The position numbers were made by a program, and so were the translations under genes. Shown here piece after piece: positions 1-64,000 of a stretch of DNA of 64,000 nt. The notes beneath the pieces were generated by a model. It was not told the DNA's origin, did not search any database, and saw only the letters and a list, made by a program, of their open reading frames with translations. The number at the start of each line of letters is the position of its first letter. Position 1 is the first letter of the stretch. Origin of the DNA: Candidatus Puniceispirillum sp. (GTDB taxonomy: Bacteria; Pseudomonadota; Alphaproteobacteria; Caedimonadales; UBA1908); assembly GCA_013822015.1 (NCBI GenBank), contig PNJU01000011.1:1-64000 (forward strand), in the 5' to 3' direction.

Positions 1-1
1 C

Positions 2-94
2 GTGTCCACCTGGTCGTCAACGTCTCCTGAGCAAAAAACCAGGCCTGCGCCTCCAAAGAAAGGAAAAACAAAAAAGGGAAAAAGACGCAAGTAA
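2..94 (+). CDS. C-terminal end of an upstream gene (partial)
   Basis: An open frame enters from the left edge and stops at TAA 92-94, giving the last 30 residues of a protein. The tail is rich in Lys, Arg and Pro and resembles the basic tail of the next gene, so the two may be related. Function cannot be told from this piece. A longer minus-strand frame overlaps it but has no recognisable features. Confidence 0.45.
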   Translation: MSTWSSTSPEQKTRPAPPKKGKTKKGKRRK

Positions 95-232
95 GAGGCA
101 ATCTTTCCAAGGACCTCTCCCACCAATTTTTAACATACATAGCGCATGCGCGCGCATTTCAATTAAGGCGCTGTGGTTTGCTTTTGCTGCGGTTAGCTTT
201 TTAGTAATCACGCACAGAACACAGAGTGAAAC

Positions 233-265
233 AATATATTGTTGACATTTTGTCAACAATATATT
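233..265. promoter_or_regulatory. Perfect palindrome upstream of TPR gene
   Basis: The arms AATATATTGTTGACA (233-247) and TGTCAACAATATATT (251-265) are perfect reverse complements around a TTT loop. The site lies 34 bp before the chosen ATG at 299 and contains a TTGACA hexamer on each strand, but no good -10 follows. It is more likely an operator overlapping a promoter than a terminator, because no T-run follows. The core TTGTTGAC...GTCAACAA resembles an imperfect repeat at 42708-42728 inside the ICE. Confidence 0.55.
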
Positions 266-298
266 AATCATTTATTTTCTTTATTTGTGCGAAAAACC

Positions 299-2422
299 AT
301 GAAATATCGATTTTTGTCTTTTTTAACTCTGTTGTTAACCCAAACAGCGCTCTCGTCCTCACAGGACTTTGAGCCCACTTTTCACGGAGCTGGACCTAGC
401 ATCGCCTGTTTCCTTGACGACTCTCACCATGGGCTCTTGGCGCGCACCCTGTACCGCCAGGGCCAATACAGCGAAGCGCTTATGGAATGGCAAGAGTGCA
501 TCACCCTTGGGCACAACTTCTTGGAAGATGATGATGAGGTCATTGAGGAATACACCAACTGTTTGAAAGCGCTCAAGCTCTACGACCACGCACTCGCTGC
601 GTGGAAAACCTATTTTGAAATGCGACAGAATCAGGTGTCCCTTGATTATATCTTAGAATGTGCGCTTTGTGCCTCAAGTGCCCAGAAGTTCGAGGAAGCA
701 CTTCAGTATAATGGGATGTACCTTGCAAAGGGAGGCGCGCCATCGGTTAATTTCCACTTTGTGGCGGCCCAGGCCCATACCCTACTCAATCACAATCAAG
801 AGGCCCTATACCATTTGCGTGAGTATTTCGCCCTGGAAAAGTTTGAAGATATCCCCCTCGGTTGCCTGCAAAACGCAGCCCAGGAATTTTTTCTGGCGGA
901 GAAATATAAGCAAGCGTCCAAATACATGGACTTGTATATTAAAAAAGCCCCCATAAAAGAAAGCGACAACGCGGCCTATACGCATTTCCTTGCAGCTAAG
1001 ATCTATCTTAGCAACCAAGAGTCTGCCAAATCTGTGGAGCACTGGCGCGCTTTTTTTGTGCACCCCGAAGCAAAGCCTGATGTCTCTCATTATACCAGCG
1101 CGGCCATTGCCTTTGACGCCAATGGAAACCTTGAGGAGGCGCAGGACTATTTTCAAAGGTATTATAATGAAGCGCCTCAAGAGTCACGTATTTTGGCGTG
1201 TGTGTTTGGTCTTGGTCGGATTTATGCATCCTTAGGTAATGCAGACCATGCGGCCAAGTACTTTAACGAGGTCCTGGAGGCGCCCCGGATACAGCAACAA
1301 GAAATTGCAGGTATGCTAAGTTCCTGGTTTTATTCAGCCGCCCTTACCTACGTGGTGCTCAACCAGCCTGAAAAAGTTGTGCAGGTTATCGCTCTCCATG
1401 ACCGCCTCAAACCTCATGCACCATCTCTGTTGGATTACTCTGTGACGGCCCCTACAGTAAGGGGGAAAAACACCAGTAAAAAGATGCGACTTAATTCAGA
1501 GCAAACGGCACAGCACATCAAAAGGCATCTCGCACTAAAAGAAAACGAGCGCTGTGACGTGATGGGCAAAAGGCTCGCAAAACTTTCCTTTCCGGACGTC
1601 CCACACCTTCAGGACGCCAAGGACGTGCGCACGCGTCTCTTGCAAGACCTTGCAGGCCTGAAAAGGCGCCTCGACGCCCTTCGTGCCCCTTCTTTGCCTG
1701 CCGGCCATTCCCCAAGCTCAGATCGGTCGCGCCAGCAAGAAAATCTTCTCAGCTTGCGACGGGATCTGGACCTGCTTGAAAATTCACTGACACAACTGGA
1801 CGCACGTGCACGTGAGGCACAAAAGGAGCTCCGCAAAACCAAAGTGCTGGCCTATCTTCAAAACTTGAGCACCCAAGAAAAAGACACAATCCCCTTGGCG
1901 GTTTCCACGAACTTGCGCGGCCAGTATGGTCACGCAAAGCCTGCCCCCCTCGTCGTGTCTCAAGCCGTCCCCGCATGTTCATCATCTCACGACCCTCAAC
2001 CCTCCCAGGTTGCACACCCTACCCCCGAGGTGACCTTCTCTATGCTGCGACACGTCCCCGGGCAGCTAGACAAACTCAATCAAATGCCCGGACAAAGCGC
2101 CAAGTATAGGGCATACCTTGATGAAATTGCCGCAGACCCCACAGGACACTACCTTCATAAGTCTGCCCACTTTGAAGCTCTTTCAGGCGAAAAAGGCCTT
2201 TTCTCCATGCGCTTTGATAAAGGGAACCGTCTTGTCTACCGCGCGGTCCCAACAGGCGAAAATGCGTATCACGTGATTATCATAAACACCTTTGGTCACT
2301 ACAAAAATTTGCACGCACAGATCGCGCAAAGCAATGCTATGACATCTCACATGCAAGGCGCACCAAACAAGCAAATGCCAAAAAAGAAAACGCAATACCA
2401 AAAGGCTAGGAAGAGGAGATAA
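299..2422 (+). CDS. Exported TPR-repeat protein with C-terminal YoeB-like domain
   Basis: The 707-residue protein starts at ATG 299, which begins a Sec-type signal peptide (MKYRFLSFLTLLLTQTALS). An upstream TTG in the same frame falls inside a palindrome and is unlikely. Residues about 50-370 are helical tetratricopeptide-like repeats. A predicted coiled coil follows (about 430-540), then a low-complexity linker. Residues about 590-670 resemble the YoeB/Txe RNase fold: FEAL, GNRLVYRA and FGHY match the E, R, H and Y catalytic positions of YoeB. The last 20 residues are strongly basic. No antitoxin gene is adjacent. The RNase role is inferred from the motif match; the TPR part suggests partner binding after export. 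It could instead be a non-catalytic YoeB-fold domain. Confidence 0.72.
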   Translation: MKYRFLSFLTLLLTQTALSSSQDFEPTFHGAGPSIACFLDDSHHGLLARTLYRQGQYSEALMEWQECITLGHNFLEDDDEVIEEYTNCLKALKLYDHALAAWKTYFEMRQNQVSLDYILECALCASSAQKFEEALQYNGMYLAKGGAPSVNFHFVAAQAHTLLNHNQEALYHLREYFALEKFEDIPLGCLQNAAQEFFLAEKYKQASKYMDLYIKKAPIKESDNAAYTHFLAAKIYLSNQESAKSVEHWRAFFVHPEAKPDVSHYTSAAIAFDANGNLEEAQDYFQRYYNEAPQESRILACVFGLGRIYASLGNADHAAKYFNEVLEAPRIQQQEIAGMLSSWFYSAALTYVVLNQPEKVVQVIALHDRLKPHAPSLLDYSVTAPTVRGKNTSKKMRLNSEQTAQHIKRHLALKENERCDVMGKRLAKLSFPDVPHLQDAKDVRTRLLQDLAGLKRRLDALRAPSLPAGHSPSSDRSRQQENLLSLRRDLDLLENSLTQLDARAREAQKELRKTKVLAYLQNLSTQEKDTIPLAVSTNLRGQYGHAKPAPLVVSQAVPACSSSHDPQPSQVAHPTPEVTFSMLRHVPGQLDKLNQMPGQSAKYRAYLDEIAADPTGHYLHKSAHFEALSGEKGLFSMRFDKGNRLVYRAVPTGENAYHVIIINTFGHYKNLHAQIAQSNAMTSHMQGAPNKQMPKKKTQYQKARKRR

Positions 2423-2428
2423 GTACCG

Positions 2429-2644
2429 GTGGTTTACACAAGCATATCCCTTAGACGCGCACTCTTTGGCGTGGCCTTCCTGTGCACACAGGTACAGGCT
2501 TCAACATCACAGTGTCCCTTCTTTGACACGCCCGCGCCCCCAACATCAAGCCATCCCTGGCAGGACCTTCTGGACCATCCAGATCTTGAGAGGCCTCTGG
2601 AAGAACACAGCCTTGCGGCGCGCGCGCGCCCTCCAATGACATAG
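2429..2644 (+). CDS. Small putative secreted protein, possibly spurious
   Basis: A 71-residue frame opens with GTG about 10 nt after GAGGAG, right after the TPR gene. Its N-terminus looks like a signal peptide (basic start, hydrophobic stretch, then VQAS). The C-terminal third is encoded antisense to a degenerate fliS fragment, so that end may be accidental. No family is recognised. It may be a remnant rather than a working gene. Confidence 0.35.
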   Translation: MVYTSISLRRALFGVAFLCTQVQASTSQCPFFDTPAPPTSSHPWQDLLDHPDLERPLEEHSLAARARPPMT

Positions 2645-2720
2645 GCACTTCAACGGGTTGCATGCATGCAGGCACGCGGCTGGACACCGATATGGCGTCA
2701 CTGCCGGGCCACATCAAGGG
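2617..2720 (-). pseudogene. Degenerate duplicate of the fliS 3' end
   Basis: This stretch matches the 3' end of fliS (5330-5432) at the DNA level, with scattered mismatches. Both encode MQPVEVPMSLEGARA on the minus strand. The copy lacks the rest of fliS and its stop codon. The two copies bracket the PvcA-like gene pair in the same orientation, suggesting duplication or insertion of the block between them. Confidence 0.7.
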
Positions 2721-2745
2721 GCTTGCATATTAAATCTACATATTA

Positions 2746-2774
2746 TTGACAGCGTTGTTCTTCCACGCTATGTT
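2746..2774 (+). promoter_or_regulatory. Sigma-70-type promoter for leader peptide and PvcA-like genes
   Basis: TTGACA (2746-2751) is followed after 17 bp by TATGTT (2769-2774). The predicted start near 2781 leaves only a few bases before the AAGGAG of the leader ORF. It is well placed to drive the leader and the two genes beyond it. Confidence 0.55.
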
Positions 2775-2796
2775 GGAAAACTCTGAAGGAGCTAAT

Positions 2797-2844
2797 ATGA
2801 CTATTCTATATATTTATTGGGGACGATGGCAAATCAACGCTTAA
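2797..2844 (+). CDS. Short leader peptide rich in Trp and Tyr
   Basis: A 15-codon frame, MTILYIYWGRWQINA, has a strong Shine-Dalgarno (AAGGAG, 5 nt spacing) just after a good promoter. It has two Trp and two Tyr codons and ends 44 bp before the first PvcA-like gene. PvcA-family isocyanide synthases use Tyr or Trp, so a leader of this composition could sense charged tRNA supply. No clear terminator hairpin follows, only a short TCAAC/GTTGA stem across its stop, so attenuation is a guess. A plain upstream ORF is the alternative. Confidence 0.4.
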   Translation: MTILYIYWGRWQINA

Positions 2845-2888
2845 GTTGAAACACCCGTTCTATTCCAAAAAATATATAGGATCTATAA

Positions 2889-3869
2889 ATGTATACATCG
2901 CTGCATCGCCTTCTTAGGCTTTTTGTTTTCATATTTTTCTCAACTTCCACGTCTCTAGCCCAAATAGAGCATGATTTTTCACGGCAAGCAGACGCCGTGG
3001 CCCGAATCATTTTATCCAACGCCCTCAGACAAGATATTGACGCCTTAGGCTGTGATTATGTGGTGCAGTCCACGCGGGTCAAAGGATATGCCCAGTTCAA
3101 AGAAAAACTCTTAGCCTTAGTTAAAGATTCAAAGCCCCTTGTCTTTACGCTCGTGGGGTTTCCATTTAAATCTCGCAACACACAAAAAAATGTCCTTGGT
3201 CCGCTCCCCGATCAGGCAGAGCGCGCTGCCCTTGAAGGATTGCACGCCTTCATGGGAGATATTTCACGCGTGTATCCACCAGGGGCAAAGGTCCAGATTT
3301 ATACAGACGGCCTTGCCTTTTGCGACGTGATCGGTGTGTCCCATCGAACAGTCGCGTGTTATGAGCACGCGCTCAAGCTTCTTGCTGCAGACTTGTCCTC
3401 TGTTTCAATCATCACCCTCCAAGACTTACACCCAGGGCTGTCTTTTGACCAAATACAAAACAGGATCAAAGAACAGCCCGTTTCTGAACCCCTTGATAAA
3501 ACTCAACAGGAGATCCTTGAAAAACGTCTTTTACGGGAGTTCGACGACCCGGAAGGACGTACCTTCCTCAAGCGCGCCTCCCTTGCACGCACTGCCCAGG
3601 AAATGCATCGGCGCAGTCAACAAATAAACGCACTTTACAAAAAGACTTTTCCAGAGTCGATTGCTCTGTCTGTTCATTACCAACACGACATAGGGAAAAA
3701 AATCGGCATCTCACTGCTTACTGGTGTTTTGACACCATGGCATGGGACTGCTGTTTTGAGACAGGATGGTTCTTTCGAGATCCGCAGGAGGTGCGATATA
3801 GGGGATACCCATGTGCTCACCTCCCATACAATAAATGGCATCGATTGTAGTTTTTACAAAAAATCATAG
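2889..3869 (+). CDS. PvcA/DIT1-family (isocyanide synthase-like) exported protein
   Basis: The 326-residue protein carries the hallmark blocks of the DIT1/PvcA family: GFPFKS...NVLG.LPD.AE near residues 90-110, YPPGAKVQIYTDGLAF near 135-150, then the V..Y segment. In this family PvcA/IsnA enzymes convert Tyr or Trp, with ribulose 5-phosphate, to isocyanides. Residues 1-25 look like a signal peptide, which is unusual because known PvcA enzymes are cytosolic. The ATG follows AGG at 2878-2880. The next gene starts 7 bp after its stop and is a divergent paralog. No PvcB-type dioxygenase partner lies nearby. Family assignment is firm; substrate and location are inferred. Confidence 0.75.
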   Translation: MYTSLHRLLRLFVFIFFSTSTSLAQIEHDFSRQADAVARIILSNALRQDIDALGCDYVVQSTRVKGYAQFKEKLLALVKDSKPLVFTLVGFPFKSRNTQKNVLGPLPDQAERAALEGLHAFMGDISRVYPPGAKVQIYTDGLAFCDVIGVSHRTVACYEHALKLLAADLSSVSIITLQDLHPGLSFDQIQNRIKEQPVSEPLDKTQQEILEKRLLREFDDPEGRTFLKRASLARTAQEMHRRSQQINALYKKTFPESIALSVHYQHDIGKKIGISLLTGVLTPWHGTAVLRQDGSFEIRRRCDIGDTHVLTSHTINGIDCSFYKKS

Positions 3870-3876
3870 GCTTATC

Positions 3877-5136
3877 ATGTTTAAAAATATTTTTCTTACT
3901 TGTCTTTTGTCTATTGCCCTTGCTTGCTCTGGGCAAACATCTACGCTCCTTGATCTGGAAGAGGTCATGAGGGATTACCGCGCCCACTTACCCAGGCCTG
4001 CGCACAAGGAAGTATCGCAGGAAATGACGGCGCTGAACGCCGCAAAATTTGTTCTGGGCTTTCTGGGAGATCAAGAAAAAGAAGAGCTATCTTCATCCTT
4101 GCGAACGATTGATCCATTCCACGATTTTGGATCCTTACAGAGCACAATGATTTTTCACAATTATTACCAAACCGAGCAAGGAGAAATCCATATTAAAAGT
4201 GATCGTGATAAAAGGGTGGGTCAGCTCTACCGCACACTTCTTGAGAGTCTTCAACGCCAAACGCCAGTCGTAGGATATCTCTACGGCTCAGCTTTTAAGT
4301 CTGCTTACCTTTTCGATGCGCACACCAAAAAAGGCAAGGTTCTTTCGAGAGGTGTGGACCTGCAGGAGCGCCTTGAGTACGAATCATATGCCCACCTCCA
4401 AAGAAATCTCCGAAATGTTGGCATCTCATTCCACTTTGTCGTCATAAGAGACGCATTTCACGCCTATGCCCTTGACCTCTCAGGGGAAAACGAGAAAATT
4501 CAGCCCTGCACGCCGGAAATTGCTTCTTATGGTCAGGCAATCGCAGGTGTTGCAAAAGAAGCTGGGATTGTTGTCATGGAGCTCTCGGACCTCAAAGACC
4601 TCTATGGGCGCTCGTTTGAGTCTTGCGTTCGAGACAGGACAGCAACTGTTTTGCGGCGCGCAGAAACAGAAAATACAACTGACGTGAAAGGACTAAGCGG
4701 ATTCTTCGAAAAAGAGTATGAACATGAGGCTTTTAGCAGAAAGGAGAAATCTGTGCGCGCGCTTAAACGGGCAAAACGATACCTTGCCCTGAAAAATTGC
4801 GTAAAAGAGCAGGAGGAGGGCTTCATTTTTAATACTTTTTCGGTTCATTTTGGACAAAACGCCAGCCTTATCTCCTTTTCAATTCATGTGGAAGATTATT
4901 TGAAAAGCTGCATTAAACTTCCCCTGCGCCCACTGCCTCGATTTAAAGGCGGTTGTAATGCGCAGCACCAGATACCGCTTCTGCAAAGAACCTCTTCAGG
5001 GAATTTTTTCTTCTATTCCGTGCGCGCAGATATCATGAGAAAAATCATGGGACTCATCACAGTCACATCTCGTAACGTCAGCGGACACAAAACCCTTTAT
5101 TACGAGGGAGACTTGGATCTAGAATCCACAAAGTAA
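3877..5136 (+). CDS. Divergent PvcA/DIT1-like exported paralog
   Basis: The 419-residue protein is read from ATG 3877, which opens a lipoprotein- or signal-type leader (MFKNIFLTCLLSIALACSG). An upstream in-frame start would overlap the previous gene. The central part follows the block order of the preceding protein: G..FKS, then L.ERL, then a strand ending RDAFHAYALDL, then LSDLKDLYG. The sharpest family residues are altered (GSAFKS for GFPFKS, RDAFHAY for TDGLAFCD), so catalysis may be lost or changed. The Cys in SIALACSG fits a lipobox loosely. It is probably co-transcribed with its neighbour and may form a pair with it. Confidence 0.55.
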   Translation: MFKNIFLTCLLSIALACSGQTSTLLDLEEVMRDYRAHLPRPAHKEVSQEMTALNAAKFVLGFLGDQEKEELSSSLRTIDPFHDFGSLQSTMIFHNYYQTEQGEIHIKSDRDKRVGQLYRTLLESLQRQTPVVGYLYGSAFKSAYLFDAHTKKGKVLSRGVDLQERLEYESYAHLQRNLRNVGISFHFVVIRDAFHAYALDLSGENEKIQPCTPEIASYGQAIAGVAKEAGIVVMELSDLKDLYGRSFESCVRDRTATVLRRAETENTTDVKGLSGFFEKEYEHEAFSRKEKSVRALKRAKRYLALKNCVKEQEEGFIFNTFSVHFGQNASLISFSIHVEDYLKSCIKLPLRPLPRFKGGCNAQHQIPLLQRTSSGNFFFYSVRADIMRKIMGLITVTSRNVSGHKTLYYEGDLDLESTK

Positions 5137-5329
5137 CAACCTGATCCTATGCGGGGAGAAAGACCTTTTCCACGCACAGGAACCTACATTTTTTTGGTTA
5201 GAGAAATGCCTATGGCGCACAGGAGTTGCAAGTGCTCAACGCACTGCACTGAACGGCAAAGATGCTGATCAAACCAGTCAAGCCTGCTCTAGCTGGGCTG
5301 AGAAGTGGTGCTGTCTTGAAACATCGCCC

Positions 5330-5761
5330 TCAGGCGCGCGCACCTTCCAATGACATGGGGACCTCAACTGGCTGCATGGCGGCGCGCTGCTGGGCCCCTA
5401 TGCGGCGCCACTGCTTGGCCACATCAATGAGACTGGTGGCCACTGCTTTAGCTGCCTCAGCGTTATTGAAAATGTTCACGCGCATGATGAGGGTTTCCAC
5501 GTCACTATAGAACGCCTCGAGAGCACTGGCTGTGCGACTGATGGAAGGCATGTCACGTACGAGCGCCGCTTTGAGGCCCGCCATGATGAAGGATGCCTTC
5601 TGGGTTTGATTGAAGCGCCCCTCTACGTCCTTTCTGTCAATGGCCTCCTTGGCATAATTCATGTGAAGGGCCGCTTGCTCCAATAAAAGGGCCATGTTTT
5701 CAGTCACATCCTGGGATGGTGTCTGAGCTCTTTTATAAAGGCGATGATGAATGGGTGACAT
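5330..5761 (-). CDS. fliS: Flagellin export chaperone FliS
   Basis: This 143-residue protein has the FliS pattern: an N-terminal Y....TPSQDV segment, a helical bundle, and a long amphipathic helix near residues 85-120. FliS binds the flagellin C-terminus in the cytosol, blocks early polymerisation and delivers it to the export gate. The ATG follows GAGGAG. It lies 22 bp after fliD on the same strand, probably in one operon. A fragment of its 3' end is duplicated at 2617-2720. Confidence 0.85.
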   Translation of the reverse strand: MSPIHHRLYKRAQTPSQDVTENMALLLEQAALHMNYAKEAIDRKDVEGRFNQTQKASFIMAGLKAALVRDMPSISRTASALEAFYSDVETLIMRVNIFNNAEAAKAVATSLIDVAKQWRRIGAQQRAAMQPVEVPMSLEGARA

Positions 5762-5783
5762 GGGGTTTTGCTCCTCTTATTAT

Positions 5784-7625
5784 TTATGCAGCCGCAGCCG
5801 CTGAAACCTTCGTATAAACCTCAATGGAATGTTTGATCGCCTCTGCCTGTGTGGCGGCTGCCAGGGCACGCGCAAAATCACGCTGAAGCTTCTCTATTGT
5901 TGCGTTGGCTGCTTGTTCTTGTTGGATCTTTTTCTCTTCTAAACGCTGTTTTTCACCTTTGATCTCTTTATCCAGAGGACTTCCCACCAAATCCTGAAGC
6001 GCCCGGGAAAAAAGCCCGGCATTTGGATCGGGGTTTAAATAGTTATCCAGGGCCGCCGTCAATTTGTCGGCCACCCCTGAGGTGAATGAAAGGTTTGTAT
6101 TAACCGATGACGCGACCCCATCAGGCATAGTCAAAAGACCATTAAAGACAACACTAAGGCCTTTGAGGGGAGAATCATCCGGTGCGTTAAGGGTCACTGT
6201 ACTCCCATCCACCGTCCCAAGGGTAGCGGCGTAACTTTGCCCAGCCAATGTCATGGTCGCACTTAACGTCCCGTCAACGGCCTTGTTCACCGCGACCTGC
6301 ACCCCTGACGTGTAGACATCTGTCATTGTGTTCGTGGGGCGCCCGGCAGGAATAAAAGACGTGTTGGACGACGTAATACTGTAACCAAACACGTTGGCCA
6401 CTTGGGTGAAAACTGTGTTGAGCTTTGTCGTAAAGACGGCCTCATTCAGGGAAATCTTTCCGTCCTTACCCGGCATAATCCCCATGACCGCAAGACTCGA
6501 TAACTGTCCCGCCCCAATCCCCGAAGCGGGCCCAAAGAGCTGCTCCATACTCATGCGCACTGCGTCGCGCACGTTCCCTTTGTAAGCCGTATCGGTCGCT
6601 AAATAATCCTGTAAGCTATTATAGCTTGCAATAAAAGTATCCACAGCTTCCCTTGCAGCTGCCTGGTTGTTTTGCACATTCAAAATAAGAGGCGTGCTGG
6701 GATCCGCGTTTAGAAGTTTAAAACTCACGCCTGGCACCTGAGCGCCGGCTGGAATCTCATTGGAGGGATAGTAAATATCCGTGTTCACATTGCGAAACTG
6801 CACAATGGCTGACAAGTTTTGCACTGTTTGGGCAGATGTTGGCGGCAAAATGCTAGCGTCATAGGTGCTTCCCCCTGGCACAACAAGATTCGTTGTATCC
6901 ACCACAATGGGGGCAGCAAAATTGGTGGCCTGGAAGGACAACACCCGCGAGGCTGGAAGGGTTGTCAGCGCCGCACTCACCCCAATGGTCTGGGTTTGAT
7001 TGTTCACGGCGTCAAGGATGTCATTCATGGACATAGTGGCAGTCATATTGATGGTGGTCGAAGTAGAGCCAGATCCCACGACAAAGGAGCCACTCCATCC
7101 AAGAGCAGTGGTGGGGTCAGCCACACCAGCGGTGGCTGCGCTGTCATCTTTTTTGGCGATTTGTTTAATGAGAAGCTGAATGTCGCCAAGGGGGGCGTCG
7201 TTGGTGGCGGTTGCGTCAATGTTGCTCAGGTTACCGGATACAAGGTTAAGGGAGCGCGCCGCAAATGCGCCGGAAGGAGAAGCACCTATCCCTTTGCCGT
7301 TGAGTGCCTTAAGGGACGCATTGAGGCCTTCAATGCTTGTTTGGTAAGCAGAAAGGGTCGCGGCCTTTTCATTAACTTGTTGAATTTTTTCTTCTGTTTT
7401 TCTAGGCTTGACCATAGCAGCGGCCTTAAGCTCAGCAAGAATATCTTCCACATTCTTGCCCATAATCTTTCCGTAGAGCTTAGGCTGGGTAGTGAGTGAG
7501 TCCTGTGTCACGTTACCGGCCTTTAAATCGGCAAGCAACCCCGCAAGAAGATCAGCAACATCATTGCCGGTCGTTTTTCCATAGGTTGTGGGCGGAACGG
7601 CCGCTTGTGAAATCGCGCTAGGCAT
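5784..7625 (-). CDS. fliD: Flagellar filament cap protein FliD (HAP2)
   Basis: The 613-residue protein has the FliD layout: an N-terminal helical region (to about 110), Thr/Ser-rich beta domains in the middle, and a C-terminal coiled coil (about 560-610) containing EKKIQQEQAANATIEKLQRD. FliD caps the growing filament outside the cell and guides flagellin insertion. A strong AGGAGG lies 5 nt before the ATG. It starts 9 bp after the FlaG-like gene and is followed by fliS. The N-terminus is longer than in typical FliD proteins, with a repeated (T)YGK..G.(D/N)V.D(L/I)LA motif near residues 15 and 50. Confidence 0.85.
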   Translation of the reverse strand: MPSAISQAAVPPTTYGKTTGNDVADLLAGLLADLKAGNVTQDSLTTQPKLYGKIMGKNVEDILAELKAAAMVKPRKTEEKIQQVNEKAATLSAYQTSIEGLNASLKALNGKGIGASPSGAFAARSLNLVSGNLSNIDATATNDAPLGDIQLLIKQIAKKDDSAATAGVADPTTALGWSGSFVVGSGSTSTTINMTATMSMNDILDAVNNQTQTIGVSAALTTLPASRVLSFQATNFAAPIVVDTTNLVVPGGSTYDASILPPTSAQTVQNLSAIVQFRNVNTDIYYPSNEIPAGAQVPGVSFKLLNADPSTPLILNVQNNQAAAREAVDTFIASYNSLQDYLATDTAYKGNVRDAVRMSMEQLFGPASGIGAGQLSSLAVMGIMPGKDGKISLNEAVFTTKLNTVFTQVANVFGYSITSSNTSFIPAGRPTNTMTDVYTSGVQVAVNKAVDGTLSATMTLAGQSYAATLGTVDGSTVTLNAPDDSPLKGLSVVFNGLLTMPDGVASSVNTNLSFTSGVADKLTAALDNYLNPDPNAGLFSRALQDLVGSPLDKEIKGEKQRLEEKKIQQEQAANATIEKLQRDFARALAAATQAEAIKHSIEVYTKVSAAAAA

Positions 7626-7634
7626 AACTGCCTC

Positions 7635-8054
7635 CTAAATTGCGATCTTGATACTTCCTTCGTCAGCTGCGTATTTGGTTTTAGACATCTCTTCGTACGC
7701 ACCGCAGCTTTTCTTTGGCACTTGCCCTAGAACTTCTCCCGTTTTGGGATCCCTCTGCTCTTGAACAAACTGCCCATTCTCGTATACAAGACCTGTTTCT
7801 AACTTTCCTTCTTCTGGATATGCAACTTTCGTGCCATCTTCCAAAATAGACGCGCTCTCGGCAGGAATATCTTTCTTTTGTTGGACACTGACAGGCACTT
7901 CTTGAACACGTTTTTGAGCGGTTGTTGCAAGGGATTGCACGCTCATATCCTGTTTTTCTGGATTTGGAATCACACGCTCTTCGGGAAGAACCTTCACATT
8001 TTGTCCGCCAGGAACATAGGCCATAGGCCCATTCACCGATGAAATTGATGTCAT
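7635..8054 (-). CDS. FlaG-like flagellar protein
   Basis: The 139-residue protein sits between flagellin and fliD, the usual place of flaG. Its C-terminal half holds DPKTGEVLGQVP, close to the FlaG motif D..TGEVIRQIP. The ATG at 8054 has AGGAGG with 8 nt spacing; a TTG three codons earlier would be too close to that site. FlaG proteins affect filament length and may interact with FliD. The N-terminal half is charged and probably disordered. Assignment rests on one motif plus position. Confidence 0.65.
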   Translation of the reverse strand: MTSISSVNGPMAYVPGGQNVKVLPEERVIPNPEKQDMSVQSLATTAQKRVQEVPVSVQQKKDIPAESASILEDGTKVAYPEEGKLETGLVYENGQFVQEQRDPKTGEVLGQVPKKSCGAYEEMSKTKYAADEGSIKIAI

Positions 8055-8142
8055 GATCAACACCTCCTACTTTTTGTGGCGTCCGCATCACCTGCAGGAG
8101 GCCCTATTTTTCACGTCTTATCTTTATTCCAAAACCGCAAAA

Positions 8143-8168
8143 CGGCGCCGCTTTATCAAGCAGCGCCG
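8143..8168 (-). terminator. Rho-independent terminator after flagellin
   Basis: Arms 8143-8153 and 8158-8168 pair with one mismatch around a TATC loop. On the minus strand the stem is followed by TTTTGCGGTTTT. It lies 40 bp past the flagellin stop, so it would end most flagellin transcripts before flaG-fliD-fliS. Confidence 0.7.
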
Positions 8169-8207
8169 ATCTGTGGTTAAGGGGTACCTAAGGGCACCAT
8201 CTTACCG

Positions 8208-9713
8208 TTAGGACCTCACAACAGACAGGAGCTGCTTTGTCTGATCCAAGCTCTGTGACAAGGCAACTTCAGAAATCTGCGCCATTGTGTTTGCAATGGT
8301 GAAATCTGTCATGGCCTTGGCAATATCCACGTCAGACACGTTGGAGCGCGCTGCTTCAAGGTTTGACGTTGTGGTTTCAAGGTTTCCTTGCGTGGACTCC
8401 AGTCGCTTTTGCTGCGCACCAAGCTGAGCGTAAGACGCATTAATCTGGTTAATGGCCTTACCAATTTTGTCAGACGCGGTGTTTGCATTGGCGATGGTAT
8501 CAACGGACGTACCATTCACACCCAAGGCAGTGTTCGTTGTACCGCCGATATTCACCGTCAAGGTATCCGTTGACAGCTCAGCCACCTGGAAGGTCAGGCT
8601 GACTTGGTTGGTGGCATTGGGAGCAACGCTGAAGTTATAGGGCGTAATCGCCGTACCGACCGCAAAGGTGTTGTCTACGTTGGCGGTCACACCGTTGGCA
8701 AAGGTAATGGACTGAGCCGCCGCCGGCACGAGGGCTGAGATGGCCTGTGTCCACTTTTGCGTTCCGTTTGTCAGTGTCAGCTCGCTGCTATTGGGGTCAT
8801 AACGCAAGGAGTAGTTCCCAACGGGTGTGTTAGAAGACGATGTCACGGATGTGAGACCACCACTTACCGCCGTTGATTGAGCCACAAAGGTCGCTGGCTG
8901 GCGTCCAATGGTCAAACCAAGGGTCTCTTCAAGACCAGCCTGGAATGTGGCAGCGCTGGTAATGTCCGTTACAGCTGCGGCAAACTCAAGGGTGATTGTT
9001 GAAGCTGAATCAACGGTACTGTGCAGTGTGAAAGTACCGGCACCCACAGGCACAACGTTTTGCGCCGAGAACCACTGACCCCCGACCTCAACACTGACGT
9101 TGTAACCCGTCGCGCTGGAAATGCTCACACTCGCCGCCTGAGCCGCGCCTTGCACGAATCCGGTTACGGCTGTGTTAGCACCAGACAATGTGTTGACAAG
9201 TGAAACTGGTGCAGCAGTTGTAGGTGCCGCAATGTTCGACTGCGCCGCCGCCACAACACCCGCAGGAGTAACAGTACCGGAGCCGCCCGTCATCAAAGAC
9301 ACGCCGTTCCAACGGGCACGGTTGGCCACGTCATCCACCTGGGACAAAAGCTGTTGATAGCTCTGGTTCACAAGGGATCGGCTTGTGGGGCTCAAGCTGG
9401 CGTCAGCGGATTGCGCGGCCAGGGTTTGGAGGTTTGTAAGCAAGTTCAGCTGATCTGACATGGCACCGGAGGCCACCTGAATCAGGCTCGCGGCGTTGGA
9501 TGAGTTCACCTTCACCTGGTTCAAAACAGACAATGTCGATGACATGGTCTTCACGATCGCCGCAGAGGACGGGTCATCGGACGCCTTGTTGAGACGCGAA
9601 CCAGATCCAAGCTTTGCAATCTGATCTGATGCGTTTGTTGTGTGCTTTTGGATGTTTTGTTGCGCACCGAGTGCTGAGAGGTTTGTTAAACCTGTAATAC
9701 CACTTCCTGACAT
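8208..9713 (-). CDS. fliC: Flagellin
   Basis: The 501-residue protein has both conserved flagellin ends. The N-terminal D0/D1 segment includes GSRLNKASDDPSSAAIV and the DVANRARWNGVSLM region. The C-terminal segment includes ESTQGNLETTTSNLEAARS and SDVDIAKAMTDFT and ends LLSVVRS. The variable middle (about 150-400) is Thr/Ser/Ala-rich. It polymerises into the filament after export with FliS help. A GAAAGGA ribosome site precedes the ATG, and a sigma-54 promoter lies upstream. Confidence 0.95.
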   Translation of the reverse strand: MSGSGITGLTNLSALGAQQNIQKHTTNASDQIAKLGSGSRLNKASDDPSSAAIVKTMSSTLSVLNQVKVNSSNAASLIQVASGAMSDQLNLLTNLQTLAAQSADASLSPTSRSLVNQSYQQLLSQVDDVANRARWNGVSLMTGGSGTVTPAGVVAAAQSNIAAPTTAAPVSLVNTLSGANTAVTGFVQGAAQAASVSISSATGYNVSVEVGGQWFSAQNVVPVGAGTFTLHSTVDSASTITLEFAAAVTDITSAATFQAGLEETLGLTIGRQPATFVAQSTAVSGGLTSVTSSSNTPVGNYSLRYDPNSSELTLTNGTQKWTQAISALVPAAAQSITFANGVTANVDNTFAVGTAITPYNFSVAPNATNQVSLTFQVAELSTDTLTVNIGGTTNTALGVNGTSVDTIANANTASDKIGKAINQINASYAQLGAQQKRLESTQGNLETTTSNLEAARSNVSDVDIAKAMTDFTIANTMAQISEVALSQSLDQTKQLLSVVRS

Positions 9714-9802
9714 ATTCGTTTCCTTTCGCTTCCTGCGTTTTTTTCAGGGCACCTTCCTGGCGCCCGCCTGTGGGCCATCACGGATGGCTCCATACATGTA
9801 TA

Positions 9803-9819
9803 TGCAAGCAGCGTGCCAA
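9803..9819 (-). promoter_or_regulatory. Sigma-54 promoter of flagellin
   Basis: On the minus strand TTGGCACG-N4-TTGCA matches the -24/-12 consensus of RpoN promoters exactly. It lies about 90 bp before the flagellin ATG. Late flagellar genes in alphaproteobacteria such as Caulobacter use sigma-54, so an RpoN and a FlbD-type activator should exist elsewhere in the genome. Confidence 0.85.
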
Positions 9820-9953
9820 CTAAACACAAGCAAGGTTTATCATTGTATTTCAGATAGTTAGGATTTTCTTACACGAACCAGATCGTCAAAAACCCCACAG
9901 AACATACATTTATTGCCGGCACAAAAGAGTCCTAAGCGGAAAAAATTGCCTAC

Positions 9954-11819
9954 CTAGAGGCGGTAGCGCACGCCAAGCTCCACAAGTTGGTTGACGGGAA
10001 TCTTATAAAATTCGTGGGCACTCAGGGCGTTACGGGACAAAAAGACATAGAGCTTGTTAAGCAGGGTGTGCGAGCTTGCCTTGTTTGACAAAACGGGCAC
10101 ACCGCGACTGAGGAAAAAGGATACGTCCTTACTGTCCCCGAGCACACCGTGCTCCTCCAGCCAGTGCATCACGCGGTGTAAATCCGGCACTTCCTTAAAG
10201 CCATAGAACGCACACACACTGAAAATCCCTGGCAGAATTTCTTGAACTGTGTACTTATCTCCGCTGACCACCCGCGGCATGCGTGTTGTTGTAATGGCCA
10301 CAAAAAAGACGCGCTCATGGAGCAGTTTGTTGTGCTGGAGATGGACCTCAAGGGCTTTAGGCAACTGATCTGGACTGCGTGTCATGAAAACAGCCGTTCC
10401 AGGCAGGCGCGTGGGAAAAGCTTCCAGATGCTTCTCAAGCCCCTCCATGAGGCCGCAGTTTGACGCCGCGCGGTGCTTATCCAGAACGTCCGTCCCTTGG
10501 CGCCAGGCACGAATGATAATCCATGCCCCCAAGGAGATGGCGAAGGCAAACCACGCGCCGTGCACAAATTTTGAGAGTGTCAAAGAAAAGAAGGTGATAT
10601 CCAGTAAAAGGAGTGGACCTAAGACACTGATGAGCTTCCAAATGGGCCATTTCCAGTCGTATTTGGCAACGATCGCGAGCAAAATGCTGGTGGCCAGCAT
10701 TGCGCCGGCCACACTCAGGCCATAAGCCGATGCAAGACCTTCCGATGTCTCAAAGATCACAACGGCACTCATGGTGAGTATACATAGGATCACGTTCACA
10801 ACAGGCACATAGACCTGTCCACGTTGATTGAAAGATGTGTGCACCACCTGCATACGTGGCAAGTCATTCAACATAAGACCCTGCCATATCAGGGAAAAAA
10901 CGCCCGATATAATGGCTTGGGACGCGATCAGGGTTGCAACGGAGGAGAGAATCACGAGGGGAATGAGACCCCACTCGGGTGCAAGGCTGTAAAAGGGGTT
11001 GCTGAGGGCATCAGGGTTACGTAAAAGAAGCGCCCCCTGCCCCAAATAGTTAAGCGCAAGAGCCGGAAAGACCACTGCGTGCCAGGATGCTCGGATCGGA
11101 CGGGTCCCAAAATGTCCCAGATCCGCGTAAAGGGCCTCGGCGCCCGTGATCACCATAATGACACCCCCCACAGCCAGGAAGGCCCCCCACCCGCCATGGA
11201 AGAGGAAGTGCAGGGCGTAGGTCGGAGAAAGGGCCAAAAGAACGGAGGGTGTTTTCATCACTGATGCGATCCCCATGATAGCAAGCACCCCAAACCAAAG
11301 GAGCATAATGGGACCAAAATAGACACCCAGGCGCCCACTTCCGTGTTTTTGAATCACAAACAGAAGCAGAAGGAGCGCAAGGGACGCAAGGGTCACATAA
11401 CCGGAATCAATGGTCATAATGAACGTGAGCCCCTCAAGGGCGCTCAAAACCGAAATAGCTGGCGTAATCACACCATCTCCAAAAAGAAGGGCAGATCCGG
11501 CCAAGCCTAAGATGATGGGTAAGGATTTGGATAGCCGTGTCTTAAGGTGGCCGCAGTAGGTGGATAAAACGAGAATCCCCCCCTCCCCATTTTGATCAAC
11601 GCGTAACACGAAAAGAACGTATTTTATGGACACAACCAAAAAGAGGGCCCAGAGAAAAAGGCTGGCAAGCCCCATCACCGTGGGCGCGCTTACCCCAAGG
11701 CCCGACAGTAAAAACGCGCTTTTAAAGGCGTAAAGGGGGCTCGTGCCAATGTCCCCGTAGACAACGCCCAAAGCTGCCAGCACCAACAGTGGCAGACCTT
11801 CTTTACGCGTTGATGACAT
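9954..11819 (-). CDS. kup: Low-affinity potassium transporter Kup
   Basis: The 621-residue protein matches the Kup/HAK/KT family. The N-terminal signature ALGVVYGDIGTSPLYAFKS is present, about 12 membrane helices follow (to residue about 440), and a cytosolic C-terminal domain contains the VF.T......P.AL..HL..N.....RV segment. It is a K+/H+ symporter of the inner membrane. AAGGA precedes the ATG. It stands alone, with a response regulator gene upstream on the same strand 44 bp away. Confidence 0.95.
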   Translation of the reverse strand: MSSTRKEGLPLLVLAALGVVYGDIGTSPLYAFKSAFLLSGLGVSAPTVMGLASLFLWALFLVVSIKYVLFVLRVDQNGEGGILVLSTYCGHLKTRLSKSLPIILGLAGSALLFGDGVITPAISVLSALEGLTFIMTIDSGYVTLASLALLLLLFVIQKHGSGRLGVYFGPIMLLWFGVLAIMGIASVMKTPSVLLALSPTYALHFLFHGGWGAFLAVGGVIMVITGAEALYADLGHFGTRPIRASWHAVVFPALALNYLGQGALLLRNPDALSNPFYSLAPEWGLIPLVILSSVATLIASQAIISGVFSLIWQGLMLNDLPRMQVVHTSFNQRGQVYVPVVNVILCILTMSAVVIFETSEGLASAYGLSVAGAMLATSILLAIVAKYDWKWPIWKLISVLGPLLLLDITFFSLTLSKFVHGAWFAFAISLGAWIIIRAWRQGTDVLDKHRAASNCGLMEGLEKHLEAFPTRLPGTAVFMTRSPDQLPKALEVHLQHNKLLHERVFFVAITTTRMPRVVSGDKYTVQEILPGIFSVCAFYGFKEVPDLHRVMHWLEEHGVLGDSKDVSFFLSRGVPVLSNKASSHTLLNKLYVFLSRNALSAHEFYKIPVNQLVELGVRYRL

Positions 11820-11863
11820 GTGCGTTCCTTTCTAGAGATCATGCAGTTAAATGCACTTTTGTT

Positions 11864-12259
11864 TTAGGGACACAAATCCCGCAGAGTCTGTTGCAACACA
11901 CCAAAATCAAGGGGCTTAGAGATAAAGGCGCATGCCCCGCCGTTCAGCGCCGCTTGCATGCTTTGCTGGTCGCTGTAAGCCGAAATCATCACGGTTTTAA
12001 TGTTTGGATAGCGCGTACGCACCTTGGCGAGGAGCTCAAAGCCGTCCATTTGGGGCATATTAACATCGGTCATGATGACATCAATCACCCCACGCCTGGC
12101 AATTTCGTCCAACGCGTCTTGTCCATTTCGTGCAAAATAGAAGGCAAAAAGGCCCGCTTGGATCTCTTTACGAAATCTCTGTTTTGTTAGGATATCAATA
12201 TCTTCTTCGTCGTCCACGATAAGCACGTGGTACGGACGGTCTTTTTCTTGAGCGCTCAC
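11864..12259 (-). CDS. Single-domain response regulator (CheY-like receiver)
   Basis: The 131-residue protein is one receiver domain with no output domain. It has the acidic pocket VLIVDDEED, the phospho-acceptor Asp in TDVNMPQMDG, the Thr/Ser switch in MISAYS and the conserved Lys in FISKPLD. The start is GTG, 6 nt after AGGAGG. Stand-alone receivers act as phosphotransfer shuttles or bind partner proteins. Its kinase cannot be named from this window. Confidence 0.85.
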   Translation of the reverse strand: MSAQEKDRPYHVLIVDDEEDIDILTKQRFRKEIQAGLFAFYFARNGQDALDEIARRGVIDVIMTDVNMPQMDGFELLAKVRTRYPNIKTVMISAYSDQQSMQAALNGGACAFISKPLDFGVLQQTLRDLCP

Positions 12260-12344
12260 ACAAAACCTCCTGTTACTTTGTATTCTACGTCAGATAAGGA
12301 CGGGATTGAAAGGTCTTAAGAAAAATTGGTAAAAAACATTTTAC

Positions 12345-13115
12345 ATGATTGGAAAAAAGTCACGCATGCATGTACGTCCCCTTAAAACTCCCCTTGTGAA
12401 CCTCAACGATTCTCTTTTAGATCTGGTCATGGGCGCCCTGCCTCCCCTTGAGGAGGGCACCGTCATCGCCATCACCTCCAAAATTGTGAGCTTGTGCCAG
12501 GGGGCGGTCCTGCCCCAGAGCGAGACAGATTTTGCCTCACTCGTCGCGCAAGAAGCCGACGCCTGCCTTGAAGCTCCTTCTTTGTATCCTGATATTTACC
12601 TCACCCTCAAAGACCATATGCTTCTCCCAAACGCGGGCATTGACGCCTCTAATGCGGGCGCTTTTTACATTCTTTATCCCCGCCACGCACAAGAAACCCT
12701 TGTGCACCTGTGGCATTCCCTGCGCGAAGCCCGCGGCATCTCAAAGCTGGGCCTGATCATGACAGACAGCCGCACAACGCCCTTGCGGCGCGGAGTCACG
12801 GGTGTGGCGCTGGGGTGGTGTGGATTTGCGCCTCTCCATTCCTATGTGGGACAAGAGGATCTCATGGGCAGGCCCCTGCGCGTCACACAAATCAATCTGC
12901 TCGACGCCCTGGCAACAACGGCCGTTCTTGTGATGGGTGAAGCCAACGAGCAAACCCCCATTGCGCTCATTACAGGAGCCCCTTTTGTCACATTTCAAGA
13001 CCACCCCCCAACCCCTGAAGACGTGGCCGCAACAAGGATTTCCCTTGAGGAAGATCTTTACGCGCCTCTCTTTGAAGGCGCCCGCTGGCGCACGAGGGAG
13101 GGATCTGCGTACTGA
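12345..13115 (+). CDS. CofE-like (F420-0:glutamyl ligase family) protein
   Basis: The 256-residue protein matches the CofE/F420 ligase fold: V..LKTPLVN.NDSL at the start, VIAITSKIVSLCQGAV near residue 45, LTLKDHMLLPNAGIDASN near residue 85, and an ITDS-like strand (LIMTDSRTTPLRRGVTGVALG). True CofE adds glutamate to coenzyme F420; no F420 genes are visible and this lineage is not known for F420, so the substrate may differ. ATG 12345 is used; ATG 12366 is also possible. It converges with the next gene, overlapping it by 58 bp at the 3' ends. Confidence 0.65.
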   Translation: MIGKKSRMHVRPLKTPLVNLNDSLLDLVMGALPPLEEGTVIAITSKIVSLCQGAVLPQSETDFASLVAQEADACLEAPSLYPDIYLTLKDHMLLPNAGIDASNAGAFYILYPRHAQETLVHLWHSLREARGISKLGLIMTDSRTTPLRRGVTGVALGWCGFAPLHSYVGQEDLMGRPLRVTQINLLDALATTAVLVMGEANEQTPIALITGAPFVTFQDHPPTPEDVAATRISLEEDLYAPLFEGARWRTREGSAY

Positions 13116-14905
13116 ATGACAAACGCCTCATAGGGAAAGAGCTTAAAAGCCTCTGCCCCCACACAAGGCCCATGGGACGCTGCGTCTGTGAAGGGACGAG
13201 CGCACAACGTCTCGAGGCTGCGCAGCGTACTGGCGTTGCGGTCTTTTGCGCGCGCATAAAAGGGCCGTGGATCAAAGGAGGGATAAAGGGGATCCAGCTG
13301 GGAAACGTGCGCTTTGATGGCCTGGGCCTTCATGTCCTGGGCGCGGGCGTCAAAGGGCACAATCACAAGACGCTCCCCACTCTCAAGGGGCCACTCACTA
13401 TAGGCGCCTCGGTATCCGTAAAGGAGCGGCACCTGCATGAGCCCCGCGTCCACCAGGCGCGCAAGTGCATGGGACAGAAGCTGCGTTGAAAGGCCATGGG
13501 CGCCGTTGGGGTCATTTTCGGCTGCAAAATAAATGACATCGGGCTTGTGGGCGAGCAGAACCTCCTCCATGGACGCCAGATCCTGGGAGCTCAAGGGACT
13601 CAGGCCCGGCACCCCACGGCGGTCATAGTACTGGGCGCGCAGAAAGTGAAGCTGATCACGACGCACCCCCAAAACCCCCACGGCGCTCTGGGCCTCCTCC
13701 TCACGCACCCGCGCCTTTGCTTCTAAGGCGAGAGATTCCTGGGAAGGGAAGGCGCCAGCTGCCTTAAGGCGCCCCTCCATGGCAACATAGGAGGCAAGCG
13801 CCTCACTCACCGCATTTGTCCCAGTGACCGCGTACACGACCCGCACGTCATTCCCTCGCTCTAAAAGGCGTTTGAGGGTCACGCCCATGCTGATCACATC
13901 ATCGTCGGGATGGGGGGAGAGGATTAATATCCGCTGATCCTTGGCAAGCGCGCTGGGCAGCGCCTCCTGGGCCCTTTGTTGTTGAAGGGCCGTCTTATCC
14001 AAGGGCCCGGCGTCCTGTGTGCCCAGCTCCCACGCAGCCCCCTGGTCCACAAACCATGTCACTCGGGGGTGATGGGCAAGGGGCGCACACCCAAAGTCAC
14101 CCTGGGACGCACACCCAAGGAGCCTTGCCAAAACCGGCGCTTTATCCTCCCCCGTTGCCACAACGAACATATGGTCAGCGCTGGCAAAAGCTTGCCAACC
14201 AAGGCCGCGCACACGTTCTGGCACATTGCAATCAAAGTTGCCTGTGACCTCCCCTTGCGCCATGAGGCGGGCGAGCGCCTTATACCGGTGGGACACTTCC
14301 GCACGATAAGCAGCGCTTGATGGACGCGCGTTCACAAAAAAATCCGCCCCCTGATCTGTCTCCAAAAGACCAAGGCGCCCCCCTTTCAGGGTGACGTGCC
14401 CATCTTTGTCTTTTATGGGAGATGCCCCCCCAATCCCCACCAGCGCGCCCTGTATTTTTTGTCCTTCCAGGGCGCTTGCCTCCATGCTCAAGAGGTCCTT
14501 GGGGGCGCGGCGCGGATCATGGGCGCGCAAAGGACCCAAGAGATAAACCTCCATGAAGAACGCGCTGGATAAGGGGTGTGACGCCTCAAGGCCCTCCTCC
14601 TGCACATCCAACACAAAACGTGCGCGTGACAAATCAAGGGAAGGATCTTCTTGAAAAAGAGTGACGATCTGGCTGTAGACTTCTTTAAGAGCTGGGTGAG
14701 ACGACACAATATAAAGGCCCTGGGGGTCCTTTTTTACACAGGCCACAAAAGCCATGGCCGCGTCCCTTGCCAAGACGCCCGCGTCTTTTTCAGCGTATTG
14801 CTTAAGAGCGTGGGACCTCCCCTGCGCCCCCAAAAGAACCTGCGCCTCACCCGTCATTATAAACACCCACGCCATCACCCACGCCCACAGACCTTTCCCC
14901 ATCAT
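13058..14905 (-). CDS. Exported NagB-like / PIG-L deacetylase fusion
   Basis: Read from ATG 14905, after GAAGAG, the protein has about 615 residues. It opens with a hydrophobic signal-like segment (MGKGLWAWVMAWVFIMTGEA). Residues about 30-290 follow the glucosamine-6-phosphate isomerase (NagB) fold, with VGIGGASPIKDKDGHV in place of the GIG.DGH..FN loop. Residues about 325-560 are a PIG-L/LmbE deacetylase: SPHPDDDVIS carries the zinc-binding H-P-D-D motif, and AAENDPNGAHGLS carries the second metal His. Such enzymes remove N-acetyl groups from GlcNAc-type sugars. The fusion suggests amino-sugar handling; export is inferred from the leader only. It converges with the CofE-like gene. Confidence 0.68.
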   Translation of the reverse strand: MMGKGLWAWVMAWVFIMTGEAQVLLGAQGRSHALKQYAEKDAGVLARDAAMAFVACVKKDPQGLYIVSSHPALKEVYSQIVTLFQEDPSLDLSRARFVLDVQEEGLEASHPLSSAFFMEVYLLGPLRAHDPRRAPKDLLSMEASALEGQKIQGALVGIGGASPIKDKDGHVTLKGGRLGLLETDQGADFFVNARPSSAAYRAEVSHRYKALARLMAQGEVTGNFDCNVPERVRGLGWQAFASADHMFVVATGEDKAPVLARLLGCASQGDFGCAPLAHHPRVTWFVDQGAAWELGTQDAGPLDKTALQQQRAQEALPSALAKDQRILILSPHPDDDVISMGVTLKRLLERGNDVRVVYAVTGTNAVSEALASYVAMEGRLKAAGAFPSQESLALEAKARVREEEAQSAVGVLGVRRDQLHFLRAQYYDRRGVPGLSPLSSQDLASMEEVLLAHKPDVIYFAAENDPNGAHGLSTQLLSHALARLVDAGLMQVPLLYGYRGAYSEWPLESGERLVIVPFDARAQDMKAQAIKAHVSQLDPLYPSFDPRPFYARAKDRNASTLRSLETLCARPFTDAASHGPCVGAEAFKLFPYEAFVIQYADPSLVRQRAPSKRGA

Positions 14906-14977
14906 CCAACTCTTCGTATTCTTTGACAAAAGCCCCCACCGCAGTATGGCAATATCACAGCCCCCACGCAAGGCGCA

Positions 14978-15012
14978 CAAAAAAACACCCAGACAAAAGC
15001 CTGAGTGTTTTT
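14978..15012 (-). terminator. Rho-independent terminator after ctrA
   Basis: On the minus strand ACACTCAGGC and CTGGGTGT form a stem with a short T-rich loop, followed by a run of seven T. It begins about 22 bp past the CtrA stop codon and separates ctrA from the NagB/PIG-L gene. Confidence 0.7.
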
Positions 15013-15033
15013 CAAGATGTTAGAGGCGTACTT

Positions 15034-15783
15034 TTAGGAAACAAGAGCCCTGGTTTTAGGAGGATCCCGGTGATCAGGATGTGCGGCGAACCCGTGAGCT
15101 TCTTCGGGAGAAGGCTCCCGCAGGACATATCCACGCCCCCACACCGTTTCAATATAATTTTCCCCGTTCAAAGAATCAGAGAGCTTCTTACGCAGCTTAC
15201 ACACAAAGACATCGATGATTTTAAACTCAGGCTCCTCCATACCGCCGTACAGGTGATTGAGAAACACTTCTTTCGAAAGTGTTGCCCCTTTGCGCAGTGC
15301 TAAAAGCTCAAGAATAGCGTACTCGCGGGCCGTCAAGCGCACGGGCTTACCGCCTGCTTCCACGGTCTTGGCATTCACATCAATGCGTAAGTTGCCCACC
15401 TGAATCACCGAATTGGGGTGCCCCTTGGAGCGACGTATGATGGCACGCACACGCGCCACCAGCTCTTCACGGTTGAAGGGCTTTGTGAGGTAGTCATCCG
15501 CCCCGAAACCCAACCCCTTGATCTTGTCATCAATGTCGTTAAGTCCTGATAAAATAAGGACTGGCGTAGACACTTGCACCGCGCGTAGGCGTCGCAAGAT
15601 CTCATACCCGTCCATATCAGGCAGGATCAAATCCAAAATAATGAGGTCATAATCATAGTGGCGTGCGATCTCAAGTCCATCCTCACCCACAGCCGTCGTA
15701 TCACACACAAACCCCTCGGATTGCAGACTCATCTGCAGAATTTTTGAGGTGGCTTGATCATCTTCAATCACCAGAACACGCAT
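15034..15783 (-). CDS. ctrA: Cell-cycle response regulator CtrA
   Basis: The 249-residue protein has an OmpR-type layout. The receiver (1-120) has Asp in [12 protein letters not shown] and Lys in DDYLTKPF; the winged-helix domain (125-235) ends in the typical [17 protein letters not shown]. Near-complete agreement with alphaproteobacterial CtrA is evident in MRVLVIEDD and [22 protein letters not shown]. It controls cell-cycle, motility and division genes by binding TTAA-N7-TTAA. ATG 15783 has GGAGG 6 nt upstream; an ATG nine codons earlier lacks one. The tail after residue 235 is short and variable. Confidence 0.92.
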
Positions 15784-15834
15784 TATAACCTCCCCCTTAG
15801 GAATTGGCATATTTACACAGCCTTATCACATATC

Positions 15835-15849
15835 TTAAATCAATTTTGA
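15835..15849 (-). promoter_or_regulatory. Candidate CtrA box upstream of ctrA
   Basis: TTAA-N7-TTGA differs by one base from the TTAA-N7-TTAA CtrA site and lies about 52 bp before the ctrA start. It could mediate autoregulation, as in Caulobacter. A one-mismatch short site in AT-rich DNA can occur by chance. Confidence 0.35.
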
Positions 15850-15971
15850 GCTTTCGTTAAGGGGATATTTCATTTTCCTTAAGTGAACGTGAGCTTTGTT
15901 ACCTTTTGGCGCGCACTCTGTCTCTCTTCACCCCTTCCATTTAAATACCGCCCTTGTACGCATTTTTTCTC

Positions 15972-16000
15972 TCGACAGGGCTTTTTTTCTCTGTTAAAAG
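15972..16000 (+). promoter_or_regulatory. Putative promoter of tRNA-Lys
   Basis: TCGACA (15972-15977), a 17-bp spacer and TAAAAG (15995-16000) give a moderate sigma-70 match ending 21 bp before the mature tRNA 5' end. Confidence 0.4.
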
Positions 16001-16021
16001 GATGCATCTTTCCTTGTGAAA

Positions 16022-16097
<76 letters not shown>

Positions 16098-16190
16098 CGT
16101 TTTCCTTGGATGTCCTCACTTCTCCTCACACAGAAGACCAAAAGAAAGTTGCTGTAAATTGCACCTTTTTGCACCGAGTTGCTTTTTTGT

Positions 16191-16209
16191 GATGGAAATA
16201 TGATGGAAA
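16191..16209 (+). repeat. Left candidate integrase arm site
   Basis: GATGGAAATATGATGGAAA occurs here, 93 bp inside attL, and again at 56556-56574, 78 bp inside attR, in the same orientation. Each contains two TGATGGAAA-like units 11 bp apart. Paired sites at similar distances from both cores fit arm-type binding by the integrase. Confidence 0.55.
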
Positions 16210-16253
16210 TTTGTTAAACCTGGCTTAGGTTGTATGCAATACCAAAAGAAGAG

Positions 16254-17432
16254 ATGCCCAAGCTCACAAAGCGGTTAGTTGAGTCACTCGCACCAGTCCC
16301 TGATAAAATTATCAAATCTTGGGACTCGGAGCTTAAGGGGTTTGGGGTCTTTGTTTTACCAAGCGGACGACGGACCTATTATTTTCAGTATCGCAATGCC
16401 GATAAAAAAATTAAGTCTCTCAAGATCGGTGTTCATGGTCACATCACCACCGATCAGGCTAGAGAGATCTGTAAAGCGCGCGCTTTTTCGCTCGCAAAAG
16501 GGGAAGATCCTGAGATTGCACGTCGAAAAGAAGCAAACCCAACGCTTGGTAGTCTTGTTGTCGAATATCTTTCTAAGCAAGCCTCAAAAAAAAGACCTAA
16601 AAGTCAAAGAGAAGATTTGAAACTTCTAAAAAATCACATTCTGCCTGCTTTTGAAAAAAAAGATCTCATAAATATTTATACGAGAGACATTCAAAACCTG
16701 CACTTAAGTCTCGAAAAAACACCTTATGTCGCAAATAGAGCACTTGCGCTTCTATCAAGTCTTTTCTCTTTTGCAGCTCTTTGGGGATATAGAGCCGATA
16801 ATCCTGTTAAGGGTATCCCGAAGTATCAGGAAGAAAAACGCTCAAGGTGGCTGAATCAAGACGAGTTAGACAGGCTGCTTGACGCGCTGGAGACACATCC
16901 AAAAAACACCGTTGCGCGTGTCCTTAAGTTTCTTGTTCTGACAGGCGCGCGCAAAGGTGAAGCCCTTGGTGCAACATGGGACCAGTTTGATCTGGAAAAA
17001 GGCGTTTGGACAAAACCCTCTCACCTCACAAAGCAGAAAAAAAATGAGCACCTTCCTTTATCACAGCAAGCTCTCGACTTGTTGCTCACAATAAGAGAGG
17101 AAAAAGCTGCAGGAAACTATGTATTCCCAGGCAGAAAAAAAGGAGAACCTCTCAAAGAGCTTAAAACCTTTTGGGCCAAAATTTTGAAGGAAGCCAATAT
17201 CGAAAATGTGCGTATCCATGACCTACGTCATACCTATGCCTCTCATTTGGTTTCCAAAGGGTTGAGCCTAAGTATCGTAGGCAAGCTCTTGGGGCATACA
17301 CAAGCGTCTACAACCCAGCGCTATGCACACTTGGCAGACGAGCCCTTACGCGCCGCAACAGAACTCTTTAGCCGAGAAATTATTCAGAAAGTCAAAGATG
17401 ACCCAGATCAAAACACATCTCACTCTTCCTGA
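16254..17432 (+). CDS. int: Tyrosine integrase of the ICE
   Basis: The 392-residue protein has an N-terminal arm-binding domain of the DUF4102 type (MPKLTKRLVESLAP, GFGVFVLPSGRRTYYFQYR), a SAM-like core-binding domain, and a phage-integrase catalytic domain. Catalytic residues are visible: Arg in LTGARKGE (about 230), H-x-x-R in HDLRHTYASH (about 322) and the Tyr nucleophile in QRYAHL (about 356). It recombines attP with the tRNA-Lys 3' end. It begins about 155 bp past the tRNA and converges with traD, overlapping by 13 bp. ATG 16254 follows AAAGAAGAG; an in-frame start 24 bp earlier is less likely. Confidence 0.93.
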   Translation: MPKLTKRLVESLAPVPDKIIKSWDSELKGFGVFVLPSGRRTYYFQYRNADKKIKSLKIGVHGHITTDQAREICKARAFSLAKGEDPEIARRKEANPTLGSLVVEYLSKQASKKRPKSQREDLKLLKNHILPAFEKKDLINIYTRDIQNLHLSLEKTPYVANRALALLSSLFSFAALWGYRADNPVKGIPKYQEEKRSRWLNQDELDRLLDALETHPKNTVARVLKFLVLTGARKGEALGATWDQFDLEKGVWTKPSHLTKQKKNEHLPLSQQALDLLLTIREEKAAGNYVFPGRKKGEPLKELKTFWAKILKEANIENVRIHDLRHTYASHLVSKGLSLSIVGKLLGHTQASTTQRYAHLADEPLRAATELFSREIIQKVKDDPDQNTSHSS

Positions 17433-19108
17433 AGTGGAAGTGACAGCGGCATAAAAGCTGTCTCTTTGCGAGGTGTCTTCTTGTAAGGCATTTTGATGCA
17501 CGTGACCGGAAAATTCTCTGGCAAGCGCACAAAGGCTTCCAGATTTTTAAGCCCTGCGATTTGTGTTCCCATAACAAGTGTTGAAGTGGTGCGCTGATTA
17601 TTGAGACTGACGCCGTCTCGAATCACGTTAACGCCATAAGACACATTTTCAGATACCTTTGTTTCCTCTGTTTTTCCCAGTACCTCCGAGATCCACTGGG
17701 TTGTGGTCGGGTCGTTACTGCGAAAAAAAACGTAGGTGTTAAACAAATCGAGAATGCTCTGGGCTTCATTTTTTGGGTAAAGGCTGTTGATCTGAGAGAT
17801 GCTCTGGATCCCAGCCACAACACAACCACCGTATTTACGCATTTCCGCAAGACCCATCTGGAGAGAAGGGATTTGATTGAGCGCGGGAAGTTCGTCAACA
17901 ACAAACCATAAACGGCGTCTGTCACATGGGGGTAAAGACATGAGCGCGCAAAGGGCCACCTCCAACCACGCCGACATGAAGGGGCGAAGAGATTCTCGCT
18001 GGTCTGGCATGGCTGTAATAAACAACCACTGATCAGGATTTTCCTCGCGGCGCACCCATTCACGCACGGAAAAACCTTCCTTGATACCTGTATCCTCAAG
18101 GTACTTGAAAGCTTGCAGATGGTTTGCCAATGTGGCGCGCAGGGATAAGGTCATTTTCTCTCCCTCTTTGTCTGTGTAGGGCGCGGCGTGGGTTTCCTGA
18201 AAGAAGGCCTCAAAAGCTTTTAGGTCTACTTGCGCTATAATCTCATGAAGTCTTTTTGTAGAACAGACATTGAGTTCTTTGAGTTTTTGCATGGCGGCGG
18301 TCAGAATCGCTTTGCTGCCGTTTTCCCAAAAGGGATCCTGGTGGGTGCGCCCTCGTGGAATGATGGCTGAGGTCAGTTGGTCGCATTCATAGTCCGTTGT
18401 CCAGTCACACCACGGCGACCACTTTTGACTACGCGCGTCAAAGGGATTGAGAAGAAGATCTTTGGAGGGATCATAAAACCTTGAGGTGTAATCACCCGTC
18501 AGATCTACAATGATGGCTCTGTTGGGGCGACGGCGGATTTGGGGCAAAAGTGTGTTAAAAAGATTTGTTTTTCCTGTGCCTGTTGTCCCTGAGACGAGCA
18601 TGTGGGATGTCTCTCGCCCTTTGACCAAGGGAAGAGGACCAAGTTTCATATCGCTTCCCTTTCTTTTGAGAAAGAGCCCAAGTCTGAGGCGCCTTACACT
18701 TGTAAGTTTGGCTCCCCTATGAAAGGTGGCTTTATTTTTATGTTTTCCAAGAGCAACCCAAAAAATCAGGACGCCCACAAAAAACCATGCTCCGAACCTA
18801 AGACTTGTCCAAAACTCCCTTTGTGCCGTGTTATGGACATGCTTGATAAGTTTTTTCACGGGAGGTCTGTTGTGATACAAAAGAGCTGGACTTGTTTTTA
18901 AACTTTCAAAAAAATTGAGCTCTGAGATAAGGGCTTTTCCATAAGGTTTCCACACAAACGACGGCAGAGCTTGAGTTGTACGCACGCCAAGCACAATGAG
19001 GATGAAACAAAAAGATAAAGTAAATCCCACCTTTACGACTTGACGCAACATCGATATGAAATGGATGTTTGTTTGACCACCTCGTACCATTTGATGGAAA
19101 AGACCCAT
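17420..19108 (-). CDS. traD: Conjugative coupling protein TraD (type IV coupling ATPase)
   Basis: The 562-residue inner-membrane ATPase has two N-terminal membrane segments (about 25-45 and 95-115), Walker A VSGTTGTGKTNL near residue 173, and Walker B WFVVDELPAL near residue 385. It links the relaxosome to the transfer channel and pumps DNA. It lies past traG, as in F, but is separated by a gene on the opposite strand. It is shorter than F TraD (about 717) and lacks the long Gln-rich tail. Confidence 0.9.
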   Translation of the reverse strand: MGLFHQMVRGGQTNIHFISMLRQVVKVGFTLSFCFILIVLGVRTTQALPSFVWKPYGKALISELNFFESLKTSPALLYHNRPPVKKLIKHVHNTAQREFWTSLRFGAWFFVGVLIFWVALGKHKNKATFHRGAKLTSVRRLRLGLFLKRKGSDMKLGPLPLVKGRETSHMLVSGTTGTGKTNLFNTLLPQIRRRPNRAIIVDLTGDYTSRFYDPSKDLLLNPFDARSQKWSPWCDWTTDYECDQLTSAIIPRGRTHQDPFWENGSKAILTAAMQKLKELNVCSTKRLHEIIAQVDLKAFEAFFQETHAAPYTDKEGEKMTLSLRATLANHLQAFKYLEDTGIKEGFSVREWVRREENPDQWLFITAMPDQRESLRPFMSAWLEVALCALMSLPPCDRRRLWFVVDELPALNQIPSLQMGLAEMRKYGGCVVAGIQSISQINSLYPKNEAQSILDLFNTYVFFRSNDPTTTQWISEVLGKTEETKVSENVSYGVNVIRDGVSLNNQRTTSTLVMGTQIAGLKNLEAFVRLPENFPVTCIKMPYKKTPRKETAFMPLSLPLQEE

Positions 19109-19165
19109 TCTTATTTCCTTTTCTATTTAAAGATGTTATAATCTAAGTAATGAGGAGGAGAGTAA

Positions 19166-19813
19166 ATGACACCGCAAAAACCTGTCCATGATCCGTTTTT
19201 TCAAAGAAGGACGACGGTGCTTACTGCTTTGGGCGTGAGCTTGGTATCCGCCTTTTCCTTTTTTCTGCTCTATGGTCAGGGATTCTTTACTTTCTTTACG
19301 GTTTCGTACTTTTCCCTCGTCATGTTGATTGATCTGATGCGCCTCAAAAGGAAAGAGAGCTATATTAATCCAACACAACTTTTGCTCGAGCAAGGCGTGA
19401 GTGTTTCTGATTTTGAGCGCTATCTCGTGTCCAAGAGGCGATACCGCGTCGTGGCCATTGCCGTTGGGTTTGTATCGGGCATCATTGCCGCTAAAATAGG
19501 AGGATCTTTTCCTCTCTATGTGTGGGCAGGATGCTTTGGAGGGTGGTGTTTCTATCCCCTTGTGCGGAAAATCTATTTGAGAATACCAGGACCAAAACTC
19601 ATTACACATAATACGAATATAGACCTTGATTATGGGCCCTATAACCCAGCTGAATATATTTCGAGAAGTGACCATAACGGGGCATATAGTCCATCTGTCT
19701 ACATCAATGATAGTTTGAGTAGTAACCCCAATGGGCCATACAGCTGGATTCTGGGAACTGTTGCTTATAATTTGAATGTGCATCCTCCCGTCATAAAATC
19801 TAGCCATTTCTGA
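19166..19813 (+). CDS. Membrane protein between traG and traD, possible entry exclusion
   Basis: The 215-residue protein has four likely membrane segments (about 17-35, 38-52, 95-115, 118-140) and a hydrophilic C-terminal part with Asn/Tyr/Gly-rich repeats (YGPYNPAEY, NGAYSPSVY, NGPYSW). GAGGAGGAG lies 8 nt before the ATG, supporting expression from the strand opposite to the transfer operon. No family is recognised. In F the inner-membrane exclusion protein TraS lies between traG and traD, so the position suggests a similar role, but only position and topology support this. Confidence 0.6.
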   Translation: MTPQKPVHDPFFQRRTTVLTALGVSLVSAFSFFLLYGQGFFTFFTVSYFSLVMLIDLMRLKRKESYINPTQLLLEQGVSVSDFERYLVSKRRYRVVAIAVGFVSGIIAAKIGGSFPLYVWAGCFGGWCFYPLVRKIYLRIPGPKLITHNTNIDLDYGPYNPAEYISRSDHNGAYSPSVYINDSLSSNPNGPYSWILGTVAYNLNVHPPVIKSSHF

Positions 19814-19823
19814 AGACGACATT

Positions 19824-22790
19824 CTATTTCTCCTTAGGCTTGAGGTTCACGCCAGGCATGGGGGCACGATCAAGAGCATCGCTGCCTGAGGCATGTTTGA
19901 TTTCTTGCGCAAGCTCTCTCATGTCACCTTTATTTAAGCTGAACTGTTTGGCAGCTTGTGCAAGATGACCGGTTTGCCCGGCCTCTTCTATCCTATCACC
20001 CAAAGCACGCATTTCTTCCTCCATGGCAGGAACACGACGATCAAAGTCAGAAAGCGCCTGGGCGTTGCGACTCTCCACCTGTTGTTGCAGAGCACTACCT
20101 TGCCCGCTCACACGCTCGTCCAAATGATGAATGCCGTCTTGACGTGCGCGCTCCAAAATGGGGGAGTGGTCCATACCCATCTCAGGAAAAGGCGTGTTTT
20201 GTGCAAAGCTTTGATACCCTCGTTCAATGTCAGAAGCCGATTGTATGTCGGATTTATCCCAGTATGCCTCCAGCCCGGCTTGACGCTGGGCCAAAAATTC
20301 TTGCTGATATACCTTGTTTGCTTGTGGGTCGTTTAAAAGAATGTGTTTCGCCTGGTGATGTCCCATGGGATGTCCGCCTCCCATGTATGACTGCTCAGCC
20401 AGCCAATCTTTATAGTCTTGGGTCACGTTATCACTAATGGTGGACGCATGACTTGACACGCGAGTAGAAGATTCGCTGAAGGAATGAGCACGTTGGAAGC
20501 TTGCAGCAGACTCTTGCCTGAACTGAATGGACTGTTCCTGTGAACCCGAGATGCTATCACTCAAACGGGATCCAACATCATCACTGGCTGTAAAGCGTCT
20601 ATCGTGTACCGCCTGAACAGTATGACTCAGAGCCTCAGACAGCCCTTCGCGCTTAGCAAAGTTTTGTGCTTCTTGTAAAAGAGCTGCTTCCGTTGAAGTA
20701 CCTGACTTGTTTGCACGAACGCCTATAGACCCACTTGCGCCTACAGAAGCCTGAGCACCTGTGCCGAATATATTTATCCCTTTAGATGCGTTAAATCCAA
20801 AATGAGCACTAGCAGCCCCCTCTGCCAAAATACTTGCGGCTGTTGAGTAGTCCAAGCGGTGTTGCTTGGCAAAGTCCTCGGTTTTATCTTTGATAAAGTT
20901 CAGTTGTTTAGACAGCCCCCCAGAGGCACTATCCGAGTCACTTGTGGAGAGGTTTTGATTCACAGCCTCATGCTTTGCCAGCTCCATGGCATCTCTAAAG
21001 GCAGATGCTTGATGGCTGCTTGAGGCCACCATTTGGTTTTGCGCGGCTGTATAGGATTTGGAGGCTTGGTGTTGCAAGCTCTCCTGCATGCTTTCAGTGA
21101 TGTTAAGATTGCTCGCAAGCGCCGATACTTTCTGATCAATGATCTGATGTCCGTCATGAGTTGTCGTCTCACTGATGCGTCCATCGTTTTGGCTGAAAGC
21201 GCCTGATTGCCAGTGAGCGGAGCTTGAGTGTTGATTCATAGTTGTGTTGCCCGCTTGAACGGTTCCCTGTGACACGTTGCCAAAGGAAAAATTACCTGAG
21301 ACGATTTCATCGCTTGCCCGGGCGGCAACTCCTCCCACAACCGATGAAAGAGAGGATGAGAGCTGTGGAAGGCGCAATGACCCCTCATGCACAAGTCCCC
21401 AGGCCATAAGTGGAATCATGATGGCAGCATATCCGGCCATGGCCGTGATATCGGCGTTGAAGTCCATAATGCCCACAGAGTTAGCAATGGTCATCCCATG
21501 GGCGTCACCAATACCGCTCATGCTGACACTTCTTGACTGAGCGTAAAGGGTCATTACCATATTCAGCACGCTGTAAAACGGACCCCAAATATTAATCCAC
21601 AACGCGGAATATGCCCACGACTTGAGATAGCGCACTCCCTTGGGCATGAGCGTCAAGGGAAAGATGAACATGATGGACATATAAACAAGAGCCTCTAACA
21701 GAACCCTTGCAACCACTAGCCAGTCTCCCGCAAGGGCTCCCATGGTTGCAAAGTTTTCTCGCTGTTGAAGATACGCTTTTCTTACAGCAAAATTAGGCGC
21801 ATTACCCAGGCCAACGGATTTGTTTTCAATACCATCTACAACGGCACTGATCATAATTTGCTGTTTCATGATGTCTTGTGCCGCGCGCACATCATTGAGA
21901 AGATACCCAAAGGAAACTGGAAGATATTTGAATAGCTCTGTCTTGTAATTGAGAGGAACATTGGGCATGGAAGCCTCAGAAGACGATGCCGTTCCATCTG
22001 AGGAAGAAGGTGCAAGGGGAGAAGTGCTTCTTCTAAAGATTTTTCGACCAAAGAATTCCGCACTTTTGGAAACAACACCGTCCGCACCTTGAAATCTCTC
22101 CGTCAGACGCGACGCACCCACGGCGCAGGTCACTACTTCACTACGGAGCCCTTTTGTTGTCCACAAAAATGAACGCACAGGAGAGGGTTCTGCCATCACT
22201 AAACCCCAGATGTTCGGTGAATTTTTAAGATCTTGCAGCGTATATTTGCGTCCCATTAGTGCGTCATAGGCCACACACTGCGACACAAATCCTCGCATAT
22301 TCTCAGCAACGTTTTCGTCAACAATTTTGAACTGTCGCGTTTGTTGGATAAGGTTGCTCGCAAAAACCGCCCCTGTTTTATGATAATTAAGATCATCGGG
22401 AAGCGAGAAAACCTGGTCTGCTTTTTGTGTGATCATATGTCCAAAATTGCTGAAAACACTTGCGGTGACAGCCAACCCTATGGGGACATGGTCAACCTTG
22501 TCATGGGTTTTATGGAGAGGGTCAATAATCCATACGCTAGCAACCGGGGTGAAGAAGATTGTTAGAAAAAAGACAAAAGGCATGAAGAAGGCGCGCACCA
22601 CTTCCATTTGATCACGCCACATGGCCCCGTAAAGGGCCACAGTGAACCCAATAAACCAAGCCATGCGCACGCAAATATTGAAAATGCTCCCCGTCTGCCC
22701 TGCGTGGTCGCCACTTATGAGAAGGGCCAGCGCATTAAAGAGATTGGTGAGCACCTCACCTCCACCCAGGGTATAGACCTTCATTTCCAT
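19824..22790 (-). CDS. traG: Mating-pair stabilisation protein TraG
   Basis: The 988-residue protein has a polytopic N-terminal half (TraG_N; membrane segments near 40-60, 75-95, 350-385, 445-475) and a long periplasmic or translocated C-terminal half rich in Ser, Gln, Ala and His. F TraG (938 residues) has the same layout and works in pilus assembly and mating aggregate stabilisation. It follows traH by 15 bp in the expected order. The C-terminal half is low in complexity and likely coiled. Confidence 0.85.
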   Translation of the reverse strand: MEMKVYTLGGGEVLTNLFNALALLISGDHAGQTGSIFNICVRMAWFIGFTVALYGAMWRDQMEVVRAFFMPFVFFLTIFFTPVASVWIIDPLHKTHDKVDHVPIGLAVTASVFSNFGHMITQKADQVFSLPDDLNYHKTGAVFASNLIQQTRQFKIVDENVAENMRGFVSQCVAYDALMGRKYTLQDLKNSPNIWGLVMAEPSPVRSFLWTTKGLRSEVVTCAVGASRLTERFQGADGVVSKSAEFFGRKIFRRSTSPLAPSSSDGTASSSEASMPNVPLNYKTELFKYLPVSFGYLLNDVRAAQDIMKQQIMISAVVDGIENKSVGLGNAPNFAVRKAYLQQRENFATMGALAGDWLVVARVLLEALVYMSIMFIFPLTLMPKGVRYLKSWAYSALWINIWGPFYSVLNMVMTLYAQSRSVSMSGIGDAHGMTIANSVGIMDFNADITAMAGYAAIMIPLMAWGLVHEGSLRLPQLSSSLSSVVGGVAARASDEIVSGNFSFGNVSQGTVQAGNTTMNQHSSSAHWQSGAFSQNDGRISETTTHDGHQIIDQKVSALASNLNITESMQESLQHQASKSYTAAQNQMVASSSHQASAFRDAMELAKHEAVNQNLSTSDSDSASGGLSKQLNFIKDKTEDFAKQHRLDYSTAASILAEGAASAHFGFNASKGINIFGTGAQASVGASGSIGVRANKSGTSTEAALLQEAQNFAKREGLSEALSHTVQAVHDRRFTASDDVGSRLSDSISGSQEQSIQFRQESAASFQRAHSFSESSTRVSSHASTISDNVTQDYKDWLAEQSYMGGGHPMGHHQAKHILLNDPQANKVYQQEFLAQRQAGLEAYWDKSDIQSASDIERGYQSFAQNTPFPEMGMDHSPILERARQDGIHHLDERVSGQGSALQQQVESRNAQALSDFDRRVPAMEEEMRALGDRIEEAGQTGHLAQAAKQFSLNKGDMRELAQEIKHASGSDALDRAPMPGVNLKPKEK

Positions 22791-22805
22791 CTAGGGTTCT
22801 CCTTT

Positions 22806-24185
22806 TTAGTTCTTTTCAGGGGTGGTCAACGCCAGATTGCTGAAAATCTGGGACTCAAGCAGAGAGGATTTTTCAATCAGCCCTAAAACAGCCTGAAGGT
22901 TCTGCATGGCGCTGCTTTTACGGGCAAATACCCGTTCTCTGACGCGGTGAATGCCGTCTAAAAGGCGACGAATGTGGGATTCTTCCACCTGGACGGAGCG
23001 CAATTCGTTCACGTTAGCCGTGATGATGTCCAGAATGTCTAAGAGATACTGAGACAACAGATCATAAGCGATGGTTTTGGCGTAATCCCTGATATCGATG
23101 GGTGCACGTCCCCTTTGATAGGCCGTCGACACATTAAGAATTTTATAGATCGGCAGTGAGGTGGAGTTGAGAAAAGCAATTTCAACGTTTGAGAGTTTTG
23201 TATCGTCATAGACTTTTTGCACCATGCTATCAAGAAGATCGGACACACGTCTTTCGAGCGGATTTGTGATGGTCACTTGCTGAGCCGTTGGCTTGAGGCA
23301 GCCATCCTCAGTGGTTGTGTCACACTTCCAAATTTTGGCACTGCCTCCTGACAAAAGAGCGTTGATGAGATCTCCATGATCCGCAAGGGACGCAAGGTAA
23401 GAAACCGACAGGGGCGCCTCATCACCTGCACCTGTTTTTCTGGAAATGAGACTGCCAGACAATGTCATGAAGAACTCTGCAAGCTCTGTGTCTTGGGCAA
23501 GAAATCCATTTTTTTGTATGGCGCGCCACGCCAGATTATATTCGCCCACAAGCATATCTTTGTATTTTGGATCCTCTTTAGCTCGGTTCAAAGTCTCGTC
23601 TCTTTTTCCATCAGCACCACAATTTTGACGAGCCTTTGCCCAGTCAGACACAGCGCCTAGGTTACCCGCCATGGTTGTACACAAGTGTTTGCTGGCCATA
23701 TCAGATTGAGGCCAAACCCCTCCTATGGCTGTCGCTGCCACCTCACAAGAGTTGATGTTCATTTGGTTTATTTTTTGAGCAAGGGCGTTGAGCTCACTCA
23801 CCACGTTATAAATCTGGGGAGACATGGTTTGGAGACCCAGCATAAAAGCGTAGCTGGCTGCGTTTGAGCCAATGGCGCGAAGGGCTGAGACAAGTTCCTG
23901 GCCACTGACAAAGCTCATTCCGCCCAAATGCAGGTCAATACCTCCGCATCCTGCTCGAAAAGACGGCATTTGAAGGGTCATGGGCTGAATATTACGCGCC
24001 CCGTTTCGCACATATATCCCACCCCCTGTGTAGTACCCTGCCGTTTGATCCGTATAAGCGCCTTCGTCGGTGGCATTCACGGCGCCTCCCATCTTGTCAA
24101 AAAAAGAACCCAAATCGTGGGCCACGCCTGCCTTTGCAGGACATTGAGAGAGAATGAAGAGCGAAACCAGCAAGAAAAGTCTCAT
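22806..24185 (-). CDS. traH: Conjugal transfer pilus assembly protein TraH
   Basis: The 459-residue protein has a cleavable signal peptide (MRLFLLVSLFILSQCPAKAG) and the TraH pattern GGGIYVRNGARNIQPMTLQMPSFRAGCGGIDLHLGGMSF near residues 50-90. It is a periplasmic component that acts with TraF, TraU, TraW and TrbC in F-pilus extension. Its start overlaps the traF stop (ATGA-type coupling). Confidence 0.92.
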   Translation of the reverse strand: MRLFLLVSLFILSQCPAKAGVAHDLGSFFDKMGGAVNATDEGAYTDQTAGYYTGGGIYVRNGARNIQPMTLQMPSFRAGCGGIDLHLGGMSFVSGQELVSALRAIGSNAASYAFMLGLQTMSPQIYNVVSELNALAQKINQMNINSCEVAATAIGGVWPQSDMASKHLCTTMAGNLGAVSDWAKARQNCGADGKRDETLNRAKEDPKYKDMLVGEYNLAWRAIQKNGFLAQDTELAEFFMTLSGSLISRKTGAGDEAPLSVSYLASLADHGDLINALLSGGSAKIWKCDTTTEDGCLKPTAQQVTITNPLERRVSDLLDSMVQKVYDDTKLSNVEIAFLNSTSLPIYKILNVSTAYQRGRAPIDIRDYAKTIAYDLLSQYLLDILDIITANVNELRSVQVEESHIRRLLDGIHRVRERVFARKSSAMQNLQAVLGLIEKSSLLESQIFSNLALTTPEKN

Positions 24186-24940
24186 TTTTTTGCATCCTTT
24201 GTGAGCAGCATAATGCGCTCCTCAATTTCGTCCTCTGTGGTGAGACCAAAACCAAGGGGCACAACTTCATAAGTATTTGGCTCCACAGCCAAAAGTGTTG
24301 GAAGATATTGCACGTTTAGACGCTGTGCGATGCCATTGTCGGGAAGCGCGTTGGGAAATTCTTTAAGGCTGCCGCCGTCTTTGCTCACAGCCAAAACTTC
24401 AAACCCATATTTTTTTGCAAATCGCTTAATGATCGGGGCAAATTTATGGCAATAGGGACAGCTTTGGCTGAAAAAAAACATAAGGCCATGTGTTTTAGAC
24501 AAGGCCTTGATCTTGCTTTCTTTCGCTGCACTTCTTTTATCAAGATAGGCGTGTCGTGCGACCTGATTCACGGGATATAGGGTTGTGAAATCAAGGTCAG
24601 GATTACGATAAGTTGACTCACGCCATTTGTCTGTAAAGGCCTGGGCTCGCTGGGACATATCCTTTTGCATAAGTTGGTAGGCTTGTACGTTCTCAAGGGT
24701 CGGAACAGACAGCGCCAGATGAAGGCGCCTTTCAAGCTCTGCGCGGTAGGCTCTAATGAGATCCGTTGGAGAAGGGACGGGAAGTGCTTTTTTCTCCACT
24801 TCATCGTTCTCTTGGGGTTTTTCCTCTGGAGCTTGTATGGGTTCATACCAGTGCCATCCCATAGCACGCTCATCCCAAAAACCAGCAAAGGAAGGGTACG
24901 CAAAAACCAAACCCATAAGGAAAAAAGCCCACACACCCAT
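24182..24940 (-). CDS. traF: TraF, thioredoxin-fold pilus assembly protein
   Basis: The 252-residue periplasmic protein has a signal peptide, the W.W pattern near the mature start (GWHWYEP), and a C-terminal thioredoxin fold. FSQSCPYCHKFAP holds a CPYC redox motif and YLPTLLAVEP the cis-Pro. F TraF lacks the CxxC, which F carries on TrbB instead; no separate trbB is present here, so this protein may combine both roles in folding Cys-rich TraN, TraU and TraH. Confidence 0.9.
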   Translation of the reverse strand: MGVWAFFLMGLVFAYPSFAGFWDERAMGWHWYEPIQAPEEKPQENDEVEKKALPVPSPTDLIRAYRAELERRLHLALSVPTLENVQAYQLMQKDMSQRAQAFTDKWRESTYRNPDLDFTTLYPVNQVARHAYLDKRSAAKESKIKALSKTHGLMFFFSQSCPYCHKFAPIIKRFAKKYGFEVLAVSKDGGSLKEFPNALPDNGIAQRLNVQYLPTLLAVEPNTYEVVPLGFGLTTEDEIEERIMLLTKDAKK

Positions 24941-24943
24941 TCT

Positions 24944-26920
24944 CTACAGCTCCTTCTTTTTGTGGTCAGCAATATCTTGCTGCACATGGTGCATACGCTC
25001 TTTTACGCGCTCCACAATGCGTGTGCTGTTTGCAACCATGTCTTTTACATCCGGTATTTTTCCTGCCTTGAATCGGGACATGATTTCCTCGAAGAGCTCA
25101 CTCAAATCCAGTCTGGAAAAGTCTATGCGTGAGATTTCCTCGGGTGTAAGGCCCCGGCACATGGGATTTTTGGGCTCTCCCCATGAAATTGCGAGTTGTG
25201 CCCGCCCTTGTTCATTAATGAGTTTTGCAAGTTTTGAGGTGAAACAGCAGAAGGATGTTTTTTTCTTAACGCAAACGCCCGCCACCTTGTCAGAGCAGTA
25301 GGTTCCCACCTGAACGCACAGGTTTTTCTGGCGTTTCACAGCAAGCTCTTTTTCAAGTTTATCACATTTTGTAAGGCCCATGGACACACCCCAGCCATTA
25401 TGACCTCCACAGCAATCACGTATTCCCATTACCAAGCGCGAACATCTGTTGTCGTTGCCTTTAAAAATTTCAAAGAAGCCAGCGCGCACGTCATCTTGGA
25501 TTTTGCGAAAAATTTCTAGCTTTGAAATGGCATCCATCATTTCATCATTGGGGTGATATTCGGGCGTGGTACAATCGCCAGCCAGACAATACGGCGTATT
25601 GCCGGAGGATGCAGGGCGTATAATCTGGCGCGTTCCAGCGGGACAGCGATATGTCTGATGAAACACCACACACGCAGAGCCCACGTATTTTGAGCATGAA
25701 GAATCAATTTGAACACACCCTTTGGCACGCAAAGGACCGCAATTGTTTAAAGATGGTGTATAGCAGGCGTAGGTAATCTTCTTTTTCCAGCAAGGTCTTG
25801 TAAAACTCATCCCGCCGATGATTCTTGTACCCTCGCCCTCAAGGCAGTCTTCTTGAACAACGGAACAAAGACCATCATCTGCTTTTCTCTCCAGGCGACC
25901 GCAATCATTCACGAAAGTCTCTGTTATATCCTCAGGACGAGGCCATGCGGGATCTTTGTAGTGAACGTCAAAAACAAACTGATTTTTACCATAGAAACCA
26001 TAGTCCTCTGTCTTACCATACATCTCAGGAAGATATGGCCACTCTTTAAACAGTCCACCACCAAAGGATTGAGATTGATGATACAATTCAAATGGATTAT
26101 CAGACAGATAAACAACTTTTAAGATATGGGTAAGCCAATGTGATGGAAATGGATTAGACGTTCTCAGATCAGCTCTTGAGTGTTGATGCCATGTTCCTGA
26201 ATGAGAGTCGTAAACGGGGTGATTAATGTCAACAACACCATTGCTTGTCAATACAAGCGAAATGGGAAAATAGTGAGTTGCGTATGGCAGCATGTGCATC
26301 GCATCGTTTTTTAAACTTGCTTCGTAATAGGGACGTAAATGTTCTGAAATCACCCATGGAGCAGCACCTGACTCACCCTGGTAACGCTGGCTCGTTACAG
26401 TGACTCTGTGCACCGGGGTTTTCTGGGGGGCAACTCTGATATGCAGGGTTGCGTGGCATGCCTTAGTGGTAGGCGCGCCACTTTCCTGGCAAGTTTTATT
26501 TTCATAAAGTTGCTCTGTGACTGCTTCATAGGTTTGAACGGGCTCACCTGCAACGGCCTTCATGGGATCCTTGAAGGCCGTCTTCGCATTTGTAAAAAGA
26601 GGATCTGTTTTTGGGTCAAAGGTAAAGCGTTGCGCGCGCTGCTCGCTCTCGTAAATGGTTTGAGCAGCCTCACTTGTACGTGCACGCTCCTCGGCAGCAG
26701 ACCTTATCTTTTCTGCTTCATGGGGACTGTCCGTAAAAAGATTAGCTTCCTCTGGAACACCTTGAAAATCAGGTATCATGTTCTGGGGGTTGAGATTTTG
26801 AGGTAATACTTGAGGCATGGACTTCGCCTGGGCAATTCCTTGTGCATGTGCCGACGCCATATCCGCTTTAGAAGCACTTGACAGGGTGACGCACAAAGCA
26901 AAAGCAAACCTCAAAATCAT
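24944..26920 (-). CDS. traN: TraN, outer-membrane mating-pair stabilisation protein
   Basis: The 658-residue protein has a signal peptide, an N-terminal charged region, and a Cys-rich core from about residue 340 on (CGRLERKADDGLC, CWKKKITYACYTP, CSKYVGSACVVFHQTYRC). It ends with the TraN signature CCxF.SKLAKLINEQGR. TraN is an adhesin that fixes donor and recipient. The start overlaps the trbC stop by 4 bp. Confidence 0.9.
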   Translation of the reverse strand: MILRFAFALCVTLSSASKADMASAHAQGIAQAKSMPQVLPQNLNPQNMIPDFQGVPEEANLFTDSPHEAEKIRSAAEERARTSEAAQTIYESEQRAQRFTFDPKTDPLFTNAKTAFKDPMKAVAGEPVQTYEAVTEQLYENKTCQESGAPTTKACHATLHIRVAPQKTPVHRVTVTSQRYQGESGAAPWVISEHLRPYYEASLKNDAMHMLPYATHYFPISLVLTSNGVVDINHPVYDSHSGTWHQHSRADLRTSNPFPSHWLTHILKVVYLSDNPFELYHQSQSFGGGLFKEWPYLPEMYGKTEDYGFYGKNQFVFDVHYKDPAWPRPEDITETFVNDCGRLERKADDGLCSVVQEDCLEGEGTRIIGGMSFTRPCWKKKITYACYTPSLNNCGPLRAKGCVQIDSSCSKYVGSACVVFHQTYRCPAGTRQIIRPASSGNTPYCLAGDCTTPEYHPNDEMMDAISKLEIFRKIQDDVRAGFFEIFKGNDNRCSRLVMGIRDCCGGHNGWGVSMGLTKCDKLEKELAVKRQKNLCVQVGTYCSDKVAGVCVKKKTSFCCFTSKLAKLINEQGRAQLAISWGEPKNPMCRGLTPEEISRIDFSRLDLSELFEEIMSRFKAGKIPDVKDMVANSTRIVERVKERMHHVQQDIADHKKKEL

Positions 26921-27462
26921 CTTTTATGACCTTCAAGTTTTGCCAAAAGAAGATCCGCTCCACCTACCTCTCCTTTGTCCCAAAACTGGGTCAGCGCATG
27001 ATACAGGGTCACGTGTCCCATGAGACGATCATGAACAGGTGTTGTGGCTTCATCATGGGGAATTTTTTTGGCATATACAAAAGTTGGGACCGTTGTAATG
27101 TGAAAACGCTCAAACAAAGTCGGATCAATCATGACACTTGCCTTGGCTGTCGTTAGAAACTGGGCTGTGCGCTTAAACGAATTATCAATAAGTCCTCTCA
27201 CCACTAGGGCTCCGCCAACCTTTTCCACCTCATTTGAGAGTTCTTTCAAGGCGTTCTCAGGCATACTGAAGGACACAAAGACAAGCAGCTGAGGAAGATC
27301 ACTCTTTTGCATGTTTTGCTTATCTACAAGACTCGCAAAAAAAGGATCTTTTTGAACGCGACATGCGGGCTTGCCGTCTGGCGTTGCCTCTCCTTTATGA
27401 CATGCACCAAAACACACTGAAGAGCCAAAAAGGAAAGAAGTTATGAGAAGAAACTTGAGCAT
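26917..27462 (-). CDS. trbC: TrbC, periplasmic pilus assembly protein
   Basis: The 181-residue protein begins with a signal peptide (MLKFLLITSFLFGSSVCFG) and carries the F-type TrbC pattern LLVFVSFSMPENALKEL and VVRGLIDNSFK. The fold is thioredoxin-like with the cis-Pro in ITTVPTFVY but no CxxC. It works with TraW and TraU in pilus assembly. F TrbC is about 212 residues, and TraW and TrbC are sometimes fused. Confidence 0.9.
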   Translation of the reverse strand: MLKFLLITSFLFGSSVCFGACHKGEATPDGKPACRVQKDPFFASLVDKQNMQKSDLPQLLVFVSFSMPENALKELSNEVEKVGGALVVRGLIDNSFKRTAQFLTTAKASVMIDPTLFERFHITTVPTFVYAKKIPHDEATTPVHDRLMGHVTLYHALTQFWDKGEVGGADLLLAKLEGHKR

Positions 27463-27470
27463 TTTTTATC

Positions 27471-28445
27471 CTATAAAAGACAACAGTTGCGCTTGCGCCA
27501 AACGAGATATCCAAAGTCTTCCCCGCGCGTAGGAAACTCTTTACCGGAACCCCAAAGAACCTCTGTTCTGCCTAGGGGATGGCATCCCTTTGCTGTGGCA
27601 GGAATGGGGAAGGTCATTTGAGTTTTGTATTGGGATTTTCGTAAAACAGGCATGGGGTATTTACCACAAAGACCCGCCTCTCCCATATAACCACGAAGCA
27701 TCCCTTGTCGGTGGAGTTTTGCAATGATGCGCTGAACAAGAAGTACACTTGCTTGCACGCCTCCCCCCTGATCGCTTACAGTCCCAGTAAAGGGGTAGAT
27801 GCTTCCCTGGCACCCTCCACACCAAAAGAGAGGATCAACAGGAAAACCAACGGAAGCCGTTACGCAGTCAAAGGCACAGGCCGCCTGTGCAATGGGATTT
27901 CCAAACAGAACCGCCTCCGGATTTAAAATAGCTCCTATTTCATCGTCACTCCATGTGGGATCAACCTCCGTGAGCCACGCCAGATCAAATGATCCTGTCT
28001 CTAAACAGATAAAATCTGTGATGAGCTCTAACCACCAAATGAGGGGGTAGACGTACCAGTGAACATGATAGAACCCGTGTTTCATGCCCCCTAAGGAACC
28101 TGATTGTCTGGCGTTTCCTCCGCGTCCTGTCACGCCCGCATTTGCCATTTGAATGCCACCCATATTAACTAAACACCAAGGGGTACGCGTAACATCCACA
28201 AGACGCACAGGCTCCCAAAATGAGAAGTTGATGCCAATTCGAATGGGATCAGTGCATTTACATAAAAAACCACCTGGATTGGGTGTATCTTCCCCGGGAG
28301 CAAGCTTAATTCCACCAAGAGTGATGGGAAAGATGCAGCTCCAACATACGTCAGTAATTGGATTTACAAATTTACCTTTGCATGACCCGAAAGCGCTTTG
28401 AGCTATAAGTAAAATCAGACTTAGGACACGTATGATTTTTATCAT
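27471..28445 (-). CDS. traU: TraU, conjugal DNA transfer protein
   Basis: The 324-residue protein has a signal peptide and the TraU hallmarks CKGKFVNPITDVCWSCIFPI, the central FDLAWLTEVDPTWSDDE and the C-terminal PATAKGCHPLGRTEVLWG. Many Cys residues need disulfide isomerisation, fitting the CPYC-bearing TraF. It is periplasmic and needed for DNA transfer more than for pilus growth. It starts 3 bp inside traW. Confidence 0.95.
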   Translation of the reverse strand: MIKIIRVLSLILLIAQSAFGSCKGKFVNPITDVCWSCIFPITLGGIKLAPGEDTPNPGGFLCKCTDPIRIGINFSFWEPVRLVDVTRTPWCLVNMGGIQMANAGVTGRGGNARQSGSLGGMKHGFYHVHWYVYPLIWWLELITDFICLETGSFDLAWLTEVDPTWSDDEIGAILNPEAVLFGNPIAQAACAFDCVTASVGFPVDPLFWCGGCQGSIYPFTGTVSDQGGGVQASVLLVQRIIAKLHRQGMLRGYMGEAGLCGKYPMPVLRKSQYKTQMTFPIPATAKGCHPLGRTEVLWGSGKEFPTRGEDFGYLVWRKRNCCLL

Positions 28446-29074
28446 TTGCCCTCTTCCTGTAAGAGCGCAACCTCATCGATGCGCAGACGATCTCCCTCCT
28501 TACTGACGCGCGATGGCACTTTCGTAAGATTAAACTTTTTGGACAGCACCCCGTTTTGATCAAAAAAGAACTTTCTTTTGTGGTCATTCTCGAGATCAAG
28601 GGGGCTGCCATTTACCAAGATAATCTTGTGCTTTTCGTCTTGATGGAGAGCCCACGCCACCTGAGCCGTATCCTGACCATCGATGAACAAGAGATCCTTT
28701 GAAAGTCCGGTGACGGTGAGCGGATTCATGCGCACGCCCTTTCTTGCAAAAACCCGTCCCCTGTGATCTTTAAGGTCATCTTGGATGATGATTGAAGGGT
28801 CAAAATAGAAGGTATGTGGTCGTTTGCATTTGGAATAGCCTGGAACGGCGTCAGGATAGCGCGCCTTTTTTTGCGCTGCTTTGGCAAGATCCCTTTGGTG
28901 TTTTTCAAGAGAACCAGATGCCTCCAGAGTCTTGAGACGTTTCATGATGACATCGAGAAAACTCTCCTCCTTGATAACAAATGTGGCCCCCTGTGTTCCA
29001 AGATCGCGAGCCTTTAAGGGGCCGGTCGATGTGCACAAGGCGAGGGCAACAAAATGATACGAAAGTTTTTTCAT
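28442..29074 (-). CDS. traW: TraW, pilus assembly protein
   Basis: Read from ATG 29074 the protein has 210 residues with a signal peptide (MKKLSYHFVALALCTSTGPLKA). TraW features include a RDLG..G..F.I.E.S start of the mature part and the blocks FYFDPSI...DLKDHRGRVF and LLFIDGQDTAQVAWA. A GTG four codons earlier is too close to the AAGG. It overlaps the S26 peptidase stop by 4 bp. Confidence 0.9.
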   Translation of the reverse strand: MKKLSYHFVALALCTSTGPLKARDLGTQGATFVIKEESFLDVIMKRLKTLEASGSLEKHQRDLAKAAQKKARYPDAVPGYSKCKRPHTFYFDPSIIIQDDLKDHRGRVFARKGVRMNPLTVTGLSKDLLFIDGQDTAQVAWALHQDEKHKIILVNGSPLDLENDHKRKFFFDQNGVLSKKFNLTKVPSRVSKEGDRLRIDEVALLQEEGK

Positions 29075-29562
29075 AACAGAGCCCACGCCTTCCCAAGAAT
29101 TGCCTCTTCTGGTATGAGTCCCATTTCCTTGTAACGAGAGTCAAAACTACGCGCATGGGTGCCTGAGACAAAAAGGAAGCCTTCAGGGATTTTTCCGGTG
29201 AATCCCGGGTGAAGAGATTTGCCGTTTTTTGTTTGCGCAAGGGTTTTTCCAATGGGACGTCCCTCCACATAGGTAATACCATTTCCATGGGTCACTCTTT
29301 CACCAGGAATGCCAGCTACTCGTTTGAGGAGTGTTACGGGAATGCTAGGGTGTTTAAAGGTCACGAGCTCACCTACCTTTAGCGGAAAGTGGGGTTTAAA
29401 GTTACTGACGTAGAAAATCTTTTCTGGTAAGGAATCGGATCCATTGATACTAAAGTGACCATGAAACTGAAAGGTGAGCAAAACGGCCAGTGACCCACCT
29501 GCCCACGAAAGAAGCTTTAGGACATCCCTAACAGTTGGGGTGTGAACTAGGCTCTTTGGCAT
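29071..29562 (-). CDS. S26 conjugative signal peptidase (TraF-Ti/TrhF type)
   Basis: The 163-residue protein has one N-terminal membrane segment and the S26 catalytic pair: Ser in NGSDSLPEKI (about residue 45) and Lys in TLLKRVAGIPGE (about 80). Later blocks GTHARSFDSRYKEMG match the TraF/TrhF conjugative peptidases, which process or cyclise pilins in P- and H-type systems. F has no such gene, so the pilin here may be matured differently. ATG 29562 has AAGGA with 8 nt spacing. Confidence 0.85.
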   Translation of the reverse strand: MPKSLVHTPTVRDVLKLLSWAGGSLAVLLTFQFHGHFSINGSDSLPEKIFYVSNFKPHFPLKVGELVTFKHPSIPVTLLKRVAGIPGERVTHGNGITYVEGRPIGKTLAQTKNGKSLHPGFTGKIPEGFLFVSGTHARSFDSRYKEMGLIPEEAILGKAWALL

Positions 29563-29566
29563 AGGA

Positions 29567-29740
29567 TTAGTCCTTAGCCACACTTAACTGTCCTTTGAGC
29601 ATGTCTGCAACGGCTGTTGCGACACCAATTTGCAGTCCTAGCCTGTACTGAAAACGACTTTGCTCATAAAAAGTTCCCAGAAAAAAGCCACTTAAAAGAC
29701 TTATTGAAGTAAAAAGAGCCAACTTTTGTGTTTGGGTCAT
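29567..29740 (-). CDS. 57-residue single-pass membrane protein in transfer operon
   Basis: A short frame starts at ATG 29740, 7 nt after GAGGAG, and stops 4 bp before the peptidase start. It encodes one hydrophobic segment (LALFTSISLLSGFFLGTFY) followed by an amphipathic helix. Tight packing between trbI and the peptidase and a strong ribosome site support a real gene. No family recognised; small inner-membrane proteins such as TrbD or TrbG occur at other points of F-type operons. Confidence 0.7.
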   Translation of the reverse strand: MTQTQKLALFTSISLLSGFFLGTFYEQSRFQYRLGLQIGVATAVADMLKGQLSVAKD

Positions 29741-29751
29741 GATTTTTCTCC

Positions 29752-30084
29752 TCAGTTTGTGGTTTGAAGTTTTTCAAGAACCTCTTGTGTTTCATCTGGG
29801 ACGCCGGCAAGGGCGCTCGTGGCTGAAACATAGATCTTCCCGGTGCGTCCTGATTCTGTTTCCAGAATAGAGATAACGCGCCTACGCATTCCCATTAGGG
29901 CATGGTTGAGCATTTTTTCATCCTGAATGGGTTCAATTTTAACGAGGGAGAGAGCAATTTTTTGCATATCCACCATTGCAATTTGGGGAGGGGTATTTTT
30001 ACTTTTCTCGGTGTAAAAGAGAATTCCGGCTGTGTTGGCTAGCACGAATAAAATCGCCAGAGGGAGCCCTAAACGGTCTAGCAT
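29752..30084 (-). CDS. trbI: TrbI, F-type inner-membrane transfer protein
   Basis: The 110-residue protein has an N-terminal membrane helix (LPLAILFVLANTAGILFY) and the F-type TrbI tail with DMQKIALSL and VSATSALAGVPDETQEVL. TrbI influences pilus retraction in F. It lies directly after traC, as in F, and its start overlaps the traC stop by 7 bp. Confidence 0.85.
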   Translation of the reverse strand: MLDRLGLPLAILFVLANTAGILFYTEKSKNTPPQIAMVDMQKIALSLVKIEPIQDEKMLNHALMGMRRRVISILETESGRTGKIYVSATSALAGVPDETQEVLEKLQTTN

Positions 30085-32576
30085 GACACCTCCTTTGCAA
30101 CCTGAGAAATAGCGTCCACAAGGCTCATGCCTTGGGATTGCAAGTCTTTGACGCGGGAGTACTCGGCCGGTTTTGTTGAATAAAGAATGCGTGTAAAATC
30201 GTCTGTCATGAGACGTCCAACGGTACTGCCGTAAGGCCCCATGATCATAATCTCAGCAAAAGAACCCTGCTGGGTACGAACAGAATTGAGGAGCTCCTCC
30301 AAAGCAGGATCAATGGAGAGCTTTTCGCATTTTTTAAGCTGGGCGATGGATTCCTTGCTTTGAGACAACATACAAAGCCAATCGGAGTTTTCAAAGGCAG
30401 CAATGGCAGCCGGAGATGCGTAAAAATCATTCACAGACTGGGTCCCAAAAACAAGTGAGCCATAGAACTTACGCGCTTGCCTCACGCCGGATTCGACAAA
30501 GTCGGCGCCTTGAGCTTGCTTTCCTGAAAGAATGTCCCAGACTTCATCCATTTTGATGGTCGTGGGTGTTTTGCGATCCCCCAAGATCATTTGATTCATG
30601 ATCTGCATCACAACCGTCTGCACAACGACGCCCTGCAAATCCTTACGTTCTTTAAGTTCACTCAACTCGATCACAACGAGTTTATTTTTGAAATTGATAG
30701 AGGAATCCCCGTTGAAAAAACGACCATAGGAACCTGCAGATGTATAAGGAAACATCATGGTTCCAAGATCCACGCTTCTTTGATCGTCATTGGAAAGAAG
30801 CCACTGAGAAACTGTATCAATGCTTGCCTTGTGTTTTTTTGCATCCCACGCGCCTTTAATGGCTTTTTCTAACAGGGCGTTTTCGATGTCATCTGTTCCG
30901 CGCGTTGGAGCGGCCATAAGCGACATGATGGGCTTGAGCATGGCAAGGGCATCATCTGTTTCCTTGGGGTCGTGATCAGGGATGGTTGTGAAGGGGTTGA
31001 TACAGATTGGAGATTTAGTAGAAAACTCAACAAATTGACCATTAAGGAGGTGACATGTTTTGTCAAAGGAGCGTCCTACATCAAGGACAAATCCACGCCC
31101 CCCCATACCCAACGTGCAAGCTAAATTCTCTTGCATGAAGAAGGATTTTCCACTTCCTGAGCGGCCAACTACCTTCATATTGTAGTTGCCACGATCATTA
31201 TCAAATGGACTGAACTTAAAGAGCTTGCCGCGACGGCCACTGAGCAAAATACCATTGGACTGAGTGCCGTTCCACTCCCCTTGAAGGGGGACCAGGTTGG
31301 CGCTTTCCGTTGAAAGAGTTGTCTTCATGCGTCCGTGATAATGCAGGTCCTCATAAATACCCTCTCCCCAAAGCATGGGCAGGCACCCCAAAAACGTTTG
31401 AAGCTGAATAAAGCGATCAGGCTTTAAGGCCCACCCTTTTGTTTTGAAAAGCGTCTTCAAAATATGGTCTGATTCACTTTGAAGATGTGATGGCGCCATG
31501 AGAATGACGGACATATTTGTGCGCACAAGGCGCTCTCCCTCTGCGAGACGCTCTCTGGCATAGGAAAACTCCATGGCTTCCTCACGCAAGTGAGGCATAA
31601 ATTTCAACAAAGAGGGTGTTGATTGGCGTTCGGCATAAGAGGCACGCACATTCATTTTGGTGCTGAGATTCTTTTGCTCAGGAACATGCACGCCGTAGTG
31701 AATGATAAAAGGGCAAGGTATCCTCATGTAGTCCCGGTGCATGTCGCCGATGAGCTCGCCCATGGCGTAAAGAGACCATTGACGAGGCTCATCACTTACA
31801 CCATAAACACGCGTATAAAACTCTCCTTCATTAACCACAAGGGCGTCTTTTGTCACCTGAAGGGAAACACCTTGTGGCACTTGCGCGCGCAGACTGTCAC
31901 GCCTGTTCCATGTTCTTTTGCTGGTTGAAAGGTCAAACTTAGGCTCAAGAAGGCCGTCCAATGCTTGAATAAGATCGCTTGCATCCCACCTCATCAGCGG
32001 AAGATCCAGTGTTTTAAGGGACATGGACATTTGATCCATGAGTGTGATCACTCTTTGGCGCACAATGGGGTCGTTAAAATTCCCTTTTTGGGAATAAGAG
32101 AAAATAAACCGAAAGTTACGAAAGCAAACAGATCCATCCCCTGAAAAGACCTTGCTTTTAAGAAACTCAACGCGTTTTTTTGCAAGAAGCTCAAGCACTT
32201 CTCCCTGACCAGCGCGAGAGGCTTCCCAGTCATCGAGCATATCGCCAATCCTGGGATCTGCCCAAAGCATGCACTGTAAATTTCCACCCTCCGGAAGGAG
32301 GTCTCGAAAGATGCCGCTCACAACCGTTTGCATTTGTTCCGAGCAACCCACAAGCGGAGGTGTTTCCAACACAAATCCAAGAGATGAGTTGTTCAGGAAA
32401 AGGCCTGTGGCTGGGTCATAACTTTCGTAAGGCAAAAGCTCGCTGATGCCGTAGGTTTTAAGGAGCTGGTTATTCAAACCACGAGTTGGGGAGGACGGAG
32501 TCGTCCCAAACTCGCGCGAATCTCCGCTTAGGGCAGAGACAGCTTGCTTGATCTGTTTCCCCAGCCCCAAACTCAT
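30078..32576 (-). CDS. traC: TraC, transfer-apparatus ATPase (VirB4 class)
   Basis: The 832-residue cytosolic ATPase powers pilus assembly. Walker A is VVGRSGSGKSFFMQ near residue 460; Walker B regions are LVVIELSEL and TIKMDEVWDIL near residue 680. The N-terminal TraC_F_IV region (YGISELLPYESYDPATGLFLN) is clear. ATG 32576 has GGAGA 6 nt upstream and overlaps the traV stop; a start 30 bp earlier would overlap traV further. Confidence 0.95.
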   Translation of the reverse strand: MSLGLGKQIKQAVSALSGDSREFGTTPSSPTRGLNNQLLKTYGISELLPYESYDPATGLFLNNSSLGFVLETPPLVGCSEQMQTVVSGIFRDLLPEGGNLQCMLWADPRIGDMLDDWEASRAGQGEVLELLAKKRVEFLKSKVFSGDGSVCFRNFRFIFSYSQKGNFNDPIVRQRVITLMDQMSMSLKTLDLPLMRWDASDLIQALDGLLEPKFDLSTSKRTWNRRDSLRAQVPQGVSLQVTKDALVVNEGEFYTRVYGVSDEPRQWSLYAMGELIGDMHRDYMRIPCPFIIHYGVHVPEQKNLSTKMNVRASYAERQSTPSLLKFMPHLREEAMEFSYARERLAEGERLVRTNMSVILMAPSHLQSESDHILKTLFKTKGWALKPDRFIQLQTFLGCLPMLWGEGIYEDLHYHGRMKTTLSTESANLVPLQGEWNGTQSNGILLSGRRGKLFKFSPFDNDRGNYNMKVVGRSGSGKSFFMQENLACTLGMGGRGFVLDVGRSFDKTCHLLNGQFVEFSTKSPICINPFTTIPDHDPKETDDALAMLKPIMSLMAAPTRGTDDIENALLEKAIKGAWDAKKHKASIDTVSQWLLSNDDQRSVDLGTMMFPYTSAGSYGRFFNGDSSINFKNKLVVIELSELKERKDLQGVVVQTVVMQIMNQMILGDRKTPTTIKMDEVWDILSGKQAQGADFVESGVRQARKFYGSLVFGTQSVNDFYASPAAIAAFENSDWLCMLSQSKESIAQLKKCEKLSIDPALEELLNSVRTQQGSFAEIMIMGPYGSTVGRLMTDDFTRILYSTKPAEYSRVKDLQSQGMSLVDAISQVAKEVSC

Positions 32577-33007
32577 AGGGTGTCTCCGGACGAACAAGTG
32601 GCACATGATTGGGGTTTTTCATCCAATGGGAGGGGCTCAGCTTCAGGAGGGCGAGAAGGTTCTGCGCAAGGTCTTACGCTATAGAGATCCTCTACGTCCT
32701 GGTCATTTGGTAGCGCAACTGCAATCATCTGGGGCCCTTGCCATGTGTTGGATGATTTTCGATATGGCGCAAACCATGCCCGCCCCATACCCCGGCTTGA
32801 AACGGAATGCTTTTCAGATGTCGTGGATGCCTCTGTGTCCTCATCAGAGGTAATTTTCTCCTCATCAACCATTTTGTTAACTTGAGAAATCGACACACAA
32901 CCCACTCCTGCAACGGCAGGGCAGTCAAAGCTCTCCTGGTACTGACTTGCACATCCTCCCAAAATCTCGAGAGCAATGAACGAAACGGGTAAGATGACTT
33001 TTTTCAT
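32573..33007 (-). CDS. traV: TraV, outer-membrane lipoprotein
   Basis: The 144-residue protein has a lipoprotein signal peptide with lipobox LGGC near residue 19 and, a little further on, the TraV pair of cysteines FDCPAVAGVGCVSI. TraV anchors the TraB/TraK core complex to the outer membrane (VirB7-like). It overlaps traB by one base and traC by four. Confidence 0.88.
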   Translation of the reverse strand: MKKVILPVSFIALEILGGCASQYQESFDCPAVAGVGCVSISQVNKMVDEEKITSDEDTEASTTSEKHSVSSRGMGRAWFAPYRKSSNTWQGPQMIAVALPNDQDVEDLYSVRPCAEPSRPPEAEPLPLDEKPQSCATCSSGDTL

Positions 33008-34323
33008 TAATTATCTCCTTTGTTTGGCAACCAACGACTCAAGCTTTCCATGTTCAAAGTGCCTGCTTCATCCGCTTTAAGCGCTTCGGACCTGATGGCT
33101 TCTTCCTGAATCTTCTGCCTTGAGTCGCGCAGTGCCCCTACACGTGCTTGGGAAATCACTTCCTTCACAGTTGTCTTCCCAAACTCGGTTCCTTCCGTGA
33201 ATACGATGTTCACCTTTCTACCTGCCTGAACCTGCAGTACAGGCTGTAGCTGCTCTGCACGTTTGATATAATAATCAGCGTATTTCTCCAGAGCGGATCC
33301 CACGCCACTTGCAGCCCCTGAACGCAACATCTCTCCATTTGTGAGAGCATTGGTTTGCCCAAACGGTGTAACGGGGTAAACATTGGCCTGATTGCTTGCA
33401 GCAAAGAACTTACTCATTCCGCTCGCGAATCCACCCAAGAGTGTGTTGCGCATGAGCTCGCTTGTTTTATCAACGACAACACCACGCACCCCAGCTCGAC
33501 CATCCTCTCCCGCGACATAACCTGCTACTTGGGTTTCTGAGATCTCCCCCGTAAGAGGCTCCGTGCAGGTCAATTTCTCTAACCTCATGAACACGCGCTC
33601 CGAGGACAGGTCTCCATGGGAGGAAGCCAAGACATGGCAGTGCTTGAGATCACTTTTAAATTTGCGTGGCAAAGTTCCTCGACTCACAATACGCAGCAAC
33701 ACCGGCCTTGGATCGGCTGCCGATTGAACCGCTGTTGAGGCATCAATGCCTCCCAAAAGAACGGCTGTGGCAAACGCGCCTGCTGGAATTGTGTTCTCAA
33801 CGGTTTTGTGATTTGTACCGCCGGTTCCCTTTTGGTTCTTTAGGTTGAGCTTGATGACGCGCGGTGTGCGCGTATTCGAGAAAGACAAATTATAAGAGCT
33901 GTTTGATTGACCTTGATCAGCACCTATTTCATCTTTAGTTCCATTTTCTTGTGTTTTATCCAGTTGGATCTGGAGTTCATTAATTTGCCCTTGGAGTGCA
34001 TCGATCACCTGTTTTGTTTCAGAATCAGCCTCCGAAAACTTTGTTTGTGCAAGCGTGGAGTAAGCTTGCTCAAGCTCACGAAGGCGCTTGTTAGTCTCTT
34101 TTGCTTCACTTTCCATACGATCAATCCAAACGTCCCGCGGATCAATGCGCTTTGAGGCTGTCAAAATCGTTTCTTTTTCCTCTGATTTTGCGGAGGAAGC
34201 CTTTGAGGGAGAAAACAGAATCCAACAAATGGCACAGATCACAAGCATGACAGCACCCCAAACAAATCCGAAAACAATCCATTGAGCTTTCTTTGGGTCT
34301 AAGGATGTAGAAAAAAGACTCAT
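33007..34323 (-). CDS. traB: TraB, core-complex scaffold (VirB10-like)
   Basis: The 438-residue protein has an N-terminal membrane anchor (IVFGFVWGAVMLVICAICWILF), a coiled coil (about 70-125), and a TrbI/VirB10-like beta domain with IPAGAFATAVLLGGIDAS and VNIVFTEGTEF. It spans the periplasm and joins the inner and outer membrane parts of the channel. It starts overlapping the traK stop. Confidence 0.93.
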   Translation of the reverse strand: MSLFSTSLDPKKAQWIVFGFVWGAVMLVICAICWILFSPSKASSAKSEEKETILTASKRIDPRDVWIDRMESEAKETNKRLRELEQAYSTLAQTKFSEADSETKQVIDALQGQINELQIQLDKTQENGTKDEIGADQGQSNSSYNLSFSNTRTPRVIKLNLKNQKGTGGTNHKTVENTIPAGAFATAVLLGGIDASTAVQSAADPRPVLLRIVSRGTLPRKFKSDLKHCHVLASSHGDLSSERVFMRLEKLTCTEPLTGEISETQVAGYVAGEDGRAGVRGVVVDKTSELMRNTLLGGFASGMSKFFAASNQANVYPVTPFGQTNALTNGEMLRSGAASGVGSALEKYADYYIKRAEQLQPVLQVQAGRKVNIVFTEGTEFGKTTVKEVISQARVGALRDSRQKIQEEAIRSEALKADEAGTLNMESLSRWLPNKGDN

Positions 34324-35039
34324 AGGGATTCTCCTTTTGCAGAAACTGCGTATAAGAAGGTGAAACCACCCGCTTTGAGAGTTTGTGTTGTGAGACCCAG
34401 GGCAACATGACCTATGTTCGCAAAGTGTGCATGACGCAGATCGGTGTCTTCTTCACTTCTGTTCTCGACGCGAAAGAGAGTCGCCTGGTATTGAGCTCCT
34501 ATTAAGGATGCAAGGGGAGTCATGCAAAGACCTGGACTTAGGTCACATTTCGTTGAAGCGTAGAGATAGGAAAATTCATAGCCCTGTGGAGCCTTTCCTC
34601 CTCCTAGGCTCTCCATTAACGCCGTCAGCTCTTCTTCGTAAGAAGTGAGTCCGGGATTGTCTACCTCCTCTTTGGCATTGACTGGACCAACAGGTTCAAG
34701 AATGACCGCATCTGTGCCTTGGGAGGAAACAACAAGCTGCACATCCTGGGTAAGCCCTTTTTCTGTAATAAAGGTGATGCGCACACCGCTCTTATCTAGC
34801 TCCCCTTGCGGTGTAAGAAAAACTTGTCCAAGGACCTCATCTAGTTCGACTTGAAGTCTCTCATCTGATCCAAAAATCTGTGCAATCCTATCTCCCTTCA
34901 CCGCAATACGCGTGTGCTCACGAGACGATAGTGTGACAGTTACGTTTCCTTGGTCTTCAATTTTGATTTTGGTGGCTGCCATGAGCGACGACGCACAAGT
35001 AAGAAATGCCAGCATGAAAACGTAGGAGGGTTTAGGCAT
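34320..35039 (-). CDS. traK: TraK, secretin-like core protein (VirB9-like)
   Basis: The 239-residue protein has a signal peptide (MPKPSYVFMLAFLTCASSLMA) followed by beta-rich sequence typical of TraK, including TVTLSSREHTRIAVKGDRI and GQVFLTPQGELDKSGVRITF. It forms the outer-membrane ring with TraV and TraB. ATG 35039 has GAGGAG 7 nt upstream; an in-frame TTG at 35054 overlaps that ribosome site and is rejected. Confidence 0.9.
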   Translation of the reverse strand: MPKPSYVFMLAFLTCASSLMAATKIKIEDQGNVTVTLSSREHTRIAVKGDRIAQIFGSDERLQVELDEVLGQVFLTPQGELDKSGVRITFITEKGLTQDVQLVVSSQGTDAVILEPVGPVNAKEEVDNPGLTSYEEELTALMESLGGGKAPQGYEFSYLYASTKCDLSPGLCMTPLASLIGAQYQATLFRVENRSEEDTDLRHAHFANIGHVALGLTTQTLKAGGFTFLYAVSAKGESL

Positions 35040-35595
35040 TTTTCTTCTCCTCAAGGGTTATGAACTCTAAAATCATCAAACGTCCTTTCTCATACCCAAG
35101 CCGGATGCTGTATTTTTCCTCTTTTTGAAAAACAACTTTTGTGCCCACAAAACCCATCAACTCACCTGTGATTTCGGCACTCATTTTTTCTGGATTTGCA
35201 TTAATGTGTTTTGGGTGGAATGCCGTTGAAAGACCATCTTTTGTGATTTTGCGTGCTTCTTGAGCAAGCGTTGCCTTCATGGTCCCGTAAGAACCAGGCG
35301 CAGTGTAACGCAGCAACAAATCATGGTTATAGGGGAGGCTTTTGGGCGTTGCATTGAGAAGCATCTGAGCAAAAAAAACGGCAATCTCCTCAAGGTAAGT
35401 TTTTGAGACACGACCCTTTTCCACCCAAAGAGGACCATGAATTTCTGGCGGAACAAGAACGATTCGCTCGTTTTTTGAAAAGACACCCACACTCAAAATC
35501 AGGTTCGTGCAAAGAAGAGCCCCAACGGTAATCAAAAGGATCTTTCGCTGATACAACACGTGAGAAAGGCGTGCGTTAAAAAGGGTGCTTTTCAT
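35032..35595 (-). CDS. traE: TraE, inner-membrane transfer protein (VirB8-like)
   Basis: The 187-residue protein has one membrane helix near residues 20-40 (ILLITVGALLCTNLILSVGVF) and the TraE block ERIVLVPPEIHGPLWVEKGRVSKTYLEEIA. It probably nucleates the inner-membrane platform. ATG 35595 is three codons inside an alternative GTG; GGGAG lies 8 nt before the ATG. Confidence 0.92.
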   Translation of the reverse strand: MKSTLFNARLSHVLYQRKILLITVGALLCTNLILSVGVFSKNERIVLVPPEIHGPLWVEKGRVSKTYLEEIAVFFAQMLLNATPKSLPYNHDLLLRYTAPGSYGTMKATLAQEARKITKDGLSTAFHPKHINANPEKMSAEITGELMGFVGTKVVFQKEEKYSIRLGYEKGRLMILEFITLEEKKNA

Positions 35596-35885
35596 GATAC
35601 CCACTCCCGGACGAAGGAAGGAGGCGTGGACTTAAGGCGTGTTTTATTATGAGGAAGGTACCAATAAGCAAGGCAACTTAAAGCGCCACCCCCCGTAAGC
35701 TTTTGTAACTTACGTACGCCGTAACACAAAACACCTCCCAAGATGAAGCCTGTTGAGCCCATGTCCAGAAGAACTCCTGCAAAAATAGGAACCAAAAGGA
35801 AGGCCGCTTCTGTTTTCGTGAAAAACAAGAACCGGGCTGGACTGTCCAGTCGATGAAGCAAAAGGTGGCGGCCGCGTTCACTCAT
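35592..35885 (-). CDS. traL: TraL, small inner-membrane transfer protein (VirB3-like)
   Basis: The 97-residue protein has the TraL pattern HRLDSPARFLFFTKTEA followed by two membrane segments (about 30-60) and YWYLP near the end. It is the first of the strictly F-colinear genes and lies 11 bp after the SSB-pilin fusion. It overlaps the traE start. Confidence 0.92.
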   Translation of the reverse strand: MSERGRHLLLHRLDSPARFLFFTKTEAAFLLVPIFAGVLLDMGSTGFILGGVLCYGVRKLQKLTGGGALSCLAYWYLPHNKTRLKSTPPSFVREWVS

Positions 35886-35895
35886 GGCTCATGCC

Positions 35896-36558
35896 TCACA
35901 TGCACAGGGTGAATTTTGTATTGATCCAGTCTTGGCCAAGAATACCAGCAGCAAGCATGCCCCCTGAAATTCCTGCCTGCGGATAGTTTCCCTTGGCAGC
36001 TCCTATGAAACACGTGCTGCCTAACGCCACAATTGCTGCGAGCTTGAGAAACCCGCCCGTCAGTGTATTCTCAAGCTGTGTCCACACATCTCCAAAAAGC
36101 ATGTTTTCTTGTGCAGCGTAAAGATCAATGCTAAGAAACGCGCTCACGGCTAAGAAAAGAGCAGCATATCCAACGACGGATGTGGCCTTCTTGCTCCAGC
36201 ATGAGCTCGTCACGTCAGTTTTATCCATCAAATAAAGAGCGCCTTTTTTGGGCAAAATTACCACTTCAGAAATCACGATGTCGTTGGCGTCTTCTTGTTT
36301 GGCACGTGCATACTGAAGGCTTCCTTCTACAAGCACACGCGATCCCTTCTTGAGGTGTTCTTTCACAGTTTTGAGAATATCATCATTGAGTACACGGACC
36401 CTGTGCCACGCAGTTACCATGTTCTTTCTACCAACTTGATCTGTCCATGACTCACTTGTGCCTAATGACAGGAGACCATATGGCACACCATCCGCGTCAC
36501 TACGTAGTTGTGGGTCATCGTTTAGCTCTCCAACGAGCGTAACCTTATTGAGTTGCAT
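35896..36558 (-). CDS. In-frame fusion of SSB-like OB fold and TraA-type prepilin
   Basis: The 220-residue frame joins two unlike halves. Residues 1-105 are an SSB-family OB fold (MQLNKVTLVGELNDDPQLR, AWHRVRVLNDD, KKGSRVLVEGSLQYA). Residues 111-220 look like an F-type propilin: a 42-residue leader with a hydrophobic core ending SIDLYAA, then two hydrophobic helices split by a short basic turn (GAAKGNYPQAG). F propilin has a 51-residue leader and sits at this operon position. AAAGGA precedes ATG 36558. An internal ATG at 36228 (residue 111) could start the pilin alone, but only a distant AAGG precedes it. So the pilin comes either from a cleaved fusion or from internal initiation. Confidence 0.78.
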   Translation of the reverse strand: MQLNKVTLVGELNDDPQLRSDADGVPYGLLSLGTSESWTDQVGRKNMVTAWHRVRVLNDDILKTVKEHLKKGSRVLVEGSLQYARAKQEDANDIVISEVVILPKKGALYLMDKTDVTSSCWSKKATSVVGYAALFLAVSAFLSIDLYAAQENMLFGDVWTQLENTLTGGFLKLAAIVALGSTCFIGAAKGNYPQAGISGGMLAAGILGQDWINTKFTLCM

Positions 36559-38038
36559 GGGAATTATTCCTTTCGCATTGCGTGGTGTTTTGTGTGTGCA
36601 AGAGAGGAGACGTGTTCTCGTTTGTTCCCAAACAAGTACACGCCTCTCTTTTTGAGCAAAGTGTGCATCCTATCGATGCGGGTTTGGTAAATGGAGTAAA
36701 TCCAAACCCCTTCCGAGTATTAGACCCGGAAGCTTGTAAAAGCACAGAATTCCTCTGTGCCTCATCCGCTGTGATAACCTTGATTTTGTAAATATTGATG
36801 AAGTCTGGATACCCTTCCCGCAGAGACCAGAGCATATGCCTACTTTTTGAGAATCGTCTTACTTGGTCTTCCGTGGGGCATACCAAGAAATCCTCATTTT
36901 CTACTTTGCGGTAAAAGGCATCTCTAAGATTTGCGCGGTATTCTTCGATCCCATGTTTGTTAATAAAATGTTCACACACGGCAGCCCATTGTGGGTCCTC
37001 GATTAAAGAGAGGGTCTCTTTAATTTCAAGATCTCGTGCACGCTGTTTATTAGCCAGTTGCGAGGCCTTTGTTTCACATTGAAGTGCTTTCGAGCGCGCA
37101 TCGTCATATCCCGTACGTGCCCCTATTGCGTAAGCACTCCCTTCCATGATGCGAATAAGGTTTTTTTCTGAAATGACCCAGTCAAGGCCCGCTCGGAACT
37201 TGGTGTTCTTTTCTTCCCCCATCAAAAAGTAAGAGCGGGTTACGTTGTTGCATACACTGCTCCAAGCTTCCATGTCCTGATTGAGTGGCCCGTAAAACGC
37301 TTCCTTAAGTGCCTGAGCTCTTGAAGGGTGAAGGGAAAGATGTCTTTTATCCAAAACAAATTCAGAAAAAATCACACACATTCTGCGCGCAAAATCCCAT
37401 GAGGAATCTGTCAGATTTTCCGAAAGAGAGGGAAAGGGTGTGTTTTTATTAATATTCTCAGGAGTTGTATTCTTAGTTAGAGAAGTATCCAATTTGGCCA
37501 CATCGATCTGGTCATATTGACCGCATGGGCGATTGATTTGGAAGTCGTGCGTATTGTTTGTCTTTTTTGAGTTAACATCATGTTTTTCATCAATTTCCAT
37601 AATGGCCTTGTGGGTTTCTGCCAAAATCCTTTGCCCATGCGTCTGGTCATATTGACCGCACGGATATGGTCGGTTCTGGGTTTTTTGAGAAGAGCGAGAT
37701 AATCCATGAAGCTCCGACAGAACCTCGTAATCGATGGTGTAAAAGATGACCTTTTGAAAACCCTTTTTTGTGTGAGTCAGAATGAGGCCTCGTTCTTTGA
37801 GGGTCTTAATAGTCCGTCTAACGGTTTTTTCTGCCCAGAATGGAAACTGAGCCATCCATTGTGCAATGGTATTGTGCGTCCAGTATCGACCATTGAAGTG
37901 TTTTTCAGGAGCCTGAAATTTGGGTGAAAGCCAATAGTGAATCTGCTGCAAAACGATCGCCTCGTTGAGTCCAATTTTTAACGCAAGAGAGGGTAGGACT
38001 TGCAAGGGAGATTCATTAATGAGCAGTGGGCTCGTCAT
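36545..38038 (-). CDS. Winged-helix protein of the ICE, replication-protein-like
   Basis: The 497-residue protein has an N-terminal winged-helix region (LNEAIVLQQIHYWL, KTVRRTIKTLKERGLI) like those in phage and plasmid replication initiators, a variable linker with two copies of PCGQYDQ, and a helical C-terminal half. ATG 38038 follows AGGA with 8 nt spacing; a GTG 24 bp earlier is possible. It is in the same orientation as the transfer genes and overlaps the SSB-pilin start by 14 bp, so it may be the first long gene of the operon. The role could be regulation or replication of the excised circle; no family is firmly recognised. Confidence 0.6.
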   Translation of the reverse strand: MTSPLLINESPLQVLPSLALKIGLNEAIVLQQIHYWLSPKFQAPEKHFNGRYWTHNTIAQWMAQFPFWAEKTVRRTIKTLKERGLILTHTKKGFQKVIFYTIDYEVLSELHGLSRSSQKTQNRPYPCGQYDQTHGQRILAETHKAIMEIDEKHDVNSKKTNNTHDFQINRPCGQYDQIDVAKLDTSLTKNTTPENINKNTPFPSLSENLTDSSWDFARRMCVIFSEFVLDKRHLSLHPSRAQALKEAFYGPLNQDMEAWSSVCNNVTRSYFLMGEEKNTKFRAGLDWVISEKNLIRIMEGSAYAIGARTGYDDARSKALQCETKASQLANKQRARDLEIKETLSLIEDPQWAAVCEHFINKHGIEEYRANLRDAFYRKVENEDFLVCPTEDQVRRFSKSRHMLWSLREGYPDFINIYKIKVITADEAQRNSVLLQASGSNTRKGFGFTPFTKPASIGCTLCSKREACTCLGTNENTSPLLHTQNTTQCERNNSHATQ

Positions 38039-38058
38039 GACTTTGTTCCTAATCCCTG

Positions 38059-38292
38059 TCACCTGACATAGATTGTGTTTTGGGCAGTATTTTCATCTTC
38101 AAACTGCTCAACATCAGAGAGACGATAAACAACCCGTCCACCTAACTTGATGAACTTTGGCCCGCGTCCCAAGTGCCTCCACCTGTTCAGGGTTGTTGGT
38201 TTGATATTCCACCGTTCAGCAAGTCCGCTCACATTAAACATGACGCCTGGGCTTTGCTTGGCCGGCTGGGCAGTAATTAACTTTTTTGGCAT
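38059..38292 (-). CDS. AlpA/Xis-like small helix-turn-helix protein
   Basis: Read from ATG 38292 (AAGGAG, 6 nt spacing), the protein has 77 residues. NVSGLAERWNIKPTTLNRWRHLGRGPKFIKLGGRVVYRLSDVE is the MerR-like winged helix of excisionases and AlpA activators. It probably bends DNA at att sites for excision or activates the integrase, though it lies 22 kb from int in the integrated form. A longer upstream reading lacks a ribosome site. Confidence 0.75.
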   Translation of the reverse strand: MPKKLITAQPAKQSPGVMFNVSGLAERWNIKPTTLNRWRHLGRGPKFIKLGGRVVYRLSDVEQFEDENTAQNTIYVR

Positions 38293-38489
38293 CGATGGCT
38301 CCTTGAACTCAGCAATATGATTAATTTTGCACGACACATTTTTAAATGTCAATTCTATTTTAGAAATATGGCGCCACACTAATATGTTGTTTTTTAATAG
38401 TTTTTTGAGAGCATCCTCTGTGAAAGTAAATTTTTAACAATTTTGTGCAATCTATATAAAAATGTGCACTCTAATTTATAGAAAGTGTT

Positions 38490-38519
38490 TTGCCATCTTT
38501 GATAAAATAAGTATATATT
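38490..38519 (+). promoter_or_regulatory. Putative promoter of tandem XRE genes
   Basis: TTGCCA (38490-38495), an 18-bp spacer and TATATT (38514-38519) lie 43 bp before the first XRE gene. The 270-bp divergent gap (38293-38562) is very AT-rich and must also hold the promoter of the xis-led transfer operon; two TGTGCA hexamers at about 38445 and 38464 are candidate operator halves. Confidence 0.4.
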
Positions 38520-38562
38520 AAATTAGAAATTTTTTGACCATGACATTATATATGAAGAAAAG

Positions 38563-39498
38563 ATGAGTATTCTGACTGATAAAATTAATGATTTTCTTAG
38601 ATCTAACAACCTAACGGTTGCTGAGGCAGAGAGAAAAGCTGGAGTCAAACCAAACTCTATTCATAATATTTTAAAAGGGCGCATCAAAACACCACATCGA
38701 AAGAACCTCCTTTTGTTGGCGGAAATGCTCTCGTGCAATCCACAGGATCTGATATCTATAAGTAAAAGTTCAAGGAAGAGAATATTATCCAGGCAGGAAA
38801 AAGAAAATCTTTGCACAAGTGTCGCGTATCTTCTCAGTAAACTGAACATTTCTGCTCCTCGCCTTGCTTTTCTTTGTGGCTTTTCTCCTAGTTCACTTTC
38901 AAAGATCCTATCTCCGAAAATTGTAGAGACAAATCCAAGTCGGAAAGTTTTGTCAGGGCTTGCAGCACTTGTATCATGTGCTGAAGAGGATCTACTCATG
39001 GCGCGCACTGATAAATTTAAGCTCCCCAGGATAGAGGATGATGAGGCAGACGACATATCCCCCTTACGTATGGCCATTTCAACTTATTTGGAACAAAACA
39101 AAATATCCATACCAACACTAGAACGCAAAGCTCGCATCGAAACAAACGCGCTGCGAGCTATTCTTCAAGGGACGTCAAAAAGGCCCATGGCTGATACCGT
39201 TGCAGCAATTGCTAATACGCTCGGTGTTACTGTTGAAAATTTGTTGGAAGGAAAATTAGAGCAGAAACAAAATACAACTAAAGCCTCATCGATCATATTG
39301 CTAACCCATCCTGAATTGTTTCGGGAGACACTTGCTGTGATTTTAGAAATAGCAAAAGAAAAGAAGGTCACTTTTACGCTTCATCAGATCTGTGGGATGC
39401 TTACTGAGGCTTATTTATACGCAGTCAAAACAGATCCCATAGCAGTGCAAAAACCATTCTTAGAATGGGTAGTTGAAAAGGTCAGGACTAAGACATGA
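38563..39498 (+). CDS. Regulator with three XRE-type helix-turn-helix domains
   Basis: The 311-residue protein has three consecutive XRE-like HTH domains, near residues 5-65, 82-145 and 165-225; the first and third are clear (VAEAERKAGVKPNSIHNILKG, IPTLERKARIETNALRAILQG) and the middle is divergent. A 60-residue C-terminal helical domain (LFRETLAVILEIAKEKKVTF...FLEWVVEKVR) is shared with the next gene and with the chromosomal regulator at 59582. It starts the module opposite the transfer operon and may repress it, as XRE proteins do in many ICEs. Its stop overlaps the next ATG. Confidence 0.8.
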   Translation: MSILTDKINDFLRSNNLTVAEAERKAGVKPNSIHNILKGRIKTPHRKNLLLLAEMLSCNPQDLISISKSSRKRILSRQEKENLCTSVAYLLSKLNISAPRLAFLCGFSPSSLSKILSPKIVETNPSRKVLSGLAALVSCAEEDLLMARTDKFKLPRIEDDEADDISPLRMAISTYLEQNKISIPTLERKARIETNALRAILQGTSKRPMADTVAAIANTLGVTVENLLEGKLEQKQNTTKASSIILLTHPELFRETLAVILEIAKEKKVTFTLHQICGMLTEAYLYAVKTDPIAVQKPFLEWVVEKVRTKT

Positions 39499-39974
39499 AG
39501 CAGCAACCGCCATCGCTTGATTTTTTACGATCCAAGATTCAGGCTTACCTCGCAGGCCACGCAATAAACCTCAAAGCTTTTGAGCGCATGACTGGTTTGA
39601 AGTATAGATCTCTCAGCAATATTATGTATGGGCAAGCCAATCGAGTCAGTATTTTTACGTACGCAAAAATTGCCAAGGTCATGGGTTGCACAGTGGAGGA
39701 GCTTATGGGCAAGCAAGATAGGGTGCCCCCAAAGGATCCCTTAAAAGTCAGTGTAAAAGACTCTCCTCCCATCAGGGATGGAAAGTTGCTTCTGGGACAT
39801 CTTGACCTCATTCTAAGGATATGCAAAGACCACGGAGTGCTTTTGAGCCCTAGTCAAGTTTGCCGCATGCTTGAGCAAAGCTATCTTTTTACCGTCAAAA
39901 ATGAGGACAAGAGTCCAGATCGTACATTCATTCTTTGGCTTCTCGAGCGAGTAAAGGTTTATGGTGATATTTAA
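39495..39974 (+). CDS. XRE-type regulator with shared C-terminal domain
   Basis: The 159-residue protein has one XRE HTH (residues about 12-70: NLKAFERMTGLKYRSLSNIMYG) and the same C-terminal domain as its neighbour (LLGHLDLILRICKDHGVLLS...FILWLLERVK). ATGA overlap with the preceding gene implies coupled translation, so the two could form heteromers through the shared domain. It converges with the HATPase-like gene, overlapping by 4 bp. Confidence 0.8.
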   Translation: MKQQPPSLDFLRSKIQAYLAGHAINLKAFERMTGLKYRSLSNIMYGQANRVSIFTYAKIAKVMGCTVEELMGKQDRVPPKDPLKVSVKDSPPIRDGKLLLGHLDLILRICKDHGVLLSPSQVCRMLEQSYLFTVKNEDKSPDRTFILWLLERVKVYGDI

Positions 39975-40639
39975 GCAAGCGTAATCTCAACATGATTCCA
40001 ATTCGGCTCTGAATTTCCAAAATATATAGACCAACCAAGAGTGTCGGCAAATTTGCGCAGGTATTCTCTTGAAGGCAGGGCGCCATAGCGTTTTTTTTGA
40101 TGGCTTCTTAGTCCGATCAAAGAATCACTTACGTCTAGACCATTATCTAAAATGCGGACCACACATTGATTCGTAATTTGACACGTTATTGGCTCGATAA
40201 TGATCGTGCCCCCAGGACTTACACGCTCTTTAATAAGTTCGATCAAAACACAGAAAAACACTTGAAAAACAAGAGGGTCTATGTATGGTGCAAGTTTGTT
40301 CTCTGGGGAGAGAATAACGAGATTTACACCGTTTTCCAGAAAGAAATTGTGGTAAGATTTCGTTATTTTTTTGATTACATGAAATAAATTGACTTGTGTC
40401 ACTGCATCAGACAGAGGTATGCCACAGGAGAGTCTTTTAAGAATCAGAAAGACTTCCTCAAAACACACATCATTGCCCTGTGATGATAATTTTTCCGTGC
40501 CCCGTGTCTCAGATAACTTTATCAAGATACAGCAAAGGTGTGCCATTTTCTGGTAACGTTCGATGAGAGTTGTAAGAAATATCGGATCAAGCATATGCGA
40601 TTGTATATGCTGAGACGCTGTATGTGTAATAAAAGCCAT
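39971..40639 (-). CDS. Degenerate HATPase (histidine-kinase-like) protein
   Basis: The 222-residue cytosolic protein has no membrane segment. Its second half resembles a kinase ATPase domain: VFFCVLIELIKERVSPGG stands at the N box and VVRILDNGLDVSDS at the G1 box. The N-box Asn is replaced (ELIKE for NAxK), and no phosphorylatable H-box with HExRTPL pattern is visible in the first half. It may be a scaffold or ATP-binding switch rather than a kinase. It lies 2 bp after the LuxI-like gene, in one operon. The chromosomal sensor at 60035 shows the same kind of decay. Confidence 0.6.
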   Translation of the reverse strand: MAFITHTASQHIQSHMLDPIFLTTLIERYQKMAHLCCILIKLSETRGTEKLSSQGNDVCFEEVFLILKRLSCGIPLSDAVTQVNLFHVIKKITKSYHNFFLENGVNLVILSPENKLAPYIDPLVFQVFFCVLIELIKERVSPGGTIIIEPITCQITNQCVVRILDNGLDVSDSLIGLRSHQKKRYGALPSREYLRKFADTLGWSIYFGNSEPNWNHVEITLA

Positions 40640-40641
40640 TT

Positions 40642-41166
40642 CTAATGCCTGTGGGGATTTTGGAACAGCGCGATGCAGAGATTATCTTCGAGTGCGAGCT
40701 TGGGCTTGAAGCGCATTTCACCGAAAAGTTGAAGTTTTTCGATCTCTTCAGGGGGGGCAAGAAAAAGAAGTGTCCCAATTTGAAAGCGTACGCAGGCTGT
40801 GATAACGGCCTCACGAAATCCCTCGTAGCATTTGAAATGAAGTCTGTGAACTGCCTCTTGCCCATCCTGAATTGTGTGTGAATCCTTAAGATGGAAAACC
40901 ATCAGGCTACATTCCCATATACCTTGCGCCTCAAACCCTCTCACATAGCTACCAAGGGTGTCACTTGTGAGATTCTTCGTGGTCATGGGGTTAAGGCGAG
41001 CGCCCATTCTAAGGCCCGTATGCGGGTCTTGGTAAGTAATGTAAATTGAATGATCGTGATCATAAACTGAGTTGTTTGTAGGAAGTGGGTGGGCCTTTTC
41101 TGCAAAAATGTGATTAATGTCGCATTCGAAAATAGCGCGATTTTTTTGGTCGATAATTTTAAACAT
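40642..41166 (-). CDS. LuxI-like acyltransferase (autoinducer-synthase family)
   Basis: The 174-residue protein fits the autoinducer-synthase branch of the GNAT fold: FAEKAH near residue 22, then D..HSIYITYQDPHTGLRMGARLNPMT, then IWECSLMVFHLKD matching the WE.S.F.V block. It aligns end to end with the chromosomal protein at 58690 (MF.I...NR, FA.+A, .YI.Y.D, E.S..VF). Canonical W34 and the Arg after the second block are not clearly kept, so it may use other acyl donors or be non-catalytic. ATG 41166 has AGGGA 8 nt upstream; an earlier start lacks one. Confidence 0.62.
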   Translation of the reverse strand: MFKIIDQKNRAIFECDINHIFAEKAHPLPTNNSVYDHDHSIYITYQDPHTGLRMGARLNPMTTKNLTSDTLGSYVRGFEAQGIWECSLMVFHLKDSHTIQDGQEAVHRLHFKCYEGFREAVITACVRFQIGTLLFLAPPEEIEKLQLFGEMRFKPKLALEDNLCIALFQNPHRH

Positions 41167-41306
41167 TGTGTTTTCCCTGTTTTTTAATGTCGCTTTTTTG
41201 ACCACTTTTGTCTTAAAAAACAAGAAAAAAGATATTTGGGGGGGGTAGCTTCTAATTTAAGCTTTATTATATCTATATGATTTGAAATTCTTTTTTGCTT
41301 TAGAGT

Positions 41307-41714
41307 CTACAATCTCATTGCATCTAAAGTGTCGCTCAGACCGTCTAGGGTATCACTCGCTGAAATAACGTTATGTATGCCTGCTTCTTTTAAACGTGCT
41401 GAAATTTCATCTGTCTCAGATTGACTGACGCGACTGGAAAGCAAACAGGTTACCGTAGCATGTTTGCACAAAGGCTTTAATATATCTTCTATCATTGTAA
41501 TGGATTGATCATTTGTGCGGTAAATTAATGGACTCATTGCATATAAGAAAGTTGAGGCCCCCTTATTGATACACTTGAGGACATCTTCTGAATTCGACAC
41601 GATACCCAGATTTTGTACAGTTCTATTTTTTTCGCTGAGAATTAAATCTAAGAGAAATAGCTGCATGGCTGTTTCAGGGGAATTAATAGAAAAAATTACA
41701 TATTTAGCGGGCAT
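41307..41714 (-). CDS. Small alpha/beta protein, possibly a pseudo-receiver
   Basis: The 135-residue protein is not firmly recognised. Alternating strands and helices (YVIFSINSPETAMQLFLLDLIL at the start, TVTCLLSSRVS and KEAGIHNVISASDTLDGL later) suggest a receiver-like fold, but no acidic pocket or phospho-Asp motif is visible. AAGG lies 8 nt before the ATG. It is on the same strand as the LuxI-like and HATPase genes and may belong to their module. Confidence 0.5.
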   Translation of the reverse strand: MPAKYVIFSINSPETAMQLFLLDLILSEKNRTVQNLGIVSNSEDVLKCINKGASTFLYAMSPLIYRTNDQSITMIEDILKPLCKHATVTCLLSSRVSQSETDEISARLKEAGIHNVISASDTLDGLSDTLDAMRL

Positions 41715-41758
41715 TTATTTGCCTTTTTGATCTAAATAGAGAATAATTATTTTGTGCT

Positions 41759-42649
41759 TCACAATGCTGAAAAAGCGTCTTTATAAAAAGAAATAAGTTT
41801 TTTATTTTTTTCATAGCCTGCAATGTTTTCTTCACAAATGATGAAATAGGTGTTAGTTGGCCCTGCTAGCTCAGGTAAAACAGGCACAAGATCATATTTT
41901 TTTAGATCTGGATGTTGTGGCGGTACGGATATAATACCTACGTCTTTTGAGCAAATGTAACACCTTTTAAGATGAGCATCTATGTCCATATATGCCTTCC
42001 TCGGGTTATTTTTTGGCCTACCAATATGTAGGTGCCAATTTAAATCATCGGGCCTATTGCCGTAAATTGAATATGCAACAAGCTGGTGTTTATCTAGATC
42101 TTCTGGAGACTCCGGTTTTCCATGTTTTTCTAAATAACCCTTGGACGCGTATAGGCGCAAAGTAAGCGATATAAGAGGTTCTTGGACATATCCAGTAAGG
42201 TTTTCTATATAAGGGCTTATGAGGATGTCAGTGTTTAATTTTTCAGCAAGTGATAGACCATCGGAAGAGAGAAGAGTCATGCGCGTATGTGGGTTAGCGA
42301 TGATGAATTTGTCGATAAATGTTTCAATATATCTTGTTAAGATGCTTGAGGGAGCCAGTGTTTTGATGTGATCCATGTTATGCCCTCTACGGTTATTTTG
42401 CCACTCGGTTTCAGACCGAAGCATATTATAAACCTTTTCCGCTGTCAATAAAAGATGTTCCCCTTCTATTGTTAAGGACAAACCGGATTCAAGCCTATTA
42501 AACAATTTGATACCAAGTTCTTTTTCTAGAGAACGAATTGAGGCGCTGACGGCAGGGGAGGTTTTATTTTGCAGTTCAGCTGCCCTGTTGATTGAGCCCG
42601 CACAAGCGGTTAAATAGAAAATTCGTAATTTATCCCAACTAAAACGCAT
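41759..42649 (-). CDS. LysR-type transcriptional regulator
   Basis: The 296-residue protein begins with a LysR HTH (LRIFYLTACAGSINRAAELQ...VSASIRSLEKELGIKLFNR) followed by a type-2 periplasmic-binding-like effector domain (about 95-290). The region before it holds an AT-rich palindrome (42708-42732). It could respond to a small ligand and control the regulatory module or the nearby cargo. It is AT-rich compared with the transfer operon. Confidence 0.88.
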   Translation of the reverse strand: MRFSWDKLRIFYLTACAGSINRAAELQNKTSPAVSASIRSLEKELGIKLFNRLESGLSLTIEGEHLLLTAEKVYNMLRSETEWQNNRRGHNMDHIKTLAPSSILTRYIETFIDKFIIANPHTRMTLLSSDGLSLAEKLNTDILISPYIENLTGYVQEPLISLTLRLYASKGYLEKHGKPESPEDLDKHQLVAYSIYGNRPDDLNWHLHIGRPKNNPRKAYMDIDAHLKRCYICSKDVGIISVPPQHPDLKKYDLVPVLPELAGPTNTYFIICEENIAGYEKNKKLISFYKDAFSAL

Positions 42650-42707
42650 CTCACGATCTTGTTACTTGTGCTATTTATATATATTGTCTCATAAATTCAT
42701 TCTTATT

Positions 42708-42732
42708 TTGTTGACTTTTTGTTAACAAAAAG
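42708..42732. promoter_or_regulatory. Palindromic operator-like site between lysR and pld
   Basis: CTTTTTGTTAACAAAAAG (42715-42732) is a perfect 18-bp palindrome, and TTGTTGAC-TTTTT-GTTAACAA (42708-42728) overlaps it as an imperfect repeat. It is about 60-80 bp before the LysR start and 70 bp past the pld stop. It may be the LysR operator. The inner motif resembles the palindrome at 233-265. Confidence 0.45.
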
Positions 42733-42800
42733 CAAATTGTCTGTAGGGTTATTTTGCAAAGAAACTATAAGTATGATCCCCTATTGCTGCCCTGGCTAAA

Positions 42801-43379
42801 TTATTTTGAGCCTTGTGTTGCTCTCATGCGCTCCTCCCAGTTTTTTTTGTACTGTTTAGCAAGCTCAGGGCTCTCAATGAAGAGGATGTTCTCGGCATTA
42901 CGAAACTGAGCGGCGTTGGTCCAGTTGTAAGATCCTGTCACAACGGTTTTGCCATCGATGATCATGACCTTGTTGTGGGAAATGGCAACGGTCTTATCAA
43001 AGGTGATGGACACACCTTGGGTTGCAAGGAGGGAAAGTTGTGTTCTTTCCCTCTCGCGTTGTCCATCATCGGCAATGACGTGAACCTTGATGCCACGCCT
43101 TTGTGCATTGATGAGAGCCTCGGCTATAGGCCTAGCGGTGAACGAGTAGGACATGACCAAGATCTCGCTTTTAGCGGCATCAATGGCACGCACAATTTTA
43201 TTTTGGCATTGACCCCCTGGCGTAAAGCAGGCCTCCATGCGCACGCCACTTTTCTCGTCAACGATGATAGGAAAAGCAAGCTGGCGGATCGCTTCATAGA
43301 CGAGCAGTGTAATGACCGCCGCAAGAATGGAGGAAATCGTCCATTTTGGGGACAAAAGAGAAACGCGGCGCCTGCTCAT
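42801..43379 (-). CDS. Phospholipase D-family nuclease with membrane anchor
   Basis: The 192-residue protein has an N-terminal membrane or signal segment (about 15-35) and one HKD motif: HNKVMIIDGKTVVTGSYNWTNAA near residue 135, like the Nuc endonuclease, which dimerises to form its active site. It probably acts outside the cytoplasm on nucleic acid or lipid. ATGA overlap with fic indicates one operon. Its first 17 residues (MSRRRVSLLSPKWTISS) and about 55 bp of DNA recur at the start of the 97-residue frame at 45055. Confidence 0.85.
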   Translation of the reverse strand: MSRRRVSLLSPKWTISSILAAVITLLVYEAIRQLAFPIIVDEKSGVRMEACFTPGGQCQNKIVRAIDAAKSEILVMSYSFTARPIAEALINAQRRGIKVHVIADDGQRERERTQLSLLATQGVSITFDKTVAISHNKVMIIDGKTVVTGSYNWTNAAQFRNAENILFIESPELAKQYKKNWEERMRATQGSK

Positions 43380-44467
43380 GGGTTTGTCTTCCTTGCGAGT
43401 CTATATCTTGTGGCTTTGCCTTCCCCAAGGCGTTCTAAACGTTTCATATGGACAAGTTTTTTGATGATTTCCTCAACAGTGCGCTGCGGAAAACCGAGTG
43501 CTTGGGTTGCATCTTTGCGCGCAAACTCTGTGCCTCTCTCATTCGCCCATTCCCATAGTGCAAGCTGCTTTTGGGACAACAAGTACTCTATGGTATCTTG
43601 TTGCATAAGCCTCATGAAGCGAGCGCTTTGTTCTTTCATAGCGCGTAGGAAGAAAAGGAGCCAAGCTGAGATGTCTTCGTTTTCTGTTTTCCAAGTTTGT
43701 TGAGTTTTATTAAGAGCAAGGTAGTAGTCGATCTTTCTTTCTTCAATGATTTGCTCATGGGAGGTTACTTTTGTAAAAAGATACCCCTGTTGCAGCAACA
43801 TCAGATTGGTTATAAGGCGGCTTGTTCTGCCATTTCCATCTTGAAAAGGATGTATGGCAAGATATTCAAAAATGAAATTCCCAATGAGTATGAGAGGATG
43901 TTTTGCGTGTTGTGCACTTGCCCAGTGGTACCAATCAACGAGCTCTTGCATCTCTTTTGTAACAAGATACGGCGGCGTTGGTTCAAATATAACGCCTACA
44001 ACATTGCCGGAAGGATCTTTGGCTTCTACGCGATTTGAGCCACACTTGTATTTTCCGCGATGCCCAGCATCCTTCTCGCTCACGCGTAACATCTCTTGAT
44101 GAAGGTGCAAAATGGAGGATTGAGAAAGGGGTATGCCTTCATAACTTTTGAAAATGAATTCGAGGCACTCGAGATAACCTACAATTTCCTGTTCGTCTCG
44201 TGTCTTAAACTTTTTTACCCGCAGGCCCTTGTATAAGTCTTCAACCTCATCGTCCGTTAATCTGTTTCCCTCAATACGGTTCGAGGCCCCAGTGGATGTG
44301 ACAATGACTGATTTTGTGATGCGCTCCAGTGTTTGCGGCAACAAATGTGTTGTCACGATCCAACTGTTTTTAACGGCATCAATTTCCGCGATAAGGCTGT
44401 AGAACTCTTCTATGATATTTGATGAGAGACTGAGCCTTGTTTGCAGGCGAAATGTATCCCATGCCAT
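43376..44467 (-). CDS. Fic-domain AMPylase-like protein
   Basis: The 363-residue protein has a full Fic motif HPFQDGNGRTSRL near residue 200, so the catalytic His and the phosphate-binding residues are kept. An N-terminal inhibitory helix motif SNRIEGN (class II, S/TxxxEG) near residue 60 suggests self-restraint. A C-terminal winged helix follows (about 300-360: ARKDATQALGFPQRTVEEIIKKL). Fic proteins transfer AMP to target proteins; this chromosome-type form may modify a cellular or host protein. ATG 44467 is used; a TTG 18 bp earlier is weaker. An operator array lies upstream. Confidence 0.9.
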   Translation of the reverse strand: MAWDTFRLQTRLSLSSNIIEEFYSLIAEIDAVKNSWIVTTHLLPQTLERITKSVIVTSTGASNRIEGNRLTDDEVEDLYKGLRVKKFKTRDEQEIVGYLECLEFIFKSYEGIPLSQSSILHLHQEMLRVSEKDAGHRGKYKCGSNRVEAKDPSGNVVGVIFEPTPPYLVTKEMQELVDWYHWASAQHAKHPLILIGNFIFEYLAIHPFQDGNGRTSRLITNLMLLQQGYLFTKVTSHEQIIEERKIDYYLALNKTQQTWKTENEDISAWLLFFLRAMKEQSARFMRLMQQDTIEYLLSQKQLALWEWANERGTEFARKDATQALGFPQRTVEEIIKKLVHMKRLERLGEGKATRYRLARKTNP

Positions 44468-44490
44468 GTTCTTTTTACCTTGCAAGCTCT

Positions 44491-44570
44491 ATGTGAGATC
44501 ATGTGAGATCATGTGACAAAAGTCAAGTCACATATCTGATATGTGAGATCATGTGATATTATGTGAGAAA
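44491..44570 (-). promoter_or_regulatory. Decamer repeat operator array and promoter of fic-pld
   Basis: ATGTGAGATC-like decamers occur at 44491, 44501, 44511, 44541, 44551 and 44561, one per helical turn, with an inverted TCACAT in the gap. On the minus strand TTGACT (44526-44521) and CATGAT (44503-44498) with 17-bp spacing form a promoter inside the array. A protein binding the repeats would block it. Similar decamers recur at 45458-45515 beside the fic fragment. Confidence 0.6.
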
Positions 44571-44599
44571 TGCTTTCAGTTCTTTTGTAAGCCCTGGTC

Positions 44600-44720
44600 C
44601 AGCTCATTCAAATGACGCGTCGGCATCTTTTTTTGAACAGGGCGTTGATTGCCCAAAACTGCTGCGAAACATGCGATGGAGGAGTGGCTCATGATTGATC
44701 TCCCTTTCTGGTTTTCTCAA
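44600..44720 (-). pseudogene. Internally deleted copy of the 164-residue secreted-protein gene
   Basis: Bases 44600-44665 match the 3' end of the gene at 50150-50644, and 44668-44720 match its 5' end and upstream DNA. The middle of the gene is missing. It sits next to the intact fic operator, mirroring the order operator-(czcAB)-full gene in the second copy. Confidence 0.7.
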
Positions 44721-44761
44721 TTTTTGTTGGATATGAGCCCCTCTTTTTCAAAGATAATCTC

Positions 44762-45055
44762 TTAGATATTCTTATGACTTCTCTCAAGGTGGATGAGGTG
44801 TTCCAGTTCTTCTTCAAGTTCTTCTTTCATCTTTGTCAGCGCGTGGGGAGGCATCTCGCCCAAATCATTATCGTCATGTGTGGTGGCCTTCATGAGTTCT
44901 TCCTCCTTTGACAAATGAGTCATGGCTTTTCTTATGGCGTCGGCAATTTTCCAAAGAGCAATAGCACACTTTTTTGCTGCTCTGCCAAAGTAGAGCACAA
45001 AAACGGAGGAAATCGTCCGTTTTGGGGGCAAAAGAGAAACACGACGCCTTGTCAT
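44762..45055 (-). CDS. 97-residue protein with PLD-derived N-terminus
   Basis: The frame begins MTRRRVSLLPPKRTISS, nearly the first 17 residues of the PLD-family protein at 43379, then continues into unrelated helical, acidic sequence (EELEEELEHLIHLE). It looks like a chimeric remnant from the duplicated cargo region, although it is open. A partner frame with a stop lies just upstream. Confidence 0.4.
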   Translation of the reverse strand: MTRRRVSLLPPKRTISSVFVLYFGRAAKKCAIALWKIADAIRKAMTHLSKEEELMKATTHDDNDLGEMPPHALTKMKEELEEELEHLIHLERSHKNI

Positions 45056-45057
45056 GA

Positions 45058-45327
45058 TTACTTTTGCGATAAAAATCTCATGGCTGAAATGACACTAAAG
45101 ACAAGATGGTGAATCGCACTATTGTACTCTTGCGCCTTGTGTTCAAACTCGAATGCTTCATCCAGAGAAGCACCATTTATAAGTGCGTAACTTATCCATT
45201 GCCCAAATTCCTCGACAGTTTCCTCTTATAAACTTGGATTTTCTATTCGTCGAACTATGTAAAACAAAAAGCCATTTGTTCGGTATGGGTCAAAATCACT
45301 GACATGTCTGCAATATGTCATGTAGTC
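45058..45327 (-). pseudogene. Interrupted helical protein gene
   Basis: In one minus-strand frame, sequence from about 45327 reads DYMTYCRHVSDFDPYR, reaches an in-frame TAA at 45226-45228, then continues EETVEEFGQWISYALINGAS to TAA 45058-45060. The even codon sense on both sides of the stop points to a recently broken gene. No family is recognised. Confidence 0.55.
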
Positions 45328-45515
45328 AGATGTTTTTAACGGCATCAATTTCCGCGATACGGCTGTAGACCTCTTCTATGATATTTGATGAGATATTGGG
45401 TCTTGTGTGCAGGCGAAATGTATCCCAGGCTATGTTCTTTTTACCCCATGAGCTATACGTGAGATTATGTGATAAATATCAAGCCACGTGCATCATATGT
45501 GAGATTATATGAGAC
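45328..45515 (-). pseudogene. Fic 5' fragment with lost start codon and duplicated operator
   Basis: About 115 bp match the first 35 codons of fic (44364-44467), with differences. The start ATG has become ATA, and the frame runs into TGA at the junction near 45328. The decamer operator (ATGTGAGATT units) is also duplicated at 45458-45515. Confidence 0.8.
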
Positions 45516-45590
45516 AAGAAAAACGCCCCGCTGTTAACCCACTTTAGGATCAAGGACCACATCCTTATGAAGGCAGTGCGCAGTGAGCCA

Positions 45591-48500
45591 CTATGTCTGT
45601 TTTCTTCTTGAAAACAACTTGTAAAGAACAGGTATAATAATCATGGTGAGCAACGTGGATGTTATTAAACCGCCTATCACGACAGTTGCCAAAGGTTTTT
45701 GAACTTCAGCTCCTGTGCCTGTGGAAAGGGCCATGGGCACAAATCCAAGAGATGCCACAAGTGCTGTCATCAAAACGGGGCGCAGGCGCGTGAGAGCGCC
45801 ACTTTTAATGGCATTGTCTAATGTGTCATTTTTAAGATTTTCATTAATTGTTGTGACCATCACAAGTCCATTGAGTACAGAAATTCCTGAAAGAGCAATA
45901 AATCCAACAGCAGCAGAAATAGAAAAAGGAATGCCACGAAGCCATAAGCTTAAAATGCCACCCGTCAGCGCAAGAGGGACGGCTGTAAAGATAAATAAAG
46001 CACCTTGTACAGAGTTGAGAGCTGCGAATAAAAGCATAAAAATCATGAAAAAACACCCAGGAACAACCCAGTATAATCTTTCTTTTGCTTCAATGAGGTT
46101 TTTGAACTGCCCACCCCATTCTATCCAAGATCCTGTTGATATATTAAGGGACTGATCCATTGATTTTTTTGCGCTGTCTACAAATGTTGCGATATCACTC
46201 CCTCTTACATTGGCTTGAACCACAACACGTCTTTTGCCGTTTTCACGACTGATTTGATTCGGTCCATCCGTTATAACAAGATCAACGACTTCTTTGAGGG
46301 GGATGGAAACAATTTTTTCTTTTTCTGCATTTGATATTTGATCTTTTGTTTTTACTGGGCTTTTAAGAAAAAGAGGTAAATTTCCAAGCACTGTAAAATC
46401 CCCTCGAAGGTGCTCTTGAAGTTTGATAATAATATCAAAGCGTTTGTCGCCCTCAAACACAACCCCCGCTTCCTTGCCGCCTATAGCGATGGAAATAACA
46501 TTTAAAATGTCGCTCACATTCAGACCAAGACGCGCCATTTTATCATGATTGATTTTAAAATCTAAGATGGGTAATCCTGTTGTTTGCTCTACTTTGACGT
46601 CTGCTGCCCCTTTGATGTTGCGTAGGATGCCCGCAATTTGGTTAGCGGTATCATTGATAGTTTTAAAATCATCACCATAAACCTTTACAGCGACATCACT
46701 TCGTACACCTGCGATAAGTTCATTGAATCGCATTTGTATAGGTTGCGTAAACTCATAATTATTACCAGGAATATATGACACGGATTGTTGAATTTTTTCA
46801 ATAAGTTCCGATTTTCTAAGGCCAGGATGAGGCCATTCTTCCCTTGGTTTAAAAATAATAAAGGTATCCGACACATTTGGTGGCATGGGATCGGCTGCCA
46901 TTTCCGCTGTTCCTGTTTTTGAAAAAACAAAAGAAACTTCTGGGAAAGAAGCAATCGTTTTCTCAATCTCAAACTGAAGAGATTGAGAACTTGTGAGGGA
47001 TGTACTAGGGATACGCATGGCGTGCATTGCCAAGTCTTTTTCATCCAGAGTAGGGACAAATTCTTGTCCTAGTTGAAAAAAAAGAACAATAGAAAAACCA
47101 AAGGCTGCTACGGCTGATAAAAGGATCTTTTTTGGTTTTTGCAAAACATAATCGAGAGCTTTTTCATAAAAACAAGTCACTTTAGAGATAAACTGATCCG
47201 CATGTTCTTCTTGATTCCCTTTGATAAAAACACTGCACATGGCGGGGATAAACGTGATTGAAAGAATAAAAGCACTGATCAACGCAACAATCACCGTAAT
47301 GGCCATTGGATGAAACATTTTTCCTTCAACACCACTAAATGTTAGAAGAGGAATATAAACCAAAATTAGAATCGCCTGCCCATAAAGTGTGGGGCGGCTC
47401 ATTTCTTTTGTTGCGGCAACAACTTCATGAAGTCGCTCAGAAAGATGAAGTGACCTTTTTAACTGAGTTGATTTTTCATTGATGCGACGCAATAAATTTT
47501 CAACAATAATGACCGAGCCATCCACCAAAAGACCAAAGTCCAAAGCTCCTAGGCTCATTAAATTTGCACTTGTGCGTGTTCCAATCATGCCCATGGATGT
47601 CATAAGCATGGTGATCGGAATGACGGACGCTGTGATAAGCGCCGCCCTGAAATTTTTAAGCATTAAAAAAAGAATCACAATGACTAAAAGTGCACCTTCG
47701 GTAAGATTCTTTCCAACCGTTTTAATGGTCGCATCAACTAATTTTGTACGATTAAGAACCGTTTGCGCATGAATACCGGGCGGTAGATTTTTGATAACCT
47801 CACGAAATTTTTGATCAACAGCATCGGCCACAATACGGCTGTTGGAACCAATGAGCATCAATGCTGTCCCTACAACCGCATCCGCCCCATTTTCACTCCC
47901 ACTTCCTGTGCGAAGCTCTTTTCCTATTTCGACATGTGCCACATCTTTAAGGTAAACAGGCGTTCCATTTTTAGACGTCACGACGATATTTTGAATATGT
48001 TCAATTGTTTCCGTTCGTCCATCAGATCTAACCGTTAAGGATTCACCATTTTTTTCAATATACCCTGCGCCTACACTTAGGTTATTGTTTTCAACAATGT
48101 TTTGGATGTCAGAGAAGCTTAAGCCTAAAGCGATAAGTTTATAAGGATCAGGTTGAACGTGGTACTGTTTGACATAACCGCCAATAGAATCAATGCCTGC
48201 GACACCTGGAGTAATCCGAAGCTGTGGTTTAATAACCCAATCTTGTATTGTGCGAAGATAGCCCGCTTTTTCATGAGCCCTTGTCAGTCGTTGTCCTTCT
48301 GGTGTTAAATAGCTTCCATCTGATTGAAATCCAGGCTTACCATTCTCAATTTTAGTCTTTTGGGGATCTTCAAACTGTAAGGTCCACATATAGATTTCAC
48401 CAAGACCTGTGGAGATGGCGCCCATTTTGGGGTCTGTATTGGGAGGTAAATTTTCCTTAGCTTCTGTCAATTTTTCGCTGACTTGTTGTCGTGCGAAATA

Positions 48501-48809
48501 AATATTCACGCTGTCATCAAAAATTGCCGTGACTTGAGAAAACCCATTACGGGAAAGAGAGCGTGTCGATTGCAGTCCTGGGATTCCTGAAAGGGCCGTT
48601 TCAATGGGAAATGTAACTTGCTTTTCCATTTCAAAAGGTGAAAACCCGGGCACACTTGTATTAATTTGAACTTGATTATTCGTAATATCGGGTACCGCAT
48701 CAATGGGTAAAAATTTAAGACTTATGGCCCCAAACAATGTAATCAATGCAACTAAAAAAATGACAAGATATCGCTTTTGTGTCACCCATTGAACGATTTT
48801 TTCAAGCAT
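45591..48809 (-). CDS. czcA: Heavy-metal efflux RND pump CzcA
   Basis: The 1072-residue inner-membrane pump has 12 membrane helices and two large periplasmic loops, the usual RND length. In TM4 LDFGLLVDGSVIIVEN keeps both Asp and the Glu of divalent-cation HME pumps; Cu/Ag pumps such as CusA lack the first Asp. It likely exports Zn, Co, Cd or Ni. GGGAGG precedes the ATG. czcB lies 15 bp upstream; no outer-membrane czcC is present. The DNA is clearly more AT-rich than the transfer genes, fitting separate acquisition. Confidence 0.92.
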   Translation of the reverse strand: MLEKIVQWVTQKRYLVIFLVALITLFGAISLKFLPIDAVPDITNNQVQINTSVPGFSPFEMEKQVTFPIETALSGIPGLQSTRSLSRNGFSQVTAIFDDSVNIYFARQQVSEKLTEAKENLPPNTDPKMGAISTGLGEIYMWTLQFEDPQKTKIENGKPGFQSDGSYLTPEGQRLTRAHEKAGYLRTIQDWVIKPQLRITPGVAGIDSIGGYVKQYHVQPDPYKLIALGLSFSDIQNIVENNNLSVGAGYIEKNGESLTVRSDGRTETIEHIQNIVVTSKNGTPVYLKDVAHVEIGKELRTGSGSENGADAVVGTALMLIGSNSRIVADAVDQKFREVIKNLPPGIHAQTVLNRTKLVDATIKTVGKNLTEGALLVIVILFLMLKNFRAALITASVIPITMLMTSMGMIGTRTSANLMSLGALDFGLLVDGSVIIVENLLRRINEKSTQLKRSLHLSERLHEVVAATKEMSRPTLYGQAILILVYIPLLTFSGVEGKMFHPMAITVIVALISAFILSITFIPAMCSVFIKGNQEEHADQFISKVTCFYEKALDYVLQKPKKILLSAVAAFGFSIVLFFQLGQEFVPTLDEKDLAMHAMRIPSTSLTSSQSLQFEIEKTIASFPEVSFVFSKTGTAEMAADPMPPNVSDTFIIFKPREEWPHPGLRKSELIEKIQQSVSYIPGNNYEFTQPIQMRFNELIAGVRSDVAVKVYGDDFKTINDTANQIAGILRNIKGAADVKVEQTTGLPILDFKINHDKMARLGLNVSDILNVISIAIGGKEAGVVFEGDKRFDIIIKLQEHLRGDFTVLGNLPLFLKSPVKTKDQISNAEKEKIVSIPLKEVVDLVITDGPNQISRENGKRRVVVQANVRGSDIATFVDSAKKSMDQSLNISTGSWIEWGGQFKNLIEAKERLYWVVPGCFFMIFMLLFAALNSVQGALFIFTAVPLALTGGILSLWLRGIPFSISAAVGFIALSGISVLNGLVMVTTINENLKNDTLDNAIKSGALTRLRPVLMTALVASLGFVPMALSTGTGAEVQKPLATVVIGGLITSTLLTMIIIPVLYKLFSRRKQT

Positions 48810-48824
48810 TATAAAGCCTCCCGC

Positions 48825-50045
48825 TCAATGAGAATGTTCAGCTTCGCTTTTTTCAAGCTCTGCTTTTAAAAGAAAAGAATTTTTGATGACAATCTCATCT
48901 CCTTCGCTGAGGCCATTGACGATTTCGACAAAGTCACCTGTGTTTTCTTCTTTGATGCTGACTCTTTGAGGCTCAAATTTATCGGTTGCTGTCTTCTTAA
49001 AAACAATAAGCCCTTGTTCATCCCTTTGAAGCGCTGAGCTTGGAAGGCTTACAAGATCTGCAGTCTCATCCACAACAATTTGTGCTTTAATAAAATCACC
49101 GGGATGCAGTTTACGTTCTGTATTCGAAAGCTCAATGATCGCGCGACCTGTTCGACTCTCTTCACTCATCACAGGGCTTACATACATGATCGTTCCAGAA
49201 CAAATAAGTTGCCCGCCATGGGCAAAGATATCAACTTTTTGATCTTTCTTAATCATAGGGAGTTCTTCAGAAGATATAGCAAGATTGACCCAAACCGTAT
49301 CAAGATTTGCAATCACAAAAACTTGGCCGTCGTTTGAAATAACTTCACCAAGAGTGAGGTGACGCTCAATAATTTTGCCGTCAATCGGGGCATCAATGGT
49401 ATAAAGATTTAAAGGTGTATTTTGATCAGCGAGTTTATTAATTTGCTCCTCTGTCATGCTCAGTGCTAAAAGTTTTTGTTTGGCTTGCTCAAGATTGATT
49501 TTGGCATTTTCATAAAGATTGCGTGTTTGAATAAATTGAACCTCAGCTTTTACTTTTTGTTTCAAAAGTTTTTCATCACGCTCATAAAGGTCTTTTTGCA
49601 AACTAAGATTTTTATGAGCTGAAAGATAAGCTGACTTTGCTTCTGCCATCTCTCGACTTTGAATTGTGGCAAGAGATTCACCTAATTTTACTGTATCACC
49701 TAGCCCTTTAAAAATATCTTTAACGGTTCCAGGAACAGTCGGGACAACGTGGGTCACCTTGTTTTCATTAAGGGTAATTTGGCCTGGAAAAGTGAGCCTT
49801 TTTTGGAAATGACTCTTACTTAACGTCATCGTCTGAATGTCAAATCGTTTGATTTGATCCGGGGAGAGGGTAATGCTTTTTTCTTCAGGTTTTTCCTCGC
49901 TATGCTTTTCGTCTTGCACATGAGACTCATGTGGATGATTGAGTGATTCACCAGGTTCGGCTAAAAAGACTTTAAAAAGTGTAAATGCAGTAGAGAACGT
50001 AATCAGCATTATAATGCTGACGATAATTATTTTTTTCTTTTTCAC
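48825..50045 (-). CDS. czcB: Metal efflux periplasmic adaptor CzcB
   Basis: The 406-residue membrane-fusion protein has an N-terminal anchor, a His/Glu-rich stretch (NHPHESHVQDEKHSEEK), a lipoyl/hairpin region (about 90-215) and beta-barrel domains (VWVNLAIS, GRAIIELSNTERKLHPGDFIKAQI), ending in SEAEHSH. The His-rich parts may bind metal. It links CzcA to an outer-membrane factor that must come from elsewhere. The start is GTG with AAGGT 9 nt upstream. Confidence 0.9.
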   Translation of the reverse strand: MKKKKIIIVSIIMLITFSTAFTLFKVFLAEPGESLNHPHESHVQDEKHSEEKPEEKSITLSPDQIKRFDIQTMTLSKSHFQKRLTFPGQITLNENKVTHVVPTVPGTVKDIFKGLGDTVKLGESLATIQSREMAEAKSAYLSAHKNLSLQKDLYERDEKLLKQKVKAEVQFIQTRNLYENAKINLEQAKQKLLALSMTEEQINKLADQNTPLNLYTIDAPIDGKIIERHLTLGEVISNDGQVFVIANLDTVWVNLAISSEELPMIKKDQKVDIFAHGGQLICSGTIMYVSPVMSEESRTGRAIIELSNTERKLHPGDFIKAQIVVDETADLVSLPSSALQRDEQGLIVFKKTATDKFEPQRVSIKEENTGDFVEIVNGLSEGDEIVIKNSFLLKAELEKSEAEHSH

Positions 50046-50149
50046 GGTTCAGGTTACCTTACATATAAAATCATCTTTCTTCAACAATTCACATTTGATC
50101 ATAGCATGTCTATCGTTCATTTAAAATCATCTGCATAATTTTTTAAGGG

Positions 50150-50644
50150 TTAGTTCAGCTCTTCAAATGACGCGTCGGCTTCTGTTTTTGAACAGGGCGT
50201 TGATTGCCCAAAAAACTGCTGCATGAATGAAACGCCAGCCATGGCACTTTGCTGATGCATGGGAGAGAGGCCTAGAAATGCGGCATCAGGTTTTGAACAA
50301 GGGGAATGCATTTGTTGAAGGGCAAAGTTTTGGATTGCACTGGCATCTGCAACCGTTTTTTTCAACCAATCGATGTCACACTTTTTCAAATGAACAGCAA
50401 TGTGAGGGGGCAAAGTGGGTTTCTGGCGTAAGGGCGTTGTTTGAGGCGTTTGTGGTGTAGATTCCACTAGCTTCGTTGTTGGCTTGGCGCCAAACATTTC
50501 ATCAAGGGCGCTCTCGAGGATAAGGTCTGGGTTGTGCGAGCCTTGGCCCTGACCCCTCGCAAAACCCAATTCATCTTGTGAGCTGGCATACCCAGCGCAT
50601 GCACAAAAAAGTGTCGCAAAAAATGTGATGGAGTAGCTGTTCAT
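50150..50644 (-). CDS. Secreted cargo protein of unknown function
   Basis: From ATG 50644 the protein has 164 residues with a signal peptide (MNSYSITFFATLFCACAGYASS), a Pro/Thr-rich linker and a C-terminal part with HLKKCDIDWLKKTV and two CSK motifs. No family recognised. A deleted copy lies at 44600-44720, so it belongs to the duplicated cargo unit. Confidence 0.55.
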   Translation of the reverse strand: MNSYSITFFATLFCACAGYASSQDELGFARGQGQGSHNPDLILESALDEMFGAKPTTKLVESTPQTPQTTPLRQKPTLPPHIAVHLKKCDIDWLKKTVADASAIQNFALQQMHSPCSKPDAAFLGLSPMHQQSAMAGVSFMQQFFGQSTPCSKTEADASFEELN

Positions 50645-50854
50645 GATTTGTCTTTCTTTCTGGTTAATTAGTTTTTTGTTTCTGCGCTTTCGTCCATGTG
50701 CTTTTTTTTGTAAAACCGCGGCGCATACCAGTTTACACAGAACGATAAATGTACAAGATGCAAAATAAACAAGACGAGGCATTTGCCGAGCAGGATAAGG
50801 TATTCAAGTATCATGGGAAGGGTCCTTATCGAGGGCTTGTTGCCCGTCTTGTAA

Positions 50855-51196
50855 TTACTTTTGAAGGGCCTTTTTGCCTTTCACCTCAAAGAGGGTGAGG
50901 CTGATGGAATCGTCTTCTTCAAGGGCGTGTCTTAAGTGGAGAAGCGCGCCCATAAGGGTGGCCACATTTGGGGCGAGATTAATCTCTTGTTGGAGATCTT
51001 TTCCCATCTCGAGATTAAAAAAAGAGACGAGCCCGGCCTTGTCCACGAGACCTCCCAGTTGGATAAGTGTGCGCGTGCGCGCTCTGCGCTGGGCACAAGG
51101 AGAGTGTCCTGTCTTTTCCATGAGTCTGATGCGCTTTCCCTTAAAGAGCTGAATTTGTCTTGAGGTCTTTTGGAGCCTGTGATGGAGAGCTCGCAT
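50855..51196 (-). CDS. Ti-type TraD-like conjugal accessory protein
   Basis: The 113-residue basic protein contains ARTRTLIQLGGLVDKAGL, the core of the small TraD family (Ti plasmid), unrelated to the F TraD coupling ATPase. Such proteins assist the relaxosome at oriT. It overlaps the 3' end of the next gene by 56 bp and is divergent from traA. Confidence 0.75.
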   Translation of the reverse strand: MRALHHRLQKTSRQIQLFKGKRIRLMEKTGHSPCAQRRARTRTLIQLGGLVDKAGLVSFFNLEMGKDLQQEINLAPNVATLMGALLHLRHALEEDDSISLTLFEVKGKKALQK

Positions 51197-51428
51197 CGCG
51201 TCGAAAGGGTGAGGTTTCCTGTTTCAACCCCTCTATCTTTGAAGAGGTTTTTGTACGCCACGCGTCTTTGAAAAAGGCGACGCAAAGGTGGGGATCAAAA
51301 TCGTTCCCCATGGCATCCTTCATTGCTTGAAACATGGTCCAAGCGGCGCGGCGCTCAAGGGTGTCGCGTTGTTTTTGGAGGTCTGTGATCTTTTGATTAA
51401 TGGCTTGAAGTTTCTGCATGACAAGCAT
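51141..51428 (-). CDS. Ti-type TraC-like oriT accessory protein
   Basis: The 95-residue protein has a coiled N-terminus (LQAINQKITDLQKQRDTLERR) and the region AAWTMFQAMKDA like TraC/MobC-type relaxosome proteins next to traA in Ti and RAGE elements. GGAAAGGA lies before ATG 51428; an ATG three codons on is possible. Position opposite the relaxase supports the role more than sequence does. Confidence 0.6.
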   Translation of the reverse strand: MLVMQKLQAINQKITDLQKQRDTLERRAAWTMFQAMKDAMGNDFDPHLCVAFFKDAWRTKTSSKIEGLKQETSPFRRDASSPSQAPKDLKTNSAL

Positions 51429-51770
51429 TGTTCCTTTCCTGAACAGGATCTACACAAGGAAGACTTTATCTTCCTTGGACCATCTCAGAATGCAACAATT
51501 TGCTCAGGTTCATGATGTCATCAAAGGATAAAATAAGCAACCCATCCGAAAAAAAGTTTTGAAGGCGCGCTGATACATTGCATAATGCAATGGCGCTTCG
51601 TTGCAAGCAACGCGCTGTGGGTTAGGCCAATGTCTCCCACATAAACGCTGCAACACAACGCCGGTCCCACCTGATGAGCAAAGCAGCTGGGCATCAAAAA
51701 TGGAAAGTACGTGACGCGAGCATTTAGAGCGCGTTCGGGATCTATTTTGATGCAAAGGGTTGGGACGACC
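51429..51770. other. Candidate origin of transfer (oriT)
   Basis: This gap separates divergent relaxosome genes, where Ti-type oriT sites lie. It holds three inverted repeats: CAAGGAAGA/TCTTCCTTG (51455-51477), CATTGCA-TAA-TGCAATG (51576-51592) and CGTTGC-AA-GCAACG (51599-51612). The last two lie 7 bp apart. No nick site is recognised. Promoters of both operons must also be here. Confidence 0.5.
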
Positions 51771-54700
51771 GTGGCGATTTTCCACGCACACACAAAGATG
51801 ATCGGTCGCAAGACCCACGACACGGTGAAGGCACTTGCCTACCGCGCGGGAACGACTTTGACGTGTCCACTCACGGGTCAGGTCAACAGTTATGCAAACA
51901 AGTCCGTTCCCTGGGTGTGGCTCCTTTTGCCAAAAGACGCGCCTTTGTGGGCCAGGGATATTCAGGAAGAAATTACCCACAACAGACGATCCGGCGTTCA
52001 AAAGTTCTGTAACGTCATAGAGCTTGCGGAGAAACGCGTCGACGCACAGGTGTACCGGGAGTTTGAGTTCTCCCTTCCCAGGGAGCTCACCCTTGAGCAG
52101 AACATTGCGCTTGCCCAAGAATTTCTTCAGGACCAAGTGTGCGGTATGGGCATTTCTGTCATGGCCAATATGCATCTGGAAGAAGATAAAGACGGCAATC
52201 CCCACCCTCACTGCCATGCCCTTTTCCTCACAAGACGCTCGGAGGAAAAGGGGTTGTCTTCACATAAGGAGCGGGAGTGGAACGCGCGCGACCTTGTTCC
52301 AAAGTGGCGTGAATCCCTAGCCGACTATATTAATTTTCACTTGGCCATGAATGGGCATGAAGCCCGCGTTGACCATAGGTCCTACGAAGAGCAAGGCATC
52401 GATCTTTTGCCACAACCAAAGCTTGGCTGGCTTAAGTATTTCAGCAAGCGGGATGAAAAGGACGCCTTTGTTCCTTCCCACAAACAGCGCGAGCGCGAGC
52501 AACAGCTCTCCTACAACACGGCCAAGATTTTGGCCCGCCCTGAGATCGTCTTTGAAGCCATCGCAAAACGTCAATCGACCTTTATGTGGGGTGATGTGGA
52601 GGCAATTTTAGCGGCCAATATTAAGGACAAATGGCTCTTTGATTCTTTGAGCGAGCGCCTCTTAAACTCACGTGAGTTGGAATGCTTAGGTGAGATCAAA
52701 AAAAAGCGTCACGCCAGCGCGCCTATTGTGGACACGCGCATTTACACCACGCGCAGCATACGTGCCCTTGAACGATCGCTTATGGAGGGAGCACGCCGTC
52801 TTTCTTGCGCGCAATCACACGCTATTGATCATGACATTGCGGCCCAAGTTGAGGGTGATTTTGATGAGAGGCTCGTAGAATTTGGTGGCCTTTCTAAGGA
52901 TCAGAAAGAGGCCCTTGCCCATATCTTGGCACCTAAGCAGTTGGCCTGTGTGACGGGGTTTGCTGGCACAGGAAAAACAACCATTGTGGAAGCTGCAAAA
53001 AACGTCTGGGAGAGATCCGGTTATCAGGTTGTTGGACTTGCGCCCACGGGACGCGCACGGGACAATCTGTCTGTCTTGGGGCTCAAGGCCATGACGGTGC
53101 ATTCTTTTTTGAAAGGGTACGGGGCAGGGCGCAACCAATACAAAAACGATACCGTCTTTGTGCTGGATGAGGCGGGCATGGTGGACGTGGAGCGATTCGC
53201 CGGTCTTGTAGCTGCCACAAAAACCCTTGGCGTGAAACTTGTGGCCATGGGAGATTCTGGACAGCTCCAAGCCATTGAGGCAGGAGATGCTTTTCGACTT
53301 GTGACAGGTGTGAGCTCATCTAAAAACCTTACCCATGTGGTCAGGCAACGTGTGGGCTGGCAGCGCAAAGCGTCACAAAACTTTGGCGAAGGAAACGCAA
53401 GACAAGCCGTCGAGACGTACTTTAAGAAAGGGCGCATTCGTGTGTTGGACGAGCATGTGCCCCGTCTTGGTGATCTCATTCAAACAGGTCACATGGAAGG
53501 GGTTGTACGCCTTTATAATTTAACAAGGCGCATGACCGGGAACATCTATGTGCGCATGCGCGAAGACATGGAAACCAAGATGGGCGTTGCTGTTGATGAT
53601 CTCAATGCCAGTCTTCCCCATCACCCTGATTGGGAGCTTTTTACGGATCTGTGTGCCACGCGGCGTAGTTGTGTTGAGCACATGATGTGTAACATTCAAG
53701 ACGCGCGTCCGTTGATGCGGACCCTGGGCGTTGATCCTGTTGAATTTGCGCGTACCTTCACAGACCGTGAGATGGACCCCACCTTTCAAAGCGAAGATGT
53801 GACGGACTTTATCCATGAGTGGGCGCTTCCGCTTTTGGACGCAAATGCCCAAAAGCATGTGTGTGATCTACGTAAAGACACAAGGGAAAAACTCCTCCAA
53901 CATTGGAAAACCACATTTAACAAACACCCTGGCAAGACGCTTCTGATCAGCACCAATTCGAAGGCGGAAACAACCCTTCTCAACCAAGAGTTGCGTGGCT
54001 ATTTGCGTGACATCAAGGTGCTGAGCGGAAAAGATGTGTCCCTTATCACTCAGATCACAAAAGAGGACAGCCTTGGAAAGACCCACAACGCGTATGTGAA
54101 AAAGTCCTTTGCCAAGGGAGATCGTATTCTCTTTTGCAAGGCAGATAAGGGTCTTGGCGTTGCAAACGGAGATCTTGGCACACTTCTAAAGGTGAGCGAG
54201 AAGAGTGTGTCTGTACGCCTTGACAGTGGCAAGGAGGTTTCTTTCTCACCCACTCTCTATAAGAACTTTGACCATGGGTGGGCCATTAATATCTATAAGA
54301 CCCAGGGACTCACGGTGGACTACCATTTTGTTTTGGGGAGCCTCCAAGACTATCAAAATCTGAGTTACGTGGGCATGACCCGGCACCGCAAGGATCTCTT
54401 TGTGTACGCAAGCGCCCTTGATTTCTGGCGCAAGGATGTCCTCTTGGAGACCTTAAGCAAACCTAAGGAAAAGCTTACGGCACTTGATTACGGTGAAGAG
54501 ACAGTCGTCACAAAAGAAGACAACTTGCCCCTGTCACACGCGCGTCTTCGCGCGGGGGACATGGTGCGTTCTGGTCTTTATCTCATCAAGCAAGGATACG
54601 AAGATGTGGGCGTGCGCTATTTTGGTATGCTGCCACGGGGAAGGGATTTCTTCGTCCCCCAAGGCACCCTTTCTGAACACGAACGCGCTAAAGAACTGAC

Positions 54701-56531
54701 CATGTTTGCCCACCTTAGAGACGTTCAAAGTTCTCAATTTTCTGGCCATGATTTGCCTTCTCTTGCTTTCCTTCAAAAGCAACAAAAGCTCGCAGCCCAG
54801 CATGTGGGCGCACAGACCCTTGCAAAAGCACACCAGGCCCGTCTTGAAAAGGAAGGAATCCTTGCGCCAAAATGTAACGTAACCCCCATCACGCAGACTC
54901 CTTCTGCTCAAAAAGACGCAAGCACTCAACAGAAGCATGGGACGTCTCACAAACAAACCCCCACGCTCTCACCCCAAGAAATGCGGTCCTTTGTGGAATC
55001 CATCACCCGTGACACCGATGTGGCAGGGCTGGCCATGACCCTCATGGATGACCATGGCTTGCCCCTCAATAAGGCCCTGTCCAAAGCCAATGCCTTACGC
55101 TTTGGGAACAAGGGTAGCATTGTTGTGAATACGGGGGGTAAAACCCATGGTACGTGGCATTCCTTTGAAGAAAACAAAGGCGGCGGCGTTATACAACTTG
55201 TGCAGCATGTGAGGGGAGGTTCTTTCAAAGAAGCCCTTTCCCATATGGCGCCCTTTGTGACGGGACGCGCCCGACAAGATCTGGAGACCTTTTTGGAGGG
55301 CGCGTCCCCAACCATGACCCAAAATCTGTCCTCAAAAAGAGAATCTTCACTCACGCAAAATCAGGACGTGTCCCAGGCCCAAGAAAAAGCCCTCAAGCAT
55401 CAAGAGGTGAAAGCCCTTGTGGCCGCCTCTCACCCCTTAGAGGAAACCGTTGCGCGTAGCTACCTTAAGGGACGCCAGATTCAAAAAGAGGCTCCTAAAA
55501 GCTTGCGCTTCTTAACGCCAGGTACAACCTTTAGCTATCAGGGTAAAATCCGCACGGTGAAGGGAGGAGGCGCTTTGTTGTCCTGTGCCATGGACGAGAA
55601 GGGCGTAGTGCAAGCGGCGCAGATCACTTATCTTGATCCAAGCGGCGCCCGGGCACGTAGCCAGGATGGTAAAAAGTTCTCAAAAATCACTTACGGCTCT
55701 CCCAAAGGAGCCTTCGTCCCCCTTCAAAAAGAGGACGGCCCCCTTTATGTGGCTGAAGGCATGGAAACAGCCCTTTCCCTACGCGAGGTAGGTGTGAAAG
55801 GCACCATTGTGGCCTCCCTTGGTATCACCAACATGGAAAATCTCCCCATACAAAAAGAGAGGGACGTTGTCCTTGTGGCCGATTGGGACGGCGAAGACGC
55901 CCCATCCCAAAAGATGATTGAAAGAGCCAAGCTCACCCTCACCCAAAAAGGTATGAAGGTGCGTACCCTCTGGCCCTCAAAATCCAGCGAACACAAACTC
56001 GACTTCAACGATTTGCTGATGAATGAAGGCCCTGAAAAAGTCAGACAGGTTATAAATAACCAAGGCGCTTTTTCTGAAGCACAAACGCCAAAATCTGAAA
56101 TAGCTACCCAAGTTTATATAGAGAATAGCCAAACTTACTTATGCCTTGTCTCAAAAAATAAAACAGGTGAGCAGTCTATGATACCAATGACAATGAGCAA
56201 AGAAGAGAAGAGCTTCATTCATAGGTTTGAGGTGCAACATCCTCAGGCTTCTCAGACAATAAGGTCCGAATTAGAAAAAAATGGTATGCCCGCTCTAAAA
56301 GCAGAGGATCACATCAGCGTTGCTGTCGTAAAGCTTGAATGTCTTGTGCACTTGCGGCACTTCGCGAACGATGCAAGCCTTAAAAAGGATGCTGAGTCTG
56401 TTTTGAAAGGCACACTGTCCAATATGGGCTCTGATTGTTTTCAAAAGATAAGGTCTCTTTCGCCTCAGCTATCAAAAAACCTTGAGACTATAGCTACTCC
56501 CAACCAAAAGGACAGAGCCCTTGGTATATAG
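51771..56531 (+). CDS. traA: TraA relaxase-helicase-primase
   Basis: The 1586-residue protein starts at GTG 51771, giving the family start VAIFHAHTKMI; ATG 51750 is possible. Residues 1-240 are a MobA/MobL-type relaxase with metal motif HPHCH near 145. Residues about 385-900 are a RecD-like helicase: Walker A GFAGTGKTT, DEAGMVD, and a late IYKTQGLTVD. About 1080-1190 is a CHC2-like region (GTWHSFEENKGGGVIQLV), and 1320-1420 a Toprim domain (LYVAEGMETALSL, VADWDGEDA). The last 150 residues are AT-rich in coding and match nothing known. It nicks oriT, unwinds DNA and may prime the new strand. Confidence 0.93.
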   Translation: MAIFHAHTKMIGRKTHDTVKALAYRAGTTLTCPLTGQVNSYANKSVPWVWLLLPKDAPLWARDIQEEITHNRRSGVQKFCNVIELAEKRVDAQVYREFEFSLPRELTLEQNIALAQEFLQDQVCGMGISVMANMHLEEDKDGNPHPHCHALFLTRRSEEKGLSSHKEREWNARDLVPKWRESLADYINFHLAMNGHEARVDHRSYEEQGIDLLPQPKLGWLKYFSKRDEKDAFVPSHKQREREQQLSYNTAKILARPEIVFEAIAKRQSTFMWGDVEAILAANIKDKWLFDSLSERLLNSRELECLGEIKKKRHASAPIVDTRIYTTRSIRALERSLMEGARRLSCAQSHAIDHDIAAQVEGDFDERLVEFGGLSKDQKEALAHILAPKQLACVTGFAGTGKTTIVEAAKNVWERSGYQVVGLAPTGRARDNLSVLGLKAMTVHSFLKGYGAGRNQYKNDTVFVLDEAGMVDVERFAGLVAATKTLGVKLVAMGDSGQLQAIEAGDAFRLVTGVSSSKNLTHVVRQRVGWQRKASQNFGEGNARQAVETYFKKGRIRVLDEHVPRLGDLIQTGHMEGVVRLYNLTRRMTGNIYVRMREDMETKMGVAVDDLNASLPHHPDWELFTDLCATRRSCVEHMMCNIQDARPLMRTLGVDPVEFARTFTDREMDPTFQSEDVTDFIHEWALPLLDANAQKHVCDLRKDTREKLLQHWKTTFNKHPGKTLLISTNSKAETTLLNQELRGYLRDIKVLSGKDVSLITQITKEDSLGKTHNAYVKKSFAKGDRILFCKADKGLGVANGDLGTLLKVSEKSVSVRLDSGKEVSFSPTLYKNFDHGWAINIYKTQGLTVDYHFVLGSLQDYQNLSYVGMTRHRKDLFVYASALDFWRKDVLLETLSKPKEKLTALDYGEETVVTKEDNLPLSHARLRAGDMVRSGLYLIKQGYEDVGVRYFGMLPRGRDFFVPQGTLSEHERAKELTMFAHLRDVQSSQFSGHDLPSLAFLQKQQKLAAQHVGAQTLAKAHQARLEKEGILAPKCNVTPITQTPSAQKDASTQQKHGTSHKQTPTLSPQEMRSFVESITRDTDVAGLAMTLMDDHGLPLNKALSKANALRFGNKGSIVVNTGGKTHGTWHSFEENKGGGVIQLVQHVRGGSFKEALSHMAPFVTGRARQDLETFLEGASPTMTQNLSSKRESSLTQNQDVSQAQEKALKHQEVKALVAASHPLEETVARSYLKGRQIQKEAPKSLRFLTPGTTFSYQGKIRTVKGGGALLSCAMDEKGVVQAAQITYLDPSGARARSQDGKKFSKITYGSPKGAFVPLQKEDGPLYVAEGMETALSLREVGVKGTIVASLGITNMENLPIQKERDVVLVADWDGEDAPSQKMIERAKLTLTQKGMKVRTLWPSKSSEHKLDFNDLLMNEGPEKVRQVINNQGAFSEAQTPKSEIATQVYIENSQTYLCLVSKNKTGEQSMIPMTMSKEEKSFIHRFEVQHPQASQTIRSELEKNGMPALKAEDHISVAVVKLECLVHLRHFANDASLKKDAESVLKGTLSNMGSDCFQKIRSLSPQLSKNLETIATPNQKDRALGI

Positions 56532-56555
56532 CAGACTGCCGGAAGAGCTTCAAAA

Positions 56556-56574
56556 GATGGAAATATGATGGAAA
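56556..56574 (+). repeat. Right candidate integrase arm site
   Basis: Exact copy of the 19-bp sequence at 16191-16209, 78 bp inside attR. The rest of 56532-56652 is AT-rich and holds no gene. Confidence 0.55.
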
Positions 56575-56652
56575 AAAATATAACGAACATGAAAAAGATT
56601 TTATTATTCATATATTGCAATATATTAAATTTGCATACATATTCACACTTTT

Positions 56653-56701
56653 CTGACTCTTAATCAGCGGGTCACAGGTTCGAGCCCTGTAGCGCCCACC
56701 A
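56653..56701 (+). repeat. attR core (partial tRNA-Lys repeat)
   Basis: The 49-bp repeat of the tRNA-Lys 3' half, without the D-arm half, so it is not a tRNA gene. It marks the right end of the ICE. Confidence 0.92.
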
Positions 56702-56775
56702 GGATCCCCCAAATTTTTCCCAGCTGTATGACACGTCTTTCTTAGAAGAAGATATTTCTCTCTTCCAACTTTGGA

Positions 56776-56812
56776 CGCAAAAAAACCTCCCCCCAAAGGG
56801 GAGAGGTTTTCC
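56776..56812 (-). terminator. Rho-independent terminator of the RNase III-like gene
   Basis: On the minus strand CCTCTCCCC and GGGGGGAGG pair around a short T loop and are followed by seven T. It lies about 20 bp past the stop of the gene at 56830. Confidence 0.8.
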
Positions 56813-56829
56813 ATGACGCAAACCCGGTC

Positions 56830-58509
56830 CTAATGGGGTTTGGTGTTTTGGTTTTGCTTGTGTGAGGGGACTGACTTGGGCACACCAGCCTTTGGCACAG
56901 CGACTTTGGCCGGCGCCCCCACCTTTGCCTGGTTTTGTTTCTTATGATCCTTTTCACCGCGGCCATTTCCCTTTGTGTTGGCCACACTCGGTTGTTGCTT
57001 GCTGCCTGAAGGCGCGCTCGTTGCAACAGCCGGCTTGAGGGCGACAGGCGCAGGCACCGCCACAGAAGGCGCACTGGCGAGGGCAGTTACGGGTACAGAC
57101 GCAGTCACAACAGGCGCAGGTACGACCACAGAAGAGGCACTAGCTGCGACGCTCGCGGGCGCGGCAGCAACCACGGGTGGAGGTACAGCAACAGAAGGCG
57201 CACTAGCTGCAGCGGTTACGGACGCAGCCAAAGCCAAAGCCGCATCCACAGTGGCACGTTTTGCGGCTGCTGCAAGTTTTGCCTCCGCAGCGCTTTTTAG
57301 AGTAGCGGCGCGTATGGTTTGGAATTGTCCAAGCCTGAGGGCCTCGCGGGCATCACGCTTTGATTTTTCTGCAGCGATGATAAAGGCACAGGCCTTTTGC
57401 GCCGCCGCTTCTTCGGCCTTTGCCTTGGTACTCCCCTCACCTTCGCCGACAAGTTGGCCGTCGAGGATAATTTTAAATTTAAAGGGCGACACGCTGCCCT
57501 GACACGCGTCAGAACGTTCCTTTACACCCAGGAACTTTATCATCTCACTAAGGTAATACCGGAAATTTAGATCTAACTGTGGAAGCGGCTCACTGGGACC
57601 AAGAGGCCCACGGGAAAGACTGATCAGTGCCTGGAGGGCTGCGTTTTCTTCAGCCTGCTGCTGGGTGCGTCCGCGCCCCTCGTTCTTTTTACCCACCTGG
57701 GCGGCCACGACGTGTGACACAAAGACCACCTGGCCTTTCTCGTCCATGTCAAAATGCGTCACATACTCCGGCCGCTCGTCAAAAATCTTTAAAAGCACTT
57801 CGTTCAAGAGAGACTTAGGGTTTTCCTTAAAAAGGCGCGCGGGTGTGCACACGGCCTTTAAGGCTTCATCTTGCTCCGGGGACACGCTTGGGGTGAAAGA
57901 TAAATGCTTGCGCTTTCCTAAGAGTGCTTGTATTTCAACCTGGGTTGTTTCCTCGTCCAGAAGACGCATGACAAAACGCCTGGCGTTATCAAGTCCGTTA
58001 CGCCGGTCATCCTTGTAAATGGCGCCCACGAGGGCCTCCACAACGTTACAGATCTTATAATTTTGATTAGGGCAGGGCAAATAACGCTCCAGATCCAAAT
58101 TCCACAAGTAAATTTCCGTTAAGGTTTTATTCTTCACCAAGTGAGAGCCGAGCATGCTCAAATGTCCCCGGTCATGACCCGGAAACATCTCAATAAGCCT
58201 GTCGGTCATGACAAGTTCCAAAACCGCGTCCCCACGCCACTCCAAAAGATCAAAGTCGTTTTTCTTTCCTTGAAGCCGCTGGGGCAACATGGGATAAAGG
58301 GCGTCCCTCAAAAGGTCGGTGTTTTGAAATTTATGGTGCAGATGGGCCTGGAGGCGGGGGTAATCAATTTCCTTCTCCGAGGAGAATATGGCCGCCAGGG
58401 GCGGAAATGATTCCTTATTAGGATTAGAGGCACAAGCAAGGTCCGGTAAAAACGTCCCCATAAAAGCCACAAGGGTGAGAGAAAAGATCTTATTTTTGGA
58501 AAACAACAT
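56830..58509 (-). CDS. Exported RNase III-like protein with two dsRNA-binding domains
   Basis: The 559-residue protein starts with a signal peptide (about 1-27, ending LACAS). Residues about 50-185 are an RNase III domain: LEWRGDAVLELV gives E90 and D94 (E. coli E41, D45), D87 stands at E38, and CNVVEALVGAIY gives N155 and E158 at D114 and E117. The D114-to-Asn change may weaken metal binding. Two dsRBDs follow (about 240-310 and 325-385, the second with GEGEGSTKAKAEEAAAQKA). The last 150 residues are Ala/Val/Pro repeats (SAPSVAVP units) and a basic Gly/Asn/Lys tail. Housekeeping RNase III is about 225 residues, cytosolic, with one dsRBD, so this is a separate protein, perhaps acting on host RNA. 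Confidence 0.82.
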   Translation of the reverse strand: MLFSKNKIFSLTLVAFMGTFLPDLACASNPNKESFPPLAAIFSSEKEIDYPRLQAHLHHKFQNTDLLRDALYPMLPQRLQGKKNDFDLLEWRGDAVLELVMTDRLIEMFPGHDRGHLSMLGSHLVKNKTLTEIYLWNLDLERYLPCPNQNYKICNVVEALVGAIYKDDRRNGLDNARRFVMRLLDEETTQVEIQALLGKRKHLSFTPSVSPEQDEALKAVCTPARLFKENPKSLLNEVLLKIFDERPEYVTHFDMDEKGQVVFVSHVVAAQVGKKNEGRGRTQQQAEENAALQALISLSRGPLGPSEPLPQLDLNFRYYLSEMIKFLGVKERSDACQGSVSPFKFKIILDGQLVGEGEGSTKAKAEEAAAQKACAFIIAAEKSKRDAREALRLGQFQTIRAATLKSAAEAKLAAAAKRATVDAALALAASVTAAASAPSVAVPPPVVAAAPASVAASASSVVVPAPVVTASVPVTALASAPSVAVPAPVALKPAVATSAPSGSKQQPSVANTKGNGRGEKDHKKQNQAKVGAPAKVAVPKAGVPKSVPSHKQNQNTKPH

Positions 58510-58689
58510 ATACTCCTTTATTGCATGTCATCTATACGTTGCCAGCAAAGTAGTGACGCATGGCTCTACGCCCAGAATTGCTTTCTGTCAAGAGTTATTT
58601 TTATGATGTAAAATATGATGGGAGATACTGCAATTTATCTTGAATCTATTTGATCCTTACATGGGCAAGGCAAGCCTATGACAATCTTC

Positions 58690-59244
58690 TTAAAAGACTG
58701 GCTGCGTTGCGGCCAACGTGTTGGTCTGGTCAAAGACGAGAAAGCCCGCATGGAGGGGGATTTGATCCTCAGGACTTGGCACCACAATGGGAGACACAAA
58801 GTGCCACGCCCCCAGCTGCGTACATCTTTCATGGACCTCGGGCGAGCTGACACAGAAAAAACCTTTGAGCGACAAGGAGACAGAAAGGGTCTCAAGCATA
58901 ATCGCCAGGCCTTCGTAAAACCAACGTACATGGAGTGCCTTGTTGGGATCCGCGTCCAGCACGCCATCCTCATCGAAAACGATACAGCTGACTTCCATGA
59001 GCTTGAGCGTATCGCACGCACGCTCGTCCACAAGATCCACACGCCTGAGTAAACTCTGACGCAAAGGATTCACGCGGCAACTGCCAAAGAGGTTCCTCTT
59101 TTTATCTTCATAAACGATATAAACGCTCTCGGGCCCATCACTGGCCGCGTCAAAACGAGGGTCAGCCTTGGCCCGATCTGCGAACATGCGCGCCAGGTGC
59201 GTTTGATGGTGAGGTCTATTTTGCGGCAATATAAGGGTGAACAT
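58690..59244 (-). CDS. Chromosomal LuxI-like acyltransferase
   Basis: The 184-residue protein matches autoinducer-synthase layout: MFADRAK near 20, FDAASDGPESVYIVYED, FGSCRVNPL, then LKLMEVSCIVFDEDG for the E.SR..V block, and GLAIMLETLSVSLSLKGFFCVSSPEV in the C-terminal half. It aligns along its length with the ICE protein at 40642. Some catalytic residues differ from LuxI (W34 not seen, SC for SR). AAGGTG lies 6 nt before the ATG. It neighbours an XRE regulator and a sensor, as in the ICE. No LuxR is present. Confidence 0.62.
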   Translation of the reverse strand: MFTLILPQNRPHHQTHLARMFADRAKADPRFDAASDGPESVYIVYEDKKRNLFGSCRVNPLRQSLLRRVDLVDERACDTLKLMEVSCIVFDEDGVLDADPNKALHVRWFYEGLAIMLETLSVSLSLKGFFCVSSPEVHERCTQLGAWHFVSPIVVPSPEDQIPLHAGFLVFDQTNTLAATQPVF

Positions 59245-59303
59245 GTCTCACCTTCCCGTTATAAGAAATGCTTCAAATCCCGTTTTGTCTCCCCCTAAAA
59301 TGT

Positions 59304-59378
59304 GGCTCCCCATGAAGGGGAGCCGAGTTTACAGGGAGGCTCACGTAAGCGAAGGGAGAAACCATGCAACTTACGTGA
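59304..59378. promoter_or_regulatory. Inverted repeats upstream of LuxI-like gene
   Basis: GGCTCCCC-ATGAA-GGGGAGCC (59304-59324) is a perfect hairpin about 60 bp before the LuxI-like start. Next to it TCACGTAAG (59341-59349) and CTTACGTGA (59370-59378) form a perfect 9-bp inverted repeat with a 20-bp spacer. The hairpin could act in the mRNA leader; the second pair looks like a dimer binding site. Confidence 0.5.
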
Positions 59379-59478
59379 CTTCACTAAGCAAACGGAGCAT
59401 GCTTAGGAAACTCAAATGTCAAACGGTACTGACTTGCGGCGCGCAACGTGGCCATGCTCGCAATCTTTTTTATTATCT

Positions 59479-59546
59479 GATATTATAAAAATGTACCGTA
59501 TGGACATGTATCGATCATTTCTGTAAGATATCATAAAAATTGGTAC
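59479..59546. promoter_or_regulatory. Direct repeats before the chromosomal XRE gene
   Basis: GATATTATAAAAATGTAC (59479-59496) and GATATCATAAAAATTGGTAC (59527-59546) repeat with few changes, 48 bp apart, ending 35 bp before the XRE ATG. They are candidate sites for autoregulation. The remaining gap 59245-59581 holds the inverted repeats listed separately and no gene. Confidence 0.45.
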
Positions 59547-59581
59547 AGTCAACGGTTTTTGGATAATTTTTTAGGAATAAC

Positions 59582-60013
59582 ATGTCTGCAAATTTAGCCT
59601 CTAATATCAAGCGCTTACTCGATGAAAGTCGACTTTCTGTTATGGGCCTTGAGAAAAAAGCGGGATTAAAAACAAATGCCGTAAGGAATATCCTGAGTGG
59701 TCACACAAAAAAGCCTAGTGCTGAAACGGTGCTTGCCATCTCCAGGGCATTGGGATGCAGCCTAAGCCAAATCATCGAGGATGACCGAGAGCACCAAAGC
59801 GCCCTCGAGGAAATGGGATTTGAGAACGTTCCGCTTTTTAAAAGCACCGTTTTGTATTTTCTAGATTTTTATGAAAAAAACGCGCTCATTGCGACAAATA
59901 CCGTTTTCATCGAGTCTATTCATCACATTTACAAGTATCTGTCGGATAACAACAAAGGCCAGTTCGACGAACGCTTCGCAGACTGGTTCCTCAGCCGTCA
60001 GCTCCCTCTCTAG
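59582..60013 (+). CDS. Chromosomal XRE-type regulator with shared C-terminal domain
   Basis: The 143-residue protein has one XRE HTH (residues about 8-66: VMGLEKKAGLKTNAVRNILSG) and a C-terminal domain (LFKSTVLYFLDFYEKNALIA...FADWFLSR) like that of the two ICE regulators. It lies between the LuxI-like gene and the sensor and converges with the sensor, 21 bp apart. It may control the LuxI-like gene. Confidence 0.82.
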   Translation: MSANLASNIKRLLDESRLSVMGLEKKAGLKTNAVRNILSGHTKKPSAETVLAISRALGCSLSQIIEDDREHQSALEEMGFENVPLFKSTVLYFLDFYEKNALIATNTVFIESIHHIYKYLSDNNKGQFDERFADWFLSRQLPL

Positions 60014-60034
60014 GACTTTTGGGCGCCCAAAGCG

Positions 60035-61570
60035 CTACGCGAAAAGGGGCACAACATTTCCTTGGTGGGAAGCCGCCTCTTGCTGGCCTGCGCCCCCATC
60101 ATGAAACGTCAGGATATGCTGCACGTCCCGCCTCTCCCATGAAATGCCAAGCTTCTCTCTGAGCGTATCGACGCTTCTTTGGGACAAGCGTGAGGCACCA
60201 ACCACGATGCCTTTCTCTAAAAAGACCACATGGCCACTGACATGCTCACCCTGCACCTCAACAGATAAGGACGCATCTTTTCCTAGTGTACGCGCCACGT
60301 GAACACTGGCACCCTTGAAACAGCTCCCAAGAACATCCTTGAAAAAACAGAGCATGAAAATCTGCATTGCTTTTTCATCTCCGGAAATCGAAAAGTCACA
60401 AAGAGATGCATCCAGAGAAAGTGACGCCTTGGCCCGCAACAAATCTGGCTCAAGGACCTCTTTGATTTGGGCAAGCAGTGACCCCATATTGATGGGGGCA
60501 ACCTGGTTTGGCTCTACCTCACCAGCCTGGAGCTGTTTTGCTGTGTACATGAGCGCCTCAAGGAGCTCCCCATGATCAAGCACGCCCGTCCCGTGCTGGT
60601 CGCTGCTCAGCAGTGTGGCAAGGGCAAGCAGCTTATCAATGTGTTGCGCTTTGCGCTCCTCAATAAAGGCGGAAAGCCCCTTTTCAAAGGCAGCCTTGCG
60701 TCTTTGCATGTTTTTTTGGGCTTGGCCGTCACCCAGCTCTTGCGTAAGGCGTGCACATTTTTCCTGTACATGGGAAAGTTCCTGGGTCACGGACTCAAGC
60801 TGATCTTGTTTAAAGCGCCTTGCACGCAGCAAAGCACTCCCATAAGCAATAGAAAACAAGGTAAACAAGCCTAAGATACATGAAAAGAAAACCGCACTTT
60901 GGGGGAGGCATTTTCTCAAAAACGCATGCCAAAAGGTCGCACCTGTTCTTGAATAGTCATAGTCTTGGGTAGGCCCGTGCAAGGGCCCACCCTTTCGCGG
61001 GTAAAGCTCGCCCACCCCCAAAAAGTGAGCCAGATTCTCAAGGGGCACATCTATAACAAATGACGCGTCTTTGAGACGCAAAGGAGCCGTCATCCTCAAG
61101 GCGTCTTTTTGATGAGCCAGCTCCCCATCCTTCGGTGCAATGTGCTCAGAAAAAGAAAAATCTCTTGGCAGAAAGGGCGATGATTGACTTAAGGAAAAGA
61201 GATTTGGATGGGCGTCATGGGCCTCAATCCCCTTGGCCATAAATTCAACATGGTGACCAAGCTGTTGAAGGCGAGTGCTCCACAAGCGCTCTACACGCCC
61301 CTCTTCTGCTACCCGCGCCTTATGTGCACTTTGCGCATGCATCACAAGGCTTGCCCCCATGCAAATGACAAAAGCAGCAGTGACAACGCCCAAAAGCGTT
61401 TTGAAACGGAAAGGTATAACGTACTGAAAAAGAACCCGTAACCCTCGCAGTTGCGCGCGCCCATGATGAAGCCATGTCGCGCTCGAGGTCGTTTTTGAAA
61501 ATTGAGGGCGATTGCAGTTCTTCTCATAAGAGATGATTTCCTCAGCACTCCCCTTTACTACCGGCTTCAT
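60035..61570 (-). CDS. Membrane sensor with degenerate histidine-kinase domain
   Basis: From ATG 61570 the protein has 511 residues. Two membrane segments (about 58-79 and 224-246) flank a periplasmic sensor region of about 140 residues. A coiled coil and helical dimer-like region follow, then an ATPase-like domain starting ISGDEKAMQIFMLCFFKDVLGS. The N-box Asn and the Gly-rich G boxes are not seen and no phospho-His box is clear, so it may not be an active kinase. An upstream start at 61603 lacks a ribosome site. It parallels the ICE HATPase protein. Confidence 0.65.
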   Translation of the reverse strand: MKPVVKGSAEEIISYEKNCNRPQFSKTTSSATWLHHGRAQLRGLRVLFQYVIPFRFKTLLGVVTAAFVICMGASLVMHAQSAHKARVAEEGRVERLWSTRLQQLGHHVEFMAKGIEAHDAHPNLFSLSQSSPFLPRDFSFSEHIAPKDGELAHQKDALRMTAPLRLKDASFVIDVPLENLAHFLGVGELYPRKGGPLHGPTQDYDYSRTGATFWHAFLRKCLPQSAVFFSCILGLFTLFSIAYGSALLRARRFKQDQLESVTQELSHVQEKCARLTQELGDGQAQKNMQRRKAAFEKGLSAFIEERKAQHIDKLLALATLLSSDQHGTGVLDHGELLEALMYTAKQLQAGEVEPNQVAPINMGSLLAQIKEVLEPDLLRAKASLSLDASLCDFSISGDEKAMQIFMLCFFKDVLGSCFKGASVHVARTLGKDASLSVEVQGEHVSGHVVFLEKGIVVGASRLSQRSVDTLREKLGISWERRDVQHILTFHDGGAGQQEAASHQGNVVPLFA

Positions 61571-61715
61571 TATGAATTCCCAAAGGCCTGTTCGTATTTT
61601 CATCTGTATACCAAGTATGAGACCCCCAAGTCAATAAAAGGGACAAAAATTGGCACCACCTAATATTTGCCAAAAAATTTAGTAAATTAGGCTACTTGCT
61701 ATCTTGGAGGGAATA

Positions 61716-61742
61716 ACGTCAGGCGCGGTGAACGTCTGACGT
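61716..61742. promoter_or_regulatory. Inverted repeat in divergent region
   Basis: ACGTCAG (61716-61722) and CTGACGT (61736-61742) are exact inverted repeats with a 13-bp spacer, between the sensor gene and the membrane protein gene. A regulator dimer site is possible. The rest of 61571-61852 is AT-rich with no gene seen. Confidence 0.35.
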
Positions 61743-61852
61743 GGTCAGGGAAAACGTATACCCCAAGAATGCCCCCCTGAGTTTTATGTGTTATTATAGA
61801 GAAATAATAACGTTTAAAAAATACACATGTACATTTTACAGGGGAAAGGCAC

Positions 61853-62287
61853 ATGACAAAAGAAAGAGCACCTCACGCCAGTCTGTACGCCCGACTTGGC
61901 GCGCTTTGTTATATAGCTTGGGGCGTTTTTCATGTGAAGGTGGCATGGGACATCGCCAAACTTGGCCTAGCGCAATCGGGCATTACCCAGGGAAGACTTT
62001 ACCAACTGTCGGCGTATATGCTGACCATCTCGTTGTTTGTGATTGTGGTCGCGCTGTGGCGTAACTGGAAAAACGACAAGATGGGCTTTTGGCTTAACAT
62101 GTGTGTTGCAGGTTGGGCCGACGCAATTTGGGTATGCGTTGTGGTTATCCCCGGCTATGTTGACGCCGTGCACGGCCTTGTGCCACCCGCAGTTTTTGTG
62201 CTCGGCCTCATATTCACCACATGCGCAATCAGAAAAAAAACGCGCCTGGAGGGGCCACATCAACCGATCCTCCCAAAGGAGGATTGA
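61853..62287 (+). CDS. Small integral membrane protein of unknown function
   Basis: The 144-residue protein has four likely membrane helices (about 15-35, 50-68, 78-100, 105-125) and a charged tail (KKTRLEGPHQ). GGGGAAAGG lies before the ATG. The pattern ARLGALCYIAWGVFHVKVAWDI suggests a conserved family, but none is named here. It stands alone between divergent and convergent neighbours. Confidence 0.7.
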   Translation: MTKERAPHASLYARLGALCYIAWGVFHVKVAWDIAKLGLAQSGITQGRLYQLSAYMLTISLFVIVVALWRNWKNDKMGFWLNMCVAGWADAIWVCVVVIPGYVDAVHGLVPPAVFVLGLIFTTCAIRKKTRLEGPHQPILPKED

Positions 62288-62356
62288 ATAATTGAATAAC
62301 AGTCAGGCGTCCAGCGGCGTCACGTCAGCGTTGCTCACGCCTCACGCTGTGGGCGA

Positions 62357-63112
62357 TTACCCAAAATCCCGCTCAAGCGCTGTCAAAAAATGGCCGATTC
62401 TGTCACTTGCTGGGTGCGTAAAAAACTCCCCGGGAGGTGCGCACGCGAGTATTTGCCCCTGATCCATGAAGATCATTTTATCTGCAAAGGCCCGCGCGAA
62501 GGTCATCTCGTGGGTCACACACACCATGGTCATCCCTTCCCCCGCCATGGCAAGCATGACCGATAAAACTTCATGGATCATTTCCGGGTCCAGGGCGGAC
62601 GTTGGCTCATCCAGGATCATAACCTGGGGCTGCATGCACAAGGAGCGCGCAATGGCCACACGCTGTTGCTGCCCACCCGACAGCTGTGCTGGGTACTTAT
62701 CCTCAAACCCAGGCATATGGACACGGGCGAGGAAGTGGCGCGCCGTGTCTTGGGCTTCTTTGCGCGCCTTCTTTTGAACCAGGACAGGGGACAAGCAAAG
62801 ATTGTCCATCACCGTCATGTGAGGGTACAAATTGAATTGCTGAAACACAATGCCGACATTTGTTGGCACAACCCCTTCTATAAAGGACCCAGGCTCCAGC
62901 AAAGTACCCGCAATATAAACGCGCCCTTCCTGAAATGGCTCCAGCCCCACCAGAGAGCGCACCAGCGTTGATTTGCCGGATCCCGATGGACCACATAGGA
63001 TGATTTTTTCGCCCTGAGCGATGTCTAGGTTGATATGAGCCAAGACCTGCGCCGCGCCAAATCTCTTGCTTAGATTTTGTACTGATACAATTGGGTGTGA
63101 GGTCTGTTGCAT
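62357..63112 (-). CDS. aapP: Amino-acid ABC transporter ATPase (AapP/GlnQ type)
   Basis: The 251-residue ATPase has Walker A CGPSGSGKSTLVR, Q-loop VFQQFNLYPHMTV, signature LSGGQQQRVAIARSL, Walker B MILDEPTSALDPE and His switch VTHEM. It drives uptake of polar amino acids. The order permease-ATPase on one strand, 15 bp apart, fits the aapJQMP operon of alphaproteobacteria. Confidence 0.88.
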   Translation of the reverse strand: MQQTSHPIVSVQNLSKRFGAAQVLAHINLDIAQGEKIILCGPSGSGKSTLVRSLVGLEPFQEGRVYIAGTLLEPGSFIEGVVPTNVGIVFQQFNLYPHMTVMDNLCLSPVLVQKKARKEAQDTARHFLARVHMPGFEDKYPAQLSGGQQQRVAIARSLCMQPQVMILDEPTSALDPEMIHEVLSVMLAMAGEGMTMVCVTHEMTFARAFADKMIFMDQGQILACAPPGEFFTHPASDRIGHFLTALERDFG

Positions 63113-63127
63113 TTATTCTTCTCTCCC

Positions 63128-64000
63128 TCAGTGGCGCCCCGGCTGCAACTCAAACCTTTGCGCATACCGTGACGCACAAAAGCAAAAGAGCCAATAGATG
63201 AACCCTATAAACACATAGCCTTCCACGGTGGATCCGATCCAAAGGGGATTGTTGCTGGCGCTGTGCACCGCCCCTAAAAGATCAAAGAGCCCCACGACCA
63301 AAACAAGGGTCGTATCCTTAAAAAGGGCAATCCAAATGTTCATAAGCCCTGGGATGACGATGCCAAAGGCCTGGGGCAAAATAATATATATGTGTGCTCG
63401 CCAGTACCCTAAACCTAAGGTTTTGGCCGCCTCGTATTGCTCCTTGGGAATGCCTTGAAGACCGCCCCCTATGACTTCTGCAAGGTAAGCCGCTTCAAAA
63501 AGCACAACCCCAATAATGACGCGAATCAGTTTATCAATGGGTGCGTCACTGGACAAAAAGAAAGGCAGCATGACGGAGGCTACAAAGAGCACCAGGAGCA
63601 ATGGAATACCGCGCCAGAACTCCACAAACACGTGGCAAAACCACCTCACGCTCACCATGTGTGATCGACGCCCCAAGGCCAGGAGAACCGCCAAGGGTGT
63701 CGCGAGCACAATGCCCATGACGGCCACGACGAGGGTAAGGAGAAGGCCGCCCCATTGCCGGGTATCAACGGGCAAAAGCCCAAAAAGCCCCCCACGCAGC
63801 AAGATCCCCACCATGATGGGGTAAAGCGTTAAAATGATGAGAAACAGTTTCCCTTTGTGCTTGAAGTCTTTGAAGAAGAACGGGCTTACAAATAATAAAA
63901 GGAGCAGGACACACGTCCAAATACGCCACATTTCTGCACGAGGGTAAAACCCCACCATGGCATAGGTGCAGTTCTCTTTGATAAAGACCCAACACGCCCC
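63128..64000 (-). CDS. aapM: Amino-acid ABC transporter permease AapM-like (5' end outside window)
   Basis: The frame has no stop before the right edge: upstream of an internal ATG at 63958 it reads ACWVFIKENCTYA, matching the AapM pattern before FYPRAEMWRI. At least 290 residues are seen, with membrane helices and the permease EAA loop GLQGIPKEQYEAAKTLGLGY near the C-terminal third. It forms the channel with AapQ. The start lies beyond the window. Confidence 0.85.
   Translation of the reverse strand, partial: GACWVFIKENCTYAMVGFYPRAEMWRIWTCVLLLLLFVSPFFFKDFKHKGKLFLIILTLYPIMVGILLRGGLFGLLPVDTRQWGGLLLTLVVAVMGIVLATPLAVLLALGRRSHMVSVRWFCHVFVEFWRGIPLLLVLFVASVMLPFFLSSDAPIDKLIRVIIGVVLFEAAYLAEVIGGGLQGIPKEQYEAAKTLGLGYWRAHIYIILPQAFGIVIPGLMNIWIALFKDTTLVLVVGLFDLLGAVHSASNNPLWIGSTVEGYVFIGFIYWLFCFCASRYAQRFELQPGRH

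Follow-up and report, generated by a model that had tools for sequence, protein, structure and literature searches.

TraI/TraR-type quorum sensing operates on Ti plasmids and, together with FseA/QseM, on ICEMlSymR7A. XRE regulators of mobile elements, such as TrbA, ImmR and phage repressors, and STAND ATPases, which are common in conflict systems, provide further points of comparison for the locus analyzed in this work. According to two reports, ICEMlSymR7A is an alphaproteobacterial conjugative element with a LuxI-family gene placed to control transfer (PMC10359603; PMC3907764), and to this extent it resembles our locus. However, a LuxR receptor was not found next to the genes studied here, most of the invariant LuxI residues are missing from the LuxI-like proteins, and the regulator paired with them is of the XRE type with a different C-terminal domain. 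Among Rickettsiales, the RAGE element, also an integrative and conjugative element (ICE), is accompanied in Orientia by 45-113 copies per genome of variously truncated HATPase-domain proteins, and the main text describing it mentions no XRE, quorum or NB-ARC (PMC10732058); compared by description only, the likeness is that of an ICE accompanied by HATPase-domain proteins. No published description of the gene set was found in titles and abstract openings on quorum sensing, ICEs or LuxI in Holosporales and Rickettsiales (papers outside paywalls), and the main text of a Holosporales review mentions neither quorum, LuxI and homoserine nor histidine kinase and integrative.

The window is the whole stretch of 64,000 nucleotides analyzed from Candidatus Puniceispirillum sp. 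The chances are about even that its two gene sets, one on an ICE and one on the chromosome, are instances of a single mobile regulatory module distributed over several families of small-genome Alphaproteobacteria.

Gene sets of the ICE and the adjoining chromosome

The ICE is integrated at tRNA-Lys and has att repeats, an integrase and conjugation genes, the integrase and tra ORFs being named by reading. A sequence-only reading had described one gene set on the ICE and a second one on the chromosome beyond it; all ORFs that it named were found in place, the att repeats at 16049-16097 and 56653-56701 do leave the second set outside the element, and the XRE gene converges with the HATPase gene in both sets as it had noted. 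The features are as follows.

16049..16097, + strand: attL, left end of the ICE, 3' part of tRNA-Lys (CTT; tRNA 16022-16097), 49-bp exact direct repeat
36545..38062, - strand: ICE replication-type gene (named by reading)
38059..38379, - strand: ICE AlpA-like small HTH gene (named by reading), divergent from XRE1, with relatives beside XRE genes elsewhere
38563..39498, + strand: ICE XRE1, HTH_26 domains and the shared C-terminal domain (Pfam, BLASTP, alignment)
39495..39974, + strand: ICE XRE2, one HTH_26 and the shared C-terminal domain (Pfam, BLASTP, alignment)
39971..40639, - strand: degenerate HATPase of the ICE, lacking both the long N-terminal sensor and the family C-terminal tail (profile from other genomes)
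40642..41166, - strand: ICE LuxI-like protein, non-canonical (homology, tree, structure model)
41759..42649, - strand: LysR-type regulator adjoining the ICE LuxI-like gene (Pfam PF00126)
56653..56701, + strand: attR, right end of the ICE, 49-bp direct repeat, some 2 kb ahead of the chromosomal LuxI-like gene
58690..59244, - strand: chromosomal LuxI-like protein, non-canonical (BLASTP, tree, residue counts)
59303..59354, - strand: conserved non-coding element of 52 nt, upstream of the chromosomal LuxI-like gene
59582..60013, + strand: chromosomal XRE with the shared C-terminal domain (Pfam, alignment, structure model)
60035..61603, - strand: chromosomal membrane kinase-like protein with two hydrophobic segments, no H-box or N-box, and the tail NVVPLF (profile, patterns)

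The ORF list gives the ICE LuxI-like gene a TTG start at 41223, and homology places its start at the ATG at 41166. A third gene set is located on contig C14 of the same genome, where a copy of the 52-nt element is 87% identical to the chromosomal one; beyond these two copies, a search of the genome at E 0.1 found no further one. The element is a candidate operator or structured leader, and a known riboswitch was rejected, an Rfam scan of this leader having given no credible match.

The chromosomal XRE matches ICE XRE1 at E 6e-15 and ICE XRE2 at E 1e-8. The C-terminal domain that the three share, which was proposed from the letters alone, is borne out by a four-row alignment with Y117, F132 and W135 among its invariants. 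In the model of the chromosomal XRE, built from three sequences (pLDDT 79.2, pTM 0.46), the HTH is followed by a low-confidence linker at residues 68-80 and by three more helices from residue 83. The HTH is of the phage-repressor type known from the XRE regulators of mobile elements; in contrast, the C-terminal domain has no match among PDB sequences, all 13 matches covering the HTH region.

Non-canonical LuxI-like and kinase-like proteins

The ICE and chromosomal LuxI-like proteins are homologous (27% identity, E 3e-12, residues 20-172 of 193 against 1-149 of 184); the alignment noted for them stands, over most of their length and not strictly end to end. Both belong to one family, whose profile aligns to that of canonical LuxI in hhalign at 98.8% and E 1.4e-16. 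The structure model of the ICE protein (pLDDT 77.1) has the AHL synthase fold, AHL synthases leading the list of PDB structural alignments with TofI, LasI and BjaI as the best. Matches to PF00765 at E 1 or better were obtained for 3 of the 13 single rows of alignment A1, which includes the canonical L041, and for neither of the window proteins; over the own genome this family has one weak place, not at the two loci.

Nine reference residues were defined as those found in 8/8 canonical LuxI rows, namely R24, F28, W34, E43, D45, D48, R69, E101 and R104, and neither window protein has the complete set. Among 22 non-canonical rows, D48 is kept in 16, E101 in 15, R69 in 11, R24 in 6, and E43 and D45 in 5 each; F28, W34 and R104 are kept in one row each and thus lost in 21/22. 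The ICE protein retains D48, R69 and E101, the chromosomal protein R24, D48, R69 and E101, and the three residues common to both are present in 8/8 rows of the window's genus. In contrast to LasI, EsaI, TofI and BjaI, W34 is missing here together with its flanking stretch. AHL signalling by the LuxI-like proteins is doubtful, given the loss of most canonical invariants and the lack of H-box and N-box motifs in the kinase-like proteins. Pfam detected no LuxR among ten scanned proteins of the two loci.

That the window's two HATPase proteins are specifically homologous was rejected, as BLASTP gave no match (best E 1.2); they are linked only via a wider kinase-like family, whose profile from other genomes finds the chromosomal protein at E 2e-16 and the ICE protein at E 5e-9. 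An earlier profile, from which the genome's own module members had been taken out, continued to include one of its ordinary kinases, L042, and the 37-site search described below is cleaner. Pfam assigned neither protein to a family at E 1. Members resemble sensor histidine kinases in their HATPase-like C-terminal half, their partly kept G1 box and their hydrophobic segments, of which the chromosomal protein has two and 20/25 members have at least two, the ICE HATPase being without this two-segment membrane sensor layout.

Unlike in sensor histidine kinases, the H-box pattern is found in 0/25 members and the N-box pattern at its proper place in 0/25, with one stray match near an N-terminus; neither the ICE HATPase, which is too short for the H-box region, nor the L031 piece extends over both regions. 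These 25 members exclude L042, L144 and L159 as ordinary kinases. Among three ordinary kinases scanned, both patterns are present in two, and L159 shows the N-box pattern alone; the H-box pattern therefore misses some real kinases. The catalytic Asn column is kept in 1/24 rows (L055), and the loss of the N-box Asn reported for both window ATPase domains agrees with the pattern search. A short conserved C-terminal tail, also foreign to sensor histidine kinases, occurs in 19/25 members against a shuffled mean of 0.49 and maximum of 3, and in 3/394 other long ORFs, its pattern having been composed after the tails had been seen. The family is mixed, with L056 and L130 having a Cache domain and near-threshold HATPase_c matches, and L128, L138 and L141 resembling these two by reading.

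The XRE regulator and its partners across genomes

Sequence comparison shows that the most constant part of the module is the XRE regulator with its own C-terminal domain, and that its usual companion is a kinase-like membrane protein without phospho-acceptor and N-box motifs; a STAND/TPR ATPase gene is often present, and a LuxI-fold gene belongs to a subset. The survey comprised 37 XRE sites in 16 genomes, scored with profiles from which the rows of the own genome, previously aligned together with the others, had been removed. It excludes three XRE loci of lower score (L145-L147) as well as places where only the HTH part matched. Controls were HTH_26 genes lacking the C-terminal domain; from 48 places of this kind, 20 were hand-picked along the list and scored with full profiles.

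Within 6 kb, 29/37 XRE sites have a kinase-like or STAND gene, versus 1/20 controls, and the co-occurrence of gene types expected by the sequence-only reading is thus far above control. By type, partners at the XRE sites were kinase-like (23), STAND (21) and LuxI-like (9), with any of the three at 32, and at the controls kinase-like (1), STAND (0) and LuxI-like (0). The kinase profile behind these counts was seeded from the very neighbourhoods surveyed, and the L031 kinase copy becomes sub-threshold once its own genome is left out. Since L144, one of the 23, is an ordinary kinase with both motifs, the stricter counts are 22 for kinase-like and 28 for kinase-like or STAND. None of the three partners was found at 5/37 sites and no LuxI-like gene at 28/37, some sites ending at contig ends; the latter number makes the LuxI-like gene an optional part. 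Beyond the window, ICE-type genes occur within 6 kb at 17/35 XRE sites versus 2/20 controls and are absent from 18/35.

Neighbours within 2 kb of LuxI-like genes were counted at 34 places: XRE at 9, relatives of the ICE replication-type gene (phmmer), here on other elements, at 9, kinase or STAND at 8, LysR relatives, which flank LuxI-like genes elsewhere too, at 11, and none at 7. LysR is the sole partner at 10/34, and these places together with the seven without any partner point to roles outside the module. Of the nine LuxI-like genes linked to XRE, six initially came to light within XRE loci and are contained in profile A5, so the later whole-genome search favours their kin. Such pairs are divergent in 8/9 cases and convergent only on the window ICE, which is also atypical in having no STAND gene nearby and a HATPase without sensor and tail.

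With regard to distribution, a first scan of genome contigs with the single chromosomal protein yielded no relatives, and a second one with alignment A3 gave four loci in two MAGs. Among 398 sampled genomes of the phylum, the class being mixed with other classes, the XRE type had 13 matches at E 1e-8; three of these lie outside the class and are essentially confined to the HTH part (model positions 3-91, 5-80 and 5-80). Of the undescribed signalling module that had been proposed from the window alone, what holds up is a multi-gene module in which the XRE with the shared domain is the most constant component, whereas the copying of the chromosomal circuit by the ICE is not supported. Beyond the reach of the sequence-only reading were the STAND gene, the LysR context and the degeneracy that runs through both the LuxI-like and the kinase-like family.

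Descent, rival explanations and a possible mechanism

The chromosomal LuxI-like protein and XRE are sisters of their counterparts in the C14 set (tree support 100/100 and 98/97). The ICE LuxI-like protein is placed in a separate clade (100/99), which it shares with five LuxI-like genes belonging to the genus; three of these diverge from LysR. For the ICE XREs, the tree gives a grouping with an XRE of a different genome (86/87, on long branches and with a weak root). An ICE-borne copy of the chromosomal circuit, used to hijack a host signal, is suggested by the same gene types lying side by side in one genome, with both HATPase genes convergent with XRE. However, simple copying is disfavoured by these trees, the support being good for the LuxI-like protein and moderate for the XREs, and we consider this explanation quite improbable; placed in another clade, the ICE LuxI-like protein argues that its set is no copy. 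We infer that one set serves the ICE and that a set of separate descent serves a chromosomal function.

Two other explanations concern what the genes do, and we regard each as unlikely. The LuxI-like proteins might be fast-diverged working synthases of AHL or acyl-amino acids, with the XRE C-terminal domain as the receptor in place of LuxR. The modelled fold and the retention of D48, R69 and E101 throughout the genus would fit this, as would the canonical LuxI relatives elsewhere that adjoin genes of LuxR-type autoinducer-binding proteins (L041, Pfam 6.1e-14; L151, L152 and L157 by reading); the missing W34 stretch and the near-complete loss of F28, W34 and R104 speak against it, and so do the 25/34 LuxI-like genes without this XRE type within 2 kb and the prevalence of XRE sites without a LuxI-like gene. 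Alternatively, the XRE-kinase-STAND cassette might be a defence or element-conflict system, with STAND as killer or sensor, XRE as repressor and the LuxI-like genes as passengers, in keeping with the typical occurrence of STAND ATPases in such systems, the NB-ARC and TPR matches in Pfam and the mobile-element location. However, known defence systems were matched only weakly in PADLOC, by two STAND proteins (mads_8, E 0.0063 and 0.0015) and by the L126 kinase-like protein (Csx21, E 0.0017 and 0.0027), and the window XREs match capH or PDC-M69A at the HTH level only. No effector domain was found in two STAND proteins scanned with Pfam, and in 9/9 cases the LuxI-like gene and the ICE replication-type gene are on the same strand. 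In PHROGs, the window XREs have regulator-type and other weak matches, the L126 protein matches a family of unknown function (E 5.8e-9), and a STAND protein has a weak match.

Set against these, a mobile module in which non-canonical sensors control the XRE regulator is a proposition that we hold to be evenly balanced. In such a module, XRE would repress or switch the divergent promoter and, on ICEs, also the neighbouring replication and transfer genes, with its C-terminal domain as the input. The kinase-like protein would sense something across the membrane and act by binding instead of phosphotransfer, perhaps via the conserved C-terminal tail or via the STAND protein. The LuxI-fold protein would most likely bind SAM, acyl-ACP or acyl-CoA, or form a product that differs from a standard AHL; in this way it might report on metabolic state. 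Judging from gene position, it is plausible that the gene set times the transfer of the ICE. More tentatively, the module may represent a new class of mobile-element control in host-associated bacteria, in which a LuxI-fold sensor of SAM or acyl pools and a kinase-fold sensor acting through its C-terminal tail, both non-catalytic, direct XRE to gate ICE replication and transfer.

This account of conjugative-element regulation in small-genome, probably host-associated alphaproteobacteria, not found in print, is testable through the specific predictions of an XRE operator, a contact between tail and XRE, and SAM or acyl binding. In such hosts ordinary quorum sensing may make little sense. The paired decay of LuxI-fold and kinase-fold proteins in one recurring neighbourhood would provide a helpful example of how enzymes become sensors, and the module, often carried on self-transferring DNA elements, may decide when these elements replicate and move.

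Gene sets of the window and their descent

The ICE is bounded by a 49-bp direct repeat (16049-16097 and 56653-56701) that corresponds to the 3' part of tRNA-Lys, and the chromosomal set lies about 2 kb past the right repeat.

Within the ICE:
38563-39498, first XRE regulator
39495-39974, second XRE regulator
39971-40639, HATPase
40642-41166, LuxI-like protein
41759-42649, LysR, adjoining the LuxI-like gene

Past the right repeat:
58690-59244, LuxI-like protein
59582-60013, XRE regulator
60035-61603, kinase-like protein

ORFs and Pfam matches of the window bore out the coordinates of the genes named in the sequence-only reading; its homology claims were upheld by sequence comparisons, alignment and profile matches, and the convergence of XRE and HATPase genes by the gene coordinates. 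The ICE HATPase protein has neither tail nor sensor. Tra, Rep and AlpA gene names were assigned by reading the sequences. Between the repeat and the chromosomal set (56830-58509), an RNase III domain with dsRNA-binding motifs lies in a protein that, by reading, begins with a signal-like peptide and ends in a long tail rich in Ala and Pro; the protein looks exported.

The sequence-only reading took the ICE set for a copy of the adjacent chromosomal set, and both trees stand against this by placing the ICE proteins elsewhere. In the LuxI tree, the chromosomal protein groups with that of a third set on contig C14 (100/100). The clade of the ICE protein (100/99) contains five other genes from the genus; three of these diverge from LysR. 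The XRE tree likewise joins chromosome and C14 (98/97); in it the two ICE XREs group with one from a different genome (86/87, with long branches and a weak root) that adjoins an AlpA-like ICE gene. Given these groupings, it is very improbable that the ICE set arose by copying of its chromosomal neighbor.

Partners of the XRE genes

XRE regulators with the shared C-terminal domain (module type) were found in 4 of 11 genomes of the order. The XRE profile matched in 37 of 386 genomes of a class sample, many matches spanning the HTH only; the 37 sites used (40 genes, 16 genomes) each had at least one match extending well beyond it. With rows of the genome under test dropped from the partner profiles, a kinase-like gene was found within 6 kb of XRE at 23 sites, a STAND/TPR ATPase gene (STAND) at 21, either at 29, a LuxI-like gene at 9, and any of the three at 32; weaknesses of these counts are that the profiles were seeded from the same neighborhoods and that contig ends cut some sites. 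One of the 23 is an ordinary kinase (L144), so the stricter counts are 22 kinase-like and 28 either. Among 20 control HTH_26 genes, hand-picked from 48 without the C-terminal domain, the corresponding numbers were one kinase-like, no STAND and no LuxI-like gene. ICE-type genes were present within 6 kb of 17 of the 35 XRE sites outside the window, versus 2 of 20 controls.

The fullest layout, with kinase then STAND converging on XRE and the LuxI-like gene divergent, was found at a locus of another family (L120) and also on C14, where the kinase-like copy is split in two reading frames (L031, 3510-4529 and 4547-4921). The LuxI part of the module is optional. Two of the relatives are MAGs of Alphaproteobacteria, and we would guess, judging by gene content and genome size, that the group is of Holosporales type. 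On contig C11, past the window (L042), an XRE domain is, by reading, apparently fused to a response-regulator receiver (6611-7279) and adjoins a histidine kinase of the ordinary kind that has both H-box and N-box (7289-8782).

LuxI-like genes and a conserved leader

The window's genome holds four LuxI-like genes of this family (ICE, chromosome, C14 and C1). A profile search of 16 chosen genomes gave 27 places, one of them a canonical LuxI; 34 non-canonical genes, 26 from these genomes and eight from three further ones, were classified. Nine have a module-type XRE within 2 kb, eight are near kinase/STAND genes, nine near a replication-type ICE gene, 11 near LysR, and seven near none of these partners. 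The LuxI-like and replication-type genes share a strand in 9/9 cases; by coordinates, the former lies upstream in at least five (L120, L123, L154, L155, L202) and after in two (L204, L206).

At L155, a 1218-aa protein with LuxR-type HTH, NB-ARC and TPR repeats (480-4136) adjoins the LuxI-like gene and ICE tra genes. LuxI-like genes diverge from a LysR gene paired with an MFS transporter (named MFS by reading) at L034, L037, L032 and L143, and at L143 a module-type XRE does so too. LuxI-like genes adjoin yajC-secD-secF (named by reading) at L039 and L148; as this context is shared across two families, it suggests an old chromosomal position. On contig C5 (L001, 522-1349 and 1249-2079), by reading, two FeeM/LuxI-like GNAT ORFs that have EISRF/EVSRF motifs stand in tandem; they are the sole PF00765 place in the window's genome (E 6.3e-5, below the cut-off).

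A conserved non-coding element of 51-52 nt precedes two LuxI-like genes:
window 59303-59354, upstream of the chromosomal gene
L031 7936-7986, upstream of the C14 gene

The two copies are 87% identical over 52 nt, whereas the encoded proteins are only ~50% identical; no further copy was found in the window's genome at E 0.1. On the LuxI strand, the leader region folds better than its shuffled versions (z -3.5 and -2.9); the opposite strand does so too, though more unevenly (z -3.4 and -1.8). The element could act as an operator or form a structured leader. Pairing with the ribosome-binding region is possible, and no known Rfam family fits.

Kinase-like proteins and proposed mechanism

Neither the H-box pattern nor the N-box pattern in its proper place was found in any of 25 family members, while of three ordinary kinases two had both and one the N-box alone. 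At least two hydrophobic segments are present in 20/25. A short C-terminal tail, N-[IV]-[VI]-x-[LF], a pattern composed after the tails had been inspected, ends 19/25 proteins, compared with a mean of 0.49 (maximum 3) in shuffled tails and 3/394 other long ORFs; we know of no published description of it. The family is mixed, since L056 and L130 have Cache domains and near-threshold HATPase_c matches.

Sequence comparison fixes the parts of the module and their order. From these we infer a mechanism in which XRE would be the switch, the kinase-fold and LuxI-fold proteins would serve as non-catalytic sensors, and ICE replication and transfer would be the controlled output.
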